64,000 nt of DNA from Prolixibacter sp. NT017 (GTDB taxonomy: Bacteria > Bacteroidota > Bacteroidia > Bacteroidales > Prolixibacteraceae): the NCBI RefSeq assembly GCF_009617875.1, contig NZ_BLAV01000001.1, positions 1,240,001-1,304,000 of the forward strand, read 5' to 3'. Shown here one piece after another: positions 1-64,000 of this stretch; within the stretch, counting starts at the first letter, position 1, and the number at the start of each line of letters is the position of its first letter. Position numbers and translations under genes: made by a program. The notes beneath the pieces were generated by a model. The model was not told the DNA's origin. It made no database searches and saw only the letters and a program-made list of their open reading frames with translations.

Positions 1-669
1 AGTTGATTTTTCGAAGTATGTTTTCAACTCATTAAACAATTCATCAATGTCAATCAGCTCATGTTCAACCCGAATATCATCCCCCGAATTTATAATTGAT
101 ATGTTGATCAGGTCGTTCATGATCTGAAGGAACTTGCTGGCGCTTTTTTGTACAATTTCCAAATGATTTCTCCCTTCTCGTCGGTATTCTTCTTCATCCA
201 TCTCCGTAATGATTTCCAGAAAACCAAGTATCCAATTCATAGGAGTGCGGATTTCATGAGAAAGACTTTGTAAAAAAGACGTTTTTATATTTTCTGAAAT
301 CATCGAACGCTTATATAGTTCTGTAACTTTGTTCCTGAGAGCATTGATTAGTTCGTTTTTATAGATAATTCCTGCAAAATTTTCCCCATTGAGGACCGGA
401 AGAATGGAGCATTTGCATTTTTCGAACTTTTCCATGGCGTCAGTTATAGTTGCATCTGCTGCGATGGCCTCTTTGGGAGTTAAGCAGTCTATAACAATTT
501 TATGCGGGCGCCTAATTAGGTCTGTCGGGGTAAGGATTCCACAAAAATTCATTTTTTCATCCATGACGACCAGGAACCCATTCTCCAATAATTTACTCTC
601 GATAATATTGATCCCGTCGTAGGGATGTACGCTTGTAAAACGTCGGTTTATGAACTGATCAATTTTCAT
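1..669 (-). CDS. CBS-domain sensor histidine kinase (3' part outside window)
   Basis: The reading frame starts at the ATG complementary to 667-669 and runs off the left edge, giving 223 residues. Residues ~1-110 look like a pair of CBS domains (hydrophobic segment FLVVMDEKMNFCGILTPTDL, then a second unit with CSILPVLNGENFAGIIYKNEL). CBS pairs bind adenine nucleotides or other small ligands. A HisKA phospho-acceptor helix follows with the H-box SLSHEIRTPMN, putting the phosphorylated histidine at about H138. The ATPase domain must lie beyond the window. No transmembrane segment is seen, so this is a soluble kinase sensing through CBS and not through PAS. The start abuts the stop of the upstream small gene (670), so the two are probably translationally coupled. 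Confidence 0.85.
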   Translation of the reverse strand, partial: MKIDQFINRRFTSVHPYDGINIIESKLLENGFLVVMDEKMNFCGILTPTDLIRRPHKIVIDCLTPKEAIAADATITDAMEKFEKCKCSILPVLNGENFAGIIYKNELINALRNKVTELYKRSMISENIKTSFLQSLSHEIRTPMNWILGFLEIITEMDEEEYRREGRNHLEIVQKSASKFLQIMNDLINISIINSGDDIRVEHELIDIDELFNELKTYFEKST

Positions 670-1017
670 TTAGAACTCTCCCTCAATTGCATCGTAAAAT
701 ATTTTCAATTTGAAATTTACTTTTAAGATTTCATTATCGGATATAAACGGGAAGACTTTCGACTGAAGTACCCTGATGATTCTGTTCTCATCCATTTTTT
801 TTAGAATCTTCTTGTTGATAAATACGGCTTCTACGTTTTCATCATCAATCTCAAACATTTTAAACTCGTTTGGGATTAGAAACTCAAATGATTTGTTAAC
901 ACCAATTTTCCCCTGTGAGCATCTCTTCCCTAATACTAAAATATCTTCAAAAGGTGGCAGACCGATTTCTTCGAAACTCAATTGAACCGAGTATTTCATT
1001 TGCGATGTTTCTTGCAT
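670..1017 (-). CDS. Hypothetical 115-aa protein coupled to CBS kinase
   Basis: I do not recognise a family. The protein is soluble, rich in charged and hydrophobic residues, with no signal peptide or transmembrane segment; Met7 is an alternative start. Its stop codon (670-672) directly precedes the kinase ATG with no gap, a strong sign of a two-gene operon. It could be a regulator or partner of the kinase, but that rests only on position. Confidence 0.6.
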   Translation of the reverse strand: MQETSQMKYSVQLSFEEIGLPPFEDILVLGKRCSQGKIGVNKSFEFLIPNEFKMFEIDDENVEAVFINKKILKKMDENRIIRVLQSKVFPFISDNEILKVNFKLKIFYDAIEGEF

Positions 1018-1440
1018 AGTTAATTTACAGTTCTTAATAATTGCTTTTGCGGTGAGTTACTGTCCAGTGTTTACTCTTTCAGACATTCATATTATAACGT
1101 AGTTTCCCGTTATCTATTGTATTTATTTTTCATTATGTATTTGATGGTAGAGACTCAAAAGTATTAAGTGGCTGAATATGTTCCTATTTCTTTAGTAGTA
1201 ATCTCGAATTACACTGCGTTTTTGTTTTTCATTGAAATAGGAAAAGTAGTGGAGATTTAATCTTTTTTATTTGTTCTTGCAATTGTGGAACAGGTGGTCT
1301 TATCTGACTATTTGCATTGCTGAGTCTTAAATTGTGGAGTGGGTTTTGAGAATATGTCCTTTTGGTTACATTAGTAAAACGACAACTGGGTATGTAATGG
1401 TAGATCTATTTCGGAAGATAAAAACAGAAAATCATTGAAA
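1018..1440. other. Intergenic region, AT-rich
   Basis: A 423-bp gap between the patatin gene's 3' end and the start of the 115-aa gene. It should contain the promoter of the CBS-kinase operon on the minus strand. I see no RNA gene, strong hairpin or repeat in it. Confidence 0.5.
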
Positions 1441-2340
1441 CTAATGAGATTTAGCTTTAGAACTGTCTTCCCGGTACTTTTTCAGGCTTTTTTGTGCGGC
1501 GTGCCTGCCCATACTGACCAGCTCTTTAGCCCGGTAAAAATCAAACGTGCTGCAAGATTCGTGTGATATTTCCATCAAGATATCCGGCGGGTGATTTTTC
1601 AGGTTGGCTTGCCCGATGTGGTAGGTCATCATCGCGATGGTTTTGTTGATGAGATCGAAATATCCCAGCTTCTCTTCTTTGTTGTCTGATGACGAAAGAT
1701 GCAACTGTTGGTAAAATTCCTTTATTTTTTCCTGGTAAACCGACCGGTTGTTCTTCTCTTCTTTTTTCGAAACGGCAGGTTTGTCTACCGGAACATCGGC
1801 GTTTACATTGACGGCAATCAGGAGATCGTCTTTTTCCCGTTTAACGTGATTGAGCGGAATATTATTGATAATGCCCCCATCGACCAGCAAACCGTTTTTT
1901 GTTTTTACAGGCGTGAAAACAGTTGGAATGGCCATGGATGCTCGTATCGCTTCAAATACACTTCCTTTCCGGAAAACGACTTCTTTCTTATTCAGAATAT
2001 CAGCCGCAATAGCGGCATAGTGGATGGGCAGTTCCTCAATTTTGGCATCAGGAATGAATTCCTTCATCTTGTTCAGCACCTTGTCGCCTTTGATGAGTCC
2101 CTGCGAGCTCAGGGTAAAATCAACCAGGTTGAAGACCTTGAATTTGTCGAGCGTGTAGAGCCATTTTTTGTACTCCTCCATTTTGCCCAGGGCATAAACG
2201 CCACCTACCAGTGCCCCCATCGAAGTTCCGGCAATGGAGGTGATTTCAAGTCCTTGTTTTTCCAGTTCTTCAATTACGCCAATGTGAGCGATTCCACGGG
2301 CTCCGCCACCCGACAAGACCAGGGATACTTTTTGTTTCAT
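1441..2340 (-). CDS. Patatin-like phospholipase (RssA/YchK type)
   Basis: The 299-aa protein has the complete patatin signature: glycine-rich oxyanion loop SGGGARG (residues 10-16), nucleophile elbow GTSMG with Ser40, and the catalytic aspartate in DGG (Asp154). Patatin enzymes are serine acyl hydrolases using a Ser-Asp dyad to cleave phospholipids or other lipid esters. No signal peptide is present, so it is probably cytoplasmic or peripheral to the inner membrane, like the RssA group. The substrate cannot be told from sequence. It appears monocistronic. Confidence 0.9.
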   Translation of the reverse strand: MKQKVSLVLSGGGARGIAHIGVIEELEKQGLEITSIAGTSMGALVGGVYALGKMEEYKKWLYTLDKFKVFNLVDFTLSSQGLIKGDKVLNKMKEFIPDAKIEELPIHYAAIAADILNKKEVVFRKGSVFEAIRASMAIPTVFTPVKTKNGLLVDGGIINNIPLNHVKREKDDLLIAVNVNADVPVDKPAVSKKEEKNNRSVYQEKIKEFYQQLHLSSSDNKEEKLGYFDLINKTIAMMTYHIGQANLKNHPPDILMEISHESCSTFDFYRAKELVSMGRHAAQKSLKKYREDSSKAKSH

Positions 2341-2444
2341 ACGTTTCCTGAAAAGGAGAGTGATTTAATGCTTATGTTCAAATAAAGATAATCATTTTCA
2401 GTTTGCCTGAAAGCGCAAGCTACACCCCGCCCACTTCATTTTAT

Positions 2445-2831
2445 TCATTCCTGTAATTCTGAAAAAAATTTTTCCAATGAAAAACTATGATCGTTTAAAA
2501 ACTCGTTAATTTCATCAATGAATTCGGACTGTTTTCGTTGACGATTGATGGTTAAATGTATAACTATTGAGTCCCTGTCGGGTGGGTATCCTGTTGTAAT
2601 GGTCCAGCACAGTGCATTAGGACACTCCAAAAGAGCAAATCGAACTCCACCCTTTATTTGGCTTATACTCAATGTAAATTCTCCCCATATTCCACCAATT
2701 TTCAATTTATCACCTTCGGGATTGTTAATCGCAAATAGTTCATTGCTAATCTTCTCGAGGTTGCTTAATTGTATGTGCTTTTGAATGAGTTGTTCCGTTG
2801 TTTTTACTTTAATTATTCTGAAAAACTCCAT
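2445..2831 (-). CDS. Hypothetical 128-aa cytoplasmic protein
   Basis: Unrecognised. The predicted protein is soluble, without signal peptide. Residues 40-80 (IGGIWGEFTLSISQIKGGVRFALLECPNALCWTI, split here only for description) suggest a beta-sheet-rich core, and the C-terminus is acidic and helical. It is flanked by gaps of 100-180 bp, so it is probably transcribed alone. Coding potential is supported by an uninterrupted frame on the same strand as its neighbours, but no function can be given. Confidence 0.5.
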   Translation of the reverse strand: MEFFRIIKVKTTEQLIQKHIQLSNLEKISNELFAINNPEGDKLKIGGIWGEFTLSISQIKGGVRFALLECPNALCWTITTGYPPDRDSIVIHLTINRQRKQSEFIDEINEFLNDHSFSLEKFFSELQE

Positions 2832-3013
2832 ATTTCTTTTATTGAGAAAATTGATCTAATTGAGATCAATTAATGACTTTCCTCTTTTTTTTGAGTCACG
2901 TTTGGTGGCGGCAATATCTCAAATGTTTCTGAGAAAGCACAGCTTATTGATAAATATTCCAATAAATCGTAGGAACCATGGGAACTTCGTTTACTGATTT
3001 CTAAAAAAAATCG

Positions 3014-4363
3014 CTAATCTTCCTGATTATGTTTTTGCCAGCTTTCGAACTGTTGTTTTAGCGCTTGTACTTTTTTCGGAAATTGTGTTGTGAGGTTCGT
3101 CATTTCTCCCGGATCTGTTTCCAGATTGACCAGAAACAGGGAATCTTTCGGTGCAAATTTCTCTCCGGAAATCACGGGGTTGCCAAGCAACTTCCATTTG
3201 CCATTTCTCGCCGCCCAGTGTTTTCCATTCTGCCAGCAGAAAGCAGAGTGCAATGTCGGGTGCCTTTTATCGTTCAGGATGGGGACGAGGCTTTTCCCGT
3301 CAAGGTTATGGGTGCCGAGTTTGATTTTGCATAGCTCGGCTAATGTTGGCATCCAGTCACCATTTACAGCGACCTGGTTACGTACCTCGCCGGCATTCAA
3401 TCGGGCTGGCCAGCTAATCGCTGCCGGAACCCGGATTCCTCCTTCAAACAAACTAAATTTAGAACCGCGCAGAACGCCGGCACTTCCTCCGCCGAAATGC
3501 GCCCGTTCCTCGGTAGAATAACCATTATCCGACTGAAAAACGATGATGGTATTTTTGCGTAAGCCCAGTTCTTCCAACTTATTCAAAAGCAGGCCTACTT
3601 TTTCGTCCATGGTCGAAATAAAAGCTGCGTACAGATCCCGCGGGTATTTCGCTCCTTTCTCCCGGTAATATTTTAGCCATTTTGGCGAGCCTTGATAGGG
3701 GTAGTGTGGCGTATTCATGGCATAGTACATAAAGAACGGATGGTCTTTATTTTCATCCAGGAATTTCGAAGCTTCCTGAACCATCAAGTCGGGAAAATAC
3801 CGGCCCGGGTAAAACACTTCCTTTCCATTTCGATACAAATCGTGCCGGTTAGGACCGTCCCAGTAGAAGAAATGGGAATAATTGTCGATACAGCCCACAA
3901 AATGACCAAATGAATAATCGAATCCCTGGGCATTCGGTTGTTTGTCTTTGGCGTGTCCCAAATGCCATTTTCCGATGTGCGCCGTTTTGTATCCTGCATC
4001 TTTAAACATTTCGGCAATGGTATACTGGCTTCCCGGCATTCCGGCTTCGAGACTTCTTGCGCTAACATTACCGGGAACGCCAGCTCTCTGTGGTGTTTTC
4101 CCGGTAAGCAATCCTGCCCGAGATGGTGAACAGATTGGCGCTCCGTAAAACTGAGTGAATTTGACACCGCTTTCTACCAACTTGTCCATATTGGGTGTCA
4201 CTAAATCAGTGGCACCAAAACAATTAAGATCGATGGCACCCTGGTCATCCGAATAAATAATGATGACGTTGGGGCGAGTGGCTGGCGGATTTCCAGCATG
4301 AGCAGACAGACCGCTTCCTGCGAGCAGAAGTGACCCAGCTATGGTTTGCGCTAATAGATTCAT
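3014..4363 (-). CDS. Secreted sulfatase (arylsulfatase / GalNAc-6-sulfatase type)
   Basis: The 449-aa protein starts with a signal peptide (residues 1-~23, ending AHA) and is a type I sulfatase. The CSPSR motif at residues 78-82 is the formylglycine site: Cys78 is oxidised to the catalytic FGly by an anaerobic or aerobic maturase that is not encoded here. Metal ligands are visible as DDQG (Asp39-Asp40-Gln41) and the later QSDNGY motif. Such enzymes remove sulfate esters from sulfated polysaccharides in the periplasm or outside the cell, in keeping with a marine glycan-degrading lifestyle. No SusC/SusD pair is adjacent, so it is not in an obvious utilisation locus. Confidence 0.92.
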   Translation of the reverse strand: MNLLAQTIAGSLLLAGSGLSAHAGNPPATRPNVIIIYSDDQGAIDLNCFGATDLVTPNMDKLVESGVKFTQFYGAPICSPSRAGLLTGKTPQRAGVPGNVSARSLEAGMPGSQYTIAEMFKDAGYKTAHIGKWHLGHAKDKQPNAQGFDYSFGHFVGCIDNYSHFFYWDGPNRHDLYRNGKEVFYPGRYFPDLMVQEASKFLDENKDHPFFMYYAMNTPHYPYQGSPKWLKYYREKGAKYPRDLYAAFISTMDEKVGLLLNKLEELGLRKNTIIVFQSDNGYSTEERAHFGGGSAGVLRGSKFSLFEGGIRVPAAISWPARLNAGEVRNQVAVNGDWMPTLAELCKIKLGTHNLDGKSLVPILNDKRHPTLHSAFCWQNGKHWAARNGKWKLLGNPVISGEKFAPKDSLFLVNLETDPGEMTNLTTQFPKKVQALKQQFESWQKHNQED

Positions 4364-4486
4364 TCCAAGAAGGTTTAGTTAGAAGTGTAGCCTAAATTAA
4401 GGAATGATTCGAATTAACCCAAATACGTTTCCAGGATTATCTAATTCGAGCTGTTGGGCTTCATTTTTCTTTCTTTGTTTTTCAGT

Positions 4487-4876
4487 TCACTTCAAATCCG
4501 CAGTGAAATATCCTTTTTTCCCGTTGTACAAATTGCACCAAATGGAAAGTTTCACAGGTTTCACGTTCAATGGCATTCTTCGTCGGGGATTCAGAAAAAA
4601 CTCTACCTGGCCAATGGAACACGTTTCGTCCGATTTCAGATTGTAGCCGGTTATCTTGTAGTATTTATTTACCATTAGTTGCATGTGCAGATAGTCAAAC
4701 GAATCCTGATTGGCAATCACAATGTGGTGACCCTCCAGATGTGCGGAAGCGTGGAGTTGCACCATCGAGTCGTTCTCGTTGGAGTAAGAACGATAGATGA
4801 AGAAAATTAGTATTCCGATAATGGCGAAGGATACGAGGTGAGCGATTTTTGTTTTCATGGCAGATAAGTTGGCCAT
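4487..4876 (-). CDS. Small membrane-anchored protein, unknown
   Basis: The 129-aa protein has one N-terminal transmembrane segment (~residues 13-28, IAHLVSFAIIGILIFFIY) followed by a ~95-residue extracytoplasmic domain with two cysteines. Its ATG (4876) directly follows the stop codon (4877-4879) that the upstream TonB-plug gene would use if its frameshift were corrected, which supports this start and a shared operon. The second Met (residue 7) is an alternative start. No family was recognised. Confidence 0.6.
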   Translation of the reverse strand: MANLSAMKTKIAHLVSFAIIGILIFFIYRSYSNENDSMVQLHASAHLEGHHIVIANQDSFDYLHMQLMVNKYYKITGYNLKSDETCSIGQVEFFLNPRRRMPLNVKPVKLSIWCNLYNGKKGYFTADLK

Positions 4877-5264
4877 TTATTCTTTCAATACAATTTTAAA
4901 AATTCCGTAGGCGCCGCGGCTACCATAAAAGAGCTGTTGCAATGGCTCCTGACTGGAAGTCATAATTGCTGATTCCACCCAGCCTTAGCTTTTTTAGCTC
5001 TTTTTCGGGGACTGGTTTGCCGTCAATCATTGCGAGTGGCAATGTCAGGCATTTGTCTTTTAAGCCATGTGAGATATGGTGAATGTAGCTTAAGTTCAGC
5101 GCCAAATTATATGCTGTTTTCACTTTTTGAGGTTGGAAGTCGGCAGCAATAAACTCAGTGGATTTTATCGTTGTAATTGGAAATTGTTCCGCGATTCTTT
5201 TGACTTGTCCTGTGGCGATGACTGATAGAAACAAGAACGTTGAGAGAAATAATAACTTTTTCAT
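4877..5264 (-). pseudogene. Free-standing TonB-plug-like secreted protein with a frameshift
   Basis: Translation from the ATG at 5264 gives a signal peptide (ends ATGQ) and 114 residues ending at a TAG at 4920-4922. The last residues before the stop read ...GAIATALLW. In the next frame the sequence continues as FYGSRGAYGIFKIVLKE and stops at 4877. Joined by removing one T from the TTTT run near 4928, this reads ATALYGSRGAYGIFKIVLKE, the classic end of a TonB-dependent receptor plug (YGsrGa.G...i..K). The restored stop abuts the next gene's ATG (4876), so the longer frame was evidently the functional one. Short plug-only proteins are common in Bacteroidota; their role is unclear. Could be real inactivation, slippage at the homopolymer, or a sequencing error. 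Confidence 0.7.
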
Positions 5265-5287
5265 AGTGTTGGATTTGGTTCGTTGTT

Positions 5288-5527
5288 TTACTTTTTTGCG
5301 GCTTTTTTCCTGCGCATACTGGCCCTGGCCATAACAATGGATACCGCTACAATAACCGGAATATCGGTTTTTAGCGAAATGTAAGAGGTAAGGTCCTTTC
5401 CTGAATCGAAGTCTCCGGTTATCATCTGTTTCATCGGGTCCCATAAATCGAAGAGCAGTAAGCAAAGGGACATGATGAGGGCGGTGAGCAGGAACTGTTT
5501 TCCGAATTGCAGAATTTCTTTTTTCAT
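5288..5527 (-). CDS. Small two-helix membrane protein
   Basis: A 79-aa protein with two predicted transmembrane segments (about residues 11-29 and 55-68) and a very basic C-terminus (RRKKAAKK). It precedes the plug-like gene by 23 bp on the same strand and is likely the first gene of a three-gene operon (5527 to 4487). Chosen over the longer overlapping frame 4920-5465 because that frame's extra N-terminus is low-complexity basic sequence that merely shadows this gene. No family recognised. Confidence 0.6.
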   Translation of the reverse strand: MKKEILQFGKQFLLTALIMSLCLLLFDLWDPMKQMITGDFDSGKDLTSYISLKTDIPVIVAVSIVMARASMRRKKAAKK

Positions 5528-6046
5528 AAGTCTTGAATGAGATAGTTATAGTTTGTCGGTTGAAGATGTTTAACTATACGCTTAATCTGTTATGTTTCTG
5601 TGATGAACCAAGCAATTTGATGGATGCTTCAAAATTTAGCTGTTTAGGACTAAAGTAGAAAAAAATCTAAAAATACTCAAGCCAACCTATTTCAAGATGA
5701 CTCATTTTGCTCTTCAAGATTTCCATTCGCATACCGGATATGTACGTTCATCAAAAAATTCAGTGTGTTCGTCAAAAAGATCGGGTTAATTATCTTTTTT
5801 CAATTTCTATTCATTATACAGTTTTGAGAAGATGGATTTTGCGAGGTATATAGAAGATCAGTTTATGCGATATCTCTTTTAAGATTCATTGAAAGTAATA
5901 TGGTTGAATGGACATTAGAAATGTGACAAGGTATAGCGACTATTTTTATTTGGTTTAATACAACGTTTAAAAGTCGCCGAAAGCCGCCGGATAACTATCC
6001 GGCGGCTTGTTTTATAGATGTGGTGTGTCTTTTATCTTGCAGAATA
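5528..6046. other. Intergenic region upstream of small operon
   Basis: 519 bp, AT-rich. It holds the promoter region of the minus-strand small operon near 5530-5700 and, at 5981-6008, the perfect hairpin listed separately. No other gene or repeat is apparent. Confidence 0.5.
5981..6008 (-). terminator. Perfect 13-bp hairpin downstream of glutamate-synthase-like gene
   Basis: The 13-nt arm AAGCCGCCGGATA and its exact complement are separated by 2 nt. It lies ~40 bp beyond the stop of the 6047-7567 gene. On the minus strand it is followed by a short CTTTT, on the plus strand by GTTTTAT. Most likely it terminates the minus-strand pyruvate oxidase/GltB-like operon. Confidence 0.65.
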
Positions 6047-7567
6047 TCAATGGTGTTCTTTCAGGTAACTTCCCGCTTCAATTGTAGGGTAAAGCTCTTC
6101 GTACGTTTTTACTTTTCCCTGTATTTGCTTGTATATTAATCCCCGGTGTAGTTGTTCAAGGCTGCTACAGCCAGCAGCAGCAAATAGTTCCAGAAAATCA
6201 TTGAGGGTTTCAGACTGATAGTTTTTCACCCGTTTCCATTTGTCTTCCACGACCAATCCTTTCATTAATCCAGGCTTATTGGTCGTAATGCCGGTGGGAC
6301 ATTCATTGGTATCACATTTTAGTGCCTGAATGCATCCCAGCGCCAGCATCATACCGCGTGCCGAGTTGCATACATCCGCACCCAGGCTGAGTGCTTTGAA
6401 TATGTCGAAAGCCGTGAATATTTTGGTGGCCGTAAAAATCCTGATTTCATCTTTAAGGTTAAATCCCCGGAGTGTATCCACTACGAAAACCAGTGCCAAT
6501 TCCCAGGGCATACCCACGTAATTGGAGAAATCGATGGGGGCAGCCCCGGTACCACCTTCCGCGCCGTCAACGGTTATGAAGTCGGGCTTGATGCCTGTTT
6601 CAACCATCTCTTGGCATATCTCAACAAACTCGTCTTTGCTGCCAATGCTCAGCTTGAACCCGACCGGCTTGCCTTTTGAGAGTTCTCTCAACTGCTGAAC
6701 AAATTCCAGCAGACCGCGGGCATTACTGAAAGCGCTGTGTCCTGGAGGCGAAAGAACCGTGGTGTGAGGTTCCACTCCTCTGATTTGCGCAATCTCTTCA
6801 TTGTTTTTCTTCGCCGGCAATACACCACCATGGCCTGGTTTGGCTCCCTGAGAGAGCTTAATCTCAATCATTTTTACTTCGTCAAGAGCCGCTTGTTTTT
6901 CGAACTTTTCAGGAGAAAAGTGTCCGTCATCGGTCCGGCAGCCAAAGTAACCCGTACCTACTTCGTACACCAGGTCTCCGCCCTGCCGGTGATAGGGCGA
7001 AATAGCACCCTCGCCGGTATCGTGGAAAAAGTTTCCGGCAGCGGCCGCTTTGTTCAGTGCTATCACCGCATTTTTGCTGAGCGCTCCAAAGCTCATCGCC
7101 GAGATATTAAACAGGCTGGCTGAATATGGATGCTGACAAGCACTTCCGCCAACGGTAACCCGGGGTGGTTTATCCAGTTTTGGAGCCGGATAGATGCTGT
7201 GCTGTAGCCATTTGAAATTGTCCTCCTCTACGTCAAGTTCGGTACCAAACGGATGTGTTTCGTTTTGTTTTTTGGCACGCTCATAAATATAAGCCCGATG
7301 GTTCCGGTCGATAGGTTTACCATCGGTATCCGACTCGATGAAATATTGATGAATTTCGGGAGAAATCATTTCGAATAGATACCTGGCATGACCAATTACC
7401 GGGAAGTTCCGGAGAATGGAGTGTTTCTTTTGTGCCAAATCGTAAATGCCGACACCCACGAAAAAGACAACAATGCCGATGAGTGTGTATATCGGGTATT
7501 TTATCAGGCTTAGCCCAAGTAGTACAACGACGGTCGCTATCACTGTCAGCGTGATGGATTTTCTCAT
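6047..7567 (-). CDS. FMN-binding glutamate synthase-family protein (GltB-like, membrane-anchored)
   Basis: The 506-aa protein begins with two close transmembrane helices (~residues 5-24 and 27-44). Most of the rest is the FMN-binding (beta/alpha)8 domain of glutamate synthase large subunits, with motifs ISAMSFGALS, PGHSAFSN, VDGAEGGTGAAP and a C-terminal cysteine cluster (LGCIQALKCDTNECPTGI) matching the 3Fe-4S ligands. It lacks the amidotransferase and GXGXG domains of true GltB, so it is not a complete glutamate synthase. Such proteins act as flavin/Fe-S oxidoreductases of uncertain substrate. It follows the pyruvate oxidase gene by only 9 bp, suggesting that both feed or accept electrons at the membrane. 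Confidence 0.85.
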   Translation of the reverse strand: MRKSITLTVIATVVVLLGLSLIKYPIYTLIGIVVFFVGVGIYDLAQKKHSILRNFPVIGHARYLFEMISPEIHQYFIESDTDGKPIDRNHRAYIYERAKKQNETHPFGTELDVEEDNFKWLQHSIYPAPKLDKPPRVTVGGSACQHPYSASLFNISAMSFGALSKNAVIALNKAAAAGNFFHDTGEGAISPYHRQGGDLVYEVGTGYFGCRTDDGHFSPEKFEKQAALDEVKMIEIKLSQGAKPGHGGVLPAKKNNEEIAQIRGVEPHTTVLSPPGHSAFSNARGLLEFVQQLRELSKGKPVGFKLSIGSKDEFVEICQEMVETGIKPDFITVDGAEGGTGAAPIDFSNYVGMPWELALVFVVDTLRGFNLKDEIRIFTATKIFTAFDIFKALSLGADVCNSARGMMLALGCIQALKCDTNECPTGITTNKPGLMKGLVVEDKWKRVKNYQSETLNDFLELFAAAGCSSLEQLHRGLIYKQIQGKVKTYEELYPTIEAGSYLKEHH

Positions 7568-7576
7568 ATCTGTGTT

Positions 7577-9316
7577 TTAGTCAAAATAACCTTCTATTTC
7601 TTTCTTCAGATTTTCCCATTGTTTCCGGTTTCCGCCCAGCGACTGAATGATCTCTTTCACTTTCGAAAGGCCGAAACCGGTCGCTTCGGTTAAACCAATT
7701 CGGGGTGGAAGCGACAACTCGCCACTGTTGACGATTGCTTCGATGATGAAAGGCTTTTTAGAAGCTTTGGCCATTGCCACTGCTTTTTCAACGTCGCGGG
7801 CATGCTCTACTTTGATGCCGTCACCTCCGCAAAGTTGTGCATAGGCTACAAAGTCGAAGTTGTCGACGTGCAGCGCGTCGAGGTTGGGCGCCAGACCTAC
7901 TTCTTCCATTTCGATTTTAACGAAGCTCAGCTCATCGTTTTTAAACACAATGACCTTGATGGGCAGATTGTGCTTTACAGCCGTAGAAAATTCGTGGAGG
8001 GTCATGTTGAATGCTCCGTCACCAACCATCGCCCATACCTCCCTTTCGGGAAACTGAAATTGAGCGCCGAGGGCAGCGGGAAGACCGACGGCCATGGAGC
8101 CGTGGTTAAACGAACCGATCATTCTTCTTTCGGAATGAAAATTCATGAAGTTTGACGACCAGATAACTGAGGTACCGGTGTCGAGTGCAAAGATGGCGTC
8201 ATCGGCAGCCTGCTCACTGATGCTCCGGGCAAATATCTCCGGGTGAATGGGCTCGAGCTCCCGCTTGTCATCGGCTTTTTGCTCCATCGATTTCTTCCAT
8301 TCGCGAAATTCCTTCTTCAGGTCTTCCAGAAAACTGCGGTCTTCTTTTTCCGGGCATTTTTCCAGCAGAAGTGCTACCGTTTCCCGAACATCTCCGTGCA
8401 GCCCCAACGTTACAGGTATTCGGTTCCCAATGTTTTCCGGACGTATATCAATCTGAATAACATTGGTTTCCTTTGGCAGGAAATCAGTGTAGGGAAAATC
8501 GGTGCCGAGCATGATGAGTAAATCGGGTTCCATAACGGCTTTGTATCCCGAAGGATTGCCGATTAAACCGGTTAGCCCGACCACATTTTCCATCGAGTGG
8601 TCAAAAATGTCCGAAGCTCTCAGCGTGTGAGTGATCGGGGCGTTTATTCGGTTGGAAAATGCCTCTATGGTTTCTTTAGCTCCCCGGCAACCTGCTCCTG
8701 CAAGGATACCAGTTTTGTTCGCATCGGCAATTAATTTCGATGCTTCTTCTAATTGTGTGTCGGGAGGAAGGACGACTGAATTGGAGCGAAATGCATGTTG
8801 AATGTATTCTTCGCTTTCGGCTTCCATCATGGCTACATCCGCCGGCAGTTCAATCCGGCAAACGCATTTTTCATTCACCGCCGTTCGTATCGCTTTGAGG
8901 ATAATTTTGGGCGCTTGTTCAGGCGAGCGAATGATGGCCTGGTAACCGCACACATCGGCAAATACCTTTTCGAGATTTACTTCCTGGTGGAAATTGGTGC
9001 CCTGCACAGCAACCGGAACCTGACCGGTGATGGCCAATACCGGAGAGCGTTCTTTTTTGGCATTGTAGAGTCCATTAATTAAATGAAGGGCTCCCGGCCC
9101 TACCGTGCTGGCGCAAACACCCAGATTGTTGCCCAATTCACCTTGTGCAAAAGCGGCATAAGCACCATTCTCCTCGTGTTTTACCCTTATCCATTCGATG
9201 GTGTCTTGCTTTGCTATTGCAGAAATAAGCGGATTCAGTGCATCTCCGGCGACACCAAAAATGTGCTGAACTCCTTCCTGTTTTAAGATATGAAGAAGCT
9301 GCTCGGATACATTCAT
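7577..9316 (-). CDS. poxB: Thiamine-diphosphate pyruvate oxidase / quinone pyruvate dehydrogenase
   Basis: At 579 aa this has the three-domain TPP enzyme layout: N-terminal Pyr domain with the activating glutamate in KHEEN (residues 46-50), central FAD/nucleotide domain (GLTGLIGNPSG, MLGTDFPYTDF), and C-terminal PP domain with the TPP-Mg motif GDGAFNM...KND. The length and the FKNDELSFVKIEMEEVG segment match pyruvate oxidases/PoxB and not acetolactate synthase. PoxB decarboxylates pyruvate to acetate and passes electrons to quinone at the membrane. The PoxB C-terminal membrane-binding peptide is not obvious, so an oxygen- or phosphate-using variant is possible. First gene of a two-gene operon. 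Confidence 0.82.
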   Translation of the reverse strand: MNVSEQLLHILKQEGVQHIFGVAGDALNPLISAIAKQDTIEWIRVKHEENGAYAAFAQGELGNNLGVCASTVGPGALHLINGLYNAKKERSPVLAITGQVPVAVQGTNFHQEVNLEKVFADVCGYQAIIRSPEQAPKIILKAIRTAVNEKCVCRIELPADVAMMEAESEEYIQHAFRSNSVVLPPDTQLEEASKLIADANKTGILAGAGCRGAKETIEAFSNRINAPITHTLRASDIFDHSMENVVGLTGLIGNPSGYKAVMEPDLLIMLGTDFPYTDFLPKETNVIQIDIRPENIGNRIPVTLGLHGDVRETVALLLEKCPEKEDRSFLEDLKKEFREWKKSMEQKADDKRELEPIHPEIFARSISEQAADDAIFALDTGTSVIWSSNFMNFHSERRMIGSFNHGSMAVGLPAALGAQFQFPEREVWAMVGDGAFNMTLHEFSTAVKHNLPIKVIVFKNDELSFVKIEMEEVGLAPNLDALHVDNFDFVAYAQLCGGDGIKVEHARDVEKAVAMAKASKKPFIIEAIVNSGELSLPPRIGLTEATGFGLSKVKEIIQSLGGNRKQWENLKKEIEGYFD

Positions 9317-9475
9317 GATATTATCTTTTATTCGTTTTCGGAAGGCGTGCCGATTAAACGAACAAGTAATAATGTCTTTTGTTTTCGTATACTTGGTGAG
9401 ATAGCTTTTTCGTCACCTGTTTAACTTTTTTTAATAATGATAAGAATGTTCTATCCGTTTTGGGTTGTCGAAATT

Positions 9476-10267
9476 TTATTTCCTGAAAAAACGCTCCACC
9501 GTTTCGTTAAACTCTTTCGGGTGTTGAATACAAACACCGTGGTTCGAATCGGGGAAAATACACAACTCTGCTTTGGGAATGGCCTTGAATATCCGAATCG
9601 TGTGACAAGGCTTGATGATGTCGTGATCGCCGGCCATCACCAGTGTCGGACATTTTATTGTATGAAGATTTTGATCGGAAATGTGAGGCTGGTACAGCAT
9701 CATCTTATTGAGAGCAATGACTGTTGGTGTTGCCTTCTTATCATGTTCCACAAAATTTCTCATATCCAGAATATCCTTATAAGGAACAGCTGTCGAATCG
9801 GGAACCGTATTGGCGCCGGAAATGGCCAGTTTCTTTACCTTGTCGGGGTGTTCAATAGCTAGAAGCAAACCATCGATACCGCCGTCGCTCCAACCGAGCA
9901 CAAAGGCCGAATCGACATGCAACTGTTCCATCAGGGCATTGAAGTCGGAAACCATTAGCCGGTAGGAGATCGTATCGGGAGAACCGCCCGATTTTCCTTG
10001 CAAACGGCTGTCGATAGCAATCACGCGGTAATGTTTTTCGAAGAAAGGAATCTGGTTACGGAAAGCGTTAATGGAACCTCCATTGCCGTGAAACATAACC
10101 AAAGGCTCACCACTTCCGTATGTTTCGTAATAAAGTTGTATTCCATTCACGTTAGCATAATGGCCAGCCCTGGGATTATTGCCGTAATCTGTCTTTTCCG
10201 GCTGTGCTTTTACTCCGGCGATGAAGAAAAAGAAAACCAAAATCAAGCTCGTTGTTTTGTTCATCAT
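9476..10267 (-). CDS. Exported alpha/beta hydrolase
   Basis: 263 aa with a signal peptide (residues 1-21, ending VKA). The alpha/beta-hydrolase fold is shown by the oxyanion HGNGGS (60-65), nucleophile elbow GWSDGG (Ser127), acid in GDHD (Asp216 most likely) and the histidine in DSNHGV (His243). Substrate unknown; the family includes esterases, lipases and C-C hydrolases. The signal peptide places it in the periplasm. It stands alone, with ~90-160 bp gaps on either side. Confidence 0.88.
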   Translation of the reverse strand: MMNKTTSLILVFFFFIAGVKAQPEKTDYGNNPRAGHYANVNGIQLYYETYGSGEPLVMFHGNGGSINAFRNQIPFFEKHYRVIAIDSRLQGKSGGSPDTISYRLMVSDFNALMEQLHVDSAFVLGWSDGGIDGLLLAIEHPDKVKKLAISGANTVPDSTAVPYKDILDMRNFVEHDKKATPTVIALNKMMLYQPHISDQNLHTIKCPTLVMAGDHDIIKPCHTIRIFKAIPKAELCIFPDSNHGVCIQHPKEFNETVERFFRK

Positions 10268-10361
10268 CTTATCTATTTGTGTTTATATTTCCAGGACGCA
10301 AGCCAGGATCAGCGGATAAAATTAAACTAATTTCAGGTATTTGATGAGCGTGCAGATATGA

Positions 10362-11447
10362 TTAGGCCTTGAAGGACATGGTGAAAGTGGTTCCCCTGTT
10401 GGGTTCGCTTTCAACCTCGATTTTTCCGCCCAGACTGGTAATGTGGTTGTGTACCAGGTATAATCCAATACCTTTACTTTCTTTATGGTCGTGAAATTTC
10501 TGACGCAAACCGAAAATTTTGTCTTTCACTTTTTCCATGTCGAATCCCAAACCGTTGTCACTAAATGTCAACAGAGCTCTTCCATCGGCTTTTTCTGAAC
10601 GAACATGAATGATCGGATGACTATCGGATCTGGCGTATTTAATTGAATTCGTCATCAGATTCAGGAATACACTTTCCATATATGTCCGGTTAAACCGGAT
10701 GGTATTCAAAGCTGAAAAGTCGGCATGAATAAATGTCCCGGATGTCTCGACTAATGAATGTATCGATTTACGCACTTTGTTCAGTGTTTCGCTCAAATTT
10801 ACTTCTTCTAAACGGGAATGAGCCTGATGTTTTTCGCTTAAAGCATCGACATAATTATCCAACGATTCTTTCAGGTATTCGCCCGATAATTTTAAGATCT
10901 TAACTAATTCAATAGCCTCTTCGTCGGTAAACTTCGAAATATCAAGCATATCGAGTACCGCCAGTACATTGTTAACGGGCGCTCGCAAATCGTGTGAGGT
11001 GGTGTAAGTTAGCTGTTTTAAATCGTTGTTGGAGCTGGATAGGTGGGAGAGCAAAGCGCTTCGATCGGCTTCCTGTCTTTTCTTATGAGTAATGTTTTTA
11101 GCAATAGCGAAGATTAGTTTTTCACTTTCAATTGGATAGGAAGTCCAGGATAACCATACAATCTCACCACTTTTGGTTTTATACCGGTTTTCAAAATGAA
11201 GAAGTGGTTTTGCCCTGGTAAGCTCCTCCCGTGCCTTATCCGTAGCATGCTTATCGGCACAATATACAAAGTCATTAATTGGGCGGGCATACAATTCTTC
11301 CATGCTATATCCCAGTAACTTTGAAACGGCTGGATTTATTTTCTTGAAATATCCGTCGTATCCTGCGATGCACAATAAGTCGGGTGACAAATCGAAATAA
11401 AGTTCATAATTAAAATTCGTACTGTTCATCTCTGTTGAATGAGTCAT
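10362..11447 (-). CDS. PAS-domain sensor histidine kinase
   Basis: 361 aa, soluble. Residues ~14-125 form a PAS domain (DLLCIAGYDGYFKKINPAVSKLLGY) with a PAC tail. The dimerisation/phospho-acceptor motif TTSHDLRAPVNN places the histidine at His152, typical of the Bacteroidota HWE/HisKA 'SHDLRAP' kinases. The C-terminus has N, G1 and G2 boxes (NLMTNSIKY, DNGLGFD, KGIGLYLVHNHI), so it is catalytically complete. No response regulator is adjacent, making it an orphan kinase; the signal sensed by the PAS domain is unknown. Confidence 0.9.
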   Translation of the reverse strand: MTHSTEMNSTNFNYELYFDLSPDLLCIAGYDGYFKKINPAVSKLLGYSMEELYARPINDFVYCADKHATDKAREELTRAKPLLHFENRYKTKSGEIVWLSWTSYPIESEKLIFAIAKNITHKKRQEADRSALLSHLSSSNNDLKQLTYTTSHDLRAPVNNVLAVLDMLDISKFTDEEAIELVKILKLSGEYLKESLDNYVDALSEKHQAHSRLEEVNLSETLNKVRKSIHSLVETSGTFIHADFSALNTIRFNRTYMESVFLNLMTNSIKYARSDSHPIIHVRSEKADGRALLTFSDNGLGFDMEKVKDKIFGLRQKFHDHKESKGIGLYLVHNHITSLGGKIEVESEPNRGTTFTMSFKA

Positions 11448-11589
11448 AAATCGATCTGCTGTTATTCTACTTCATCCAAGGTATATAGCCAATTTGGGCT
11501 TTTCTCCCCGTGTTTATTTTGAACGGAGAAAATGAACAAAAGTTGTTGTAGGGAATGAATTATCAATCAAAGGAGGATAAACTCTTTAT

Positions 11590-12039
11590 TTAATCCCAAA
11601 CAAAACGCCACGAACCATCGGACTGGCGTTTCCAAACTGTGTGAAAAATTCCCTCGGATGTTTTCGTGTTTCCCAGCGAGTCGGTCACAGTGTATTGATA
11701 ACTGCCATAGGTGTATCCCAAATCGCCTGATGAGGAAACATCCACAAAATCAGGTTTCCAGGTGAGACTAACTTGTTCTTTAGGTGTTATTTGTCGGGAA
11801 TAAAAGTCCTGTATTGCCTGTTTCCATTTGATTAATTGCTTATTGCGCAATATGACTGCATTATCGTCCGCATAGGTGAGAAATGCTTTGGGAATACCTT
11901 CTTTCCGAGCCATCTCGGCAAATGTCTGCTCAGTTTCCCGAATTTCTTCTTTCCATTGGTTCATTCGCGTTTCTTTTCCTGTTTTACAGGAAGAAAAAAA
12001 GAACAATGAAGTCAGGAAGACAACGATTAGTTTCTTCAT
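11590..12039 (-). CDS. NTF2-like (DUF4440/SnoaL-type) lipoprotein
   Basis: 149 aa. The N-terminus MKKLIVVFLTSLFFFSSCKTG is a lipoprotein signal with lipidation at Cys19. The rest resembles the NTF2-like DUF4440 fold: long N-terminal helix with FAEMARKEGIPKAFLTYADDNAV, then a curved beta-sheet ending HTVWKRQSDGSWRFVWD. Such domains bind small hydrophobic molecules or serve as non-catalytic scaffolds. Periplasmic or outer-membrane location is inferred. Confidence 0.78.
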   Translation of the reverse strand: MKKLIVVFLTSLFFFSSCKTGKETRMNQWKEEIRETEQTFAEMARKEGIPKAFLTYADDNAVILRNKQLIKWKQAIQDFYSRQITPKEQVSLTWKPDFVDVSSSGDLGYTYGSYQYTVTDSLGNTKTSEGIFHTVWKRQSDGSWRFVWD

Positions 12040-12078
12040 AAAACCTGAAGTAGATTTAGCTATAGAAGTATCAGTTGT

Positions 12079-12459
12079 TTATTTCAATACATACGATGCC
12101 AGCACGTGATGGACGTCGTACACATTCACTGATTTGTTGAACTGTTTCTTAACACTGGGCGTTTGTTCTCCGGCAACCCAAATCTTCAGTTCAGCATCCG
12201 GATCGAATGCATTGGGAGCTTCGATGCTGAACTTCGAAATATTTTTGTAAGCGATGGATTTGTATTCGACCTTATCCCCGGCTAGTCCCTGTTTGTCGAT
12301 TAGTATTAATCGTTTGGTGGTAAAGATGAATACGTCGTGGTATAGTTTGAATCCGAGTTCAATACCTTCGCCTTCAATCAAAAGCTTTTCGTATTTCTTC
12401 AAGAGCTCTTCCGGTTCCACGGTTCCGGCTTTGCCCAAAAGCGATGAAAATAGTCCCAT
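12079..12459 (-). CDS. Bacterial PH-domain protein
   Basis: 126 aa, cytoplasmic. The sequence (KLYHDVFIFTTKRLILIDKQG, then KSIAYKNISKFSIEAP and a final helix VHHVLASYVLK) matches the bacterial pleckstrin-homology domain family bPH_1 (YvbH/DUF1696 type). These form small beta-barrel oligomers, often linked to membrane or stress roles; biochemistry is largely unknown. It lies 40 bp upstream of the NTF2-like lipoprotein on the same strand and may be co-transcribed with it. Confidence 0.8.
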   Translation of the reverse strand: MGLFSSLLGKAGTVEPEELLKKYEKLLIEGEGIELGFKLYHDVFIFTTKRLILIDKQGLAGDKVEYKSIAYKNISKFSIEAPNAFDPDAELKIWVAGEQTPSVKKQFNKSVNVYDVHHVLASYVLK

Positions 12460-12554
12460 ACTGTTTTTGTTTATTGGTTTGGCTTTATCTTTATAAGGTA
12501 CTTAAATATCCGAATATTATCAACCAAACCTTTGCCGTGGGACTTTAACGGAGG

Positions 12555-13082
12555 TTATTTTAATTTCAGGCGAAAGCCGAATACGGGAAGCTCTTCCTGC
12601 ATAAAATCCAAATCTTCTGAACGTTCGAAGCCAAGGTTTTCATACATTTTCCAGGCTACTTGCATCGCTTTGGTCGAGTGAATAATTACTTGCTCCTGCT
12701 TTAGAGCTTTGGCTTTTCGAATGCATTCATTGCTCAGAAGTTTGCCGATGCCTTGTTTCCGGAAGGAAGGCGCAACAGCCAGTAACCTGAAGCCCGATGC
12801 ATTCTTCTCCTGCGTGGCGGTGCCTCCGGAACCATAATATCGCATATCGCTGAAATAAACAACGCCCCCGGCAATTTTACCTTCCGGTGAAACGGCTATC
12901 AAAAGTTCAGTGTGTGGTTTCTTCGTCCATTTCCCGATGTTGGCCAGCAAGTTGTAGTATTCGGGTTGTTCCGATTGTTTCGGAAATCCTTCCAGTTGGG
13001 AATAAACTTCGACCATGATTTGACCTAAAGTATCAAACTCTTCTGGTCTGCCATTGCGGATGGTGTAGATTTGCTGATGCAT
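12555..13082 (-). CDS. GNAT-family N-acetyltransferase
   Basis: 175 aa. The acetyl-CoA binding motif A is clear at RLLAVAPSFRKQGIGKLL (V-x-P-x-x-x-x-x-G-I-G pattern), followed by the motif B helix with KMYENLGFERS. Preceding strands match the GNAT fold (GGVVYFSDM). The acceptor substrate is not predictable. It sits 37 bp from the cyclase-family gene on the same strand, possibly in one transcript. Confidence 0.85.
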   Translation of the reverse strand: MHQQIYTIRNGRPEEFDTLGQIMVEVYSQLEGFPKQSEQPEYYNLLANIGKWTKKPHTELLIAVSPEGKIAGGVVYFSDMRYYGSGGTATQEKNASGFRLLAVAPSFRKQGIGKLLSNECIRKAKALKQEQVIIHSTKAMQVAWKMYENLGFERSEDLDFMQEELPVFGFRLKLK

Positions 13083-13118
13083 CGTTGATAATTAACTGTT
13101 ACCAAATTAATATTTCAC

Positions 13119-13880
13119 CTATTCAAAAATTGCTACAACCCGCGCAGGTGCGGCAGATGCTCCGACAATCTTCAATGGAAAAACAGCGACCTTGAAGCCG
13201 GAATAGGGGAGAGCTCCCAGGTTGACCAGCTGTTCCATATGATAATATTCCTTGTCTTTTCCGACGAGGTGGGCCTCCCAAAATAACTCCGAATTATCCG
13301 ATTCTTTCGCTTTTTCAATCATATGGGGAAGAGGCAGATCCCAGCCCCACGAATCGATTCCCATCACTTTGATGCCTTTATCGATCAGCCATCCGGTGGC
13401 TTCGGCACCCATGCCTGTTCCGATTTTGTGAAAATTTTTGGTCCCGTTGAATTTATCTCTTCCGGTTTTGACCAGGACAATCATTCCCTCTTTGAGTTTC
13501 AGATTATTTTGAGTCAGGAAATCAGTAATATCTTCTATCGTGATGGGATCGAAATCGGCCTTGTGTTCCATGTCGATAACCAATCCGTCGCCATAACACA
13601 GTTCCAGTGGCATTTCATCGATTGTTTTGGCTTTTTCACCGTTGGTCGTTGGCGCGTAGTGCCAGGGGGCATCAATATGCGTGGTGGCATGAACGCCCAT
13701 TTTCGTTATGGTGTCATCAGCCCATCCGGTAAAGCCTTTGGGGAATAGTTTAAAAGGCAGTCCCAGTAATCGGATCAGCCACCTGGCTTTCCCGTGTGGT
13801 TTATGTTTAACTTTTACTTTCATAAACCACGGGTCATTCGGGTTGTACTGAATGGGTTTGGAAAGATCGACTATTGGCAT
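13119..13880 (-). CDS. Cyclase-family metal-dependent hydrolase (kynurenine-formamidase fold)
   Basis: The metal-binding signature H-x-x-T-H-x-D-x-P-x-H is present as HATTHIDAPWH, with later conserved residues in GMGAEATGWLIDKGIKVMGIDSWGWD and WEAHL. These Mn/Zn enzymes hydrolyse amide or lactone bonds (N-formylkynurenine, isatin, arogenate-like substrates); the exact substrate is unknown. I choose the start at 13880 (MPIVDLSKP) because family members begin near this motif. An upstream in-frame Met at 13988 would add 36 non-homologous residues. At ~253 aa it has the usual family length. Confidence 0.8.
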   Translation of the reverse strand: MPIVDLSKPIQYNPNDPWFMKVKVKHKPHGKARWLIRLLGLPFKLFPKGFTGWADDTITKMGVHATTHIDAPWHYAPTTNGEKAKTIDEMPLELCYGDGLVIDMEHKADFDPITIEDITDFLTQNNLKLKEGMIVLVKTGRDKFNGTKNFHKIGTGMGAEATGWLIDKGIKVMGIDSWGWDLPLPHMIEKAKESDNSELFWEAHLVGKDKEYYHMEQLVNLGALPYSGFKVAVFPLKIVGASAAPARVVAIFE

Positions 13881-14012
13881 ATCATTTCTGCTTTTGGTTA
13901 TTTCCGGTCTTTGGTGTCCGAAAATAAACATTCTCAGTTTACAACAATCTCCTGTCAAAACATTTTTACATGAAATCCCGTTTAACATTCCGGATAGATA
14001 ATTAATTAAAAC

Positions 14013-14837
14013 ATGCGTAAACTTGCTCTTAACCCATATCGTCGGAAGATTACATCCGGCTTTCTTTTGGTTGCTGTACTTTTGGTGTTGAATGCGTGTT
14101 CTTCCGACAATTCAAATGCGCCTTCAACCTCCGTCAATCCGTTTGCTCCAGCCAACGGTTCATTCAATCATAACCTTGGGCCGGGGGCTTCGGCACATGA
14201 ATTCCTGGCATCCGATACTTACACTCAACTGGTTGTTGAAATACAGTACATGGATGGTTACAAACCAACCGCTGATGCAATTTCGAAACTGAAAACATTT
14301 CTGGAAAACCGCTTGAATAAGCCTTCCGGAATTTCGTTCATTTATACGCAAATAGCGCCCGGAGGAAAGACTACGTACACGCTGGATGACATAGCGAAGA
14401 TAGAAGAGAACAATAGGACCAACTTTACAGAAGGTCAGAAACTGGCTGGATATTTTTTGTTTCTCGATGGCGGATATACCGAAGACACGGACAAATCGAA
14501 GGTGTTGGGGGTCACGTATCGAAACACATCAGTCGCCATATTTGAAAAGACGATTCAATCATTAACTGCTCAGCCAACAGACCCTCAGCGATATGTTCTG
14601 GAAGCAACTGTTTATGAACATGAGTTTGGACATGTTCTGGGATTGGTTAACAATGGTTCGCCGATGCAAACCGATCATGAGGACACATCTCATCTGCACC
14701 ATTGCGATAATTCGAATTGTTTGATGAATTGGCAAGTTGAAAGCGGAGGTGTTGTGGGGAATTTGTTCGGAACCAATCCAATTCCGACGCTCGATCAAAA
14801 CTGTTTGGATGATTTGAAAGCAAATGGTGGTAAATAG
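14013..14837 (+). CDS. Metzincin-like zinc protease lipoprotein
   Basis: 274 aa, lipoprotein (lipobox LNAC, Cys29). The zinc site is HEFGHVLG (His203, Glu204, His207, Gly210), as in metzincins. About 20 residues later comes HCDNSNCLM (His230, Cys231, Cys236, Met238), which matches the archaemetzincin pattern H-C-x4-C-x-M with a longer linker. Met238 would be the Met-turn. So it is probably an active extracytoplasmic metallopeptidase. It diverges from the cyclase gene with ~130 bp between starts and has its own terminator. Confidence 0.75.
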   Translation: MRKLALNPYRRKITSGFLLVAVLLVLNACSSDNSNAPSTSVNPFAPANGSFNHNLGPGASAHEFLASDTYTQLVVEIQYMDGYKPTADAISKLKTFLENRLNKPSGISFIYTQIAPGGKTTYTLDDIAKIEENNRTNFTEGQKLAGYFLFLDGGYTEDTDKSKVLGVTYRNTSVAIFEKTIQSLTAQPTDPQRYVLEATVYEHEFGHVLGLVNNGSPMQTDHEDTSHLHHCDNSNCLMNWQVESGGVVGNLFGTNPIPTLDQNCLDDLKANGGK

Positions 14838-14864
14838 CCGAATCGAAATATTTGAGTGAAAATT

Positions 14865-14892
14865 ATGTCCGGTTAAGCCGGACATTTTTTTA
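14865..14892 (+). terminator. Rho-independent terminator
   Basis: Stem ATGTCCGG/CCGGACAT (14865-14872 with 14878-14885), 5-nt loop, followed directly by a run of seven T. It ends the metzincin-like lipoprotein gene. Confidence 0.9.
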
Positions 14893-14922
14893 TTGAGATC
14901 CCCGTCTCTTTTCGTACATTTC
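14893..14922 (+). promoter_or_regulatory. Candidate Bacteroidota sigma-ABfr promoter
   Basis: TTG at 14893-14895, a 19-nt spacer, then TACATTTC at 14915-14922, seven of eight matches to the -7 consensus TAnnTTTG. It sits 35 bp upstream of the Gfo/Idh/MocA start codon (14957). Confidence 0.5.
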
Positions 14923-14956
14923 GGTTATTGTTATTTCACCACCTAACCACTAAGCG

Positions 14957-16063
14957 ATGAACCGAAAACTGATATCTGTTATTCTAATCATTTTTACACT
15001 GATGGTAAATCAAAGTTCTGCACAGGAGAAAAAAATGCCTCACGTAAAATTGGGCATTGCCGGGCTGACTCATGGTCACGTGGGGTGGATTCTGGATGCG
15101 ATGAAAAAAGGTGATGTAAAAGTGGTAGGGATTGCCGAAAGCAACCGGGAAGTGGCCGAACGATATTCAAAACAGTATGGATTCCCGATGAGCATGGTTT
15201 ATCCAACATTGGAGGAAATGGTTATTCAAACCAAGCCGGACGGTGTAACTGCTTTCGGACCAATATTCGATCATTTACACGTGGTGGAAGTTTGTGCACC
15301 ACTGCACATTGACGTGATGGTAGAGAAACCGTTGGCCGTGAATGGAGAGCATTCACAGAAGATGGCTTGTCTGGCTCGTGAAAACGGAATCAAGTTGGTG
15401 ACTGATTATGAGACAACCTGGTATCCAACCAATCATTTGGCTTATCGAATGGCGGTGGATGAAAAGAAACTGGGTGAAATTCGCAAAGTGATTGTTTGTG
15501 ACGGTCACGAGGGGCCGAAGGAGATCAAAGTACAGCCGGAATTTCTTGCCTGGTTGACTGACCCGAAACAAAATGGGGGCGGGGCTGTGGTTGATTTTGG
15601 ATGTTACGGAGCCAATCTCATTACCTGGCTAATGAAAAATCAAAAGCCACTGACCGTTTCAGCTACGTTGCAAACTATGAAACCGGATGTTTATCCCAAC
15701 GTGGACGACGAAGCGACCATCATCCTAACTTATCCGGGTACGCAGGGAATCATTCAGGCTTCGTGGAACTGGCCTTTCAGCCGGAAAGATATGCAGATTT
15801 ATGGCCGCACAGGGGAGCTGTTTGCAGCCGACCGGCATGAATTTGACTACCGCTTAGCAGGAGAAAATGCTGAGACAAAGAAAGAGCTTTCCGAAAGGCC
15901 GGCACCTTATAACGACCCATTTGCCTGGTTTGAGGCAGTGATAAGAGGTGATATCATGGTCAAACCAACCGATCTATCATCGTTGGAAAACAACCTGATT
16001 GTTGTCGAAATATTGGATGCTGCCCGCGAGAGTGCCCGCTCCGGAAAAGTTGTTCATCTGTGA
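14957..16063 (+). CDS. Exported Gfo/Idh/MocA-family oxidoreductase
   Basis: 368 aa with a signal peptide (residues 1-22, SSAQ). The Rossmann fold is seen at KLGIAGLTHGHVGWIL, and the family's conserved EKP motif (VMVEKPLAV) carries the catalytic-site lysine. The C-terminal substrate domain begins near TTWYPTNHLAYR. Members use NAD(P) to oxidise or epimerise sugars; the exported Bacteroidota forms usually act on glycans or glycosides with a tightly bound cofactor. The nucleotide loop G-I-A-G-L-T-H-G lacks the usual G-x-G-x-x-G/A spacing, so cofactor use may differ. Gene context gives no substrate. Confidence 0.82.
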   Translation: MNRKLISVILIIFTLMVNQSSAQEKKMPHVKLGIAGLTHGHVGWILDAMKKGDVKVVGIAESNREVAERYSKQYGFPMSMVYPTLEEMVIQTKPDGVTAFGPIFDHLHVVEVCAPLHIDVMVEKPLAVNGEHSQKMACLARENGIKLVTDYETTWYPTNHLAYRMAVDEKKLGEIRKVIVCDGHEGPKEIKVQPEFLAWLTDPKQNGGGAVVDFGCYGANLITWLMKNQKPLTVSATLQTMKPDVYPNVDDEATIILTYPGTQGIIQASWNWPFSRKDMQIYGRTGELFAADRHEFDYRLAGENAETKKELSERPAPYNDPFAWFEAVIRGDIMVKPTDLSSLENNLIVVEILDAARESARSGKVVHL

Positions 16064-16088
16064 AAAAATCCGCTGAATATGTCCCGGC

Positions 16089-16415
16089 TTAGTCTCCTTC
16101 GGGCATATCACCAAGCGTTTTTCTTAGGTTGATGAGCGTTGTATTTTCAAACGGATGATAGGTCTGTTCAAACGGTTCTTCGCAGACTGCTTTATAAATG
16201 GATTGAGTGCGGTCGTCATTTGTGTCGAAATGTGTGATCCCGCAAATCAACTGAAGCATCTCTTCCCGGGTCGCGCCCGTTTCCGATGCCAGAATGATTT
16301 CGCGCAGCAGGCTTCCGGCAGACGAAACATTCAATGATTCTCCTCCAATCGCCAACATTCTGTTAATAACTAAATTAACTTGTTCCTCCTGTAGGTGAAG
16401 TTGCTGTTTTTTCAT
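16089..16415 (-). CDS. Hypothetical 108-aa protein
   Basis: Unrecognised small soluble protein, mostly helical, with cysteines and a histidine in the central part (LICGITHFDTNDD). It is convergent with the Gfo/Idh/MocA gene, only 25 bp from its stop. No signal peptide. The uninterrupted frame and a position that tiles neatly with its neighbours support it as real, but no function can be offered. Confidence 0.5.
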   Translation of the reverse strand: MKKQQLHLQEEQVNLVINRMLAIGGESLNVSSAGSLLREIILASETGATREEMLQLICGITHFDTNDDRTQSIYKAVCEEPFEQTYHPFENTTLINLRKTLGDMPEGD

Positions 16416-16696
16416 AGGTTACCTTACGTTATTGCAGTTACTCTTCTTTTTTGCACATGCGCCTCAAATATACAGTCCTTTCGGGTTATGGCAAATATGT
16501 TGTATTACATGTTGAGATTCCGTTATTTATATTGCTTAAGAAAGTTGAAAACCATTGGGTTCGTAATACCCCTGTCCTGTATGACATTCCTGTTAAGTTG
16601 AAAGCAATTACTTTTTAAATGTTATTTGGATTCACCGTCGATTCCATATTTTGTCTCCGTGAATTTTATCCATTTGTACGCTTAAACTAACTAATT

Positions 16697-19333
16697 ATGA
16701 GGAGAACGTATTTCCTGTTTATTTTCTTGTGTTTCAGTGTTATTTATTTGCCTTCGGCGAAAGCGCAACAGCATGATATTAGCCTGGATTCGAACTGGGT
16801 GGCCAAACGAAAAGTCGACGTCCGGGTGGATGGTACTGTGATTACTTCGCCAGGCTATCAGCGCACCGGCTGGATGGATGCTGTCGTTCCCGGTACCGTG
16901 TTAACCACGCTGTTGCACAATCATTTGGTGCCCGATCCATTTGTGGGTTTGAACAACAAAGAAATACCGGACATTCACGATGTCGGAAGAGACTATTACA
17001 CCTATTGGTTTTATACCGAATTGCCTGAATTGAACGTGAAACAGGGCGAACAGGTCTGGTTGAAATTCAGGGGAATCAATTATGCGGCTAATATTTTCCT
17101 TAACGGGAAAAGAGTGAATAAGGATACCCACGAAGGAATGTTCTTACGGGAAAAATACAACATCACCGGTTTGTACCATCAGGGTGAAGTGAACCGATTG
17201 GCGGTATTGGTCGAACCTCCTTCGCCAGAAGGTGATGCATCGCGTGGGCAAGGCGGAGACGGAACCATCGCCCGGAATGTGACAATGCAATGCACAGCCG
17301 GCTGGGATTGGATCTGCCCAATGCATGATCGCAATACCGGAATTTGGGACAAGGTCAGCCTGGAGGTTACCGGCGCGGTTGATGTATTGAATCCACATGT
17401 AATAACTCGTGTTCCCGGAAAAAGAACACCGGGTGCGAAACAGGAGCCTGCGTTTGTTAAGGTTTCTTCGGAGTTGAAAAATGCCACGAACCGCAAGCAA
17501 AGCGGTGTGTTGCAGGTTACCCTTAACGGGAAGACTTATTCCCGTAAGGTAACATTGCAACCTTACCAGGAAAAGGAAGTTGGTCTGGATGAAATAAAGG
17601 TAACCGACCCGAAACTATGGTGGCCCAATGGAATGGGAAGACATCCTTTGTATACGCTTAAGGTTTCTTTCGTGGAGGATGGAAAAGTTTCTGATGAACA
17701 GCCGGTAAGATTTGGCATTCGGGAAACAGGCAGTTATTTTGACGAGAAAGTTGGAGCACGAGTATTTCTGGTGAACGGACAGAAAATATTCATCAAAGGA
17801 GGAAATTGGATTGCGTCGGATGCGATGCTGCGGTTGTCGAAGGAGCGGTATGACGCGGAAGTTAGAATGCATGCAGAGATGAACATGAATATGATTCGGG
17901 TTTGGGGAGGTTCCATCACTGAACGGCCTGAATTTTACGATGCTTGTGACAAATACGGTTTGCTGGTGTGGCAGGAGTTTTGGGTAACCGGCGATTGCAA
18001 CGGTCGCTGGCCTGATCCGCTCAAAAAGGAATCGCAGGTGCGTCGGCATGCCTATCCGGATGATCATTCTCTCTTCCTGAAATCAGCCGAAGACCAGATA
18101 AAAATGCTAAGAAACCATCCGAGCCTTTACTTGTGGTGCGGTGGAAATGAATATACGCCGGCTGATGATATCAATGCGGCATTGCGGGATGATGTCATTC
18201 CACAAACGGACGGAACCCGACTTTATCTGGAAGAATCGACGGGGACACAGTTGATGCGGAATACGATTGGCGGAAATGGGGACGGGCCTTATGGCATTCT
18301 GGAGCCTGACTGGATTTTTAAAACAAAATCTTATCCGTTTAATCCGGAGATTGGTTCCATTGGGATGACCAACATTGAATCGCTGAAGAAATTTATTCCT
18401 GCCAAGGATTTGGTTCCACCGAAAGGTAACCGGGTTCCTGAGTCGTGGAAATACCATAAATACATTCCTTTACACGATTTCCCAGACCGCTATGGGAAAG
18501 TGAAAGACATCAACGATTTCTGCCGAAAGGCGCAAATTGTGAGCTATGAGCAGTACCGGGCACTTCAGGAAGGTTTTAACTTCCGGATGTGGAGTGATTA
18601 CACCGGTATGTTGGTTTGGAAAAATCAAAATCCGTGGACGGCTTTGCGGGGTTTCTTCTACGATTACTATCTCGATTATACCGGCGGATATTTTGGTTAC
18701 AAAGAAGCAGCACAACCGGTACATATTCAGTTGAATCTGAATGATTCTGTGGCATGCGTTGTGAATCAAACACCGTTTAAGCGATCAGGTCTGACCGCCA
18801 TAACAACACTTTATTCCATTCATGGGAAAGAGTTGGGCGAGCAATCGGTCAAAACGGATGTCGATGCGAATTCGGTGACGTTGTTGAAGAAAGTAAAACT
18901 GCCAGCTGAGGATCCAGACGAAGTTTACTTTCTGAAGCTGACATTGAAAGACAAAGATGGAAAGGACGTTGATGAGAATCTCTACTGGCTATCGAAGAAT
19001 CCCAAATCGTATGAGCAGCTGGATCAGTTAAAACCGACTTCTGTAAAAGTGAAAACGGAAAAAACGGCTGAAGGAAAATACAGCATGCACATTCTGAATC
19101 CCGGCAAGGAGACTGCTTTCTTTATTCGTTTAAAAATAGTGAATGAGAAAAAGGGTGAGTTGGTATTACCGGTCTTTTTCAATCGAAATTATTTCACTTT
19201 GTTACCAGGCGAGGAGAAGGAGGTCAATTTAGATCTGAGTCAGCAGTTTGGTCAGGTCGACATGCAAGATGTGAGATTGGTAGCGGAAGGGTGGAATGTA
19301 TCTGAACAGAAAGTCGCTCTGTCTGAAAAATAG
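16697..19333 (+). CDS. Secreted GH2 beta-mannosidase / exo-beta-glucosaminidase-type hydrolase
   Basis: 878 aa with a signal peptide (cleaved after AKA, ~residue 23). Domain order: jelly-roll sugar-binding domain (~50-220), Ig-like sandwich (~230-340), TIM barrel (~350-660), and C-terminal beta domains (~670-878). The acid/base is Glu485 in the GH2 motif WCGGNEY; the probable nucleophile is Glu551 in NPEIGSIGM, at the spacing seen in mannosidase/exo-glucosaminidase (CsxA-like) members. Likely removes terminal beta-linked mannose or glucosamine in the periplasm. The exact sugar is not fixed by sequence. It stands alone with its own terminator. Confidence 0.88.
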   Translation: MRRTYFLFIFLCFSVIYLPSAKAQQHDISLDSNWVAKRKVDVRVDGTVITSPGYQRTGWMDAVVPGTVLTTLLHNHLVPDPFVGLNNKEIPDIHDVGRDYYTYWFYTELPELNVKQGEQVWLKFRGINYAANIFLNGKRVNKDTHEGMFLREKYNITGLYHQGEVNRLAVLVEPPSPEGDASRGQGGDGTIARNVTMQCTAGWDWICPMHDRNTGIWDKVSLEVTGAVDVLNPHVITRVPGKRTPGAKQEPAFVKVSSELKNATNRKQSGVLQVTLNGKTYSRKVTLQPYQEKEVGLDEIKVTDPKLWWPNGMGRHPLYTLKVSFVEDGKVSDEQPVRFGIRETGSYFDEKVGARVFLVNGQKIFIKGGNWIASDAMLRLSKERYDAEVRMHAEMNMNMIRVWGGSITERPEFYDACDKYGLLVWQEFWVTGDCNGRWPDPLKKESQVRRHAYPDDHSLFLKSAEDQIKMLRNHPSLYLWCGGNEYTPADDINAALRDDVIPQTDGTRLYLEESTGTQLMRNTIGGNGDGPYGILEPDWIFKTKSYPFNPEIGSIGMTNIESLKKFIPAKDLVPPKGNRVPESWKYHKYIPLHDFPDRYGKVKDINDFCRKAQIVSYEQYRALQEGFNFRMWSDYTGMLVWKNQNPWTALRGFFYDYYLDYTGGYFGYKEAAQPVHIQLNLNDSVACVVNQTPFKRSGLTAITTLYSIHGKELGEQSVKTDVDANSVTLLKKVKLPAEDPDEVYFLKLTLKDKDGKDVDENLYWLSKNPKSYEQLDQLKPTSVKVKTEKTAEGKYSMHILNPGKETAFFIRLKIVNEKKGELVLPVFFNRNYFTLLPGEEKEVNLDLSQQFGQVDMQDVRLVAEGWNVSEQKVALSEK

Positions 19334-19342
19334 CATAAAAAA

Positions 19343-19377
19343 ATCCGGAACGCAGCCTGGGAAGCTGCATTCCGGAT
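19343..19377 (+). terminator. Hairpin between convergent genes
   Basis: Arms ATCCGGAA and TTCCGGAT with an inner GCAGC/GCTGC stem, preceded by an A-run (a T-run for the opposite strand). It lies 10 bp after the GH2 stop and can serve both the GH2 gene and the convergent polysaccharide operon. Confidence 0.75.
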
Positions 19378-19441
19378 GACAGACAACGAAATTGGTTTTA
19401 GGATGTATTTGGGAAGAATTAAGTTCTAAGTGTTAGGTATT

Positions 19442-21412
19442 TCAGGTGATTGGTATTTTCTTTTTGGACTTTCTTTTGCTTTTTTCTAAACGCGGACCAA
19501 CAGGTTGTTCCTTGTCGAATTTGGTAAATCGAGAGTTTTGAGAAATAAATTCCGGAACTAATAACTTCATGCGATTGACTAGTTTTTCTTCATCTTCGAG
19601 TTGAACAGCAGCAAGCAGCCCTCTGATGCTTTCATTTACCTCGTCGTAAGGATACTTACGAACTTGGGCAATCATGATTTTCGGGTGATGGGTAGGCAGC
19701 GTATTTTCCTTGTTCGCCAAAAGTTCTTCATAGAGTTTCTCTCCGGGGCGTAATCCCGTGAATTTGATGGCAATGTCCTGTTCAGGAACAAACCCGGAAA
19801 GCGAGATCATCCTTTTTGCGAGGTCGTATATTTTCACCGGTTTACCCATGTCGAACACATAAATCTCGCCGCCTTTGCCCATGAAGCCAGCTTCGAGAAC
19901 TAATTGACAAGCTTCCGGTATGGTCATGAAGAAACGGGTGATATCGGGATGAGTGACAGTAACGGGACCTCCTTCTTCAATTTGCTTTTGGAAAAGCGGA
20001 ACAACTGATCCGTTAGAACCAAGTACATTGCCAAAGCGTGTGGTGATAAATTGGGTGGTAATACCTTCTTTTTGGGATAATGCCTGAATGTATATTTCGC
20101 AAATTCGTTTGGATGCTCCCATCACATTGGTGGGATTGACTGCTTTGTCGGTCGATAACATCACAAACTTTTTCACCTTGAACTGTACCGACAAATCGGC
20201 AAGCAATAGTGTTCCGCCGATATTCACCCGAATAGCCTCGTAAGGATGTGCTTCCATTAGTGGAACATGCTTGTAGGCTGCGGCATTGAAAACGATATCG
20301 GGTTGATATTTATTGAATACCTGGTAAAGGCGGAACGGGTCGCGTACGTCACCAATGATGAGGTCGAAAGAAGTTTTCGGGAATTTTACTTTTAGTTCGT
20401 TTTGCAAATCATACAGTGGTGTCTCAGCCTGGTCATACAGAATGGCATGACGGATATCGAAAGCCATGAGCTGACGCACAATTTCGGAGCCAATTGAACC
20501 GGCTGCACCGGTTATCAGAATGATCGAATCCTTGAGGCCTTCCTTGATTTTGTCGATTTCCAGATGAATAGCCTCTCGGCTAAGTAAGTCGGCGATCATG
20601 ACATTTCGGATCTGTTTGGAATTCAGTTGGCCGTTCATCCAATCGTTTACGGCAGGAATTTGTTTTAGTTGGATGTTATTATCCAGGCACATTTCCAGTA
20701 ACTCTTTTTTCCGCGTCGGCGAAATATTGGGCTGATTGATAGAAATAATAATTTCCTGAACTTGTTCGGCTTTCACCACCCGACGAAATGCCTGGCGGGC
20801 AGAATAGATGGGGATGCCGTTGAGCGTTTTCCCGTTAAGGGTTCGTTTGTCATCGATGAATCCAACAACTTTATAGCCAGAAATATGGTCTTGTTCCAAT
20901 ACGTTGAGCGTAATGAGTCCGAGTTCTCCCGCACCGAATAGCATTACTCGTTTGAGCGGGCTGCTCGGGAGAAAACAGTATTGGTAAGTTCCCTTAACAG
21001 CCATCCGACTTCCCACCAATAAAACAGTGGTGGTGAAATAGTGAATGAGTATAACTGAATAGGGAATCACGAGGAATTTCATATCCGGAAAAGTTCGCGC
21101 GGCAGTGGACAGGAACAACAGGGTAGTGACTCCCGTTGACATGGCCAAAACCAGCTTAACAGCATCCTGAATAGTTGTATGTCGGATGATTCCACTGAAT
21201 GAACCAAAGAACAGAAAGGCTCCGATGTAAACCGGAAGAGCAACCAGGAAATGACTCGTTGCCCGTTGTATATCAACAACGGCGGGATCCAGATTGAACC
21301 GGAGGAGATAAGCGAGAACGAAACTGATAGCAGTGACGAACAGGTCCATGACTAACACCAGACCACGCGGGACAATGTGTCGGACCAGGAATTTTTGGAG
21401 TAGGCGAAGCAT
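19442..21412 (-). CDS. Membrane nucleoside-diphosphate-sugar 4,6-dehydratase (FlaA1/WbpM/CapD type)
   Basis: 656 aa: four N-terminal transmembrane helices (~residues 15-135), a CoA-binding-like Rossmann domain (VMLFGAGELGLITLNVL), and a second SDR domain with NAD motif GAAGSIGSEIVRQL (~300). The active site region STDKAVNPTNVMGASKR is the WbpM-family variant in which Met replaces the SDR Tyr. It converts UDP-GlcNAc to a 4-keto-6-deoxy sugar, the first step to diNAcBac, FucNAc or QuiNAc. It is the last gene of the exopolysaccharide operon and would feed the DegT aminotransferase just upstream. Confidence 0.9.
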   Translation of the reverse strand: MLRLLQKFLVRHIVPRGLVLVMDLFVTAISFVLAYLLRFNLDPAVVDIQRATSHFLVALPVYIGAFLFFGSFSGIIRHTTIQDAVKLVLAMSTGVTTLLFLSTAARTFPDMKFLVIPYSVILIHYFTTTVLLVGSRMAVKGTYQYCFLPSSPLKRVMLFGAGELGLITLNVLEQDHISGYKVVGFIDDKRTLNGKTLNGIPIYSARQAFRRVVKAEQVQEIIISINQPNISPTRKKELLEMCLDNNIQLKQIPAVNDWMNGQLNSKQIRNVMIADLLSREAIHLEIDKIKEGLKDSIILITGAAGSIGSEIVRQLMAFDIRHAILYDQAETPLYDLQNELKVKFPKTSFDLIIGDVRDPFRLYQVFNKYQPDIVFNAAAYKHVPLMEAHPYEAIRVNIGGTLLLADLSVQFKVKKFVMLSTDKAVNPTNVMGASKRICEIYIQALSQKEGITTQFITTRFGNVLGSNGSVVPLFQKQIEEGGPVTVTHPDITRFFMTIPEACQLVLEAGFMGKGGEIYVFDMGKPVKIYDLAKRMISLSGFVPEQDIAIKFTGLRPGEKLYEELLANKENTLPTHHPKIMIAQVRKYPYDEVNESIRGLLAAVQLEDEEKLVNRMKLLVPEFISQNSRFTKFDKEQPVGPRLEKSKRKSKKKIPIT

Positions 21413-21558
21413 AGCGAATTTAGGTAACTTAAATTAGATAATGAGGGAATTCTTTGCATTATCCTGAGGGAGGGAGTGTTTGGTATAATGTTTTAGAACT
21501 TTCAGTTAATGGAAGAGTAGAGCTTTATTTCATGCTGATAATCTTTTGATTGTGAATT

Positions 21559-22746
21559 TTACTTTAGTGATTCTGTATTTTGGGATGGGATAGCTGTATG
21601 GCGAATCTCTTTCCTGTCGAATAAGCGATTAATAACACCAGCGATGCGTAACCGGTCTTCGTCGGTTAGGTTGGAACCGCTGGGCAGACATTGTCCTTTG
21701 CGGAATAATCTTTCCGATGTTCCGTCACCATAAAATGGATATCTGCGGAAGATCGGCTGCAGATGCATCGGTTTCCATAGTGGTCGCGATTCAATATTCT
21801 CTGCTGCAAATGCTTTTCGAAGTATCTCGCAGGTGATACCTCCGGTTTGACGATCATCGATAGTAATAGCCGTCAGCCAGTAGTTGGAGAAGAAACGAGC
21901 GTCCGGCTCTTCCTGGAAGGATATTCCCGATATACCGGAAAATAATTTGCGATAGAATAGCTGATTTTTCCTTCGTTGAACAACACGTTGGTCGATGACT
22001 TCCATTTGTCCGAGTCCGATGCCTGCTGTTACATTGCTCATCCGGTAGTTATAGCCTATAACGCTGTGCTGATAGTGCGGAGCTGGATCGCGGGACTGTG
22101 TGGAGAGGAATCGGGCTTTCGCTGTTAATTTTTTATCGTTTGATAAAAGCGCTCCTCCGCCGGAAGTGGTGATAATCTTATTCCCGTTGAATGAGAGAAT
22201 TCCCATTGCACCTATAGAACCCAGTGCCTGTCCGTTATAGCGACTGCCCAATGCTTCTGCCGCATCTTCTATTACCGGAATCTGGTAATAATTGGCAATC
22301 TCCATGATTTCGTCCATTTTGCTTGGCATACCATAAACATGCACGGGAATAATGACTTTGGGTTTCTTTCCTCTTTTCAACCGCGCTTTTATGGCTGTTT
22401 CCAGCCAATTAGGACTCATATTCCAGGTTTGGGGTTCACTTTCGACAAGAATGGGGTGAGCACACTGATAAAGAATCGGATTGATGGTGGCTGCAAAGGT
22501 AAGCGTGGATGCGAGTACCTCGTCACCGGTTTTTACTCCGAGGATAATCAAGGCCAGGTGTAACGCTGCAGTGCCGGAGCTTAGCACTGCAGCATCCTGC
22601 ACCTGGTTGTAGCGGGCCAACACTTGCTCGAATTCATCGACATTGGGGCCCAAAGGAGCCACCCAATTGGTCTGAATTGCTTCAACGATATATTGCAACT
22701 CATGGCCACTTAGATGGGGAGATGATAACCATATTTTCTTCTCCAT
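21559..22746 (-). CDS. DegT/DnrJ/EryC1/StrS sugar aminotransferase
   Basis: PLP enzyme of ~395 aa transferring an amino group to a keto-sugar nucleotide. Visible: SSGTAALHLAL phosphate-binding region, IEDAAEALGS (PLP-contacting Asp) and the Schiff-base lysine in SFNGNKIITTSGGG. I start at 22746 (MEKKIWLSSPHLSG); the open frame extends to 22923 but that extra sequence overlaps the 3' end of the 196-aa gene and does not resemble the family. With the 4,6-dehydratase two steps away it probably makes a 4-amino-4,6-dideoxy sugar, as in PglE/PglC pathways, and the GNAT-like gene nearby could acetylate it. Confidence 0.9.
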   Translation of the reverse strand: MEKKIWLSSPHLSGHELQYIVEAIQTNWVAPLGPNVDEFEQVLARYNQVQDAAVLSSGTAALHLALIILGVKTGDEVLASTLTFAATINPILYQCAHPILVESEPQTWNMSPNWLETAIKARLKRGKKPKVIIPVHVYGMPSKMDEIMEIANYYQIPVIEDAAEALGSRYNGQALGSIGAMGILSFNGNKIITTSGGGALLSNDKKLTAKARFLSTQSRDPAPHYQHSVIGYNYRMSNVTAGIGLGQMEVIDQRVVQRRKNQLFYRKLFSGISGISFQEEPDARFFSNYWLTAITIDDRQTGGITCEILRKAFAAENIESRPLWKPMHLQPIFRRYPFYGDGTSERLFRKGQCLPSGSNLTDEDRLRIAGVINRLFDRKEIRHTAIPSQNTESLK

Positions 22747-22790
22747 TGTGCTTATCTGTTGAGGTTTGTGTTCGTTTCGATTTGATCTGT

Positions 22791-23381
22791 TTATTGGTTC
22801 GCATCTATGTTCAGAGGCTTCTCGTTTATCGGAGCATCGATTTTGTCCAGCCACGCTTCCTTCCAGAAGAAAAAGCAGTTTCGGTCGCATACGGCTTTGT
22901 AGCCGGGCATTTTCCCGGAACAATGCAAACCTTCCAATAAAACAGTGGTTCGCATCTTCCTCATTTTGTAGTTGGCTTCGTCAAGGAAGTATTCAACGCG
23001 TTTGACTACCTTGGTTTCGGTGCCGCAGTACTGCCACATCTCGGGCATGACGACACATCCTTCCAGCTTGTTATTCTCGTCAATGGTTTCCAGTATTTCT
23101 TCTCTCGATTTGATTCTTACCCAATCACCCTGTCTAAGCGGGCCCGTTGGTTTTTTGACAACTTGTGGTTTCGGTTCTGTAATGAGCCTGGGGGTTGCGG
23201 ATGCTCCGGAATAATGGGTCCGGAATCCCAGAAAATATTTGACCTTGCGGAAATACAAGTAAAATTTGATTTTCCGTAGAAAAGCAACTATGGCTAAGTT
23301 GATTCGTAACCCGATGGGGTCTTTGGCAAACATCTCCTCAGCATGTGCAAACTGACAGTTTTTATCTCTCTCTGTTTCCAT
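22791..23381 (-). CDS. Conserved-looking unknown in exopolysaccharide operon
   Basis: 196 aa, soluble, no signal peptide. The C-terminal ~100 residues carry a distinctive pattern: RQGDWVRIKSREEI, PEMWQYCG, TTVLLEGLHCSG, CDRNCFFFWKEAWLDK. I have seen similar arrangements in unnamed proteins of polysaccharide or natural-product clusters, but cannot name a Pfam family with confidence. Three to four conserved-looking cysteines could bind metal. Position between the FemAB-like and DegT genes implies a role in making or loading the polymer. Confidence 0.65.
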   Translation of the reverse strand: METERDKNCQFAHAEEMFAKDPIGLRINLAIVAFLRKIKFYLYFRKVKYFLGFRTHYSGASATPRLITEPKPQVVKKPTGPLRQGDWVRIKSREEILETIDENNKLEGCVVMPEMWQYCGTETKVVKRVEYFLDEANYKMRKMRTTVLLEGLHCSGKMPGYKAVCDRNCFFFWKEAWLDKIDAPINEKPLNIDANQ

Positions 23382-23395
23382 ATGACTATCGGTTT

Positions 23396-24511
23396 TTATA
23401 ATGCAGATGAATAAGTAGGTGAGTGAAAGCGAATATTTCGGTATTCGGGAAAATATTCTGTATGTAGAATATCCAGTTTGTTTTGTTGGATATGGATTTT
23501 TTTCAGGTGCGATAACTCTTTGTAAACCTCGGGTAAGTGGATCTTTTTTCCCGTGTGAAACGAAATCGTCTCTTTGGCAAATTTGGTTTTCATTTTCAGC
23601 AAGCTGTCATCAGGAGAAGATGACCGACCACCTCCTAATATGAAGTAACGATAACCTTGTTTGCCGGCCCAAATGGCGGCTTCATGAAAGAGAGCCATCA
23701 TGGGCGAGAGATGAAGATAGGCTGTATTTGTGCCGGCCAAATGAGCATTAGCAAATGCACCACCGGTAATAACAAGAATCGATGCAATAATCTCATGGTT
23801 AAGGCGGGCGTGGAAAAAGGTGATGTTACCGTCCAGCAGTTTCACCATGTTTCGAAAGTAATCCTTTGAGAAATAATAGTAAAGATTCGCTTCATTTCGA
23901 GACATGGTCTCGGTGTATAGTGGTAGAAATACTTCGATAGCTTTCGGTGAACTATCTATCTCGATGGTGACACCTTCTTTGGCACTTTTTCGGATTCGGT
24001 TGCGGCATTTTCGATCGAAATCGCTCCACATTTCTTCTGCAGTTTTAGCTGTGTCGATGGCGACGACCTGGTTGTATAAGCTGACATCTATTTCTATGTC
24101 GCAACCTTCGTGTGTTTTCAACCAGGGATGGAAACGCACAAACTCGGAAACAATGTGTTGGTCCTGGCAATACATATGAAAGGTTTTGAGGAAATCGTCA
24201 ATCGGAGTTGTACATCCGTCGCTTCTAAGATAGCCTCCGTAGCCATACGGCGATACAATGTCGTAATACGTTTCTCTGAGCTGGGAGAACAAGCTGATGT
24301 TGTTGATTTTTCTTTTCAGGAAGGGAAACAGGATATAGTCATTATCATGTTTTTGATAAACAAAGCAGGTTGCTTCTCCTTCGTCATTTGTTTCACTTAG
24401 CAAGGCATATTGCGGGTAGAAGCAAATGTCGCAGTCGGTTATATTCGCACATAACCCTTGCCATTCCCGAAAATCAGATTCGGTTCCGGCCTTCAGTGTT
24501 TTAATTATCAT
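23396..24511 (-). CDS. FemAB-like GNAT-superfamily acyl/aminoacyltransferase
   Basis: 371 aa. Two consecutive GNAT-like halves; the second has the FemAB/GNAT pattern DRKCRNRIRKSAKEGVTIE followed by FHARLNHEIIASILVITGG and MMALFHEAAIWAGKQGYRYFILGG. This type (FemAB-related or BioF2/'CelD-like') occurs in exopolysaccharide clusters and probably acylates a sugar. Its ATG overlaps the sugar transferase stop by 4 bp (24508-24511), showing translational coupling. Confidence 0.8.
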   Translation of the reverse strand: MIIKTLKAGTESDFREWQGLCANITDCDICFYPQYALLSETNDEGEATCFVYQKHDNDYILFPFLKRKINNISLFSQLRETYYDIVSPYGYGGYLRSDGCTTPIDDFLKTFHMYCQDQHIVSEFVRFHPWLKTHEGCDIEIDVSLYNQVVAIDTAKTAEEMWSDFDRKCRNRIRKSAKEGVTIEIDSSPKAIEVFLPLYTETMSRNEANLYYYFSKDYFRNMVKLLDGNITFFHARLNHEIIASILVITGGAFANAHLAGTNTAYLHLSPMMALFHEAAIWAGKQGYRYFILGGGRSSSPDDSLLKMKTKFAKETISFHTGKKIHLPEVYKELSHLKKIHIQQNKLDILHTEYFPEYRNIRFHSPTYSSAL

Positions 24512-25116
24512 GTGGTGGTTCCTTTAAAATAATCCATTCGTTCGCGGTGAGGAGCATAAATTCCTTCCCTTTTGAATACTTTGGTAATAGTGAGATAAAG
24601 TATTTTCAGATCGAGGTTGAGCGACAGGTGCTCAACGTAGTACACATCGTATTCGAATTTTTCTTCCCAGCTTAAGTCATTTCTTCCGTTTACCTGTGCC
24701 CAACCCGTAATCCCCGGTTTTACGTCATGTCGTTTTGCCTGGCGTTCGTTGTACAACGGAAGATATTGTTTCAGCAGCGGGCGGGGGCCTATTAAACTCA
24801 GCTCGCCCTTCAACACATTCACTAACTGGGGAATTTCGTCGAGTGAGGAATTACGCAGGAAATTGCCGGTCCGGGTTACTCGTAGGTGATCGGCCAGCAG
24901 TTCACCCTCTTTGTTCCGTTTGTTGTTCATGGTTCTGAACTTGTAAAGCCGGAATAGCTTTCCGTTTTTACCCGGCCTTTCCTGAATGAAAAACGGATTG
25001 CCTTTGGTCAAGATAGTCAACCATATAAGTACAATTAGGAAGACAGGACTAAGCAGGATAATACCAGCCAAAGCCAGCACAAAATCAAGCAAAGGTTTGA
25101 AAAGATACCGGTACAT
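24508..25116 (-). CDS. Undecaprenyl-phosphate sugar-1-phosphate transferase (initiating glycosyltransferase)
   Basis: 202 aa, the short PglC-like form of the polyprenol-phosphate sugar transferases, with one N-terminal membrane segment (~residues 11-33). Signature elements: FRTMNN, SLDEIPQLVNVLKGELSLIGPRPL, and the C-terminal KPGITGWAQVNGRNDLSWEEKFEYD. It links the first sugar phosphate to undecaprenyl phosphate. With the WbpM-type and DegT enzymes, the first sugar may be a diNAcBac-like residue (inference). Overlaps the upstream GT4 gene by 32 bp. Confidence 0.92.
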   Translation of the reverse strand: MYRYLFKPLLDFVLALAGIILLSPVFLIVLIWLTILTKGNPFFIQERPGKNGKLFRLYKFRTMNNKRNKEGELLADHLRVTRTGNFLRNSSLDEIPQLVNVLKGELSLIGPRPLLKQYLPLYNERQAKRHDVKPGITGWAQVNGRNDLSWEEKFEYDVYYVEHLSLNLDLKILYLTITKVFKREGIYAPHRERMDYFKGTTT

Positions 25117-26242
25117 GTACTCCTAAATTCATGTATTCGAGCAGCACTTTATTAACTTCGGTTACCTCGAAAACGTCCACAGCCATTTGTCTGCTTTTGT
25201 CAGCCATGGCTTTCACTTCTTCGGGGTGTTCCACCATGTAAATCATAGCGTCGGCCAGACCTTTCACATCGCGTGGTTGCACAAGTAATCCATTTTGTCC
25301 ATGTTTCACCGTGTTCCGGCAGCCAATGGCATCGGTAGTGATGATGGGGCGTCCTGTGGCCATCGCTTCCATAATCGAGCGGGGAATTCCTTCACGGTAG
25401 TAGGAGGGAAGCACAAAAACGGTTGAGTCTTTCAGGTAAGGCCGCACATCGCTGGTGGTTCCGCGGTAGTGAAAAAGACCTTCCTGTTCCCAGTTCTGGA
25501 CCTCTTCGGGGGTGATAGCGTCTTCACAGCTTAAGTCGTAACCACCGAGTATTTCGAATTCTACGGTTGGATGCTTTTCTTTCACGATCCTTGCCGCATC
25601 GGCGTAAATGGCAATTCCTTTGGAGCGTAAAAGTCGTGAAACAAGCAGAAAACGGAAAATACCATGCGGCAGCGGTTCCCGACTAAAGTATCGTGTGTTA
25701 ACGCCTGAGCCCATGGTTACCTGTGCTATGGCTGGTGAATTGATATATTCCTTTTTCAGGAAGAAAGCCACATCTTCGTAATTCTGAAAGAACAATCCAT
25801 CGACGTTTTTTAGGCTTGCACGGTAGAGAATATCGATAATACGCAAAACCAATTTTCTGGAATTGACCTCACTTTCGCTGGCTATATATCCCAGACCTGA
25901 TATGATAGAATAGCGCCTCAGATGTTTAAAAAAACGACCTGCCAGATTCCCGTAAATGACAGGTTTAATGGTGTATGTAAGAAGATAGTCGGGTCTTTCT
26001 TTTATGAGAATACGCAACAACGAGAAAAAGAAAAGTATGTCTCTGAACGGATTCCTCCCATTTTTACGGAGTGTGAGTGGATAATATTTGATACCAAGCC
26101 GGTTCAACTCCCGACTTACGATAGGAAGTTCAGATGGGGCAGCTGCAGCGATGTCGAAGCCGCGGTTACGAAACTCCAGGATTAGCTCCTTACGAAAGTT
26201 AATCAGTGAGAAATCGTTGCTGGCGATAATCACAATCTTCAT
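25085..26242 (-). CDS. Glycosyltransferase family 4
   Basis: 385 aa GT-B enzyme. The C-terminal donor site shows FLLVSRLLRSKGI and the EX7E-type segment YREGIPRSIMEAMATGRPIITTDAIGCR, typical of GT4 retaining enzymes such as PglA and TuaC-like proteins. The N-terminus (KIVIIASNDFSLINFRKELI) matches the Glyco_trans_4_2 acceptor domain. It probably adds the second sugar of the repeat unit at the cytoplasmic face. Confidence 0.9.
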   Translation of the reverse strand: MKIVIIASNDFSLINFRKELILEFRNRGFDIAAAAPSELPIVSRELNRLGIKYYPLTLRKNGRNPFRDILFFFSLLRILIKERPDYLLTYTIKPVIYGNLAGRFFKHLRRYSIISGLGYIASESEVNSRKLVLRIIDILYRASLKNVDGLFFQNYEDVAFFLKKEYINSPAIAQVTMGSGVNTRYFSREPLPHGIFRFLLVSRLLRSKGIAIYADAARIVKEKHPTVEFEILGGYDLSCEDAITPEEVQNWEQEGLFHYRGTTSDVRPYLKDSTVFVLPSYYREGIPRSIMEAMATGRPIITTDAIGCRNTVKHGQNGLLVQPRDVKGLADAMIYMVEHPEEVKAMADKSRQMAVDVFEVTEVNKVLLEYMNLGVHVPVSFQTFA

Positions 26243-26286
26243 TTCAGTTGGTTTTAGAAGGGGATGTTTAGATTTTTCTGAGAAAA

Positions 26287-27390
26287 TTATATTTGGTTTT
26301 TGAAATAGACGATATTAAGAAGAATAAATGATAATAGACTGAAGACGAATAGCTTTAGAGGGCCGTATTTGTATTCTCCGTACTTAGATAGAAAAGGACT
26401 AAGCAGAAAAGGAATAAATACCCATGATAGTACACCAAAACGGTCAGAGTAAGGAATATGAAACATGAGAAAAAAGACCGAACTGGTTAGAATATATGAA
26501 AATAAGAAACGTTTATAGTTTGGATAGAATATTTTGATGCGTTGTTGATTATAGAAATATAAGCCGACCAAAACAAATATCGAATTGAATATTACAAAGT
26601 CTGGTCGGAAGCCGGTTCTGTATATGGCAATATTAGTACTCAGCATGTAGCTTTGTAATCGGTCATTGACAAGCTCACTTAAGAGTGGAACTGAATTCAA
26701 GAATTTGATTAAATCGGTATTTAAATAAGAGAGTATAATTGCAAGTAGGTAGACAATAAGTGGTATCTGAACTTTTTTGATGTACTTAGATGCCAGAAAA
26801 AATGTTATCGGGATGAGAATTGAGGCGTGAAACAAAAACGCGACGGACATGAATATTATCGGTAGGTGTGGTTTGTAATTGTTAGTTATTAGTACAATGG
26901 CAAGTAGAAAGAATGAAATTGCAACCCCCTGCTTCAAAATGTTTGCCCCCATGCTTTTGAAAAAGAAGAAACTAACAAAGCAAAAAAATAACAAGAATGT
27001 ATGGTCCGTTTTTAAACTTATGAATGCAAATGCAAGCGGTATCACGTAAAGTATTGCCATGGTATATAAAATTGCTTGCTTATTTGATGTTATTGTATTT
27101 AGAAATACAGAAATGCTATAAATTCCGAAATCTCTTATTTGATAGAGTTTTAGTGCAGATAGACTTGAGAATTTATTCATTGTATATATGTATCTGTATG
27201 TATCACTTCCAATATTCCAATCTCTACTTCCAAATATTAGGATATAAAGCACAGAGGTAGATATGATGAGAAATATATTTGTCTGTCTCCGGTAGTTGTA
27301 GTCGCTATAAAATAGCAGTATTAAGAACAAGACAATGGTCGCGACAGTAAAGTAAAAAGAGTTGTATGCGATGGTAAAGTTGCTGAGCAT
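26287..27390 (-). CDS. EpsG-family Wzy-like polysaccharide polymerase
   Basis: 367 aa with about ten to twelve hydrophobic segments and the EpsG-family feature of a long luminal loop near the start containing GSRDWNIGSDTYRY. EpsG/Wzy proteins polymerise lipid-linked repeat units in the periplasmic leaflet. The gene is much more AT-rich than its neighbours, like the wzx and GT2 genes beside it, a common sign that serotype-specific genes were acquired separately. Confidence 0.85.
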   Translation of the reverse strand: MLSNFTIAYNSFYFTVATIVLFLILLFYSDYNYRRQTNIFLIISTSVLYILIFGSRDWNIGSDTYRYIYTMNKFSSLSALKLYQIRDFGIYSISVFLNTITSNKQAILYTMAILYVIPLAFAFISLKTDHTFLLFFCFVSFFFFKSMGANILKQGVAISFFLLAIVLITNNYKPHLPIIFMSVAFLFHASILIPITFFLASKYIKKVQIPLIVYLLAIILSYLNTDLIKFLNSVPLLSELVNDRLQSYMLSTNIAIYRTGFRPDFVIFNSIFVLVGLYFYNQQRIKIFYPNYKRFLFSYILTSSVFFLMFHIPYSDRFGVLSWVFIPFLLSPFLSKYGEYKYGPLKLFVFSLLSFILLNIVYFKNQI

Positions 27391-27393
27391 GAG

Positions 27394-28200
27394 TTAGTTT
27401 ATTGGATTAAGTAATTTTCTAACCGTTAAACGAATATTTCTTGGTAGGAAGAGGTCGTAAAATAACTTAAAAGTGTTATACATCAGTATAATAATTCGGC
27501 GCTCTGACAAGGTGTATTTGGTTTTCAATTTAAAGGAACGCCAATAGTATTTTTTCCCTGATGTATTTTCAAATGATTGGTCCTTGTGTATTCTGTGAAA
27601 GTCCAGTTTTGTATTTGTTTTGGCAATGATTCTGTTCTGTGAAGCAAGTCGCAGCCACAGCTCATAATCAAATTGAGAATGTCGGGATTCATCATAGCAG
27701 CAAAGCTGTTTCCTTATAAGAACTGACGAATGAGATAATCTGTTATGCTTTAGTAGATTATCTAGTCCTAGGATTACTAATGCATCTGGAGTACTAGCTT
27801 CGTGTATAATGATTTCTGACTTTGAACTGAAAAGTTGTGTATTAGTGAATAGTGCATCTACGTTGTTGTTTTGTACAATCGCACTTTGTATGGTAAGTTT
27901 TTCGGGATGCCATAAATCGTCAGAATCGATAACGGCAATCCAGTTACCTCTAGCTTTGGATACGGCATAATTCAATGCTCTGCCTCGCCCAATATTGCCT
28001 GGTTGAAAAATTTTAAGCGGATAGTCGGTATTCCGGATTTGAAAGTCATACAGTTTATTTACCGTGTCATCTGTAGAGCCGTCATCTACAATTAGATGTT
28101 CAAAATTATTGTGTGATTGACTCTTAACGCTTTCCAACATCTCAATTATGTATTTGGAGCCGTTTTTGACGGTTGTTATGACGGATATGAAATTCTCCAT
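27394..28200 (-). CDS. Glycosyltransferase family 2
   Basis: 268 aa GT-A enzyme. Nucleotide-binding and metal motifs are clear: ISVITTVKNGSKYIIEMLESV, DDGSTDDT, and the D-x-D-like IDSDDLWHPEKL. A C-terminal amphipathic helix follows. It inverts a sugar nucleotide onto the growing lipid-linked oligosaccharide. Three bp separate it from the polymerase gene, so the two are co-translated. Confidence 0.92.
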   Translation of the reverse strand: MENFISVITTVKNGSKYIIEMLESVKSQSHNNFEHLIVDDGSTDDTVNKLYDFQIRNTDYPLKIFQPGNIGRGRALNYAVSKARGNWIAVIDSDDLWHPEKLTIQSAIVQNNNVDALFTNTQLFSSKSEIIIHEASTPDALVILGLDNLLKHNRLSHSSVLIRKQLCCYDESRHSQFDYELWLRLASQNRIIAKTNTKLDFHRIHKDQSFENTSGKKYYWRSFKLKTKYTLSERRIIILMYNTFKLFYDLFLPRNIRLTVRKLLNPIN

Positions 28201-28220
28201 TTTGACTTTTGGTAAATTAT

Positions 28221-29510
28221 TTATTCCGGGATTTTTCGTGTTTTCTTTGCAATGAGGAAAAATGAAAAAAGGAATATTAAATATAAAAAGCTTATTCCGA
28301 GGCTGTACAGTTTTATGAAATCGATAAAATCGATTTTAAAAATGTATCCCAGATAGAAGATAACCAGGTTTGTAATTAATAGAAAAGAGTTGTTTACCAG
28401 ACTCAATTTTTGTTTCTCTGCCGCATTGAGAGTATAAGATAAGCTTGAAGCGATGAATCTGACACCAGACACAATAGTTAAGTATTTGGCAATGGTTCCT
28501 GCTGTACTCCATTCATTCCCGAATATTAGAGGGAATAGATATTCACTTGAGAAAAATAATGGGACGAAAACAAAAATTGCCAAAATCGTCAATTTTTTGA
28601 GAGTGCTTTTGAATACTGAATAGCAATTTCCTTTCGTTCGAATCTCCTCGCAGGCTTCTTGATAATAAACTTGGGCAACGTTGTGACTTATGAGAATACT
28701 GGGGGCACTGAGGATTCTATATGCGAGTGCAAAAAAACCTACAAAGCTTATCGAATATATCGAAGTCATTAAGAGGCTGGCGATGTTCAGACTAGCTGAG
28801 TTCGCTATTCCTGCAGGAAATGCGTAGTATGGAAATTCACGATATTTCAAAGAGACATTTTTAAAATCGTGCAGTTTATGTTGGAACATTTGTCTGAAAC
28901 TGAAAGACGAATTTATCTTCAATATTCTATTGCCTGAAAGGTATGCAGCGAGTTGACCGATGATGAGTCCACTCAGGGAAAATGCTTTTAAGAAACTTAA
29001 GAAAATTTGAATTGGAATCATGGTGCCGTTTTTAGCTATGTTTGAGACAGCCATGGGTTTGTAGTTTTTTAAACGATTGTTTAAATTAACCAGAATGGAG
29101 TTGAAGCCAACGAAGTATATTGCTAGTGGCAAAAGAAAGAATAAATAAATATTCGAGTGTTGAATATGTAACAACGGCATAATGAAATTGTGGCCGATGA
29201 TGATTATGATGAGGAGGATTGTGGACAAAGTTATATTTATGTAGTTCGCCAAGTAAGATAATTTATATACATCTTCAACTTTCCTTGGAAGCATGATTGC
29301 TAAGTCATATTTTAGACAAATGTTGCTGCCAATTATCGCTATTAAGGACAGGAATACAGCATACAAGCCAAAAGCATTCGGAGTATATATTCGTGTCAAA
29401 ATAGGTGAAAATGCCACCAGGAGAACCTGCGAAATGGCCGTACCACCAGATAATATCAGAACGTTTTTATTGAAGTCTGTTTTTAAAATCTTTGAAATAA
29501 TTCTTTCCAC
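28221..29510 (-). CDS. wzx: Oligosaccharide flippase (Wzx)
   Basis: 429 aa with 12 predicted transmembrane segments and the polysaccharide-synthase/MATE-like N-terminus (LILSGGTAISQVLLVAFSPI, TRIYTPNAFGLYA). Wzx flips undecaprenyl-linked repeat units to the periplasmic leaflet. Placed between the tyrosine kinase wzc gene and the glycosyltransferases, and AT-rich like them. Confidence 0.9.
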   Translation of the reverse strand: MERIISKILKTDFNKNVLILSGGTAISQVLLVAFSPILTRIYTPNAFGLYAVFLSLIAIIGSNICLKYDLAIMLPRKVEDVYKLSYLANYINITLSTILLIIIIIGHNFIMPLLHIQHSNIYLFFLLPLAIYFVGFNSILVNLNNRLKNYKPMAVSNIAKNGTMIPIQIFLSFLKAFSLSGLIIGQLAAYLSGNRILKINSSFSFRQMFQHKLHDFKNVSLKYREFPYYAFPAGIANSASLNIASLLMTSIYSISFVGFFALAYRILSAPSILISHNVAQVYYQEACEEIRTKGNCYSVFKSTLKKLTILAIFVFVPLFFSSEYLFPLIFGNEWSTAGTIAKYLTIVSGVRFIASSLSYTLNAAEKQKLSLVNNSFLLITNLVIFYLGYIFKIDFIDFIKLYSLGISFLYLIFLFSFFLIAKKTRKIPE

Positions 29511-29540
29511 GATATTTATTTGGCTGATGCTCAGTGGTTA

Positions 29541-32000
29541 TTAGACTTCTGTTTTTTGTGAGCGTCTTTGAGGTTTCAGCTCTTTGCTAATTTTTTTCTT
29601 GTAGTTATTCTCATATCCATAACCATATGAATGGTTATTGTAACGGTCAAATTGATTGTTAATGGATATGTCATTAAGTAATAATCCTAAGCGATTTGTA
29701 TTTTGACTGGATATCTCTTGCAAAGCACTTTTGGCCGCAGGTTTCAATGTAATTCCCTGACGGGTAACAAAAAGAAGTGTATCCCATAGGTTACTGAATT
29801 GAAAAACATCAGCAACAAGAAGTGGACTTGAATCAATGATTATTGTTTCGTATTCTTGCTTAAGAAGAGCTGTTAGCTCCATAAGTTGGATGTCAGCCAA
29901 CATCTCTCCCGGATTTGGGGGAATGCTTCCGGCTGGAATGATGTGCAAATAAGGATGTGGAGTGTTGAAGGTTATATCGTTGATAGACATTTCATTGAGA
30001 ATGTAGTTGCTCGCTCCTCTATTGCTTTCGTAACCCATCTTCTTCCCTATCCGTGAATTCCTGAGATCGAGATCTAAAAAAACAGTTTTCTTTCCCAATA
30101 ATGCGAAAGAGGCTGCAAGATTGAGAGCTGTAAAGGTTTTTCCTTCTCCTGCGGCGGTTGATGTCACTGCAATTACGTTGTGTTCATTTCCATTTTGTAT
30201 AAATTTAAGTTTTGTTCGAAGAGCTCGATACGATTCTCCCAATGGAGAATTAGGATGTTCTAGTAAAGGAATTTGACTAGGTAAAACTTGTTCGTCATGG
30301 GGTATTTGCCCTAAGACTGGCGAATCTGTCAAAAGTTTTAGGTCATCCAACGTTCGCACTTTGTTGTCAAGTGCGTTTCTAATAATAATGAGCGTTGAAG
30401 GAAAAAAAATGCCAAGAAGTAAAGCAGCAATGCCTGTTTTGATATTGTTGGGTTTGACCGGTTTATCTCCTATAATTCTTGCTGGATCGATGACTTCATT
30501 ATCAGGCGTGTTCGAGGCTTTGGCAATTTGTGCTTCAGATAACTTCTGAAGAAGAAAGTTGTAGTTGTTGTTGTTTAATTGATAACTTCTCTCGATGTTA
30601 ACGTAGTCTCGTTCAACAGCAGGTAAGCTTCTTGTCTGTTTTCTTAAAGAGTCAGTTCGCTTGGAAATGTCCTGAAGCGTCAGTTCAGATTGATGCATGA
30701 TGCTTCTGCTGTTTTCCAATAATGTACGTTTGGTCGTTTCCATTTGGATCCGAAGTTGTCTCATCCTGGGATACTCCGGATCATGAACTGTCGCTGCCAG
30801 TGTCGATAATTCAATATTCAGTTGGTTCAGATCTTGAAGTAGATTCACTAAAAGAGGGTCATCAATGCCCACTGTGGAAGGGGCGACGAGTGATTCCAAA
30901 TCTCCATTTTGGAGCAAGTAATTCTCGAGGTATTTGTAGTATTGATGTTGAGTTTCTAATAGGTTTTTTTGGTCTTCCAGCTTTACGAGTTGGTCCAATA
31001 GTTGCTGAGATTGGTAGCCCACATCAAGTAATTGATTGTTACTTTGAAACCGCTCTCTTATTTTTTGTGAGGCTTTCAGAGAATCGCGAACCTCCGATAG
31101 TTGAGATGTTATGAAGAAAATAGTTTTAGTAGCAATAGTATTTTTCTTTTTTAAATTATGTTCCTGGTAAACCCGCATAAGCATGTCCAGAAAGGCAATC
31201 CCTTTTTCGGTATTCTCACATGTTGTTTTAAGTTTTAGTATACTGCTCTTTAGTGATACCTGATAAACGGTTAGTTTTTCCAAATATTCATTCGTTAACT
31301 CATTTAATGAGTTAAAGTTGATGCGGTATCTCCCTTGTAAAGGAAGAGATGAAATTGGGATAATTCTGAATGAGTAATCGGCAGATTTTATTTGCTCGTC
31401 AATGTCGAATGTTCGACTATTATTTACAGCATGTGGTTCGGATAATTCAGTTTTTCTTAGATAGTCGTAACGGATGGCCTTTCTACTCTTTGTTTTTATT
31501 TTGACCTTATTGTCAGATAGGAACTTAAGGTCAAAGTTGGTATCAATCAGTTGTGAATGTCTATCATCAAACTCAATCTCAAAAGGTAGATCATGATATA
31601 ATTCAGTTGTCCTGAAAAAACCTCTTTCAGAATAAGTGACCTCAAAGTTGAAATGCTCAAGAGTATTGTAAATAAGACTCCATGACTTTAATATTTGGAT
31701 TTGGTTCTCAATATTTTGGTTTCCATTGAAGAGACTAAATCCCTGGAAAACGTTAGGCTGTTTATCTGCTGCTGTGATTAGTGGGTTTTGGTTCTGCTGC
31801 TCTTCAATCAGTATTGAGGCGGAGACTTCGTAAATAGGATGGGTGTACTTGTAGTACAACCAAATTCCAATAGAAGTGAAGATTATTGCTATCACAAACC
31901 ATTTCCAATGAGAGATTAGCAGAGCAAAATATTTTCGATAGTTTATTGTTTTTTGGGGTAGTATGAATTGCTCAAGATTTTGGTAATTGTTTATTTTCAT
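29541..32000 (-). CDS. wzc: Polysaccharide co-polymerase / tyrosine autokinase (Wzc)
   Basis: 819 aa. N-terminal Wzz domain with a first transmembrane helix (~residues 30-50), long coiled-coil periplasmic section (~260-460), GNVR-type segment and second transmembrane helix (~515-535), then a BY-kinase domain. Walker A is STAAGEGKTFTALN, Walker A' LDLDLRNSRIGK and Walker B IIIDSSPLL. The C-terminus has a tyrosine cluster (NNHSYGYGYENNYKK) for autophosphorylation. It controls chain length and couples to the Wza channel. Start chosen at the ATG at 32000; 194 bp of non-coding DNA separates it from wza. Confidence 0.94.
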   Translation of the reverse strand: MKINNYQNLEQFILPQKTINYRKYFALLISHWKWFVIAIIFTSIGIWLYYKYTHPIYEVSASILIEEQQNQNPLITAADKQPNVFQGFSLFNGNQNIENQIQILKSWSLIYNTLEHFNFEVTYSERGFFRTTELYHDLPFEIEFDDRHSQLIDTNFDLKFLSDNKVKIKTKSRKAIRYDYLRKTELSEPHAVNNSRTFDIDEQIKSADYSFRIIPISSLPLQGRYRINFNSLNELTNEYLEKLTVYQVSLKSSILKLKTTCENTEKGIAFLDMLMRVYQEHNLKKKNTIATKTIFFITSQLSEVRDSLKASQKIRERFQSNNQLLDVGYQSQQLLDQLVKLEDQKNLLETQHQYYKYLENYLLQNGDLESLVAPSTVGIDDPLLVNLLQDLNQLNIELSTLAATVHDPEYPRMRQLRIQMETTKRTLLENSRSIMHQSELTLQDISKRTDSLRKQTRSLPAVERDYVNIERSYQLNNNNYNFLLQKLSEAQIAKASNTPDNEVIDPARIIGDKPVKPNNIKTGIAALLLGIFFPSTLIIIRNALDNKVRTLDDLKLLTDSPVLGQIPHDEQVLPSQIPLLEHPNSPLGESYRALRTKLKFIQNGNEHNVIAVTSTAAGEGKTFTALNLAASFALLGKKTVFLDLDLRNSRIGKKMGYESNRGASNYILNEMSINDITFNTPHPYLHIIPAGSIPPNPGEMLADIQLMELTALLKQEYETIIIDSSPLLVADVFQFSNLWDTLLFVTRQGITLKPAAKSALQEISSQNTNRLGLLLNDISINNQFDRYNNHSYGYGYENNYKKKISKELKPQRRSQKTEV

Positions 32001-32194
32001 TGTATTTAGGTTTGTATGTTAAAATTGAGTTAGCTATTAAAAATGGAGAAAAGAAGATGATTAAAAGAGAGGAAATTGTCTTAAATATTGACACCAACTC
32101 ATGCGTTATGTATGTGCTCTTTTCTGGAAAGTGTTGGGCGAATTATTAAGAGAAGTATAAATTTCCTTCTGGGTCTTATGTATGAAGTGAACGA

Positions 32195-32965
32195 TTAAGG
32201 CCTAAAGGAAGTATATAGTAGTACGGCGGTAGATATTGCCGTAAAGAGAGTCGCGAAAGGAAGTGTTTTAGCGCCGTAGATGCGGTTTTTGGGCTGTACG
32301 TAAATAATGTCGTTTGGGAGTATGTAGAAGTATTTTGAATGCGTTATATCGCTGTTAGTTAGGTTTAGTGTTGCTATTTTTCTTTCTTCGCCCTCTCCTC
32401 TGATAATTCTGACATCTTTCCTGTTTCCAAAATCGCTGAGGTCTCCGGCGGTTCCCAAAGCCTCAAAAATCGTCATCGAATTTCTGTTAACCCGGTACTG
32501 GCCGGGGCGGTTAACCTCTCCCAGCACAGTTATCGTTCTGTTTACCAGTTTAACAAAGACCGAAGCATTTTCCATAATATTGTTAATCTGCTTTTGTAAG
32601 TCATCTCGCACCTGGTTGGTCGTTTTACCTCCAACCTGTTGCTTTCCTAAATAAGGAAGCACAATAGTTCCATTGTCATCCACAATATAGGTGATGAGTT
32701 CCAGTGATGATTCTGATGTATAATTACGATCGGGTTGGGAGAGATTCAAAAAGGAAGCGGCTTCCGGATTATCACTGATGATACTGATATAGAGGTTGTC
32801 GTTGGGCTGGATGGTGTAAATATCCGGCGAAACGGTTTGTAACGTGGAGTCTGCTTTCCCTAAATTATATAGATAGGTAATATTCTTAAGTGGAGTGCTA
32901 CATGATGACAGGAGAAACGTGGGCAGAAGGAGTAACCCAGCCCAGGAAAGAGAACGAAATTTCAT
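32195..32965 (-). CDS. wza: Polysaccharide export lipoprotein (Wza type)
   Basis: 256 aa. Lipoprotein signal with lipidated Cys22 (LLSSC). Residues ~45-145 are the Poly_export domain (YTIQPNDNLYISI, DDNGTIVLPYLGKQQVGG), followed by one SLBB domain (TVLGEVNRPGQYRVNRNSMT) and a C-terminal hydrophobic helix (~236-252), which in Wza forms the outer-membrane pore. It is shorter than E. coli Wza, normal for Bacteroidota. First gene of the exopolysaccharide operon. Confidence 0.93.
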   Translation of the reverse strand: MKFRSLSWAGLLLLPTFLLSSCSTPLKNITYLYNLGKADSTLQTVSPDIYTIQPNDNLYISIISDNPEAASFLNLSQPDRNYTSESSLELITYIVDDNGTIVLPYLGKQQVGGKTTNQVRDDLQKQINNIMENASVFVKLVNRTITVLGEVNRPGQYRVNRNSMTIFEALGTAGDLSDFGNRKDVRIIRGEGEERKIATLNLTNSDITHSKYFYILPNDIIYVQPKNRIYGAKTLPFATLFTAISTAVLLYTSFRP

Positions 32966-33776
32966 GAGGATTACAGGTTATTAGTGAGATTATGATCCGG
33001 ACAGCGACAATGCAAAGGATTTAATATGTGGTGCCAACTGTCATTTTCGTCAATCCTTTATACAAAACGGAGCATTTGTTTTAGCGGCAGGCTATGCGTG
33101 AGAATTCATGCTAAAAGTCATGCTCGTGCAACGTGTATAAATATTCTATAAGTTAAGTTATGATTTATAGCTTCGCCTCTTCAGTCCCATGAGGATTGAT
33201 CGGATGGAAAGTGGTTTAGGAAATTGATTCGGCTTTAAAAAAAGCTAAATAAAAGTTAAGAATTATATGAGGCAGAAGTAAATGCCTGTTTTATCGAAAA
33301 TCTAAAATTATGGATAAAGGAGGTTTATGAGTTATCGAAAGTGTTATTCTGTTGATCCAGTAAGAGGGTTATTTGCTATGATACTTTATATTAGTTAAGT
33401 TAATCAGATAAATGAGTCCTTTAAATTTGAGCCTCGTAGCGCTTTGATTAATCATATAATTATTATGTGACTAATGTGAATTATGTGAAGTTGATTTCAT
33501 AAAACGTCATTTTTGTATGCGTTGGACTAAATTTTTAATTGTCCAGGTAAATATTTTAGGAGTATTGCTTGTTATTGTTTGATCTTATGATAATTAATTG
33601 TCCTTTAGTTGTTTATTTAAATATTTATTATTGTTTTTTCATTGTTGTTTTTGAAGTTATAATCTATCATTTAGAGGTAATTTATCGGGAAAGTGTTTGA
33701 GGTTGAATAATTTTATGCTTTGACGCGAACCGTTTTTAACTTTGTAGCATTGATTTTAATCTAAATCATTGGTTGA
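32966..33776. other. 811-bp divergent regulatory region
   Basis: Strongly AT-rich DNA between the divergent wza operon and the DUF763 gene. It must hold both promoters. A small duplicated TCATGCT stands at ~33106-33124. I found no JUMPstart-like sequence, RNA gene or convincing hairpin. Confidence 0.5.
33714..33744 (+). promoter_or_regulatory. Candidate Bacteroidota promoter for DUF763 gene
   Basis: TATG at 33714-33717, 19-nt spacer, then TAACTTTG at 33737-33744, an exact match to TAnnTTTG. The -33 element is weak (TATG against TTTG). The start codon follows 32 bp later. Confidence 0.45.
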
Positions 33777-34994
33777 ATGAAACGTTTGGGACAGGCTGAT
33801 TTGCCACTACATTACGGGCGGGTACCTGCATGGTTATACCAGCGCATGCGGACGATGGGACTGGCGATTACGGAAGCGATCGTTGAGGAATACGGCCCGG
33901 ACGAGTTTCTCCGGCGTATCAGTGATCCGTTTTGGTTTCAGTCGTTTGGTGCAGTACTGGGAATGGACTGGCATTCTTCAGGAATAACCACGTCCGTGAT
34001 GGGCGCTTTGAAACATGCGTTGAATCCGGTTTCACGGGAGTTGGGAATTTACGTCTGCGGAGGTCGGGGAAAGCATTCGCGGAAGACGCCCGATGAATTG
34101 CTGCAAATAGGAGAACGTACCGGTTTAAACGGAGATGAATTGGTGCGAACCAGTAAGCTGACCGCAAAAGTGGACAATACAGCGCTCCAAGACGGTTTTC
34201 AATTGTACCTGCATTCATTCATCCTGACGCAGAACGGAAACTGGGCTGTGGTGCAACAGGGAATGAACGAGGGGAATAACATGGCGCGTCGCTATCACTG
34301 GCTTTCGGAGAAAGTATCTTCCTTTGTTGATGAGCCGCACACATCGGTTATTGGACACAATCAGGGATTGATACTGAATCTGACAGCGCATGACGCTGCG
34401 TCTTCCCGTGAAGGAATTCTGAATGTAGGAAAAGAAAATCCCGGTAGGATGTTACCCGAAATCCGAAAGGTTTTAATGCCTGGGCATCACGATGTAAAAG
34501 TGACGGACGTGGACATGCGGCGTCTCGGAACGATTTTGGCCATGGCCTATGATAGCCAGTTCGAGAAGTTCGATGATTTGTTGCTGCTGCGGGGACTGGG
34601 CCCGAAGACCCTGCGTTCGCTGAGCCTGGTTAGTGAAGTGATTCACGGAACACCTTCGCGTTTTCACGATCCGGCTCGTTTCTCTTTTGCACATGGCGGA
34701 AAGGACGGACACCCGTTCCCGGTGCAAACCTCCGTTTATGACGAATCGATCCATTTTCTGCAGGATGCTGTTCGGAGAGCAAAAATCGGGGAGACCGAAA
34801 AGAAGGATTCCATCAAGAAACTTTCTGATTTACTGTTCAAACTTGAAAAGGATTTTGTTCCCAATCCCGAAAAGTTTGAAAAGTATATTGAGCAGGAGCG
34901 AAAAGAGTCGAAAGGTTTTGGCGGACGAACGGTGTTTGACGACAAAAAGAAAACGAGGAAGAGCCTGGATGACGGGCAATTGGAGCTATTTTGA
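33777..34994 (+). CDS. DUF763 domain protein
   Basis: 405 aa, soluble. It matches DUF763 along its length: start RLGQADLPLHYGRVPAWL, the motif ICGGRGKHSRKTP-like segment (VCGGRGKHSRKTP), KVDNTALQDGFQLYLH, NEGNNMARRYHW, and LLLRGLGPKTLRSLSLVSEVIHG. The last segment is helix-hairpin-helix-like, suggesting nucleic-acid binding. The family is found mainly in archaea and thermophiles and sporadically in bacteria; function is not established to my knowledge. It is monocistronic. Confidence 0.85.
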   Translation: MKRLGQADLPLHYGRVPAWLYQRMRTMGLAITEAIVEEYGPDEFLRRISDPFWFQSFGAVLGMDWHSSGITTSVMGALKHALNPVSRELGIYVCGGRGKHSRKTPDELLQIGERTGLNGDELVRTSKLTAKVDNTALQDGFQLYLHSFILTQNGNWAVVQQGMNEGNNMARRYHWLSEKVSSFVDEPHTSVIGHNQGLILNLTAHDAASSREGILNVGKENPGRMLPEIRKVLMPGHHDVKVTDVDMRRLGTILAMAYDSQFEKFDDLLLLRGLGPKTLRSLSLVSEVIHGTPSRFHDPARFSFAHGGKDGHPFPVQTSVYDESIHFLQDAVRRAKIGETEKKDSIKKLSDLLFKLEKDFVPNPEKFEKYIEQERKESKGFGGRTVFDDKKKTRKSLDDGQLELF

Positions 34995-35298
34995 CATTCG
35001 AAGAGAACCGACCCGTTTGTACATACATCTGAAAAATAACCGCGTATTTGTGTGGCCCACATGAAAAGGTTTCTTTAAAATTATGAAAGATAATTCAGCC
35101 AAAGCCTTAATTTTGATCCTCAGAACTGGCACATCCAACTACCTGCCAAACCAGACAACTTAGTGGAATATTACCGGTGTTTATCACTGAAAAAGAGAAT
35201 ACTGGTATTAAGGAAATATTGAATTTTGAAGCATGTCAATGCGATGTGTATCAGAAATCGATATGTCTTGTTTGCCAAATGTCAATAAACTAAAACAC
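34995..35298. other. Intergenic region before alpha-glucosidase
   Basis: 304 bp between two plus-strand genes. It presumably holds the promoter of the GH31 gene. No hairpin terminator or repeat is obvious. Confidence 0.4.
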
Positions 35299-37704
35299 AT
35301 GAAGACAATCCGGAAAACGATTTTTGCTGTTATGTTTGCAGTCGTTATGAGCATGCCATCATTTGCAGCAGGAAGATTAAGTGTACAGATTGGGAATTTT
35401 ACTTCCTGGAAAGAAACTCCACACGGCGTTTTGATTTCGGCGGGCAACGCCAAACTCTCGTTAACGGTTTATGGCCCGGAGGTTGTTCGGGTTCGCGCCA
35501 CACAGAACGAGTTTAGCACAACGCCCTCGTATGCCGTGATTACAGAGCCTTCGGGAAAATTTACTTCCGTGAAGGACGAAAAAGACAAACTGGTGCTATC
35601 GACCGGCGAGTTAAAAGTAGAGGTGAATAAAAATCCGGTACTGGTCCGTTTTTACAATAAAGACGGTAAGTTGCTGAATGAAGACGATCCGGGCCTGGGC
35701 ATCAGTTGGCTGGGAACCGGAACCACTTGTTACAAAAAACTGCAGCCTGATGAGAGGTTCATTGGACTTGGCGAGAAAACCGGTAACCTCGATCGTCGTG
35801 GTTCGGCCTACGTGGACTGGAACACCGACAACCCGGCTTATGCCACGAACGGTGACCCGCTTTATACTTCGTTGCCATTTTATATTGGCTTGCATAACCA
35901 ATTGGCCTACGGAATATTCTTCGACAACACGTACAAAGCAACGTTCAATTTTGGTGCATCGAACAACCGGTTTTCCAGTTTTGGTGCGGTCGATGGCGAA
36001 ATGAATTATTACTTCTTTGGGGGTCATTCGGTTGCTGATTTGCTGAAAGAATACACCGACCTGACCGGGCGAATCAAGATGCCACCCATTTGGGGATTGG
36101 GTTTCCAGCAAAGTCGCTGGAGCTATTTCCCGGACACGGAAGTATTGAACCTGGCCCGCACGTTCCGCGAGAAGAAAATCCCGGCCGATGTGATTTACCT
36201 CGACATTCATTACATGGACGCCTATAAGGTGTTTACCTGGAACAAAGAGCGTTTCCCGAAGCCGTCGGCCATGATTGATTCGTTGAAAGACATGGGATTC
36301 CATATCGTGACCATTGTCGACCCGGGTGTGAAGAAGGAAAAAGGCTATTGGGCTTACGACAGCGGTTTGAAGAACGACTGCTTTGTGAAATATCCCGACG
36401 GAACCAATTGGTCCGCCGATGTTTGGCCGGGTACCTGCAACTTCCCCGATTTCACGAATCCGAAAGTTCGGACCTGGTGGGGAAATCTTTACAAAGGACT
36501 GGTTGCGGACGGCGTTACCGGATTCTGGAACGACATGAACGAGCCGGCTTCGTGGGGAAATATGGTTCCCAATCTGGTGGAATTCGATATGGAAGGTCAC
36601 AAGGGGACAATGGAGGAAGCCCACAATGTTTATGGTATGCAAATGGCCCGCAGTACCTATCAGGGTGCTACCAAACTGATGGATGGTAAACGTCCGTTGG
36701 TGCTCACCCGTGCAGCTTACGCCGGAATACAACGTTACTCGGCTATCTGGACAGGGGATAATGTGGCTTCCGATGAACATATGCTGTTGGCTTCGCGGCT
36801 TATCAATTCGATGGGACTGGCCGGAGTTCCGTACGTTGGTGCGGATATCGGTGGTTTTATGGGAGGAACGACGAATCGCAAATTGTTTGCCCGTTGGATT
36901 TCCATCGCCGCTTATACTCCGTTTTTTCGCAGTCACTCGGAGTATAACTCACGAGCGCACGAACCGTGGACGTTTGGCGAAGATGTGGAAGCGATTTCAC
37001 GAAAGTATATTGATGAGCGCTATCAATTACTGCCATACATTTACTCGGCATTCTACCAGGCGCACGAAACGGGTATGCCAATTGCCCGGTCACTGGCCAT
37101 CAACTACACGTTCGATAAGAATATTTACAACCCGGATTTCCAGGATGAGTATCTTTTCGGTCCCTCCATTCTCGTAGCGCCGGTTTCCAGCGAACAGAAC
37201 TTCGGGCGGGTTTATCTGCCGAAAGGCGTTTGGTACCGCAAGAGCACAGGCAAAAAATACGATGGGGGGCAGTCGGTCATTGTTGATGCACCACTGTCAG
37301 ACTTGCCGGTATTTGTAAAGGCAGGCGCCATTATTCCGATGCAATCGACCGTTCAAAATACGGCTCAAGAAGGCGATGGCATACTGAGACTGCATATTTA
37401 CAGTGGTTCCGAGCCCAATAAATATTTGTATTACGAAGACGACGGAACGACTTACCAATACCAGGACGGTCATTTCCTGAAAAGAGAATTCGCTTTTGAT
37501 CCGATGGCAAAGAAAATTACCATTGGCAAAGCCGAAGGAAATTACACGTCGAAGTTCAACAAAATTGAGATTGTATTGCACGGTTTCGATGCAATGAATT
37601 CAGTAGAAGTCGGAAGAAAAGCGGTGAGCCTGCAAAAGGGTGAAGGCAACACACAAACGCTGACACTGGATGCCAATAATGGCGAAACGGTTCTTTCCTG
37701 GTAA
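35299..37704 (+). CDS. Secreted GH31 alpha-glucosidase
   Basis: 801 aa from the ATG at 35299, chosen because it starts a clean signal peptide (MKTIRKTIFAVMFAVV, cleaved after FAA); the open frame extends 22 codons upstream without signal character. Layout: N-terminal beta-sandwich, (beta/alpha)8 barrel, two C-terminal beta domains. The nucleophile is Asp412 in WNDMNEP, the acid/base Asp487 in WTGDN. Substrate is probably alpha-linked glucose (maltose, isomaltose) and, less likely, xyloside, because the barrel lacks obvious xylosidase features. Acts in the periplasm. Confidence 0.92.
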   Translation: MKTIRKTIFAVMFAVVMSMPSFAAGRLSVQIGNFTSWKETPHGVLISAGNAKLSLTVYGPEVVRVRATQNEFSTTPSYAVITEPSGKFTSVKDEKDKLVLSTGELKVEVNKNPVLVRFYNKDGKLLNEDDPGLGISWLGTGTTCYKKLQPDERFIGLGEKTGNLDRRGSAYVDWNTDNPAYATNGDPLYTSLPFYIGLHNQLAYGIFFDNTYKATFNFGASNNRFSSFGAVDGEMNYYFFGGHSVADLLKEYTDLTGRIKMPPIWGLGFQQSRWSYFPDTEVLNLARTFREKKIPADVIYLDIHYMDAYKVFTWNKERFPKPSAMIDSLKDMGFHIVTIVDPGVKKEKGYWAYDSGLKNDCFVKYPDGTNWSADVWPGTCNFPDFTNPKVRTWWGNLYKGLVADGVTGFWNDMNEPASWGNMVPNLVEFDMEGHKGTMEEAHNVYGMQMARSTYQGATKLMDGKRPLVLTRAAYAGIQRYSAIWTGDNVASDEHMLLASRLINSMGLAGVPYVGADIGGFMGGTTNRKLFARWISIAAYTPFFRSHSEYNSRAHEPWTFGEDVEAISRKYIDERYQLLPYIYSAFYQAHETGMPIARSLAINYTFDKNIYNPDFQDEYLFGPSILVAPVSSEQNFGRVYLPKGVWYRKSTGKKYDGGQSVIVDAPLSDLPVFVKAGAIIPMQSTVQNTAQEGDGILRLHIYSGSEPNKYLYYEDDGTTYQYQDGHFLKREFAFDPMAKKITIGKAEGNYTSKFNKIEIVLHGFDAMNSVEVGRKAVSLQKGEGNTQTLTLDANNGETVLSW

Positions 37705-37727
37705 GAAAAGAACATAAAATATAGTGA

Positions 37728-37770
37728 AAGCCTGTCGGAGGGAAGTGTTCCTGCCGGCAGGCTTTTTTAT
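37728..37770. terminator. Bidirectional terminator
   Basis: Arms AAGCCTGTCGG (37728-37738) and CCGGCAGGCTT (37754-37764), 10 Watson-Crick pairs and one G-U, followed by TTTTT. It lies between the convergent GH31 and 180-aa genes. Confidence 0.9.
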
Positions 37771-38309
37771 GGATTTTTTGTCAATTGTTGTACGCCAAAA
37801 CTGACGAATTCCTGTTCGGGGAAAGCGACATTGAATGAGGTGCTTAGTTGACGGTCTCCCTCTTTTTGAATAATCCATCTGGCTTTTCCATCCGGGACAA
37901 AGTTCTCGGTTTTTTCCGTATCGAAAACCAAGGTATGGGCTGTTGAAATGGTATCGTTCAGGTAGTATTGGTTTACGTAGCCGTCGTTGCTAAACTGACG
38001 ATATACTATCTGCTTACGGTCCTTGTCGTAACTTAAAAACCCTTTTTCCTGGTGAAACTGGCCTTTGTCGTTCTTTCCACCAGATGCGAACCTCGATTCC
38101 GCGTTCATTTCAATGAATTTTCCTTTCATGATGTAGTAAAAGGAAATTTCTACTTTCGATTGAGTATTGTTGTAGCCTTTTCCGGTGCCAACCCAATCTC
38201 CAATGAGGAAATCGAGTCGCTCAAGCGGATTCTTTTGCGCAAAAGTCACGCCGGAAAATGTCAGCATGCAAAACAAAAGGACAATATTTCGTTTATTCAG
38301 AATACTCAT
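37767..38309 (-). CDS. Secreted DUF1579/FABP-like beta-barrel protein
   Basis: 180 aa with a signal peptide (ends TFAQ, ~residue 25). The mature part has the pattern LDFLIGDWVGTGKGY...FYYIMKGKFIEMNAESRF, typical of small beta-barrels (DUF1579 / THAP4-like heme-binding fold), where G-x-W at the first strand is diagnostic. Ligand unknown; heme-binding histidines are not evident. Convergent with the GH31 gene. Confidence 0.75.
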   Translation of the reverse strand: MSILNKRNIVLLFCMLTFSGVTFAQKNPLERLDFLIGDWVGTGKGYNNTQSKVEISFYYIMKGKFIEMNAESRFASGGKNDKGQFHQEKGFLSYDKDRKQIVYRQFSNDGYVNQYYLNDTISTAHTLVFDTEKTENFVPDGKARWIIQKEGDRQLSTSFNVAFPEQEFVSFGVQQLTKNP

Positions 38310-38502
38310 TCGGAATTTTCTCTTACTTATTTTGATTTACCGGTGAACCTTTATTTTCCTATGTGAGATGTCGGGCTTTTGTTCCCATTTATTCCGTTAG
38401 AATATAAAAATAAGGGATTCCAATCATAATTTGAAAACGAATGTTATGTTTTCAAGGATGCGTCAGAAAGAATCTCGAAATATTTTTTGAAATGAAACAT
38501 CA

Positions 38503-39345
38503 TTATTCATCCTGGATGCCAGATTTCGGATAGGAGCCCAACACTTTTATTTTGTTCATTGTTTCTATCTCATTTAATGCCGCGGTCACTCTTTCTTCCC
38601 GGATGTGCCCTTCAAAGCCAATGAAAAAGTGGTACTTGCCAAAAACCTGTCCCGTTGGGCGCGAAACGATACCAGTCAGGTTGATGTCTCGTCTGGCGAA
38701 AGAGACGATGACACTTTCCAGTAAGCCGGCCCGGTCGTTATCGTCAATAACGATCAGGGAAGTTCTATAATTTTCATCCGAAGAATAATTGTCGATAGTC
38801 GCATTACTGGTGAAAGCGAGAAAGCGGGTGGCATTGTTGGGGTAATCGTTTACGCTTTCAATTACCTGGGAAAATTCAGTCTCGGAATAGGAATCGGAAG
38901 GTACAATAGCTCCATCGGCATGGTTGCTCTCCTTTACTTTTTCAAGTGATTCCATATTGCTTTGTGTCGTGATGATTTCCACGTTTTCCAGCGAATCAAT
39001 AAAATCGGCACATTGTCCTTTGGCAACGTATTGAACATACAAATGCTGTAGGTTCTCTAGATTTGCTGCTTTTCCAACAAATGAAAACTGTATGGGAAGC
39101 ATAATCTCACTGACAATTTTAAGCTCCGATGAAACCAGGAAATCCAATACAACAGATACGAAACCTTCGGTCAGGTTTTCGATGGGCAGAACTCCGTAAT
39201 CGCACTTATTGCCAATGGCATTCAGCACTTTTTTAATGGAAGGGTAGTACTCGATCTCATATTCCTCATTCAATTGAGTGCTAAATATTTTTGTGGCTTT
39301 ATCCGAAAAGGTTCCTTTTGGGCCCAATGTCGCAATCTTCTTCAT
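38503..39345 (-). CDS. pheA: Prephenate dehydratase
   Basis: 280 aa: prephenate dehydratase domain (KKIATLGPKGTFSDKAT at the start, catalytic TRF motif in NNATRFLAF) followed by a C-terminal ACT regulatory domain with GLLESVIVSFARRDINLTGIVSRPTG, the phenylalanine-binding ESRP-type motif (here VSRP). It converts prephenate to phenylpyruvate in phenylalanine synthesis and is feedback-inhibited through ACT. There is no chorismate mutase part, and no other aromatic biosynthesis genes lie nearby. Confidence 0.93.
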   Translation of the reverse strand: MKKIATLGPKGTFSDKATKIFSTQLNEEYEIEYYPSIKKVLNAIGNKCDYGVLPIENLTEGFVSVVLDFLVSSELKIVSEIMLPIQFSFVGKAANLENLQHLYVQYVAKGQCADFIDSLENVEIITTQSNMESLEKVKESNHADGAIVPSDSYSETEFSQVIESVNDYPNNATRFLAFTSNATIDNYSSDENYRTSLIVIDDNDRAGLLESVIVSFARRDINLTGIVSRPTGQVFGKYHFFIGFEGHIREERVTAALNEIETMNKIKVLGSYPKSGIQDE

Positions 39346-39606
39346 CCGATTATTCTACTAATAGTTAGAATAGGAAAACGGTTTATTTTGGAAATGGTTC
39401 AGATAGGGAAAGTGTCTTTATTAAGACAGCGCTATCTTTTAAGTAAGGAAGATTTCAACTAATATTTTTTTCAAAAGATGATAAATAAATGGGAGTGTTA
39501 AAAAACATTTATCGTGGAGAGTTTCGCTAAAGCACAGTTATATAATGGATAAGATTGGTTGATGGTTGTTTGGCGAAATTTTGAAATAAAAAAGTTGAGA
39601 AACGGG

Positions 39607-39636
39607 GGTTACCAAATCGAGTGTAAGCGTATTAAT
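39607..39636 (+). promoter_or_regulatory. Bipartite motif, copy A
   Basis: GGTTACCA, 14 nt, GTATTAAT. The same two boxes at exactly the same spacing occur at 47915, 48417 and 61219. It begins an 84-bp block alignable without gaps to 61219-61302. Two half-sites 22 bp apart (two helical turns) are the layout of LytTR-type or other tandem-site regulators; that identification is inference. Confidence 0.55.
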
Positions 39637-39920
39637 CATTGTAATATGTTGATGACCAAGCTTACCTTACTAATCTTACCTGATATAAACCTATTTTTAT
39701 TAATTAATTCAGCTTTACCTAGTTGATGCTAAAGTTTTAATAATGAAAAATAGGTTCCAAGAGAAATTGCTGCTATTAGGCGGATGACAGGTCCAATAAA
39801 GGCAACCAGTCTTTTTATTTAGTTTGTCAGATTAAAATATATTTCATTGAATTTACAACCCTTCGATTAATTGAGATCGCTTTGGTCGGAAAGGTTCTTG
39901 TGATATGTTTTAGCCAAAAG

Positions 39921-40011
39921 TAAAAACCCTCCGGAAAAACCGGAGGGCCCAACAAAATTTATTAACCGGGAATTGCCGTTCCCGCTAAATCTCAAAGATA
40001 TGAAAAAGTAG
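39921..40011 (+). ncRNA. Conserved twin-hairpin leader with 3-codon ORF, copy A
   Basis: Hairpin 1: CCCTCCGG/CCGGAGGG (39927-39934, 39940-39947). Hairpin 2: CGGGAA/TTCCCG (39967-39972, 39979-39984). Then CTCAAAGAT and ATG AAA AAG TAG (40000-40011). The whole block is repeated at 61531-61621 with the same two hairpins and the same Met-Lys-Lys-stop, ending in TAA there. It lies 400 bp upstream of the RHS start codon. It may be a cis-regulatory RNA; I do not recognise it as a known riboswitch. Confidence 0.5.
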
Positions 40012-40399
40012 GTTGAAAACACATTTCGTCCCAGGTACGCATTCCTTGCGTGTCCAGAGAACTCCGTTTTGATGTTGCTGGTCATATTTGTTAGTCTTAC
40101 GTAATAATACGACTGTAGGACTTATGTAAGCATAAATGACATTTACTGCGAGTATACAAGTAGAACTCACTACTCGTATATTGGTACTAACATTTAAGGC
40201 TGGAGACTACCGAGGCTACTCAGTACAGAATCTTATTAGTTTTCACGACAGGACAGCATCGCTAACCGCTTCGCGATGGGAAAATCATTCGAGCAGGATA
40301 CTAATGAGTTATTGAGCTGTGTAATGTAAATAATTAAATCAAAAGTCCATTGCGAGACTTTATTGCAAAAAAGAAAGCGCTATTTTCAAAAAGTAACAT

Positions 40400-43321
40400 A
40401 TGAATTCAAACGAGATTAAGACTCCCTTAAAAGTATTATTAGGGGTTGTAATTTGGTTTTTGCCGTTTATCGCTAAAGCCCAGACTGTAAACCAGGAATT
40501 TTATAAGAAACCGGAAATTATTGAAAAATCGCCTGATATTTCCAGTTTGTTTAGATACTCCGATGCTTCCTTTGATTATACAAGTGGGACAGCGAATATT
40601 AATATTCCAATCTATACAATAAAGCAAGGACGAATTGTTATTCCTATTAGTATTTCTTATAATACTGGAGGGATAAAAGTTGACGAGGTAGCAAGCATGG
40701 TTGGCTTGGGCTGGTCACTTAACTTTGGTGGCGCTATCTCAGTAGAAGGACAATCTTATTATGGTTCCCGAAATGTTCGCACTGCTCCCGTGCGTTCTTC
40801 CAGCCAGGCAATTGCCACACTCCACAACAATTATGATTATGTTTGGCAACTATCAAACGGGTATGCACAGAATGAACAAGAGAAGTATCATTTTAATGTA
40901 GATGGGCAATCCGGGATGTTTTTCTATGATATTAATAATGAGCTGCAAACTTCTCCCTCAGATTTGGGACTACGAATTGAACGGATACCAACCGATATGA
41001 GCCAGGAGGCTACCGGGTTTATTATTACGGATTCAAAAGGTATTTCATATTATTTTGCCAATAGTGAAGTGACTGTGTCAACAAGCTCCGGTGGAGCTTC
41101 ATTCAGGTCATCCTACTTACCAACAAAGATTATTGACAACAACACGGCTGATGAAGTAGATTTCTATTATAGTCAAAAACCAGTTTTTACATGGTGTGCT
41201 CATGAAACAATGAATTATTATAAGGCGGTAGCCTCGGCACCAGGGGATATTGCTGGTATTGTTACAGACTGGAATTCCACTGGTTCATATACTTCTGCTC
41301 CGGAGGAGCAAGTGACTGGACTAAGTGTGGATTCAATTGTGTTTAAGCGAGGGAGTGTTGTTTTTCATACGAAAGATGATAGAATTGATGTCGGTTCACG
41401 TAGATTGGACAATGTTATTGTTCTCAATAAATCAGATCGGATAATAAAAGAAACCAAATTTTCTCAGGGGTATTTTGTAAGCCCGGATGAGCTCAATGTT
41501 GATACTAAATATGAGAGAAGGTTAAAACTCGAAAACGTTATCGAATCAAATGGTGCCAGTACGCTTGATCAATATAGCTTTTCATACGATGAATCTGTAA
41601 AGTTACCTGCATACAAAGAAGTGTATTCCTCAATACTAAGCAACAATAGATCTGTCGATTATTGGGGATATTTTAATGGTGCGAACAATAGTGGATTGAT
41701 TCCGAGCCAGGTACCTGGCCAGTTCAATGTTACAATACCTACATTTGTTTTAGGAGATAGGAATGTGATTGCTTCGACCACGAAAGCATTTATATTGAAT
41801 AAGGTGACATATCCTACAGGTGGTTGGCTTGAACTTGAATATGAAAATAATTATTTACCTGGTTATGTTTTAGGTAGTACTATTGGAGGATTGAGGGTTA
41901 AAAGTCTAGCATATAAGAGTAATTCAAATAGTTCACCAATAAAAAAAGAATTTAGCTATTTATCTGCGAGGAACTTAACCCCATTCTTAGATTATTCGAA
42001 ATTTGGGTATACAAAAGTCAAAGGTTCGGTAGGATACGACCCGTCTGGAGCATGTGGTGTTGGGGAATATGATACTGAAGCGAACTTGTCAAGCGATCCT
42101 ATAATACCTTTTACCTACAATAATGGGGCTCCGGTATTTTATGATGTTGTTGAGGAAAGCAATTACCCGGATGATGATGGAAAGAAGATTTATTCATTTG
42201 TATATAATGCTCCACTTTACTCTGCGAATAGTATTATTGAGCTTGGTCATCAATATCCAGTCGATAATAGTTGGGAACGAGGACAACTCAAGTCAGTAGT
42301 TTCTCTCAATAATGCAAATGATACCGTGCAAAAAACGGTTTACCAATATTCAGACTTTAAAGTGTCCTATCCCAAAACAGGACTGTATGTATTTAAGCAT
42401 TCTCTGGGAGCTGGAACTCTTGAATGTTATGATTGGGTTGGTTCGGCTGCTGAATATTATAGAACATATTATTCTCAAGTACATATGGATTCGTATTATG
42501 ATTATCTCGATGCCTATGTTTCTATCGGTACCAAAAAGCTGCAAAAAAAGATTGTTACAGATTATTCTGGAACGGATAAGGTAGTAAAAACATACGATTA
42601 TACATATGGTATATATGATGGTACATATCTTGAATCAACAATAACTGAGAATACCAGCGACGGAAGCTCAATAAAGACAGTTTATAACTATCCAAGTGAC
42701 TATTCCAGCACAGCTGTTTACAGTAAAATGATATCCAATCACGATGTTTCTGATATAGTTAAAGAAACACGATTTCATAATACAGATGAAATAAGTAGTA
42801 TGGAGCGGAATTTTGGTCTGTTCAACAGTAGTCAATTGGTGGCACTATCGAACATTAAAACTAGTAATAATGGAGGTAGTTTTGCCACAGAGTTTACCTG
42901 CGATAATTATGACAGTAATGGTAATCTCAGACAAGTTACTGGCAGGGATGGAATTGCGACCACTTATTTGTGGAGTTACAACAACACTTATGTAGTAGCA
43001 AAAATTGAGAATGCGCAGTTCTCCAGTGTGAGTGGTACGGGAGATGATTTTGTTTGTTCAAATTTTGTAAATGTCTTAGGAAAGGCTACCAATCAGTCAG
43101 ATATTGAATCATTGTTATCTCAGTTGTTTTCAGCACTTAAATCTGACAGACCCTCATGTTGGCCAACGATGTATGTATTTCAGCCTCTGGTTGGGATGAT
43201 TTCTCAAATGGATTTGAATGGCCTGAAGACATATTATGATTATGATAGTTTTGGCAGGCTCGAGACCATCCAAGACAATGATTATAATTTTGTTAAATCT
43301 TTCGAATATCACTATAAATAA
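40400..43321 (+). CDS. Secreted RHS-associated N-terminal 'shell' protein
   Basis: 973 aa with signal peptide (MNSNEIKTPLKVLLGVVIWF, cleaved near KAQ, ~28). The first domain carries the motif found at the start of Bacteroidota RHS systems: ANINIPIYTIKQGRIVIPISISYNTGG, then KVDEVASMVGLGWSLNFGGAIS. The rest is beta-rich and tyrosine-rich; the last ~150 residues contain YD-like repeats (TTYLWSYNN, TYYDYDSFGRLETIQDNDYN). It has no RHS core or toxin end. Its stop is 12 bp before the next RHS gene, so the two form a split system, by analogy with TcB/TcC, where one part builds the cage wall and the other carries the cargo. Confidence 0.85.
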   Translation: MNSNEIKTPLKVLLGVVIWFLPFIAKAQTVNQEFYKKPEIIEKSPDISSLFRYSDASFDYTSGTANINIPIYTIKQGRIVIPISISYNTGGIKVDEVASMVGLGWSLNFGGAISVEGQSYYGSRNVRTAPVRSSSQAIATLHNNYDYVWQLSNGYAQNEQEKYHFNVDGQSGMFFYDINNELQTSPSDLGLRIERIPTDMSQEATGFIITDSKGISYYFANSEVTVSTSSGGASFRSSYLPTKIIDNNTADEVDFYYSQKPVFTWCAHETMNYYKAVASAPGDIAGIVTDWNSTGSYTSAPEEQVTGLSVDSIVFKRGSVVFHTKDDRIDVGSRRLDNVIVLNKSDRIIKETKFSQGYFVSPDELNVDTKYERRLKLENVIESNGASTLDQYSFSYDESVKLPAYKEVYSSILSNNRSVDYWGYFNGANNSGLIPSQVPGQFNVTIPTFVLGDRNVIASTTKAFILNKVTYPTGGWLELEYENNYLPGYVLGSTIGGLRVKSLAYKSNSNSSPIKKEFSYLSARNLTPFLDYSKFGYTKVKGSVGYDPSGACGVGEYDTEANLSSDPIIPFTYNNGAPVFYDVVEESNYPDDDGKKIYSFVYNAPLYSANSIIELGHQYPVDNSWERGQLKSVVSLNNANDTVQKTVYQYSDFKVSYPKTGLYVFKHSLGAGTLECYDWVGSAAEYYRTYYSQVHMDSYYDYLDAYVSIGTKKLQKKIVTDYSGTDKVVKTYDYTYGIYDGTYLESTITENTSDGSSIKTVYNYPSDYSSTAVYSKMISNHDVSDIVKETRFHNTDEISSMERNFGLFNSSQLVALSNIKTSNNGGSFATEFTCDNYDSNGNLRQVTGRDGIATTYLWSYNNTYVVAKIENAQFSSVSGTGDDFVCSNFVNVLGKATNQSDIESLLSQLFSALKSDRPSCWPTMYVFQPLVGMISQMDLNGLKTYYDYDSFGRLETIQDNDYNFVKSFEYHYK

Positions 43322-43333
43322 GGCGGATAAGTT

Positions 43334-46300
43334 ATGAGTAAGAAATATATAAATAGGTTTTATTTGTTGTTGGTCCTTATTTTGTCATCAAATATAAGCT
43401 TAGCCAACGTCTTTCAGGATTATTCCGTTTCCTGGTACTTCACTGATTTCATGACAAGCGCGGTATCAGGTGGAGGAGCTGTATCGGTAAGTATCAAAAA
43501 CGATACGTTGGATGTGAGATTTAGTGCGGGATTTGCGTCGTGCCCAATGAAAACGGGAAGGATAAAAGACTTAAATACTACTCCAGCACTACCGGATATT
43601 AACCTTGGATTGGTGGCAAATACTTATACTGCCTATATTCAGAGTGGGGGATTGTATGTCAGTGGTCCGTCAGGAGTTCCGATATCAGGCTTTAATTCAG
43701 AGTTCGTGATTAATTTGAGAAATTTTGTTGGCATCACTTATCAATTAACCTCAACGGAGAATTATATTTTCACCAGAGAGGTACAAACCGCAGGGGTAAC
43801 CCATAATAGCGAATTGACTTACGATAAGACTATTGGCACGGTTCAGTATATAGATGGTTTGGGACGCACCAAACAAACCGTAAGGGTTGGTGCATCTCCA
43901 ATGGGAGATGATTTGGTGAAACCTGTTCGTTATGATGCAGTGGGACGTGAAGCGATGAAATTTCTGGCATACCCGGGAGAGAATTCTGATGGTTCCTATG
44001 TTTCTGCTGATTCAGTGGGACAGGTAGGTTATTATACGGGACTTTACGGTAGCAACGATGGAACCACAGCTTTTGCAAAAACAGAGTATGATGGTTCTCC
44101 TCTGAATCGTGTTCTCAAACAAGGCGCTCCTGGATATGCATGGCAGCCTGGCCAGCATCCGGTAAAGCAGGCTTATGGGACTAACGCAGCTAACGAGGTA
44201 AAGTTATGGAAGGTGACGAATGGAGTGCTAACCGATGGAGGTTATTATATTGCAGCAACACTATACAAAACCACTACCTGGGACGAGAACAATACGCAAT
44301 CTTCGAATACTAGTCGAACCGAGGAGTTCAAGGATAAACAAGGACGGATAGTGATGAAGGTGGCGTGGAATGGTTCTACACCATCGCGTACTGCATATGT
44401 ATATGATGACCTGGGAATGCTCCGCTTTGTTCTTACTCCCGATGCTATGGCAGACAACACGGTAAGTAGCAGTGAGCTTGCGGATTATTGTTATCAATAT
44501 ACTTATGATGATCGTAAGAGGATGATTGAGAAGAAGTTGCCAGGGGAAGGTCCGGTGTATATGGTATACGATAATAGAGATCGTTTAGTCGCCAGCCAGG
44601 ACAGTAATCAGCGGGCGCTTGGTCAGTGGCAGTTCATCAAGTATGATGCGCTGAACCGACCGGTGATGACCGGGATTAAAAGCCTTTCAGATAGTCGTTC
44701 CAGTCTTCAGTCCTACCTAGACAGTTATTCCGGAATCTATTATGAGTATAGTAGTACGTCAGGTATCGGTTATACGCTGTCGAACAGTTTTTCTGGTAAG
44801 TTTGGCATATCGGAGAGCAATCTGCTGAGTGTGACTTACTATGATGGTTACAGTTACCCCGGCTGCAAGACTTTTAACTCTAGTGCAAATGTTAGTGGTT
44901 ACAGTGATAGTTCCGGCAGCAGTTATTATTTCGATGATGTGCGGGGCCAGGTAACCGGGACCCGAAAGAAAGTGCTGAACGGAAATGAGCTGACGACTTC
45001 AGGAGTCTGGTTGTTGACTACAACCTATTATGACGACCGCTACCGTGTGATTGAAACTCTCAAGGATCTTTATCCGCAGAGTAGTGGTAACTATGAAGTA
45101 ACCAGTTCAAAATATGATTTTACAGGGAGAGTGTTGCAGAGCAAGACTTTACAGGCCTTTCTTGGAAATAGCAATACCGTATTAGAAACTTATAGCTATG
45201 ATCATATGGGGCGGATGACCCAGATCAAGTACAAACTGAATAGCAATGCTGAAGTGACGCTTGCCTCTTTGGATTATGACGAACAGGGTCACCTGAAGAG
45301 GAAGACGTTACACGGTGCACCGGGTGCAGGAGCACAAGAACTGAACTACTCATATAACATTCGCGGGTGGCTAAGTCGTATCAATAACCCAGATGTGAAC
45401 CCAAGTAGTAGCAGCAAGGAGAAATGGAACATGGCCTTGTATTACGACACAACGCCCTCGGGACTAACGGCTAACCCACAGTATAACGGAAATATCTCGG
45501 GTATGGTGTGGAACACACCGTATAACAGTGGGGCCTTGTCTCCCACGGGAAAACAAGGCTATGGTTTTATCTACGACGGGTTAAACCGGCTGACGGCTGC
45601 CGACTACGGTGAAGGAAGTAGCCTGACTACAAATGCGAATGCCAACAATGTAAATATTTCGTTATACGATCAGAATGGTAACATCAGGAACTTGAGTCGT
45701 TCACTGAAAGGAACAGGCACCATCGACAACCTTTCCTACACGTATCAGGGAAATCAGTTGAAGAAGGTGGACGACTCGGCCAACGACAATGTGGGCTTTA
45801 CCGAAAGTGTATCGCAAACCACGGAGTATACTTATGATGGAAACGGAAATCTGACGACTGATGCAAACAAGGGTCTGACAGATATACAATATAATTACCT
45901 GAACTTGCCACGGAAGGTGATTGCGGGAAGCCAGAACATTACCTATATTTACACAGCCGACGGTACAAAGGTTGAGAAGATACAACCCTCTGGTACTGCA
46001 TTGTATTATGCCGGTAACTTTGTGTACCAGGGAAGTTCATTGAAATATATCCTGAACGAAGAGGGAATGGTGACTACGCCTTCGACTCCGGTGTATTTGT
46101 ACGACCTGAAAGACCACCTGGGTAATACTCGACTGGAAGTGAACAGTTCGGGTACGGTAACCCAGCAGACGGATTATTACCCGTTTGGTATGGCGTTGAA
46201 GATAGCAGGTTCGTCGGACAACAAGTACCTGTACAACGGCAAGGAGCTGCAGGATGATGCTATTGGCAACGGAACACTGGACTGGTATGATTACGGGGCC

Positions 46301-47044
46301 AGGTTTTATGATGCGGCACTCGGGAGGTGGAGTGTTGTTGATCCCAAATCTGAAGTCTCAAGACGTTGGAGCCCGTATGTATACGGTTTTGATAATCCCA
46401 TTAGATTTATTGATCCGGATGGGATGTTGGCTGGTGACCCTCAGAAGAAAGAACCAGGAATTTTTGAGCAAGCTGTTGCTTTTTATTTGAATTTGCTTAT
46501 GAAGGCAGGTCGTTCAGCCCCCCATCCAGGAAACACAAATTCAAGTCCGGGAGAGGATATGATTAGAGGATTTAATCAAACAATTATGATTATGGCTCCT
46601 GCACTTGATGCTGTTAATGTAACAGAGGATATTAACGCTAACGCTTCTTCAACTAGTGCGGACGATGCTGTTGAAACTGAGACGTCACCTGTAAAAAATG
46701 TAGAAAGTGGAGTTGGGGAATTGGGCAGTGATAAGGTGCAAGTTCCGACGGAAGCCTATAATAGAAGTAAACATTATGGAAGAACACCTACAGCGGCAGA
46801 TAGAAAAGTTTTAGGGGCAGAGAAAGATCAGGTTGTTGATCATACTATCCCGCTAGTGCAACATTATTATGAAGGAGATGGTAACGGGGGAAAGCCAGGC
46901 TACGCAATGACTCCAGGGGAAAGAAAAGCCTTTGCAAAAGATAGAACTAAAATGCAAAAACAATCTACAAGAGAATCAAATTCGCAGGGAGGAAAGATGT
47001 CCCACTATTCAAAACAACAAAAGAAGAAATATGGACTTGATTGA
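43334..47044 (+). CDS. RHS/YD-repeat protein (DUF6443 type) with C-terminal probable nuclease toxin
   Basis: 1236 aa with signal peptide (ends SLANV, ~25). Residues ~150-900 are YD repeats beginning with the DUF6443-like KTIGTVQYIDGLGRTKQTV. The RHS core (~920-1030) has LKDHLGNTRLEV, YYPFGM, YLYNGKELQDD, WYDYGARFYDAALGRW and ends DPDGML, the usual autoproteolysis/junction region. A linker (~1035-1125) precedes a ~110-residue variable tip with KDQVVDHTIPLVQHYYEGD, MTPGERKAFAKDRTKMQKQ and SNSQGGKMSHYS; the Asp-His and Asn/His residues suggest an HNH/Endo VII-type nuclease. The base composition also drops at the tip, as expected for swapped toxin modules. Confidence 0.88.
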   Translation: MSKKYINRFYLLLVLILSSNISLANVFQDYSVSWYFTDFMTSAVSGGGAVSVSIKNDTLDVRFSAGFASCPMKTGRIKDLNTTPALPDINLGLVANTYTAYIQSGGLYVSGPSGVPISGFNSEFVINLRNFVGITYQLTSTENYIFTREVQTAGVTHNSELTYDKTIGTVQYIDGLGRTKQTVRVGASPMGDDLVKPVRYDAVGREAMKFLAYPGENSDGSYVSADSVGQVGYYTGLYGSNDGTTAFAKTEYDGSPLNRVLKQGAPGYAWQPGQHPVKQAYGTNAANEVKLWKVTNGVLTDGGYYIAATLYKTTTWDENNTQSSNTSRTEEFKDKQGRIVMKVAWNGSTPSRTAYVYDDLGMLRFVLTPDAMADNTVSSSELADYCYQYTYDDRKRMIEKKLPGEGPVYMVYDNRDRLVASQDSNQRALGQWQFIKYDALNRPVMTGIKSLSDSRSSLQSYLDSYSGIYYEYSSTSGIGYTLSNSFSGKFGISESNLLSVTYYDGYSYPGCKTFNSSANVSGYSDSSGSSYYFDDVRGQVTGTRKKVLNGNELTTSGVWLLTTTYYDDRYRVIETLKDLYPQSSGNYEVTSSKYDFTGRVLQSKTLQAFLGNSNTVLETYSYDHMGRMTQIKYKLNSNAEVTLASLDYDEQGHLKRKTLHGAPGAGAQELNYSYNIRGWLSRINNPDVNPSSSSKEKWNMALYYDTTPSGLTANPQYNGNISGMVWNTPYNSGALSPTGKQGYGFIYDGLNRLTAADYGEGSSLTTNANANNVNISLYDQNGNIRNLSRSLKGTGTIDNLSYTYQGNQLKKVDDSANDNVGFTESVSQTTEYTYDGNGNLTTDANKGLTDIQYNYLNLPRKVIAGSQNITYIYTADGTKVEKIQPSGTALYYAGNFVYQGSSLKYILNEEGMVTTPSTPVYLYDLKDHLGNTRLEVNSSGTVTQQTDYYPFGMALKIAGSSDNKYLYNGKELQDDAIGNGTLDWYDYGARFYDAALGRWSVVDPKSEVSRRWSPYVYGFDNPIRFIDPDGMLAGDPQKKEPGIFEQAVAFYLNLLMKAGRSAPHPGNTNSSPGEDMIRGFNQTIMIMAPALDAVNVTEDINANASSTSADDAVETETSPVKNVESGVGELGSDKVQVPTEAYNRSKHYGRTPTAADRKVLGAEKDQVVDHTIPLVQHYYEGDGNGGKPGYAMTPGERKAFAKDRTKMQKQSTRESNSQGGKMSHYSKQQKKKYGLD

Positions 47045-47588
47045 TTATAAAACGTCTATTAGGGCACATTATGAGTCCTTTTGGAAAGCGAAAGCTACGG
47101 AAAAAAGGTGGTTGGATGGTCCCTATCAAAAATTGCCAAATGAATTTTGTATCTTAGAGTTTGAACCGACGGAGAGAAGAAAGATGTGGACCTATGCAAC
47201 ATGCTGCATGTCTCAGATGGATGATAAAAACCCCATTGAGCTACATCTTTTTTCAAAAGAGAAAGACGATACTTATATTGAGTTGTTAACTATTGTTGCC
47301 TATTATCATAGAACAAACAATTTCTTGGATCTATGGCATACAGTAAATTTTGGTAGACCTTTGGTTGAGAAATCGACCTGTTCTTATGGTTTGATTTCTT
47401 TACCCTATTTAGATGGGCCGAACCTTGAAAATTCAGATATTAAAAAAAATGTTAAGTTTTACTGGCTTATCCCAATTACTAAAAGGGAAAGAGATTTTAA
47501 ATTTGAAAATGGGATAGACTCCTTGGAGGAAGCTTTTGAAAAAAATAGTTTTGACTATTTAGATCTCTATAGAAAAAGTGTTATTTAG
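47031..47588 (+). CDS. SUFU-family immunity protein
   Basis: 185 aa from the ATG at 47031, which overlaps the toxin gene's last 14 bp; the longer frame to 46932 is ignored because it lies wholly within toxin coding sequence. Family features of suppressor-of-fused proteins are strong: MWTYATCCMSQ, ELHLFSKEKDD, LLTIVAYYHRT, LDLWHTVNFGRPLVEKSTCSYGLISLPYLDGPNLE and FYWLIPITKRERDFKFENG, then FDYLDLYRKSVI. Bacterial SUFU proteins are known immunity proteins of polymorphic toxins. Cytoplasmic, it would protect the producer by binding the RHS tip nuclease. Confidence 0.9.
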   Translation: MDLIDYKTSIRAHYESFWKAKATEKRWLDGPYQKLPNEFCILEFEPTERRKMWTYATCCMSQMDDKNPIELHLFSKEKDDTYIELLTIVAYYHRTNNFLDLWHTVNFGRPLVEKSTCSYGLISLPYLDGPNLENSDIKKNVKFYWLIPITKRERDFKFENGIDSLEEAFEKNSFDYLDLYRKSVI

Positions 47589-47593
47589 TGATA

Positions 47594-47625
47594 AGAAGCC
47601 TCTCATTAATGGGAGGCTTCTTTAA
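47594..47625 (+). terminator. Terminator of RHS-immunity transcript
   Basis: Stem GAAGCCTC/GAGGCTTC (47595-47602 with 47613-47620), 10-nt loop, then TTTAAC. It is 6 bp past the SUFU stop codon. Confidence 0.8.
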
Positions 47626-47860
47626 CAAAAAAAACCGAAACATTAATTGAAAAAGTAGATAATTATGCCGACAAGAAAAGGGTATTTATTAACGATGTGT
47701 TGGCTATTGACACTTGGCACTTGAGACGAAAAGATTTGTGTAGTTGTCTAAAATTTTGTTTGTTAGTGAGCTATGGTTTTATCAGTTGTGAGTAATCATT
47801 AGTATAGGGCTATTTGGTAGAAAAATAATCTATTATCGAAAAATGGCCGATTTTTACAAA

Positions 47861-48018
47861 GAAATTTCCAGTTATACAAAAGCTCAATAATAGAGATATT
47901 TTTATGAAAGGCAGGGTAACCATTCCTGTATTTTGGGTATTAATAAATAGTTGAATTATCTGTGGCGGATGAACCATATCTTTTTTCTTTTCATTTGGAG
48001 AGAACCACCGAATAAACC
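47861..48018 (+). repeat. 158-bp direct repeat, copy 1
   Basis: Aligns without gaps to 48363-48520 (constant offset 502 bp). The last ~75 bp, from CTGTGGCGGATGAACCA to GAATAAACC, is almost identical in the two copies; the first half is more diverged. Copy 1 has no gene directly after it. Confidence 0.8.
47915..47944 (+). promoter_or_regulatory. Bipartite motif, copy C
   Basis: GGTAACCA, 14 nt, GTATTAAT, inside direct-repeat copy 1. It is the best consensus copy of the four. Confidence 0.5.
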
Positions 48019-48075
48019 CTGCGGTCTCATCCCAGTATTTAAAGCTGCAACCCGTTCGCCCTGGCAAAAGGTTGC

Positions 48076-48259
48076 AACTGCCGGTGTCGGATCCTTATAA
48101 CCATCTTCCAAAGAATAAGGTAACCATTTGTGAAAAAACCTTCTAAGGTTTTGCGTCAGATCCTTATAACCTTTTTCCGAAAAAGGTTCGTACCATTTGG
48201 AGCTGATCCTTACAAGGTTTTTGGTCTTGTCCTTATATGGTTTTGGAGAGGGGAGCTGA
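48076..48259 (+). repeat. Array 1: eight degenerate 23-bp units
   Basis: Units start at 48076, 48099, 48122, 48145, 48168, 48191, 48214 and 48237. Boundaries read like CCTTAT|AACC, AAGGT|AACCAT, CTTCT|AAGGT, i.e. short palindromes centred on TA; the middle ~11 nt vary. Unit 1 matches unit 1 of array 2 (62777) at 18 of 23 positions, and units 2, 6, 7 and 8 also correspond. Two stronger hairpins occur: AAAACCTT/AAGGTTTT (48136-48153) and AACCTTTTT/AAAAAGGTT (48168-48188). Confidence 0.75.
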
Positions 48260-48362
48260 ATGGAACCGGTGCAATTGACAACCTGGGAAACATATACAAA
48301 GAGTCGTATTCCCGGGGGGTGAAGATAAAAGGTAGCTAATGCTTTCATCTTTTCTTTAAAAT

Positions 48363-48520
48363 GAAATTTCAGGTTGTACAACAGTCCAAATAATGAGATT
48401 TTTTAACAAAAACGGGGGTAACAATTCCTGTCTTTTGGGTATTAATAGATAGTTGCGTTGTCTGTGGCGGATGAACCAACTCTTTTTTCTTTTCATTTGG
48501 AGAGAACCACCGAATAAACC
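48363..48520 (+). repeat. 158-bp direct repeat, copy 2 (pilin operon upstream region)
   Basis: The second copy ends 8 bp before the pilin ATG, so it contains the operon's 5' leader and probably its promoter. It includes the bipartite motif at 48417-48446. Confidence 0.8.
48417..48446 (+). promoter_or_regulatory. Bipartite motif, copy D (pilin operon)
   Basis: GGTAACAA, 14 nt, GTATTAAT, 112 bp upstream of the pseudopilin start. Candidate operator of the secretion operon. Confidence 0.5.
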
Positions 48521-48528
48521 AAAATACG

Positions 48529-48945
48529 ATGAACAAATTTTCCATCACCTCAAGGAAGCTGAAAGGCTTTACATTGCCGGAACTGTTAGTTGTTCTGGTC
48601 ATTATCGGCATCTTGTTGCTGATTGCATTGCCTAACCTGATGCCGCTGATATCCAGGGCAAAAAGTACGGAGGCGCAGATGCAGTTGAACCATCTGTATA
48701 CATTGGAAAAGAATTATTTCTACCTGCATTCGAAATACACGAATGAGATTGACCAACTCGATTTTGTACAGGAGAAACTGGTCACCGACGGAGGGAATGC
48801 CAATTACCAGATAACTATTACCGAGGCAACGGCCAATACCTTCAAGGCGAAAGCTACGGCCGTGGTTGATTTCGATGGTGACGGCGTATTCAATGTCTGG
48901 GAGATTGACCAGGATAATAACCTGAAACAGGTCACCAAGGATTGA
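48529..48945 (+). CDS. gspG: Major pseudopilin (GspG-like)
   Basis: 138 aa. Type III/IV prepilin leader RKLKG|FTLPELLVVLVIIG: cleavage after Gly13, Phe14 at +1 and Glu18 at +5, followed by the hydrophobic N-terminal helix. The C-terminal globular part ends with an acidic DFDGDGVFNVWEID loop, like the calcium site that stabilises GspG. It should polymerise into the secretion pseudopilus. First gene of the operon; its TGA overlaps the peptidase ATG (TGATG). Confidence 0.92.
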   Translation: MNKFSITSRKLKGFTLPELLVVLVIIGILLLIALPNLMPLISRAKSTEAQMQLNHLYTLEKNYFYLHSKYTNEIDQLDFVQEKLVTDGGNANYQITITEATANTFKAKATAVVDFDGDGVFNVWEIDQDNNLKQVTKD

Positions 48946-49475
48946 TGGTTGGGTTGCTGTTGTTATCGGTTCTCTTTTTGCTTCTCATTGCCGTATCTGA
49001 TTTCCGTACCCGGGAAATACCGGTTTTGTTACTGTTGGCAGCGTTCATACTCTCCGCCGGGATACGTTATTTGCTGGTCGGAAAAGAGTTGTTTTGGGAA
49101 GGGCCGGTTAATCTGGTGGCTATCGGGTTACAGGTATTCGTTTTGTGGGCCTGGATACGGTTTGGGAAAAAGAACAGCGGCGATCTGTTTTCGGGTTTTG
49201 GCCCGGCAGATGTGGTGATGCTCATCATCATCGGGGTAAACTTTACGCTCGCCGGTTACCTGGTGTTCATTTCGTTGGTTAGCTTTTTAACGCTGCTTGT
49301 ATGGATAATCGTGACCAGGATAAGTAAGTCAATAGATGCCACAATACCGTTTGCCGGATTTCTGGCAGCCGGGCTGATTATATACCAATTTTCCCTGCTA
49401 TGGATGGGAACGAAAGTCGATTGGGTCGACCTATACATTGGAAAGGTGATTTATGGATTATCAGGAAGTTTTTGA
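48945..49475 (+). CDS. A24 prepilin peptidase, short form with GPAD motif
   Basis: 176 aa from ATG 48945 (the frame can also open at TTG 48942). About six membrane helices. The first catalytic aspartate is Asp19 in SDFRTREIP, matching TFPP/preflagellin peptidases. The second is Asp89 in GFGPADVVM; the usual G-x-G-D is here G-P-A-D. The N-terminal cysteine/methyltransferase domain of PilD is absent, so it would cleave but not N-methylate pseudopilins. Overlaps gspE by 23 bp. Confidence 0.85.
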   Translation: MVGLLLLSVLFLLLIAVSDFRTREIPVLLLLAAFILSAGIRYLLVGKELFWEGPVNLVAIGLQVFVLWAWIRFGKKNSGDLFSGFGPADVVMLIIIGVNFTLAGYLVFISLVSFLTLLVWIIVTRISKSIDATIPFAGFLAAGLIIYQFSLLWMGTKVDWVDLYIGKVIYGLSGSF

Positions 49476-50877
49476 ATTAAGTACCGAACACCGGCAGTTG
49501 TTATCGACGGCCCAGGCATGGTATCTCCGGATTATTCCGGCGGGACACACCAATGGTAAGCTTCATTTCTTTTATGAGGAGGAGAAAGATGTTGCGCAAC
49601 TGCAAAACGAGCTGGAGGTATTGCTGGGCAAAGAGGTGGCGTTAAAACCGGTGCCATCGGATTGGATTACCCGGCAACTGAACCGGCACTATCCCAATAA
49701 TCACCAACGGAAGAATGTAGAATGGCTCAATTCCCAATCGAAGGATCTGTTGTCGATGATCCTGGAGGAAGCGGCCAAAATCAAGAGCAGTGATATTCAC
49801 CTGGAACCTTACGAGGAGCGGTGCCGGGTCCGGTTCCGCATCGACGGCAAGCTGGTAGAGCGGTATGTGATACCTACTACCGAATATCCGGCCATTGTGA
49901 ATAAAATTAAGATCAAATCGCATCTGGATATCTCTGAAAAGCGGCTGCCACAGGATGGGCGTATCATTTACGAGCAGGGAGGAGTCAAGTTCGATTTAAG
50001 GGTGTCGGTGTTACCCACCTTGTATGGCGAAAAAGTCGTGTTGCGTTTGCTGAACCGCGATGCTACTCAGATCCAAATTGACCGGTTGGGATTTAGCGAA
50101 GTACAATTGTCTAAATACCTGGAAGGAATAAAAAATCCCAACGGATTGATTTTGATTAGCGGACCGACCGGCTCGGGTAAAACCACAACGTTATATGCTA
50201 CGCTGAAGTTGCTGAACCGCAATGAAACGAACATTTTAACCATCGAGGACCCGATTGAATATATGCTGGAAGGCATTAACCAGGTTCAGTTGAAGGAGGC
50301 CATCGGGTTAACGTTTGGCAGTGCGCTCCGCACTTTCCTGCGACAAGACCCGGATATTATCATGGTCGGTGAGATTCGCGACGGAGATACGGCCCAAATG
50401 GCAGTTCGGGCGGCGCTGACCGGCCATCTGGTTTTATCGACAGTACACACGAATTCTGCATGGGGTACCATTTCCCGGTTAATCGATATGGGGATTCCTC
50501 CTTACCTGATTTCTTCCACCGTAAAGTTGAGTATCGCGCAGCGGCTGGTACGTAAACTTTGTCCGCACTGCAAAAAAGAAGAAGCGTTTAGAGCAACCGA
50601 TGTACGTTGGAACTACCGGCCGGAAGTTTTCCCGGAAAGCCATTTTACGGCTGCGGGATGTCCTGAGTGTTTTTATACGGGGTATCACGGGCGTATTGCC
50701 GTGTACGAGGTGATTACGATTGATGATGATCTGCGGGAGATGATTCGCAGGAATGAATTGAATGCAACCGAATATCATGAGAAGGAGAAAATTAAAACAT
50801 TGTCTGATCAAGCCTTTCAATTACTGGTCGATGGAACGACTTCCCTGGAAGAGGTGTATTCCATTCTTTCCGGTTGA
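49453..50877 (+). CDS. gspE: Type II secretion / T4P assembly ATPase (GspE)
   Basis: 474 aa AAA+ ATPase. N-terminal N2 domain (~60-180, SKDLLSMILEEAAKIKSSDIHLEPYEERCRVRFRIDG), Walker A GPTGSGKTTTLYATL with Lys243, Asp box and His box (EDPIEYMLEGINQVQ, LSTVHTN), Walker B GEIRD. A tetracysteine zinc module (C370-x2-C373 ... C403-x2-C406) is present as in GspE/PilB. The N1 domain is reduced. It powers pseudopilus extension at the inner membrane with GspL and GspF. Confidence 0.95.
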   Translation: MDYQEVFELSTEHRQLLSTAQAWYLRIIPAGHTNGKLHFFYEEEKDVAQLQNELEVLLGKEVALKPVPSDWITRQLNRHYPNNHQRKNVEWLNSQSKDLLSMILEEAAKIKSSDIHLEPYEERCRVRFRIDGKLVERYVIPTTEYPAIVNKIKIKSHLDISEKRLPQDGRIIYEQGGVKFDLRVSVLPTLYGEKVVLRLLNRDATQIQIDRLGFSEVQLSKYLEGIKNPNGLILISGPTGSGKTTTLYATLKLLNRNETNILTIEDPIEYMLEGINQVQLKEAIGLTFGSALRTFLRQDPDIIMVGEIRDGDTAQMAVRAALTGHLVLSTVHTNSAWGTISRLIDMGIPPYLISSTVKLSIAQRLVRKLCPHCKKEEAFRATDVRWNYRPEVFPESHFTAAGCPECFYTGYHGRIAVYEVITIDDDLREMIRRNELNATEYHEKEKIKTLSDQAFQLLVDGTTSLEEVYSILSG

Positions 50878-50959
50878 GCAAACTGCAGAAGAAGAAAATG
50901 AAAAGAACACAAGATTAAACCTGGTGCAGATAGAATCTGTACTGAACTGATCCCGATAT

Positions 50960-52870
50960 ATGAATTTACGACAACGCTTTTTTTTACTGTTACCCCTGAT
51001 GATGCTGGTTTTGGTTTTCATGGCGAGGCCAGTAACTGTACTTGGACAAACGGAGAACACACCGGTCATTCAATTACTGGATTCGTTATCCAATAAAATT
51101 CCGGCGCTCAATGAGAACATCGATATCACGGTTAATGCTACCCCGGTGCAGGAATTTTTACGAGGAGTTGCCAACCAAACGGGCCTGAACATCAACATCG
51201 ATCCGACGCTCAATTTTACGGTCACCAACAATTTCGTTCACGTCAGGGTACGGGATATTTTACAATTCCTGGTTGATAATTATGACATTGATCTTCAGGC
51301 GGCAGGCAGTATCATCAATATCCGAAAGAACAAGCACTCGCCGGTACCCCTTTCCGACAGGTTAAAAGTAGAGTTGGATACGCTCTCCCACCATGTCAAT
51401 ATGTCGATTGAGCAGGTTCCGATACAGGACCTGGCCAAAGAAATTACCCGGAAAACAGGCAATAACATTGTTGTGACGCCGGAGCTTAGTAAAAAAGTCA
51501 TTAGTTCCTATATCCAGAATATGCCCCTGACCGATGCGATGGATAAGCTGGGAATGGAGAACAGTTTTACGGTGACCAAAACGGATGGTGGTTTTTATGT
51601 CTGGGAACCCAAAGAGACAAAGAGACCGACAGCCATACGCACTCCGCATCCACCAGGGCGAAATGTCCATTCTGTTGCTGACGGAACCATTGATATTGAG
51701 GCGTTAACAAAAGATTCAGTGAAAATACATACGGCCAACGCCTCGTTAGACAAGGTGGTGGAAAAACTGTTTGATGTATGTCATCAACCTTACAAATTGT
51801 TGGGACCGTTGACAGCTAAAGTGTCGATTGATTATGATCGCATCTCGTTTGCTTCGCTGATTGATGAATTGTTTGCAGGCACTGATGCGACGTTTAAAAT
51901 TGTTGACGGTCGTTATTGGATAGGGAAACGGAATATTGATGCTTTACAGGATGTGAAGATGATTCAGCTAAAATACCGTACGGTTGATTCGTTAGTTCAA
52001 ATTATTCCGTTGCAGCTAAAAACCGGTGTGGAGATAAAGGAGTATCCCGATATCAATAGTATTATTCTCTCGGGTCCGCAGGAACGGGTTAATCGTCTGG
52101 CCACGTTTATTCATCAGGTCGATAAGTTGATCCCTGTAATCCTGATTGAAGTATTGATTATCGATAATAAAAACAGCAAAGCGCTGGCCACTGGAATTAC
52201 CGCTGGTTTATCCGATAAGCCTGTCACGACCAAGGGAACTGTTTTTCCATCGGTTGATATGACCCTGAGTTCGAAAGCGATTAATAATTTGATTGATGGA
52301 CTGAACGGCTTTGGTTGGGTGAACCTGGGAAAAGTGAAGTCGAACTTTTATATGACGCTGAAAGCACTGGAGGAAGACGGGGTGATCGATCTTCGGTCTA
52401 CACCGCAATTATCCACGCTGAATGGACACAAAGCCACGATGAGTATCGGAAATACCGAATACTACAAGGAAGAGATGAATACCATTTACGGTTCCATCAA
52501 CACGCAGTCGCAGGTGGCCACCACTTATAAACCTGTCAATGCAGAGTTGGCGCTAACCATCCGCCCGATTGTGGCGGGCAACGATGAAGTGACCCTCGAT
52601 ATCAAAGTGGAGCAATCGGATTTTACCAGTCGTATTTCTGAATATGCACCTCCCGGAAAGGTCTCGCGCAAATTCGAATCCCTCATCCGGGTAAAGGATC
52701 AGGAAATGATTTTGTTGGGAGGACTGGAAGAGAAGGAAGTGAAGGATACCCGAAGTGGACTGCCACTCCTGGCTAGAATACCGATCATTAGGTGGTTATT
52801 TTCGAGCCGGAATAAATCCAATACAAAGTCGAAACTGGATCTGTTTATCAAACCGACGATCATTAAATAA
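50960..52870 (+). CDS. gspD: Secretin (GspD/PilQ family)
   Basis: 636 aa, signal peptide (ends VLGQT, ~residue 32). An STN-like N0 domain (~48-115) and N1-type repeats follow, including a second STN-like segment (~145-200) and a third at ~255-320. Then N-domain QLKYRTVDSLVQIIPLQL and the secretin core from ~390, with VEVLIIDNKNSKA-like (LIEVLIIDNK), GDTPQ-type RSTPQLSTLNGHKA and the C-terminal LLGGLEEKEVKD...LLARIPIIRWLFSSR. It forms the outer-membrane channel. No pilotin gene was recognised, although the FN3 or MORN lipoproteins downstream are possible candidates. Confidence 0.94.
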   Translation: MNLRQRFFLLLPLMMLVLVFMARPVTVLGQTENTPVIQLLDSLSNKIPALNENIDITVNATPVQEFLRGVANQTGLNINIDPTLNFTVTNNFVHVRVRDILQFLVDNYDIDLQAAGSIINIRKNKHSPVPLSDRLKVELDTLSHHVNMSIEQVPIQDLAKEITRKTGNNIVVTPELSKKVISSYIQNMPLTDAMDKLGMENSFTVTKTDGGFYVWEPKETKRPTAIRTPHPPGRNVHSVADGTIDIEALTKDSVKIHTANASLDKVVEKLFDVCHQPYKLLGPLTAKVSIDYDRISFASLIDELFAGTDATFKIVDGRYWIGKRNIDALQDVKMIQLKYRTVDSLVQIIPLQLKTGVEIKEYPDINSIILSGPQERVNRLATFIHQVDKLIPVILIEVLIIDNKNSKALATGITAGLSDKPVTTKGTVFPSVDMTLSSKAINNLIDGLNGFGWVNLGKVKSNFYMTLKALEEDGVIDLRSTPQLSTLNGHKATMSIGNTEYYKEEMNTIYGSINTQSQVATTYKPVNAELALTIRPIVAGNDEVTLDIKVEQSDFTSRISEYAPPGKVSRKFESLIRVKDQEMILLGGLEEKEVKDTRSGLPLLARIPIIRWLFSSRNKSNTKSKLDLFIKPTIIK

Positions 52871-52880
52871 GGAAGACGTT

Positions 52881-54083
52881 TTGAAGTTAAATCTTGACAG
52901 ACATATATTAAAGAGGACGTCCCGGGTTATCGGGTTAGGCATTACGTTTCTCACCCGTGATGACTGGCGGTTTTCGGCAATGGAACTGAAGCGGACCAAA
53001 AAGGAGATCGAAATTGTTTCGCAAACCGAAAGTCAACGTGATTGGGATGCCGTTAAAAGCTATTTCAAACCGGATGTCCCGGTGGTGCTGCATCTCGATG
53101 GCGTCGGGATATTAATCAGGGATACTGAGTCCGAAGGCCAGGTTTCGGAGAATGGTAGCTCGTTTCAGTCAGATGATTCGGACTTTATCGTTCGTCGGTA
53201 TGCAAAAGGAGATGGGACCGGAGAGTTGGTATCTATTATGCGAACGGAGCTCTTGCAGACGGTTCTCGATTTTTGCGTAAAAAATGGTGTCAATGTAGTC
53301 GATTTGAAATTTGCGCCGTTTCCTGTGGCAGCAATCATTCCGTTGCTGGCCTCTGTAAGCAGTGAGGTCATCACCGGACGTTGGAAGCTACTCCTGAAGG
53401 ATGGAAAGCTTCATTCGTTCTTGGCCAACAGTGATGAGTCGCGTGTTACATATTCCATAGAAGGAGAGCTGGTATCCTCAAGCGTAATTGCTCTTTTGGC
53501 TGCTTGCCTGCAATTTTTGTCTGGTGATATGGATGATATCCCCTTGCTGGGTAGGCCACGGGAAGAGTACACTTACGGGTATTTGCTGAAAAAGGGAGGC
53601 ATCGTTGTGTTGGGCGTGCTGCTGTTATTCCTGACCGTAAATTACTTTGTTTGGGACAATTTGCGCGGCCGGTATGCCGGATTAAGGATGCAGGTAGCCA
53701 ACAATGAAAATTATCTCACCGAATTGTCCGGACTGGAATCGAAGTTGAAAAAGAAACAATTCTTTGTTGACAAATACATTGGCAACGATGTATCTACCCG
53801 GTTTTCATTTTATGCCGACAGGCTGGCATCGACACTGCCGGGATCGATTCGACTCACCAAAATGGAGCTTCAGCCGTTGATGCAAAAACCGAAAGAGGGG
53901 AAAGCTATTCTTTACCAGGAAAAGACCATTTCCGTGGAGGGAACCTCGAGACATATGACAGCGATTAGCCAGTGGATAAAAAAGATCCGCAGTGAAAACT
54001 GGGTGAAAGAGGTAGAACTGGTGTCGTATTCGGTAGACGAGAAGCACCATACGGGAAATTTTGAACTGGAAATTAAATTTTAA
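52881..54083 (+). CDS. gspL: GspL-like inner-membrane assembly protein
   Basis: 400 aa from TTG 52881, chosen because AGGAAG precedes it by 5-10 bp and it directly follows the gspD stop; the open frame to 52755 overlaps gspD. A cytoplasmic actin-like domain (1-~240, VVLHLDGVGILIRD) is followed by one transmembrane helix (~243-262) and a periplasmic coiled coil plus ferredoxin-like PilN/GspL domain (SIRLTKMELQPL, ISVEGTSRHMTAISQWIKKIR). It would anchor GspE to the inner membrane. Sequence is diverged; the GspL/PilMN assignment rests on architecture and position. Confidence 0.8.
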   Translation: MKLNLDRHILKRTSRVIGLGITFLTRDDWRFSAMELKRTKKEIEIVSQTESQRDWDAVKSYFKPDVPVVLHLDGVGILIRDTESEGQVSENGSSFQSDDSDFIVRRYAKGDGTGELVSIMRTELLQTVLDFCVKNGVNVVDLKFAPFPVAAIIPLLASVSSEVITGRWKLLLKDGKLHSFLANSDESRVTYSIEGELVSSSVIALLAACLQFLSGDMDDIPLLGRPREEYTYGYLLKKGGIVVLGVLLLFLTVNYFVWDNLRGRYAGLRMQVANNENYLTELSGLESKLKKKQFFVDKYIGNDVSTRFSFYADRLASTLPGSIRLTKMELQPLMQKPKEGKAILYQEKTISVEGTSRHMTAISQWIKKIRSENWVKEVELVSYSVDEKHHTGNFELEIKF

Positions 54084-54086
54084 GCT

Positions 54087-54647
54087 ATGCTGAGCAACTG
54101 GACCAATAAACGGAAATTCATAGTGGCACTGATCGGCCTGGTCATTTTTGCCTGGCTGGCTTACCGGTTGACATTTGCGAAAACATTTGCCCTGTTGCAT
54201 GAATACCGGACATTGAAGAGCCAGCAGGTGCAATTAAAAGACATGGCCACACGGGTTCCTGAACTCAAGGCTCATCTCGAAAGACTCAACAACATGTTTG
54301 GAGAGGCCAACAGTGAGGATTTCTCGGTTCTCGTGATGGATGAACTGAACGAATTGTGCAGCAAATCAGGCATTGTTCTGAAGGATATTCCTCAAAAACA
54401 TGTCTTTGATGGCGATGGTATTCGGATCGAAACCATCGATGTGAATTTTCAGGGAGCATTTAAAAAGCAACTGGCTGTGATTTCGAATATGGAAAATAAT
54501 GATCATCAGGCTAAGATTCGCTCAGTACAGTTTCAATTGGAAGTCGATAAAAGAACCAACCGGAAACGGTTGCTTGGAACCATTTTTTTGCAATCTATTC
54601 AACTTGTAGAATCAATATCTAACGAGGAACCTCATGAAAACAAATAG
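54087..54647 (+). CDS. gspM: GspM/PilO-like inner-membrane protein
   Basis: 186 aa. A single transmembrane helix (~residues 11-30), a coiled coil (~30-75, YRTLKSQQVQLKDMATRVPELKAHLERLNN) and a periplasmic ferredoxin-like fold. This is the PilO/GspM architecture that dimerises with GspL/PilN. It starts 3 bp after the gspL stop. Confidence 0.82.
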   Translation: MLSNWTNKRKFIVALIGLVIFAWLAYRLTFAKTFALLHEYRTLKSQQVQLKDMATRVPELKAHLERLNNMFGEANSEDFSVLVMDELNELCSKSGIVLKDIPQKHVFDGDGIRIETIDVNFQGAFKKQLAVISNMENNDHQAKIRSVQFQLEVDKRTNRKRLLGTIFLQSIQLVESISNEEPHENK

Positions 54648-55590
54648 AATTCTGAATACTATCCTGGGAATGACATTGTTGGTTGCGATGGCAGGATGCG
54701 ATTCCTTTTTCGAGGACGATATTTCTAACCGTACGGTCGAACTAGTCTCTCCGGCCGATCAGGTCGAAACCGATATTCTTACGCAGACTTTTTATTGGGA
54801 TGTGGTCAAAGGAGCCTCATCGTACCGATTACAGATCGTCACTCCATCATTTGCCAACGCAGAGAATTTAGTACTCGATACCCTGGTAACGGATAATAAA
54901 TACACGTATAGTTTATTCCCGGCAGAATTTGAATGGCGGGTCAGAGCAGAGAATAGTGTGTATCAGTCCGGATGGTCCTCTTCACATTTAACGATTTACA
55001 GCAGTGACGATTTGACCCGGCAAAAAGTGCAGCTCGTATCGCCGCACGATGCAAAGATTACCAACAGTACTGACATATCTTTTGTGTGGGATGCCTTGTA
55101 CAATGCCGATAATTACCAAATTGCCATATACAAAGGCTCCTGGGAAGGAGAGACGGTCGTAGCGCCAGTCAGCGTTGATGGAACCAGCTATGAAGGAACA
55201 TTGTCGGAAGGCACGTTCTTTTGGGGCGTGCAGGCTCAGAATCAGACCTCGGAAACTTCCTACACCATTCAGTCGATGGTGATCGATCAAACGCCGCCCA
55301 ACGTTCCGGTATTGACCTCTCCGGAGAATAATGCTACGGTTGCTTCCACGTCGGTTCAGTTTGCATGGAACAGCAGTGATTCGGGTAGCGGCATTGCACA
55401 GGATACGGTAAAGGTTTATTCCGATAAGAATTTGTCGACACTGGTGGATGCGGTTGCTTCATCCGACCAACAGGCACAAATTACTTTAGCAGATCGGACG
55501 ACCTACTACTGGACTGTTCTTTCAGTCGATAAGGCGGGGAATGTAGGAGCCCGGGCTAGCGTCGATACGCTCACCGTTCGGGTCAACTAA
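54634..55590 (+). CDS. Lipoprotein with three FN3/Ig-like domains
   Basis: 318 aa. Lipobox VAMAGC (Cys22). Three repeats of ~95 residues (about 33-125, 130-220, 225-318), each starting with a VxLVSPxD/LTSPEN motif and containing F.W......Y.. and FxW..QA.N strands, typical of fibronectin III-like folds. Overlaps gspM by 14 bp, so it is part of the secretion operon. It could be a secretin pilotin, a surface adhesin or a docking protein for secreted cargo; no such protein belongs to the classic T2SS. Confidence 0.82.
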   Translation: MKTNRILNTILGMTLLVAMAGCDSFFEDDISNRTVELVSPADQVETDILTQTFYWDVVKGASSYRLQIVTPSFANAENLVLDTLVTDNKYTYSLFPAEFEWRVRAENSVYQSGWSSSHLTIYSSDDLTRQKVQLVSPHDAKITNSTDISFVWDALYNADNYQIAIYKGSWEGETVVAPVSVDGTSYEGTLSEGTFFWGVQAQNQTSETSYTIQSMVIDQTPPNVPVLTSPENNATVASTSVQFAWNSSDSGSGIAQDTVKVYSDKNLSTLVDAVASSDQQAQITLADRTTYYWTVLSVDKAGNVGARASVDTLTVRVN

Positions 55591-55613
55591 TCGTATGAAA
55601 TAACCTGACTGCT

Positions 55614-56093
55614 ATGTTGAAGAATAAGAAACTGATCTATCTTTTGTTGCCGTTGGTCCTGCTCATCTGGGGATTGATATTTTACCGTATTTATACGAAC
55701 CTGCATGGGAAACAGGTCAACTCCTCTTTCAGAAAGCAGGTGACGAAAGAAATCGATGTATCCAATAACGAAGAGAAGCCTAAGCTGTCTCTGAATTATC
55801 CCGATCCGTTTTTAAAAAGTGCTTCAGGCGGGAGAGTGAAAACGAAAGTGAGTCATCAGCCTACCGATGAGCATTCCCAACCGGTTAACTGGCCCGTGAT
55901 TACCTACCGGGGAATGGTAAGGAGTGAGAAGCAAAAGGCGAAGGTCATGGGGTTTCTTCGCGTCGGGACCAAAGATATGTTGGTGCATAAGGGAGATGTA
56001 GCGCATGAACTGACTGTGATCCGCATTGCGAAAGATTCTATTCAGCTGGAAAACCAGGGTAAAAAGAGATGGTTCCGGGTGCGTGAAAAATAG
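55614..56093 (+). CDS. gspC: GspC/PilP-like connector
   Basis: 159 aa. N-terminal transmembrane helix (~residues 8-27), a linker with NYPDPF (the pattern at the start of PilP/GspC HR domains), and a small beta domain (ITYRGMVRSEKQKAKVMGFLRVGTKDMLVHKGD...LTVIRIAKDSIQLENQGKKRWFRV) matching the HR domain that binds the secretin N0 domain. It links inner and outer membrane parts. No PDZ domain, which is common in short GspC/PilP variants. Confidence 0.85.
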   Translation: MLKNKKLIYLLLPLVLLIWGLIFYRIYTNLHGKQVNSSFRKQVTKEIDVSNNEEKPKLSLNYPDPFLKSASGGRVKTKVSHQPTDEHSQPVNWPVITYRGMVRSEKQKAKVMGFLRVGTKDMLVHKGDVAHELTVIRIAKDSIQLENQGKKRWFRVREK

Positions 56094-56170
56094 AGTGTTA
56101 ATGAAGTAAAAGATATAATGAAATATCCGAATATGTGCCATTCCGAACTTAATGTAAGAAACGAGGCAAA

Positions 56171-56285
56171 AAATGGTCAATATTCATTCGTGTTAGAGAT
56201 ACGACTCACCCCACCGCCCTGGTTTCGGGCGGTCTCCCCTCTCTACTGGTAGAGAAGGGACGGGGGAGAGTAGAGTTAATTTCAG
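56171..56285 (+). repeat. 115-bp repeat S, copy 1
   Basis: Aligns without gaps to 59212-59326 (offset 3041). The core is a palindrome: GGGCGGTCTCCC, CTCTCTAC...GTAGAGA, then GGGGGAGAGTAG. No coding capacity. It looks like a small non-autonomous mobile repeat (REP/MITE-like). Confidence 0.8.
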
Positions 56286-56337
56286 ATTTTATGACTATAG
56301 GTAATTAACTGGATTTATCATAAAAGATATTTGTCAA

Positions 56338-56913
56338 ATGAGAAATTTAGCGGTTGTTTTTTTTCTGGTTTTATGGTTCACGTCATGCCGGTCAACTTCC
56401 GATGTCCCGGAAATCACTCATCGGAAAATCAGTGTGGTATCGGGCAATGGTACGGTGGAAGCGAATATTCTGATTGAGCGAAATAAAAAAGCAGCAAAAG
56501 GAGATCCGGCCAAAATGTACGCTGGGTATTACCTGAGCGGAATTCACTATACACAGGGAATGGTCGTTGGGCATCCGCTGGACGGTTTATACCAGAAGTT
56601 TGATGGAGATAACCAGCTAATGATTTCCGGAAAATACAAAGATGGCTTGAAAGATGGTTTGTGGCGGAAATGGGATAAGGCAGGTAAGTTGACAGAATCT
56701 TCAACCTATCGGAAGGGAATACTGGATGGAGAGCGCCGGATTTATTTCCATGGACAGCCGGCAAGTATCGAGCAATATAAAAAAGGTGAACTGGATGGGA
56801 AACAAATCACATTTGTCAGTAACGACTCCGTCCGGGTGGAGCGGTACCGCAATGGAGAGAAGATAGCGAAAAAGCATTTGTTTCATCGACTGTTTCATTC
56901 CTCTAAAAAATGA
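56338..56913 (+). CDS. MORN-repeat (YwqK-type) lipoprotein
   Basis: 191 aa. Lipoprotein signal LWFTSC (Cys17). The C-terminal half has MORN/YwqK repeats with period ~20-23: GLYQKFDGDNQLMISGKYKDG, GLWRKWDKAGKLTESSTYRKG, GERRIYFHGQPASIEQYKKG, GKQITFVSND. Such repeats form extended beta-sheets and mediate protein or lipid contacts. It lies inside the secretion operon and is not a known T2SS part. It could have been inserted with the flanking repeats (S copy 1 upstream, R copy 1 downstream). Confidence 0.82.
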   Translation: MRNLAVVFFLVLWFTSCRSTSDVPEITHRKISVVSGNGTVEANILIERNKKAAKGDPAKMYAGYYLSGIHYTQGMVVGHPLDGLYQKFDGDNQLMISGKYKDGLKDGLWRKWDKAGKLTESSTYRKGILDGERRIYFHGQPASIEQYKKGELDGKQITFVSNDSVRVERYRNGEKIAKKHLFHRLFHSSKK

Positions 56914-56990
56914 ATAACCGTATAGAATCATTTTTCAGGTTTCGGATTCAACTATCAATTCGTTTACCCCGACCCTAAAGGACTAGTCCT

Positions 56991-57042
56991 GAAAAATCAA
57001 GTTTTCCCTTTAGGGATTCAGGGTAAAAAAGCTTGATTTTTC
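56991..57042. repeat. Palindromic repeat R, copy 1
   Basis: Terminal inverted arms GAAAAATCAAG / CTTGATTTTTC enclose CCCTTTAGGG and a CAGGGTAAAA segment. Related copies at 61038-61090 and 61905-61954. Located 65 bp upstream of the gspK-like gene. Confidence 0.75.
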
Positions 57043-57106
57043 TTGGTTTAGTGAGTTTCGCATAACGGATTCATTAAATATGAAAAATATCTAGGTAAAT
57101 GCTTAA

Positions 57107-58405
57107 ATGAAAATACTGTTTTCAACATATCGGGATAAGCCATTTAGGAAGAGACCGGGATATGGGTTGAAAGGCGGTGCGCTATATTTTGCCATTTTGG
57201 TCCTCCTGTTGCTGAGTGTTCTGTCCTCATTCTTTATTCTTCTGGAACGGTTGTGGAATGAAGAGGATGTTCAGTATATCAAAAATGTGGAACTGAATGA
57301 TCGAATTGAGTCAGCGGCAGAGTGGTTGCATGCCGATCCTTCCCTTGTTCGGCCAGAAGAAACCAAAGAGCTTACCCTTTTTGAAGACAGTGTATTTGTT
57401 GAGATAGGGGTACGCCCCTGGGGAATGCTCCGGATAGCGAATTATCGCACTCAATGGCACCGGATGGAGAAGGAATACACCGAGTTGTTGGCAGCTGAAG
57501 ATGAACCATCTTACGCCCTGTATTTGACGGATCAGAATAAATATTTATCGCTGGTTGGACAGAGTTCATTGATGGGTAAATGTCAACTGCCCCATCTGGG
57601 AATACGGAGTGGAAACATCAGGGGGAGGACGTTTGAAGGGGAAAAACTGGTAGACGGAAATGTCTCTCCCAGTGATACCCGGCTGCCGGCTCTTTCAGAA
57701 CATTTTCAGGATTTTGCGGCTGCCTACCTGAATGGCGACTTCACAAAGCAGGACAGTGTGATAGCGCTTAGCAAGGTCGAAAGAAATGGCCTGCATCAGT
57801 TTTCGTTTCATCATAAGACTTGTGTGATAAATTGCGGAGGTTCTGCTTACCTGGATAATGTTCAGCTGGAAGGAAATGCTGTTGTATTGGCAAGGGATAC
57901 CCTTGTTGTATCTCCGGGTGCCCAATTGGAGAATACCATCCTGATAGCCCGGGTGATTCGGGTGGAGGATAAGGTGACAGGGCGTTTTCAGGCTTTTGCC
58001 ACAAAAGAGATTACGATTGGGAAGGATTGCCGGCTGAACTACCCCTCTTTTCTGGTTTGCCTGAATAACCGGACGCCCGGGAAGATAACATTTGGGAAAA
58101 AAAGTACCGTCATCGGCGGCATAGCGTTGAACGGCAAAAATGAGGAGCACAAGAACAATTTGCTGTTTTTGGATGAAGACGATCACCTGGCCGGAACGGT
58201 CTATGTGAATGGTGATGTCCATTTTACCGGCCGTATCGACGGTCGGTTATACTGCAACCGGTTTGTCATTGATACGCCCCGGGCTTTTTACGAGAATATC
58301 ATTGTCGATGGCATCATCGATAATACCAGTACACCTGCTTTATTTGGCTCTTTCTCTGTTTCCGATCAACCATTTCAACTAAAACAGGTAGCGATATGCC
58401 AGTAA
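57107..58405 (+). CDS. GspK/PilX-like minor pseudopilin with beta-helix-like C-terminus
   Basis: 432 aa. A basic N-terminus and LKGG|ALYFAILVLLLLSVLSSFF resemble a minor pseudopilin of the GspK/PilX group, without the +5 glutamate, as in GspK. The second half (~230-400) is repetitive beta structure (CVINCGGSAYLDNVQLEGNAVVLARDTLVVSPGAQ..., TFGKKSTVIGGIALNG, GTVYVNGDVHFTGRIDG), similar to bactofilin-type beta-helices. Unknown precise role; probably at the pseudopilus tip. Overlaps the GspI-like gene by 10 bp. Confidence 0.72.
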   Translation: MKILFSTYRDKPFRKRPGYGLKGGALYFAILVLLLLSVLSSFFILLERLWNEEDVQYIKNVELNDRIESAAEWLHADPSLVRPEETKELTLFEDSVFVEIGVRPWGMLRIANYRTQWHRMEKEYTELLAAEDEPSYALYLTDQNKYLSLVGQSSLMGKCQLPHLGIRSGNIRGRTFEGEKLVDGNVSPSDTRLPALSEHFQDFAAAYLNGDFTKQDSVIALSKVERNGLHQFSFHHKTCVINCGGSAYLDNVQLEGNAVVLARDTLVVSPGAQLENTILIARVIRVEDKVTGRFQAFATKEITIGKDCRLNYPSFLVCLNNRTPGKITFGKKSTVIGGIALNGKNEEHKNNLLFLDEDDHLAGTVYVNGDVHFTGRIDGRLYCNRFVIDTPRAFYENIIVDGIIDNTSTPALFGSFSVSDQPFQLKQVAICQ

Positions 58406-58776
58406 AACGTTTACATACACTCCGGGGAAGTACCATGATTGAAGTGGTGGTCGGATTTTTTCTCATCTCTCTGGCCGTCGGGTTGACAACCGTGCTGTTT
58501 AACCAGGTCATGAACAGTTCCGTGCTGTACTCCCGGCACCGGGCTTATCTGGCTGTCAACAACCTGGTAGAAAAACAACAGGAACAGAACACCTATGAAG
58601 CGGTATCGGAAGAGTATGGCGATTTGGTAATCGAAGTAACATTGACTCCATTCGGTGAGAAGAAAAAGCTATACATCGTTACTTACCAGGCGATACAAAA
58701 AGAGAAGAAGGAAGTACTGTATAAGCGGCAACTGCTGAAACAGATAAAACCGAACGATCATGAAACAACAGAATAG
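58396..58776 (+). CDS. Minor pseudopilin (GspI-like)
   Basis: 126 aa. Prepilin leader LHTLRG|STMIEVVVGFFLI with Glu at +5 (Gly11/Ser12/Glu16), then a short globular domain (GDLVIEVTLTPFGEKKKLYIVTYQA). The size and short leader suit GspI/GspH. Its stop (58774-58776) lies inside repeat T copy 1. The ATG at 58760, 14 bp before the stop, may be the original start of the next gene. Confidence 0.82.
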   Translation: MPVKRLHTLRGSTMIEVVVGFFLISLAVGLTTVLFNQVMNSSVLYSRHRAYLAVNNLVEKQQEQNTYEAVSEEYGDLVIEVTLTPFGEKKKLYIVTYQAIQKEKKEVLYKRQLLKQIKPNDHETTE

Positions 58777-58943
58777 GTATATAAGGTATGCATGCTTTCG
58801 GGGATCAGTTTACCACAGAGTTCACTAAGACGGTTCACAAAGTGCACAAAGTACTTAGTGGTCTTTGTGTTTTCTTTGTGAACCTTGTGGTATAAGTTCT
58901 GCTCATGGCATCCGTTGTTATCACATGAATGGTGCTTTATCGG
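58760..58943 (+). repeat. ~185-bp direct repeat T, copy 1
   Basis: Repeated at 58998-59180, ~239 bp away. Core: GTTCACAAAGTGCACAAAG, then TACTTAGTGGTCTTTG and TTTTCTTTGTG, an imperfect inverted repeat of the CACAAAG/CTTTGTG kind. Both copies begin with a start-like segment (ATGAAACAACAGAATAGG / ATGATACAACCGAATAGA). Confidence 0.8.
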
Positions 58944-58997
58944 TCTATTACCAAATAAAGATGCGACAATTGTGTCAACTGAAAAAAACAAACAGTG

Positions 58998-59180
58998 ATG
59001 ATACAACCGAATAGATATAATAATGTATGCATGCTTTTGGGGACTCTGTTTACCAGGAAGTTCACTGATCTGGTTCACAAAGTGCACAAAGTACTTAGTG
59101 GTCTTTGAGTTTTCTTTGTGAGCCTCGTGGTGTAAGTTCTGCCCATGGCATCTGTCGTTATTACCTAATGGTGCTTTCGG
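58998..59180 (+). repeat. ~185-bp direct repeat T, copy 2
   Basis: The second copy, matching 58760-58943 with scattered substitutions and small indels. Ends GGTGCTTTCGG, where copy 1 has GGTGCTTTATCGG. Confidence 0.8.
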
Positions 59181-59211
59181 GGATACGAAATGAACGAAAG
59201 AAAGAGGTAAG

Positions 59212-59326
59212 AAATGGTCAGGATTCATTTATATAGTAAATCAGATTCACACGATCGCCATTATTTCGGGCGGTCTCCCTTCTCTACGTGTAGAGAGGGG
59301 CCGGGGGAGAGTAGCGTCAAATTCAG
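59212..59326 (+). repeat. 115-bp repeat S, copy 2 (inside gspJ-like frame)
   Basis: Matches 56171-56285. It supplies the ATG (59214) and the first ~38 codons of the open gspJ-like frame, so the predicted leader is repeat-derived. Confidence 0.8.
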
Positions 59327-59828
59327 GGATGGAGATTCAGGCAATCAAACGAATATCTATAGAAGACTAAAAGGATTTACCCTGATGGAGCAGATCATCG
59401 CCATCGCGCTGACCAGCCTTCTGTTGCTGATAGGTTTCACGGCCGTGATGAATTTCAACCGGCTTTTCCGGCAAATTCGGTTAAATGCCGGTGAGGATCG
59501 AAGAGTGCTGCTTCTGGAAACCCAACTTACAAACGACTGGCGTACGAGCAACGAGGCCTGGTGGGATGAGCAGTTAACCTTAAAAAAAGCTTTCAGCACG
59601 ATTACTTATCAATTCGAACCCGAATACATTATCAGAAGCTACGGTGCCCATGTCGATACATTCCGGTTAAGCAGCCGTGAATTGAACATCGGAGAAGTGA
59701 CCGGAACAAAGGGACTGGTTCGCATCCTATCCTTCCAGGTACCTACTACCAACGAGCAATATACCATTCAACTAAGCAAAGATTATCCGCAATTTAAACA
59801 ATGGGAGGCAAGAGGTTATGGCGATTAA
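59214..59828 (+). CDS. Minor pseudopilin (GspJ-like) with displaced start
   Basis: 204 aa as an open frame. The prepilin motif RRLKG|FTLMEQIIAIALTSLLLLIG lies at residues 50-74 (Gly54/Phe55, Glu59 at +5), leaving a 54-residue leader, far longer than the usual 6-25. Residues 1-~38 come from repeat S. The DNA just upstream of the motif (59343-59362, CAAACGAATATCTATAGAAG) resembles the start-like segment at 58764-58783, so the ancestral ATG is probably 58760, separated by inserted repeats T and S. AAAGAGG at 59200-59206 could now serve ATG 59214. Ends 11 bp into gspF. Confidence 0.75.
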   Translation: MVRIHLYSKSDSHDRHYFGRSPFSTCREGPGESSVKFRDGDSGNQTNIYRRLKGFTLMEQIIAIALTSLLLLIGFTAVMNFNRLFRQIRLNAGEDRRVLLLETQLTNDWRTSNEAWWDEQLTLKKAFSTITYQFEPEYIIRSYGAHVDTFRLSSRELNIGEVTGTKGLVRILSFQVPTTNEQYTIQLSKDYPQFKQWEARGYGD

Positions 59829-60978
59829 ACTTTCCAGTATCGAATCAGGGAAGCCTGTTTCCAAACAAGGAACCCGTCAGGCCAACAGGCAAAAGGGAGC
59901 TGATATTTCGTTGCTAAAGCAATACTTCACAACGAAAGGACACTTGCTGAAAGACAGGAAGAAGGAGGAGTTTTATGCCGAGATATTTTTACTTCTCCAG
60001 GCGGGTCTGGATTTGAAGAGCGCCATTGAGTTGTTTTCCTCCCAGGAGAGCAATGTCAGGTTGAAAGCGGTATTTACCGATATCGGGAACAAGCTCATCA
60101 AAGGGAGTTCCTTCTCGGATGCCCTGGAACAAACCGGACAGTTTTCGCTGTATGAATATTATAGCGTGAAAATCGGGGAGGAGAGTGGGAAACTGCCGGA
60201 AGTGGTCAGGGAACTGGGACACTATTACGAGCGGAAAATCAAACTACAGAAACAGGTTTTCGGGGCGCTCTCGTACCCGTTCATTATCCTCATTACGGCG
60301 GTTATTGTGGTTATTTTCATGATGAACTTCATTGTCCCGTTGTTTGCCGATGCCTTCAAGCGCTTCAATTCAGACTTACCCGCCTTTACACAGTCGGTAA
60401 TTGATATTTCGAACGGGTTGCGAAGCTACTGGTGGCTCATTCTTCTCGTATTCATTTCCATCGGCGTCACCGTTTTCTTTATCCGGCAAAACAAAAAGGT
60501 ACTTCGAACCCTTAGCTCCCTGGTGATTCACGTGCCGGTTGTGGGCCCGTTGCTGTTAAAAATCTATCTGGCACGCTTTTGTCAGTTCATGTCGCTCATG
60601 ACCTCGGCCAAAACGCCGTTAATCACGGCACTGGATATGGTGGGGAAGATGGTGGGATTTTTACCGTTGGAAGAAATTCTTGTTTCAGTCAGAAGCCAGA
60701 TTTACAAGGGAATGTTGCTCAATGAAGCCCTGGCATCGTATTCGCTTTTCGATGAACGGATGGTGGCATTGCTTAAAGTGGGGGAAGAGACCAATAACCT
60801 GGATGTCATTTTCCGGAAGTTGCATAGTCAGTATTCCGAAGATATCGATCACTATACCCAGTTGATGAGTTCACTCCTGGAACCGTTGATGATTGTTTTT
60901 GTGGGAGGATTGGTGGCACTTATCCTGGTAGCGATGTACCTGCCTATGTTCAAAATCGGAAATACCATGATTGGGTAG
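59818..60978 (+). CDS. gspF: Inner-membrane platform protein (GspF/PilC)
   Basis: 386 aa with two T2SSF domains: residues ~50-170 (FYAEIFLLLQAGLDLKSAIELF, KLPEVVRELGHYYERKI) and ~255-375 (FCQFMSLMTSAKTPLITALDMV, LKVGEETNNLDVIFRKLHSQY). Three transmembrane helices at ~165-190, ~208-228 and ~360-380. It couples the GspE ATPase to the pseudopilus. Last recognisable gene of the operon. Confidence 0.95.
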   Translation: MAIKLSSIESGKPVSKQGTRQANRQKGADISLLKQYFTTKGHLLKDRKKEEFYAEIFLLLQAGLDLKSAIELFSSQESNVRLKAVFTDIGNKLIKGSSFSDALEQTGQFSLYEYYSVKIGEESGKLPEVVRELGHYYERKIKLQKQVFGALSYPFIILITAVIVVIFMMNFIVPLFADAFKRFNSDLPAFTQSVIDISNGLRSYWWLILLVFISIGVTVFFIRQNKKVLRTLSSLVIHVPVVGPLLLKIYLARFCQFMSLMTSAKTPLITALDMVGKMVGFLPLEEILVSVRSQIYKGMLLNEALASYSLFDERMVALLKVGEETNNLDVIFRKLHSQYSEDIDHYTQLMSSLLEPLMIVFVGGLVALILVAMYLPMFKIGNTMIG

Positions 60979-61037
60979 TTTGTGAATGTGGAGGGTGTTT
61001 TATTCAATCGTGCATCCGGGGTACGGAAGAGAAGACA

Positions 61038-61090
61038 GAAAAATGAAGCTTTACCCTTTAGGGATACAGGGTGAAAAAACTTGATTTTTC
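61038..61090. repeat. Palindromic repeat R, copy 2
   Basis: Arms GAAAAATGAAG and CTTGATTTTTC, core CCCTTTAGGG followed by ATACAGGGT. Same orientation as copy 1 (56991-57042). Confidence 0.75.
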
Positions 61091-61218
61091 TGATACGAAA
61101 TGAGTATGCTAAGAAACACCTTATGTCGAATATGGCCAATAAGATTCAGAAAAATAGGGAGATAGAAATAGTGAATGACGATTGTGTAAATTTTGTTATA
61201 AATTAATTGGAAAAAAAG

Positions 61219-61248
61219 GGTAACCAAAAGGCAATTTTCGGTATAAAG
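61219..61248 (+). promoter_or_regulatory. Bipartite motif, copy B
   Basis: GGTAACCA, 14 nt, GTATAAAG. Begins the 84-bp block that aligns ungapped to 39607-39690. Confidence 0.5.
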
Positions 61249-61530
61249 AACTGTAATATGTTAATGGTCAAGCCTACCTTGCTGCTTTTACCTGCCGTAA
61301 ACATATTCGAAGAACCAATTATTTAACCTTTTTGATAAAAAGCCGGACAGATGAAAAAAAAATTGCAGCAACTGTTTCCATAAGTGATTGCGAATCAACG
61401 GTCATGAATATCCTTTTCATCGAGGATGAAGGCGTTATGTTTGGCATTTCATTGCCGGTGTATCCGGGGGTGAGTACGCTAATCAGTATTATTTAGAGGT
61501 CCTTTGTTTGAAAGATGAAGGAAAGAGCTA

Positions 61531-61621
61531 TAAAAGCCCCCCGGAAAACCGGAGGGCCAACCTTTAATTTATTCACCGGGAATTGCAGTTCCCGCTAAAC
61601 CTCAAAGATATGAAAAAGTAA
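61531..61621 (+). ncRNA. Conserved twin-hairpin leader with 3-codon ORF, copy B
   Basis: Hairpin 1 at 61537-61556 (CCCCCCGG/CCGGAGGG, one mismatch), hairpin 2 at 61577-61594 (CGGGAA/TTCCCG, loop TTGCAG against TTGCCG in copy A), CTCAAAGAT, then ATG AAA AAG TAA at 61610-61621. Lies 402 bp upstream of the HU-like gene. Confidence 0.5.
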
Positions 61622-61904
61622 GTTAAAAGTCTCCATCCGACCCGGGCCGCCTATCATCGGTTCCCGCCAATTCATTATTAATGCTACCTATCCGGTTATT
61701 GGGATATCCGGAGAACGTGTTTATCTCCAACGTTTCAATAATCGCGTCCTCTCAAAACTTTTGTCGATAGAAGGAAATCTGTTTTCCTTCTGTGAAAGAT
61801 ATACCAAACTATTTTAATCAACCTGTAGTTTGAAACGAATCGGATTCAGAAAGAATCCTGTTTACTGCTTTGCCCGCAGAAATTCGGAGTTTAAAGGGAA
61901 ATTT

Positions 61905-61954
61905 GATTTTTCAGGATTCACCCTTTAGGGAAGGGGTAAAAAGACTGAAAAATC
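61905..61954. repeat. Palindromic repeat R, copy 3
   Basis: Arms GATTTTTCAG / CTGAAAAATC around CCCTTTAGGG. More diverged than copies 1 and 2, 58 bp before the HU-like start codon. Confidence 0.65.
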
Positions 61955-62011
61955 TTTCCACGAGATCGTTTCACGCAACAGGCATCGATAAATAACCAAA
62001 CCAGTCTGATA

Positions 62012-62722
62012 ATGGAAAACGATGTATTGAACTACGCATTGTTCGAGAACCATCTGACAAGCGATCCGAACGATTACATGGCCGTTACCACGAACGCCAT
62101 CAGCCTCGACCAGGATGCATTGATCGATTTGATGCTGACACGGGGCTCTACCCTGACTGCCACCGATATTATGGCGGTACTGAAAATGGAACGGGAAGTG
62201 ATTTGTGAACAGGCCGCCCTGGGCAACAGTATCACGACCCCTGTATTTAACCTGAGCATGAGCATTAAGGGTGTATTTAACGGTCTGGACGATTCGTATG
62301 ACCCTTCGCGTCACAGTATTAAGTTTAACCTGAGCCCGGGAACGGAACTCCGCGAAGTGGTCGGCTCTGTGAAGACGCAAAAGGTTCGTGGCGAAAAGGT
62401 GGGTCCGGTTATCGACCAACTGGTGGATGCAGCTACGGGCAGTGTGAACGACCAGCTCACTTCGGGCGGATTGGCCACGTTGCGGGGCAGCTACCTCAAG
62501 TACGATGCAGCTGACCCTACGCAGGGCATCTTCTTTATTGCCGGAGATGGCACGGAGAGCCGTGTGGAGGTGATATCACTGAATAAACCCGGCGAGCTGC
62601 ACTTTCTGGCCCCGGCCCTGGCAGCAGGCGATTATCATGTGGAAGTACGGTCGATAATGAAAGGCCATAAGGAGCTGTCATCCGGCCGGCTGGATGCTGA
62701 TATCGCCGTGGTAGGAGGTTAA
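62012..62722 (+). CDS. HU/IHF-like DNA-binding-domain protein with DUF4469 C-terminus
   Basis: 236 aa, no signal peptide. Residues 1-~120 match the HU-like N-terminal domain of Bacteroidota 'DNA-binding domain-containing' proteins (LTSDPNDYMAVTTNAISLDQDALIDLMLTRGSTLTATDIMAVL..., TPVFNLSMSIKGVFNGLDDSYDPSRHSIKFNLSPGTELRE). Residues ~125-236 form a beta-rich DUF4469-type domain (PTQGIFFIAGDGTESRVEVISLNKPGELHFLAPALAAGDYHVEVRS). Its cellular role is not established. Located between a leader and array 2. A hairpin AGGAGGTT/AACCTCCT (62713-62731) spans its stop codon. Confidence 0.85.
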   Translation: MENDVLNYALFENHLTSDPNDYMAVTTNAISLDQDALIDLMLTRGSTLTATDIMAVLKMEREVICEQAALGNSITTPVFNLSMSIKGVFNGLDDSYDPSRHSIKFNLSPGTELREVVGSVKTQKVRGEKVGPVIDQLVDAATGSVNDQLTSGGLATLRGSYLKYDAADPTQGIFFIAGDGTESRVEVISLNKPGELHFLAPALAAGDYHVEVRSIMKGHKELSSGRLDADIAVVGG

Positions 62723-63079
62723 CAACCTCCTGCCGGCGTTACATCCCGTTATCCGGTATCCGGAACGGGAAGTTACAACTACCCGTGTCTGGTACTTATA
62801 ACTACCGGTCGAGGGATAAGGTAACTACCCGTGGCTGGTAGTTAGTACTACCGGAAGCAGGTACTGGTAACTACCTACGGATGGTAGTTAGTACTACCCG
62901 CCGCCGATCCTTATAAGGATCTTCGTCTGGTAGTTATAAGGGGTTGGAGGCGGGGAGTTGTATGAAGCCTCCGGTAGTACAAAAGCTTCTTATGATAATG
63001 TTTTTTGAAACGGCTCTTCCTTTTCCGGAAAGTCTGAATGACATTAATCTTATTATTTAATAAAACTGAACAGAAACTC
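62723..63079 (+). other. 357-bp intergenic region with array 2
   Basis: Between the HU-like gene and the second RHS gene. 62777-62960 is the 23-bp array; two possible further, weaker units precede it (62731, 62754). A GGAGGC/GCCTCC hairpin lies at ~62946-62971. The last ~100 bp is AT-rich and should hold the RHS start region. Confidence 0.6.
62777..62960 (+). repeat. Array 2: eight degenerate 23-bp units
   Basis: Unit starts at 62777, 62800, 62823, 62846, 62869, 62892, 62915 and 62938. Most begin [A/T]ACTACC and end GGTA.TTA[TG], so that unit junctions are palindromes such as GGTAGTTAGTACTACC and GATCCTTATAAGGATC. Homologous unit by unit to array 1 (48076-48259), with the same number of units. 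23 is not a multiple of 3, so the period is not a codon repeat. Confidence 0.8.
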
Positions 63080-64000
63080 ATGAAATTTAAATTAACTGTA
63101 TTGTTTTTAGTGGTATTGTTTAGTTGTCGTTTTGGTTACGCTCAAAGCCTGTTGACCAATCCGGTAATCATACCACCCTCACCTTCTGTTGCTTCTTTTC
63201 AGCAACTTGATTTCAGCCAGGTTAATCTGTACAACGGCTTACCATCGGTTGATATCCCCGTTTATGAAATCAATCAGGGTGATTTTAAATTCCCGATCAA
63301 TCTTTCGTACCATTACAGTGGTTTTAAAGTTGAAGAAGTTGCCGGCTGGCTTGGACTGGGATGGAGTATCAATGCCGGAGGTATGATTTCTCATATTGTT
63401 CGGGGGAAGCCAGATGATGACCCTGATTATGGCTATAATTGGGTCCGGGACTATCTGGGAATACCCGATCCTATAGGAAATCCGTCAGCATACAGCAGTT
63501 TTACTTCGGGCATATCAAGTGATAAGAACACATTAAGAATGTTTGCCGACGGATTATATGACGGCCTTCCGGATGACTATATTATTAGTGCCAATAACCT
63601 TACAGGCTCAATAATTGACCTTGATAATGGGAATTATGTGTCTAATCCCTACAGACATTACCTTATCTATAAGTCGTCAAACCGATGGGATATAACGGAT
63701 GAAGCAGGGAATAAATATATCTTCGGGCATATCACCGGAGACTCTGATGTGAATTATGGTATGGAAAGGACTTCCTATGAATATTCTAATAGTACCAGTA
63801 ATATCGCGGAGTCCGAGACTTACACCTCCGGTTGGTTTCTCCGCGAGATAATTACCAATACCGGTGATGTTATACAATTCAATTATACCTCGGAAACGAT
63901 TGCCAAATTACCTGGAATATCAGAAACCCGTTTCAAACTGTTAGATTTTGCCGGTAGTTGTCCGGAGATGTTTTATTCGGTATCGGAAACAACTTTTATG
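63080..64000 (+). CDS. Second RHS-associated shell protein (3' end outside window)
   Basis: 307 residues to the right edge, uninterrupted. Signal peptide MKFKLTVLFLVVLFSCRFGY, cleaved after YAQ. The N-terminal motif VNLYNGLPSVDIPVYEINQG, INLSYHYSGFKVEEVAGWLGLGWSINAGGMIS is clearly homologous to the 973-aa protein at 40400 (PIYTIKQG..., KVDEVASMVGLGWSLNFGG). So this is a second RHS-system first component, and a YD/RHS toxin gene is expected just beyond the window. Confidence 0.85.
   Translation, partial: MKFKLTVLFLVVLFSCRFGYAQSLLTNPVIIPPSPSVASFQQLDFSQVNLYNGLPSVDIPVYEINQGDFKFPINLSYHYSGFKVEEVAGWLGLGWSINAGGMISHIVRGKPDDDPDYGYNWVRDYLGIPDPIGNPSAYSSFTSGISSDKNTLRMFADGLYDGLPDDYIISANNLTGSIIDLDNGNYVSNPYRHYLIYKSSNRWDITDEAGNKYIFGHITGDSDVNYGMERTSYEYSNSTSNIAESETYTSGWFLREIITNTGDVIQFNYTSETIAKLPGISETRFKLLDFAGSCPEMFYSVSETTFM

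Follow-up and report, generated by a model that had tools for sequence, protein, structure and literature searches.

A secretion cluster resembling type IVa pilus machinery and its probable two-part Rhs cargo in Prolixibacter sp. NT017 and other Bacteroidia

Genes and features of the locus

The stretch of Prolixibacter sp. NT017 DNA that was analysed (64,000 nucleotides; the window) contains a block of genes, all in one direction, that consists of an Rhs A/B pair with a SUFU-domain gene (40.4-47.6 kb), a cluster resembling a type II secretion system (T2SS; 48.5-61.0 kb) and, from 63.0 to 70.5 kb, another Rhs A/B module, which extends beyond the end of the window to position 70535 (Table 1). 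The open reading frames and domains assigned to the cluster and to the Rhs genes in an earlier, sequence-only reading were confirmed at their positions, all on the plus strand. The gene order of the cluster is G-O-E-D-L-M-FN3 lipoprotein-C-MORN-K-I-J-F; the genes listed in that reading are present, but two conserved genes had been missed, one for an FN3/Ig-like lipoprotein and one for a MORN-repeat protein. The former is present in 55 of 68 gspE contexts (33 of 38 full contexts), with a lipobox-like motif in 37 of 55, and the latter in 48 of 68 (31 of 38 full contexts), with such a motif in 9 of 51; the MORN protein of Prolixibacter has a lipobox-like N-terminus, unlike most of its relatives. 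The names M, C, I and K were assigned from position, an N-terminal hydrophobic segment and conservation of the family across other Bacteroidia loci; the genes in the I, J, K, C and M positions are conserved among these loci and none scores above the curated cut-offs. GspH was not found in the cluster. The predicted start of gspL overlaps gspD, and the real start is probably further downstream; the first ~37 codons of the gspJ open reading frame lie within an intergenic repeat (59201-59326), so its real start is probably after 59326.

Table 1. Features of the block in Prolixibacter sp. NT017
Feature	Position	Strand	Basis and remarks
~98-nt element, copy 1	39926..40020	+	upstream of Rhs module 1
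Rhs A1, 973 aa	40400..43321	+	Sec-type signal, GLGW..AGG N-terminal block, C-terminal YD/RHS repeats
Rhs B1, 1236 aa	43334..47044	+	Sec-type signal; DUF6443 aa 152-282, 1e-36; Rhs_assc_core aa 948-1031, 6e-14
SUFU-domain protein	46932..47588	+	PF05076, 1.5e-15; ORF overlaps B1
GspG-like major pseudopilin, 138 aa	48529..48945	+	N_methyl 3e-8
Prepilin peptidase (GspO/PilD)	48942..49475	+	Peptidase_A24 2.5e-7
GspE-like ATPase	49453..50877	+	T2SSE 1e-129
GspD-like secretin	50960..52870	+	Secretin 2e-35
GspL-like platform protein	52755..54083	+	PilN domain 9e-6
GspM-like	54087..54647	+	position, N-terminal hydrophobic segment, conserved family; no Pfam match
FN3/Ig-like lipoprotein	54634..55590	+	between M and C; sub-threshold Pfam match; conserved extra component
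GspC-like	55614..56093	+	position, N-terminal hydrophobic segment, conserved family; no Pfam match
MORN-repeat protein	56338..56913	+	sub-threshold MORN_2; conserved extra component
GspK-position protein, 432 aa	57107..58405	+	N-terminal hydrophobic segment; sub-threshold bactofilin-like C-terminal match
GspI-like minor pseudopilin	58396..58776	+	position, N-terminal hydrophobic segment, conserved family; no Pfam match
GspJ-like minor pseudopilin	59214..59828	+	sub-threshold N_methyl match 7e-4
GspF-like inner-membrane platform	59818..60978	+	T2SSF 2e-45
~98-nt element, copy 2	61535..61632	+	upstream of Rhs module 2
HU-like/DUF4469 DNA-binding protein	62012..62722	+	ahead of Rhs A2
Rhs A2	63038..66829	+	ORF start 63038, likely ATG 63080; past window end at 64000
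Rhs B2	66857-70063	+	after A2, beyond window
Small third gene after B2	70047-70535	+	beyond window; no Pfam match

Rhs A1 is the upstream half of an Rhs toxin that is encoded by two genes. Its N-terminal block is conserved, and an alignment of Rhs A homologues contains RHS_repeat in 35 of 45 members and SpvB in two of 45, SpvB being absent from Rhs A1 itself; a profile of Rhs A weakly matches the Rhs shells of Tse5 and teneurin (best E 8e-5). The layout of Rhs polymorphic toxins, in which a variable C-terminal domain follows the Rhs-associated core, is found here: Rhs B1 ends in a variable tail of ~205 aa (46427-47041) that has no Pfam match and is presumed to be the toxin. The SUFU gene that follows, with its likely ATG at 47031, is presumed to be the adjacent immunity gene, SUFU being an immunity family. 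Toxin or pretoxin domains were recognised at some Rhs tips near the machine (Ntox44 twice, Tox-HNH-EHHH, PT-HINT and Bfe1). Sec signals and the lack of a T9SS C-terminal domain, both noted from the sequence for the Rhs proteins of the window, were also seen beyond it: Sec-type N-termini were found by a heuristic in 61 of 68 Rhs A and B proteins near the machine, and a type A or type B T9SS sorting domain in none of 66 C-terminal segments (110 aa) of Rhs proteins near the cluster.

The non-coding DNA said to be shared along the block was traced to a ~98-nt element ahead of both Rhs modules, a GC-rich hairpin with a GGGAA..TTCCC inverted repeat, AAAGATATGAAAAA, that has no Rfam match and was not found upstream of gspG. 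Searched across 139 of 160 sources (2.6 Mb), a model of the element gave seven matches, six of them its own seeds, and all seven lie upstream of Rhs modules within the window's family. The HU-like/DUF4469 gene also precedes an Rhs A gene in three relatives (G001, G002 and G005). The genome is a single contig of 5.14 Mb, and in a genome-wide search both of its DUF6443 genes are located within 18 kb of gspE, which is more than chance.

Relationship of the cluster to known machines

One cluster holds the core set of a T2SS, namely a secretin, a GspE ATPase, a GspF platform protein, a prepilin peptidase and a major pseudopilin. The NCBIfam T2SS equivalog cut-offs were not reached by E (498.5 bits against 630), D (133.6 against 351), F (234.8 against 424) or G (37.1 against 89), and the pilin scores higher with the Myxococcus PilA model than with GspG (57.9 versus 37.1 bits), both far under the cut-offs. 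In the Prolixibacter genome GspE has one match at E <= 1e-3 among the best ten candidates, the only secretin match of the whole genome is GspD, and a PilT-like retraction ATPase, a trait of type IVa pili, was absent from the best ten candidates. Across the class, 60 of 62 GspE-containing genomes have one GspE-family match at E <= 1e-20 among the best four candidates each, and the other two are explained by two gspE loci (G403) and a split gene (G167); therefore, no PilT-like ATPase is seen in these genomes.

Passages of Denise et al. 2019 (PMC6668835) describe a phylogeny in which the Bacteroidetes system groups with type IVa pili and raise the possibility that it is a new kind of secretion system; the Bacteroidetes "T2SS" of these passages is the same kind of machine as that described here. 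Rhs, YD repeats and polymorphic toxins go unmentioned in the main text of that study, whereas here Rhs toxins are the proposed cargo and the FN3 and MORN proteins are recurrent parts. Wang et al. 2017 (PMC5553014) also reported a putative T2SS in five Bacteroidetes, Cytophaga hutchinsonii among them. Its set of components is of a similar kind and by locus number has the order G-O-E-D followed by candidates for L, M and C, with minor pseudopilins and platform proteins that are weak and hard to recognise, as they are here; in Table 2 of that paper two of the candidates for L, M and C are separated by an unassigned locus number, which would, by its number, correspond to the place of the FN3 lipoprotein. 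The C. hutchinsonii system is tied to cellulose use, and the words "Rhs" and "toxin" are absent from the main text of the paper.

Association with Rhs genes across Bacteroidia

GspE was found in 62 of 395 sampled genomes of the class Bacteroidia, so the statement that T2SS-like loci are sparse in Bacteroidota was half right. The Rhs core is present in 58 of the 62 genomes with GspE and 129 of the 333 without it (odds ratio 23, p 5e-17), and DUF6443 in 46 of 62 and 50 of 333, respectively (odds ratio 16, p 4e-20), match numbers that are lower bounds because in each genome at most the best four candidates for GspE, ten for DUF6443 and 14 for the Rhs core were considered. In a concatenated tree the three tested families hold together, so the genomes are not independent, and kinship is corrected for, in part, solely by the comparison within one family; within the window's family, co-occurrence is six of six genomes with GspE versus seven of 54 without (p 3e-5). 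The association is far from the random one that had been named as grounds for refutation.

Physical linkage is strong and spans many families. Among 38 well-covered loci (gspE flanked by 15 kb or more on either side), Rhs A or B lies within ~20 kb of gspE in 33 by BLAST/phmmer or in 34 by HMMs whose training sequences came from the very contexts that they scored; without the window and its family the numbers are 28 or 29 of 33. The four well-covered loci with no Rhs neighbour by HMM are G146, G425, G409 and G403a; G313 has none by BLAST/phmmer. The neighbourhood link thus stands for most loci but is not universal. Of all 68 gspE contexts, many of which end at contig ends, 44 or 49 have an Rhs neighbour, and linkage by HMM is seen in 19 of 25 sampled families. 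Eleven of 36 strong DUF6443 matches are located within 25 kb of gspE versus 0.38 expected (18 GspE-containing genomes of the class, best ten candidates each); none of the 36 is near sprA, a T9SS gene that is an imperfect control because it is a core gene, and a small random control of eight other regions (195 kb) yielded none. Clustering of the neighbouring open reading frames placed Rhs B (26 genomes) directly after the 13 machine families. Rhs A and B pairs are arranged head to tail 23 times in 19 contexts, and in two genomes (G005 and G412) Rhs genes lie within the gene cluster of the machine itself. Strong DUF6443 matches also occur in 20 of the 333 genomes without GspE, and the A-B order is the same at 15 loci in 12 such genomes and in G031; the persistence of pairs without GspE implies that another route exists or that the machine was lost. 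No paper linking the Bacteroidota machine with Rhs was found in the open-licence literature.

Rhs proteins as probable cargo

Because the Rhs toxins adjoin the machine here and in most relatives examined, they are its likeliest cargo. The block is probably a secretion machine together with its cargo, a type IVa pilus-like "T2SS" that would export folded two-part Rhs cocoons, and the suggestion in the sequence-only reading that the machine may export or assemble the Rhs proteins is partly supported. Rhs A, the N-terminal half, and Rhs B, with the core and the variable toxin tail, would each be moved by Sec into the periplasm, where the two would join to enclose the toxin in a hollow cocoon, the producer being shielded by the immunity protein. 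The folded A-B complex would then leave through the secretin D, driven by the ATPase E, the platform of F, L, M and C and a short pseudopilus of G, I, J and K, with the FN3 and MORN proteins as putative accessory parts of the Bacteroidota version, and the toxins may be used against neighbouring cells. Folded proteins are what a T2SS transports; therefore, such a machine could in principle handle Rhs cargo, subject to the size of the cocoon relative to the secretin. A narrower proposal is made tentatively: that this is a dedicated system of the Bacteroidota for two-part Rhs cocoons, derived from type IVa pili, distinct from the proteobacterial T2SS and marked by the FN3 lipoprotein, the MORN protein and the bactofilin-like K, which might move the A-B capsule, already assembled and loaded with toxin, out of the periplasm as a single folded particle.

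Rhs polymorphic toxins such as Tse5 are delivered by the T6SS and have an Rhs core, a variable toxin tip and an immunity gene, as here, and the Tse5 chain is weakly matched by the Rhs A profile; in contrast, A and B are two separate polypeptides with Sec-type signals, and Pfam scans of A1 and B1 found no PAAR or VgrG domain. The TcB/TcC pair of Tc toxins is likewise encoded by two consecutive genes, and SpvB, a TcB-type domain, occurs (rarely) among the A homologues, while B has the Rhs core and variable tip; unlike TcB and TcC, both proteins here have Sec-type signals. The TANFOR polymorphic toxins of Bacteroidetes, as presented in passages of PMC7073777, are Sec-exported and were proposed as T9SS cargo from gene neighbourhoods, so the exporter was deduced in the same way; they have another N-terminal domain and adjoin T9SS substrates, not a T2SS-like machine.

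It is unlikely that machine and Rhs genes merely gather in variable parts of the chromosome as neighbours without a shared job, the Rhs proteins leaving by T9SS, vesicles or lysis. Such an arrangement would suit the A/B pairs in genomes without GspE, the TANFOR precedent and the presence of sprA in all 23 genomes tested, but no other accessory family recurs comparably near gspE (integrase- or transposase-like families, judged by eye, in four to five genomes versus 26 for Rhs B), the Rhs C-termini have no T9SS signal and the linkage recurs in most families sampled. Less likely still is a general secretion machine for which Rhs would be one cargo among several, such as adhesion or hydrolase-type surface proteins, and the locus therefore no dedicated toxin system. 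The defects of C. hutchinsonii machine mutants in cellulose adhesion and utilisation (PMC5553014) and the four or five well-covered loci without an Rhs neighbour are in its favour, but no large secreted family except Rhs A relatives nears the recurrence of Rhs B beside gspE, nearly all GspE-containing genomes have an Rhs core somewhere, and the sole PKD protein tested (G404) has a CHU_C type IX signal and is therefore probably T9SS cargo. A type IV pilus-like fibre that displays the Rhs proteins, or has unrelated surface proteins for neighbours, agrees with the PilA-leaning pilin and the published grouping with type IVa pili, but is very improbable given that no PilT-like ATPase is seen among the candidates scored and that L, with its PilN domain, resembles GspL.

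With Rhs proteins as the probable cargo, the Bacteroidota "T2SS", a possible separate secretion system, gains a concrete candidate substrate where the literature found names no direct one. If export by this machine is correct, Rhs toxins that are exported by Sec and have no T9SS signals would have a way out of the cell, and the machine would be a system that uses a secretin to release very large toxin capsules assembled beforehand.

Layout of the locus and parts of the machine

The genome of Prolixibacter sp. NT017 is a single contig of 5.14 Mb in which secretin and GspE are each matched once. Between 40.4 and 61.0 kb of the window, a pair of Rhs genes (A, the upstream half of a two-gene Rhs toxin, and B, which carries DUF6443, the Rhs core and a variable toxin tail), a SUFU-domain gene and the T2SS-like cluster follow one another on the + strand, and a second A/B pair, followed by a small third gene, begins at 63.0 kb on the same strand. 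The sequence-only reading had placed the machine between Rhs modules on one strand, and its observation of the machine beside these modules is right. The machine genes are arranged in the order G, prepilin peptidase, E, D, L, M, FN3/Ig-like lipoprotein, C, MORN protein, K, I, J and F; Pfam clearly identifies E, D, F, G and the prepilin peptidase and finds a PilN domain in L, the assignments of M, C, K, I and J come from position and from families conserved in other Bacteroidia loci, and no GspH was found in the window's cluster. The protein at the GspK position, with its sub-threshold bactofilin-like match at the C-terminus, is unlike any GspK known to us. A gene for an HU-like protein occurs in just 4 of 68 contexts (the fetched surroundings of one gspE each) and is therefore not a general part of the machine. 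The FN3/Ig-like lipoprotein may be a candidate for the locus number that PMC5553014 leaves without an assignment in its gene table.

The same T2SS-like locus is shared by two genomes of the genus, those of P. bellariivorans and P. denitrificans, whose loci also contain the same families of intergenic repeats. Parts of the stretch at 46.9-48.5 kb match other places in the Prolixibacter genomes compared. An orphan Rhs core-plus-tail piece lies downstream of the second module, in the extension beyond the window (L021:6871-8277, window-equivalent 70871-72277), and a short Rhs B remnant lies about 0.3 kb ahead of gspG in P. denitrificans (G002, stretch L012), which suggests that both are displaced or decayed Rhs tips. 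The toxin tails of the two window B proteins contain zero Pfam domains above cut-off, a Peptidase_M78 match at E 0.21 in the second being discounted.

Features of the window and of the compared stretches (L, fetched DNA; G, genomes)
Feature	Location	Position, strand or recurrence
~98-nt element	window 39926-40020, 61535-61632	ahead of Rhs modules 1 and 2
~98-nt element, further copies	L011:7853-7951, L013:18826-18924, L019:5440-5536, L016:18012-18114, L020:8913-8997	all -
FN3/Ig-like lipoprotein gene	window 54634-55590	recurs in Bacteroidia machine, 33/38 full contexts
MORN protein gene	window 56338-56913	recurs in Bacteroidia machine, 31/38 full contexts
GspK-position protein	window 57107-58405	bactofilin-like C-terminal match, sub-threshold
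Intergenic repeats, several families, 42-166 nt	window 47853-48520, 56160-56285, 57002-57043, 58796-59326, 61050-61091	within and beside cluster
Second Rhs arrangement	L091:4542-15210, L083:12934-19844, G210 and G403b contexts	gene order differs in G403b

None of E, D, F and G reaches the NCBIfam T2SS equivalog cut-offs, and PMC6668835 describes the Bacteroidetes system as grouping with type IVa pili in phylogeny and as maybe a separate secretion system. Because the component set is present, the cut-offs are missed and this grouping is published, the Bacteroidota machine is treated as T2SS-like rather than as a proven T2SS. Among the 62 class Bacteroidia genomes with a GspE match, with at most four candidates per genome scored, 60 have one match at E <= 1e-20, the other two having two gspE loci (G403) or a split gene (G167), and no PilT-like second ATPase was seen.

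Association of Rhs genes with the machine

Of 100 relatives, a set that counts the window's genome, 7 have a GspE match, one of which (G009; E 9.9e-4, 30% over ~106 aa) was set aside as chance; in the class, 62 of 395 genomes have one, and the numbers of matches per genome from the class scans are lower bounds. DUF6443, the marker of the B protein, was found in 46/62 class genomes with GspE versus 50/333 without, and the Rhs-associated core in 58/62 versus 129/333, so that the association does not have the random character that would have spoken against the sequence-only reading. Within the window's own family, DUF6443 is present in all 6 genomes with GspE versus 7/54 without it; G003, of the same genus and without the machine, has no DUF6443 either, but one Rhs core. 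A clean empty site in G003 was rejected: its GH31 gene is kept with no readable junction, and none of the window genes following GH31 was found in 40 kb of that genome.

Linkage was assessed in 68 contexts: the window, five family relatives and 62 class loci, the last from 61 genomes (G403 contributes two) with flanks of up to 20 kb per side. An Rhs A or B gene is present in 44/68 by phmmer and BLAST clusters and in 49/68 by HMMs made from those clusters, many of the contexts being cut by contig ends; among contexts that extend at least 15 kb to each side of gspE, these figures become 33/38 and 34/38, respectively, and 28/33 and 29/33 after removal of the window and its family. The well-covered loci with no Rhs neighbour by HMM are those of G146, G425, G409 and G403 (first locus, G403a). 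Linkage is present in 19 of 25 sampled families, and G005 and G412 carry Rhs genes within the machine cluster itself. Strong DUF6443 matches fall within 25 kb of gspE in 11/36 cases versus 0.38 expected under even spread (18 class genomes with GspE), and the background density is 251 Rhs cores in 45 genomes with GspE, or 1.3 per Mb (~0.05 per 40-kb stretch). The T9SS gene sprA, present in 23/23 genomes searched, has 0/36 strong DUF6443 matches within 25 kb, the two lying on separate contigs in five relatives, and 195 kb from eight further regions (six pieces of 20 kb, a 40-kb stretch of G003 and the window's first 35 kb) yielded neither A nor B. Both controls have limits, sprA being a core gene and the random regions few. 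Rhs linkage to the Bacteroidota T2SS-like machine is regarded as near certain.

When all neighbouring ORFs 90 aa or longer were clustered, Rhs B (26 genomes) ranked directly below 13 machine families, followed, with ORFs apparently antisense to machine genes omitted, by Rhs A (15 genomes), a Skp-like family (13), a giant family (12), a lipoprotein (12) and a second giant family (8). Both giant families are related to A, by profile matches (E 2e-37 for the second giant, 1e-133 between the giants) and N-terminal BLAST matches for both. Head-to-tail A-B pairs number 23 in 19 contexts. Some machine loci have a second Rhs arrangement nearby, made up of the Skp-like (OmpH) protein, a lipoprotein-like protein of ~200 aa, a giant A and a large Rhs B, the last being absent from the fetched stretch of G377.

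The non-coding elements said to be common to the locus were borne out: an element of ~98 nt precedes both window modules and modules in G001, G002, G005 and G052. The region upstream of gspG gave no copy of it, so that the element ties the Rhs modules to each other and not to the machine. It contains two hairpins and a possible three-codon ORF (ATGAAAAAGTA). A covariance model from six copies gave one extra copy (E 0.003), which precedes the second Rhs module of G052, and no other match in 139 sources, among which are the G019 and G031 modules; among the sources searched, the element is confined to the window's family. Rfam has no family match for it, and gave one sub-threshold PhrS match in the window (50265-50434).

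Rhs proteins as candidate cargo

A simple heuristic assigns a Sec-type N-terminus to 61 of the 68 proteins (A, B and giant A) whose start is not cut off, and no T9SS sorting domain of Pfam or NCBIfam was found in 66 C-terminal segments of 110 residues, several of which are toxin or pretoxin domains; the sequence-only reading had described Sec signals without a visible T9SS C-terminal domain for the window's Rhs proteins. The A profile has weak matches in the PDB to the Rhs chains Tse5 and teneurin (best E 8e-5), and SpvB, a domain of TcB-type proteins, is matched by 2/45 A homologues. The natural reading of these features is that A and B would form a two-part Rhs cocoon put together in the periplasm.

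The association of GspE with Rhs is partly shared ancestry, since a tree of six concatenated machine proteins (35 of the 47 contexts holding all six genes) keeps each of three tested families together; gene order and Rhs position vary between loci. The idea that the machine would export or assemble Sec-exported Rhs proteins gains from co-occurrence and from linkage outside the window's family, but A/B pairs also occur without the machine: strong DUF6443 matches are present in 20/333 genomes without GspE, an A gene lies beside the B gene in all loci fetched from such genomes (15 loci of 12 genomes, and G031 of the window's family), and their proteins have signal-like N-termini similar to the machine-linked ones. 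The machine is thus not the sole possible route, or has been lost there. The idea that Prolixibacter gained the machine recently by horizontal transfer came from a quick GspE-only tree, itself compatible with a single origin, that set G000-G002 apart from G005, G019 and G052; it was rejected because the concatenated tree, which is without G005 and G019, joins the window's genome (G000) with G001 and G052 (SH-aLRT 100).

The Cytophaga hutchinsonii system affects cellulose use, and its direct cargo is not identified in the available part of PMC5553014. The same paper lists Flavobacterium johnsoniae as another carrier of the machine. No report of a connection between Rhs and the Bacteroidota T2SS-like machine was found in the open-licence PubMed Central literature, which is weak evidence of absence. 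Export of Rhs proteins by the T2SS-like machine is predicted from genomic sequence as the somewhat more probable outcome, and, given the width of the linkage, we propose that the machine's main cargo in Bacteroidota would be Rhs toxins.
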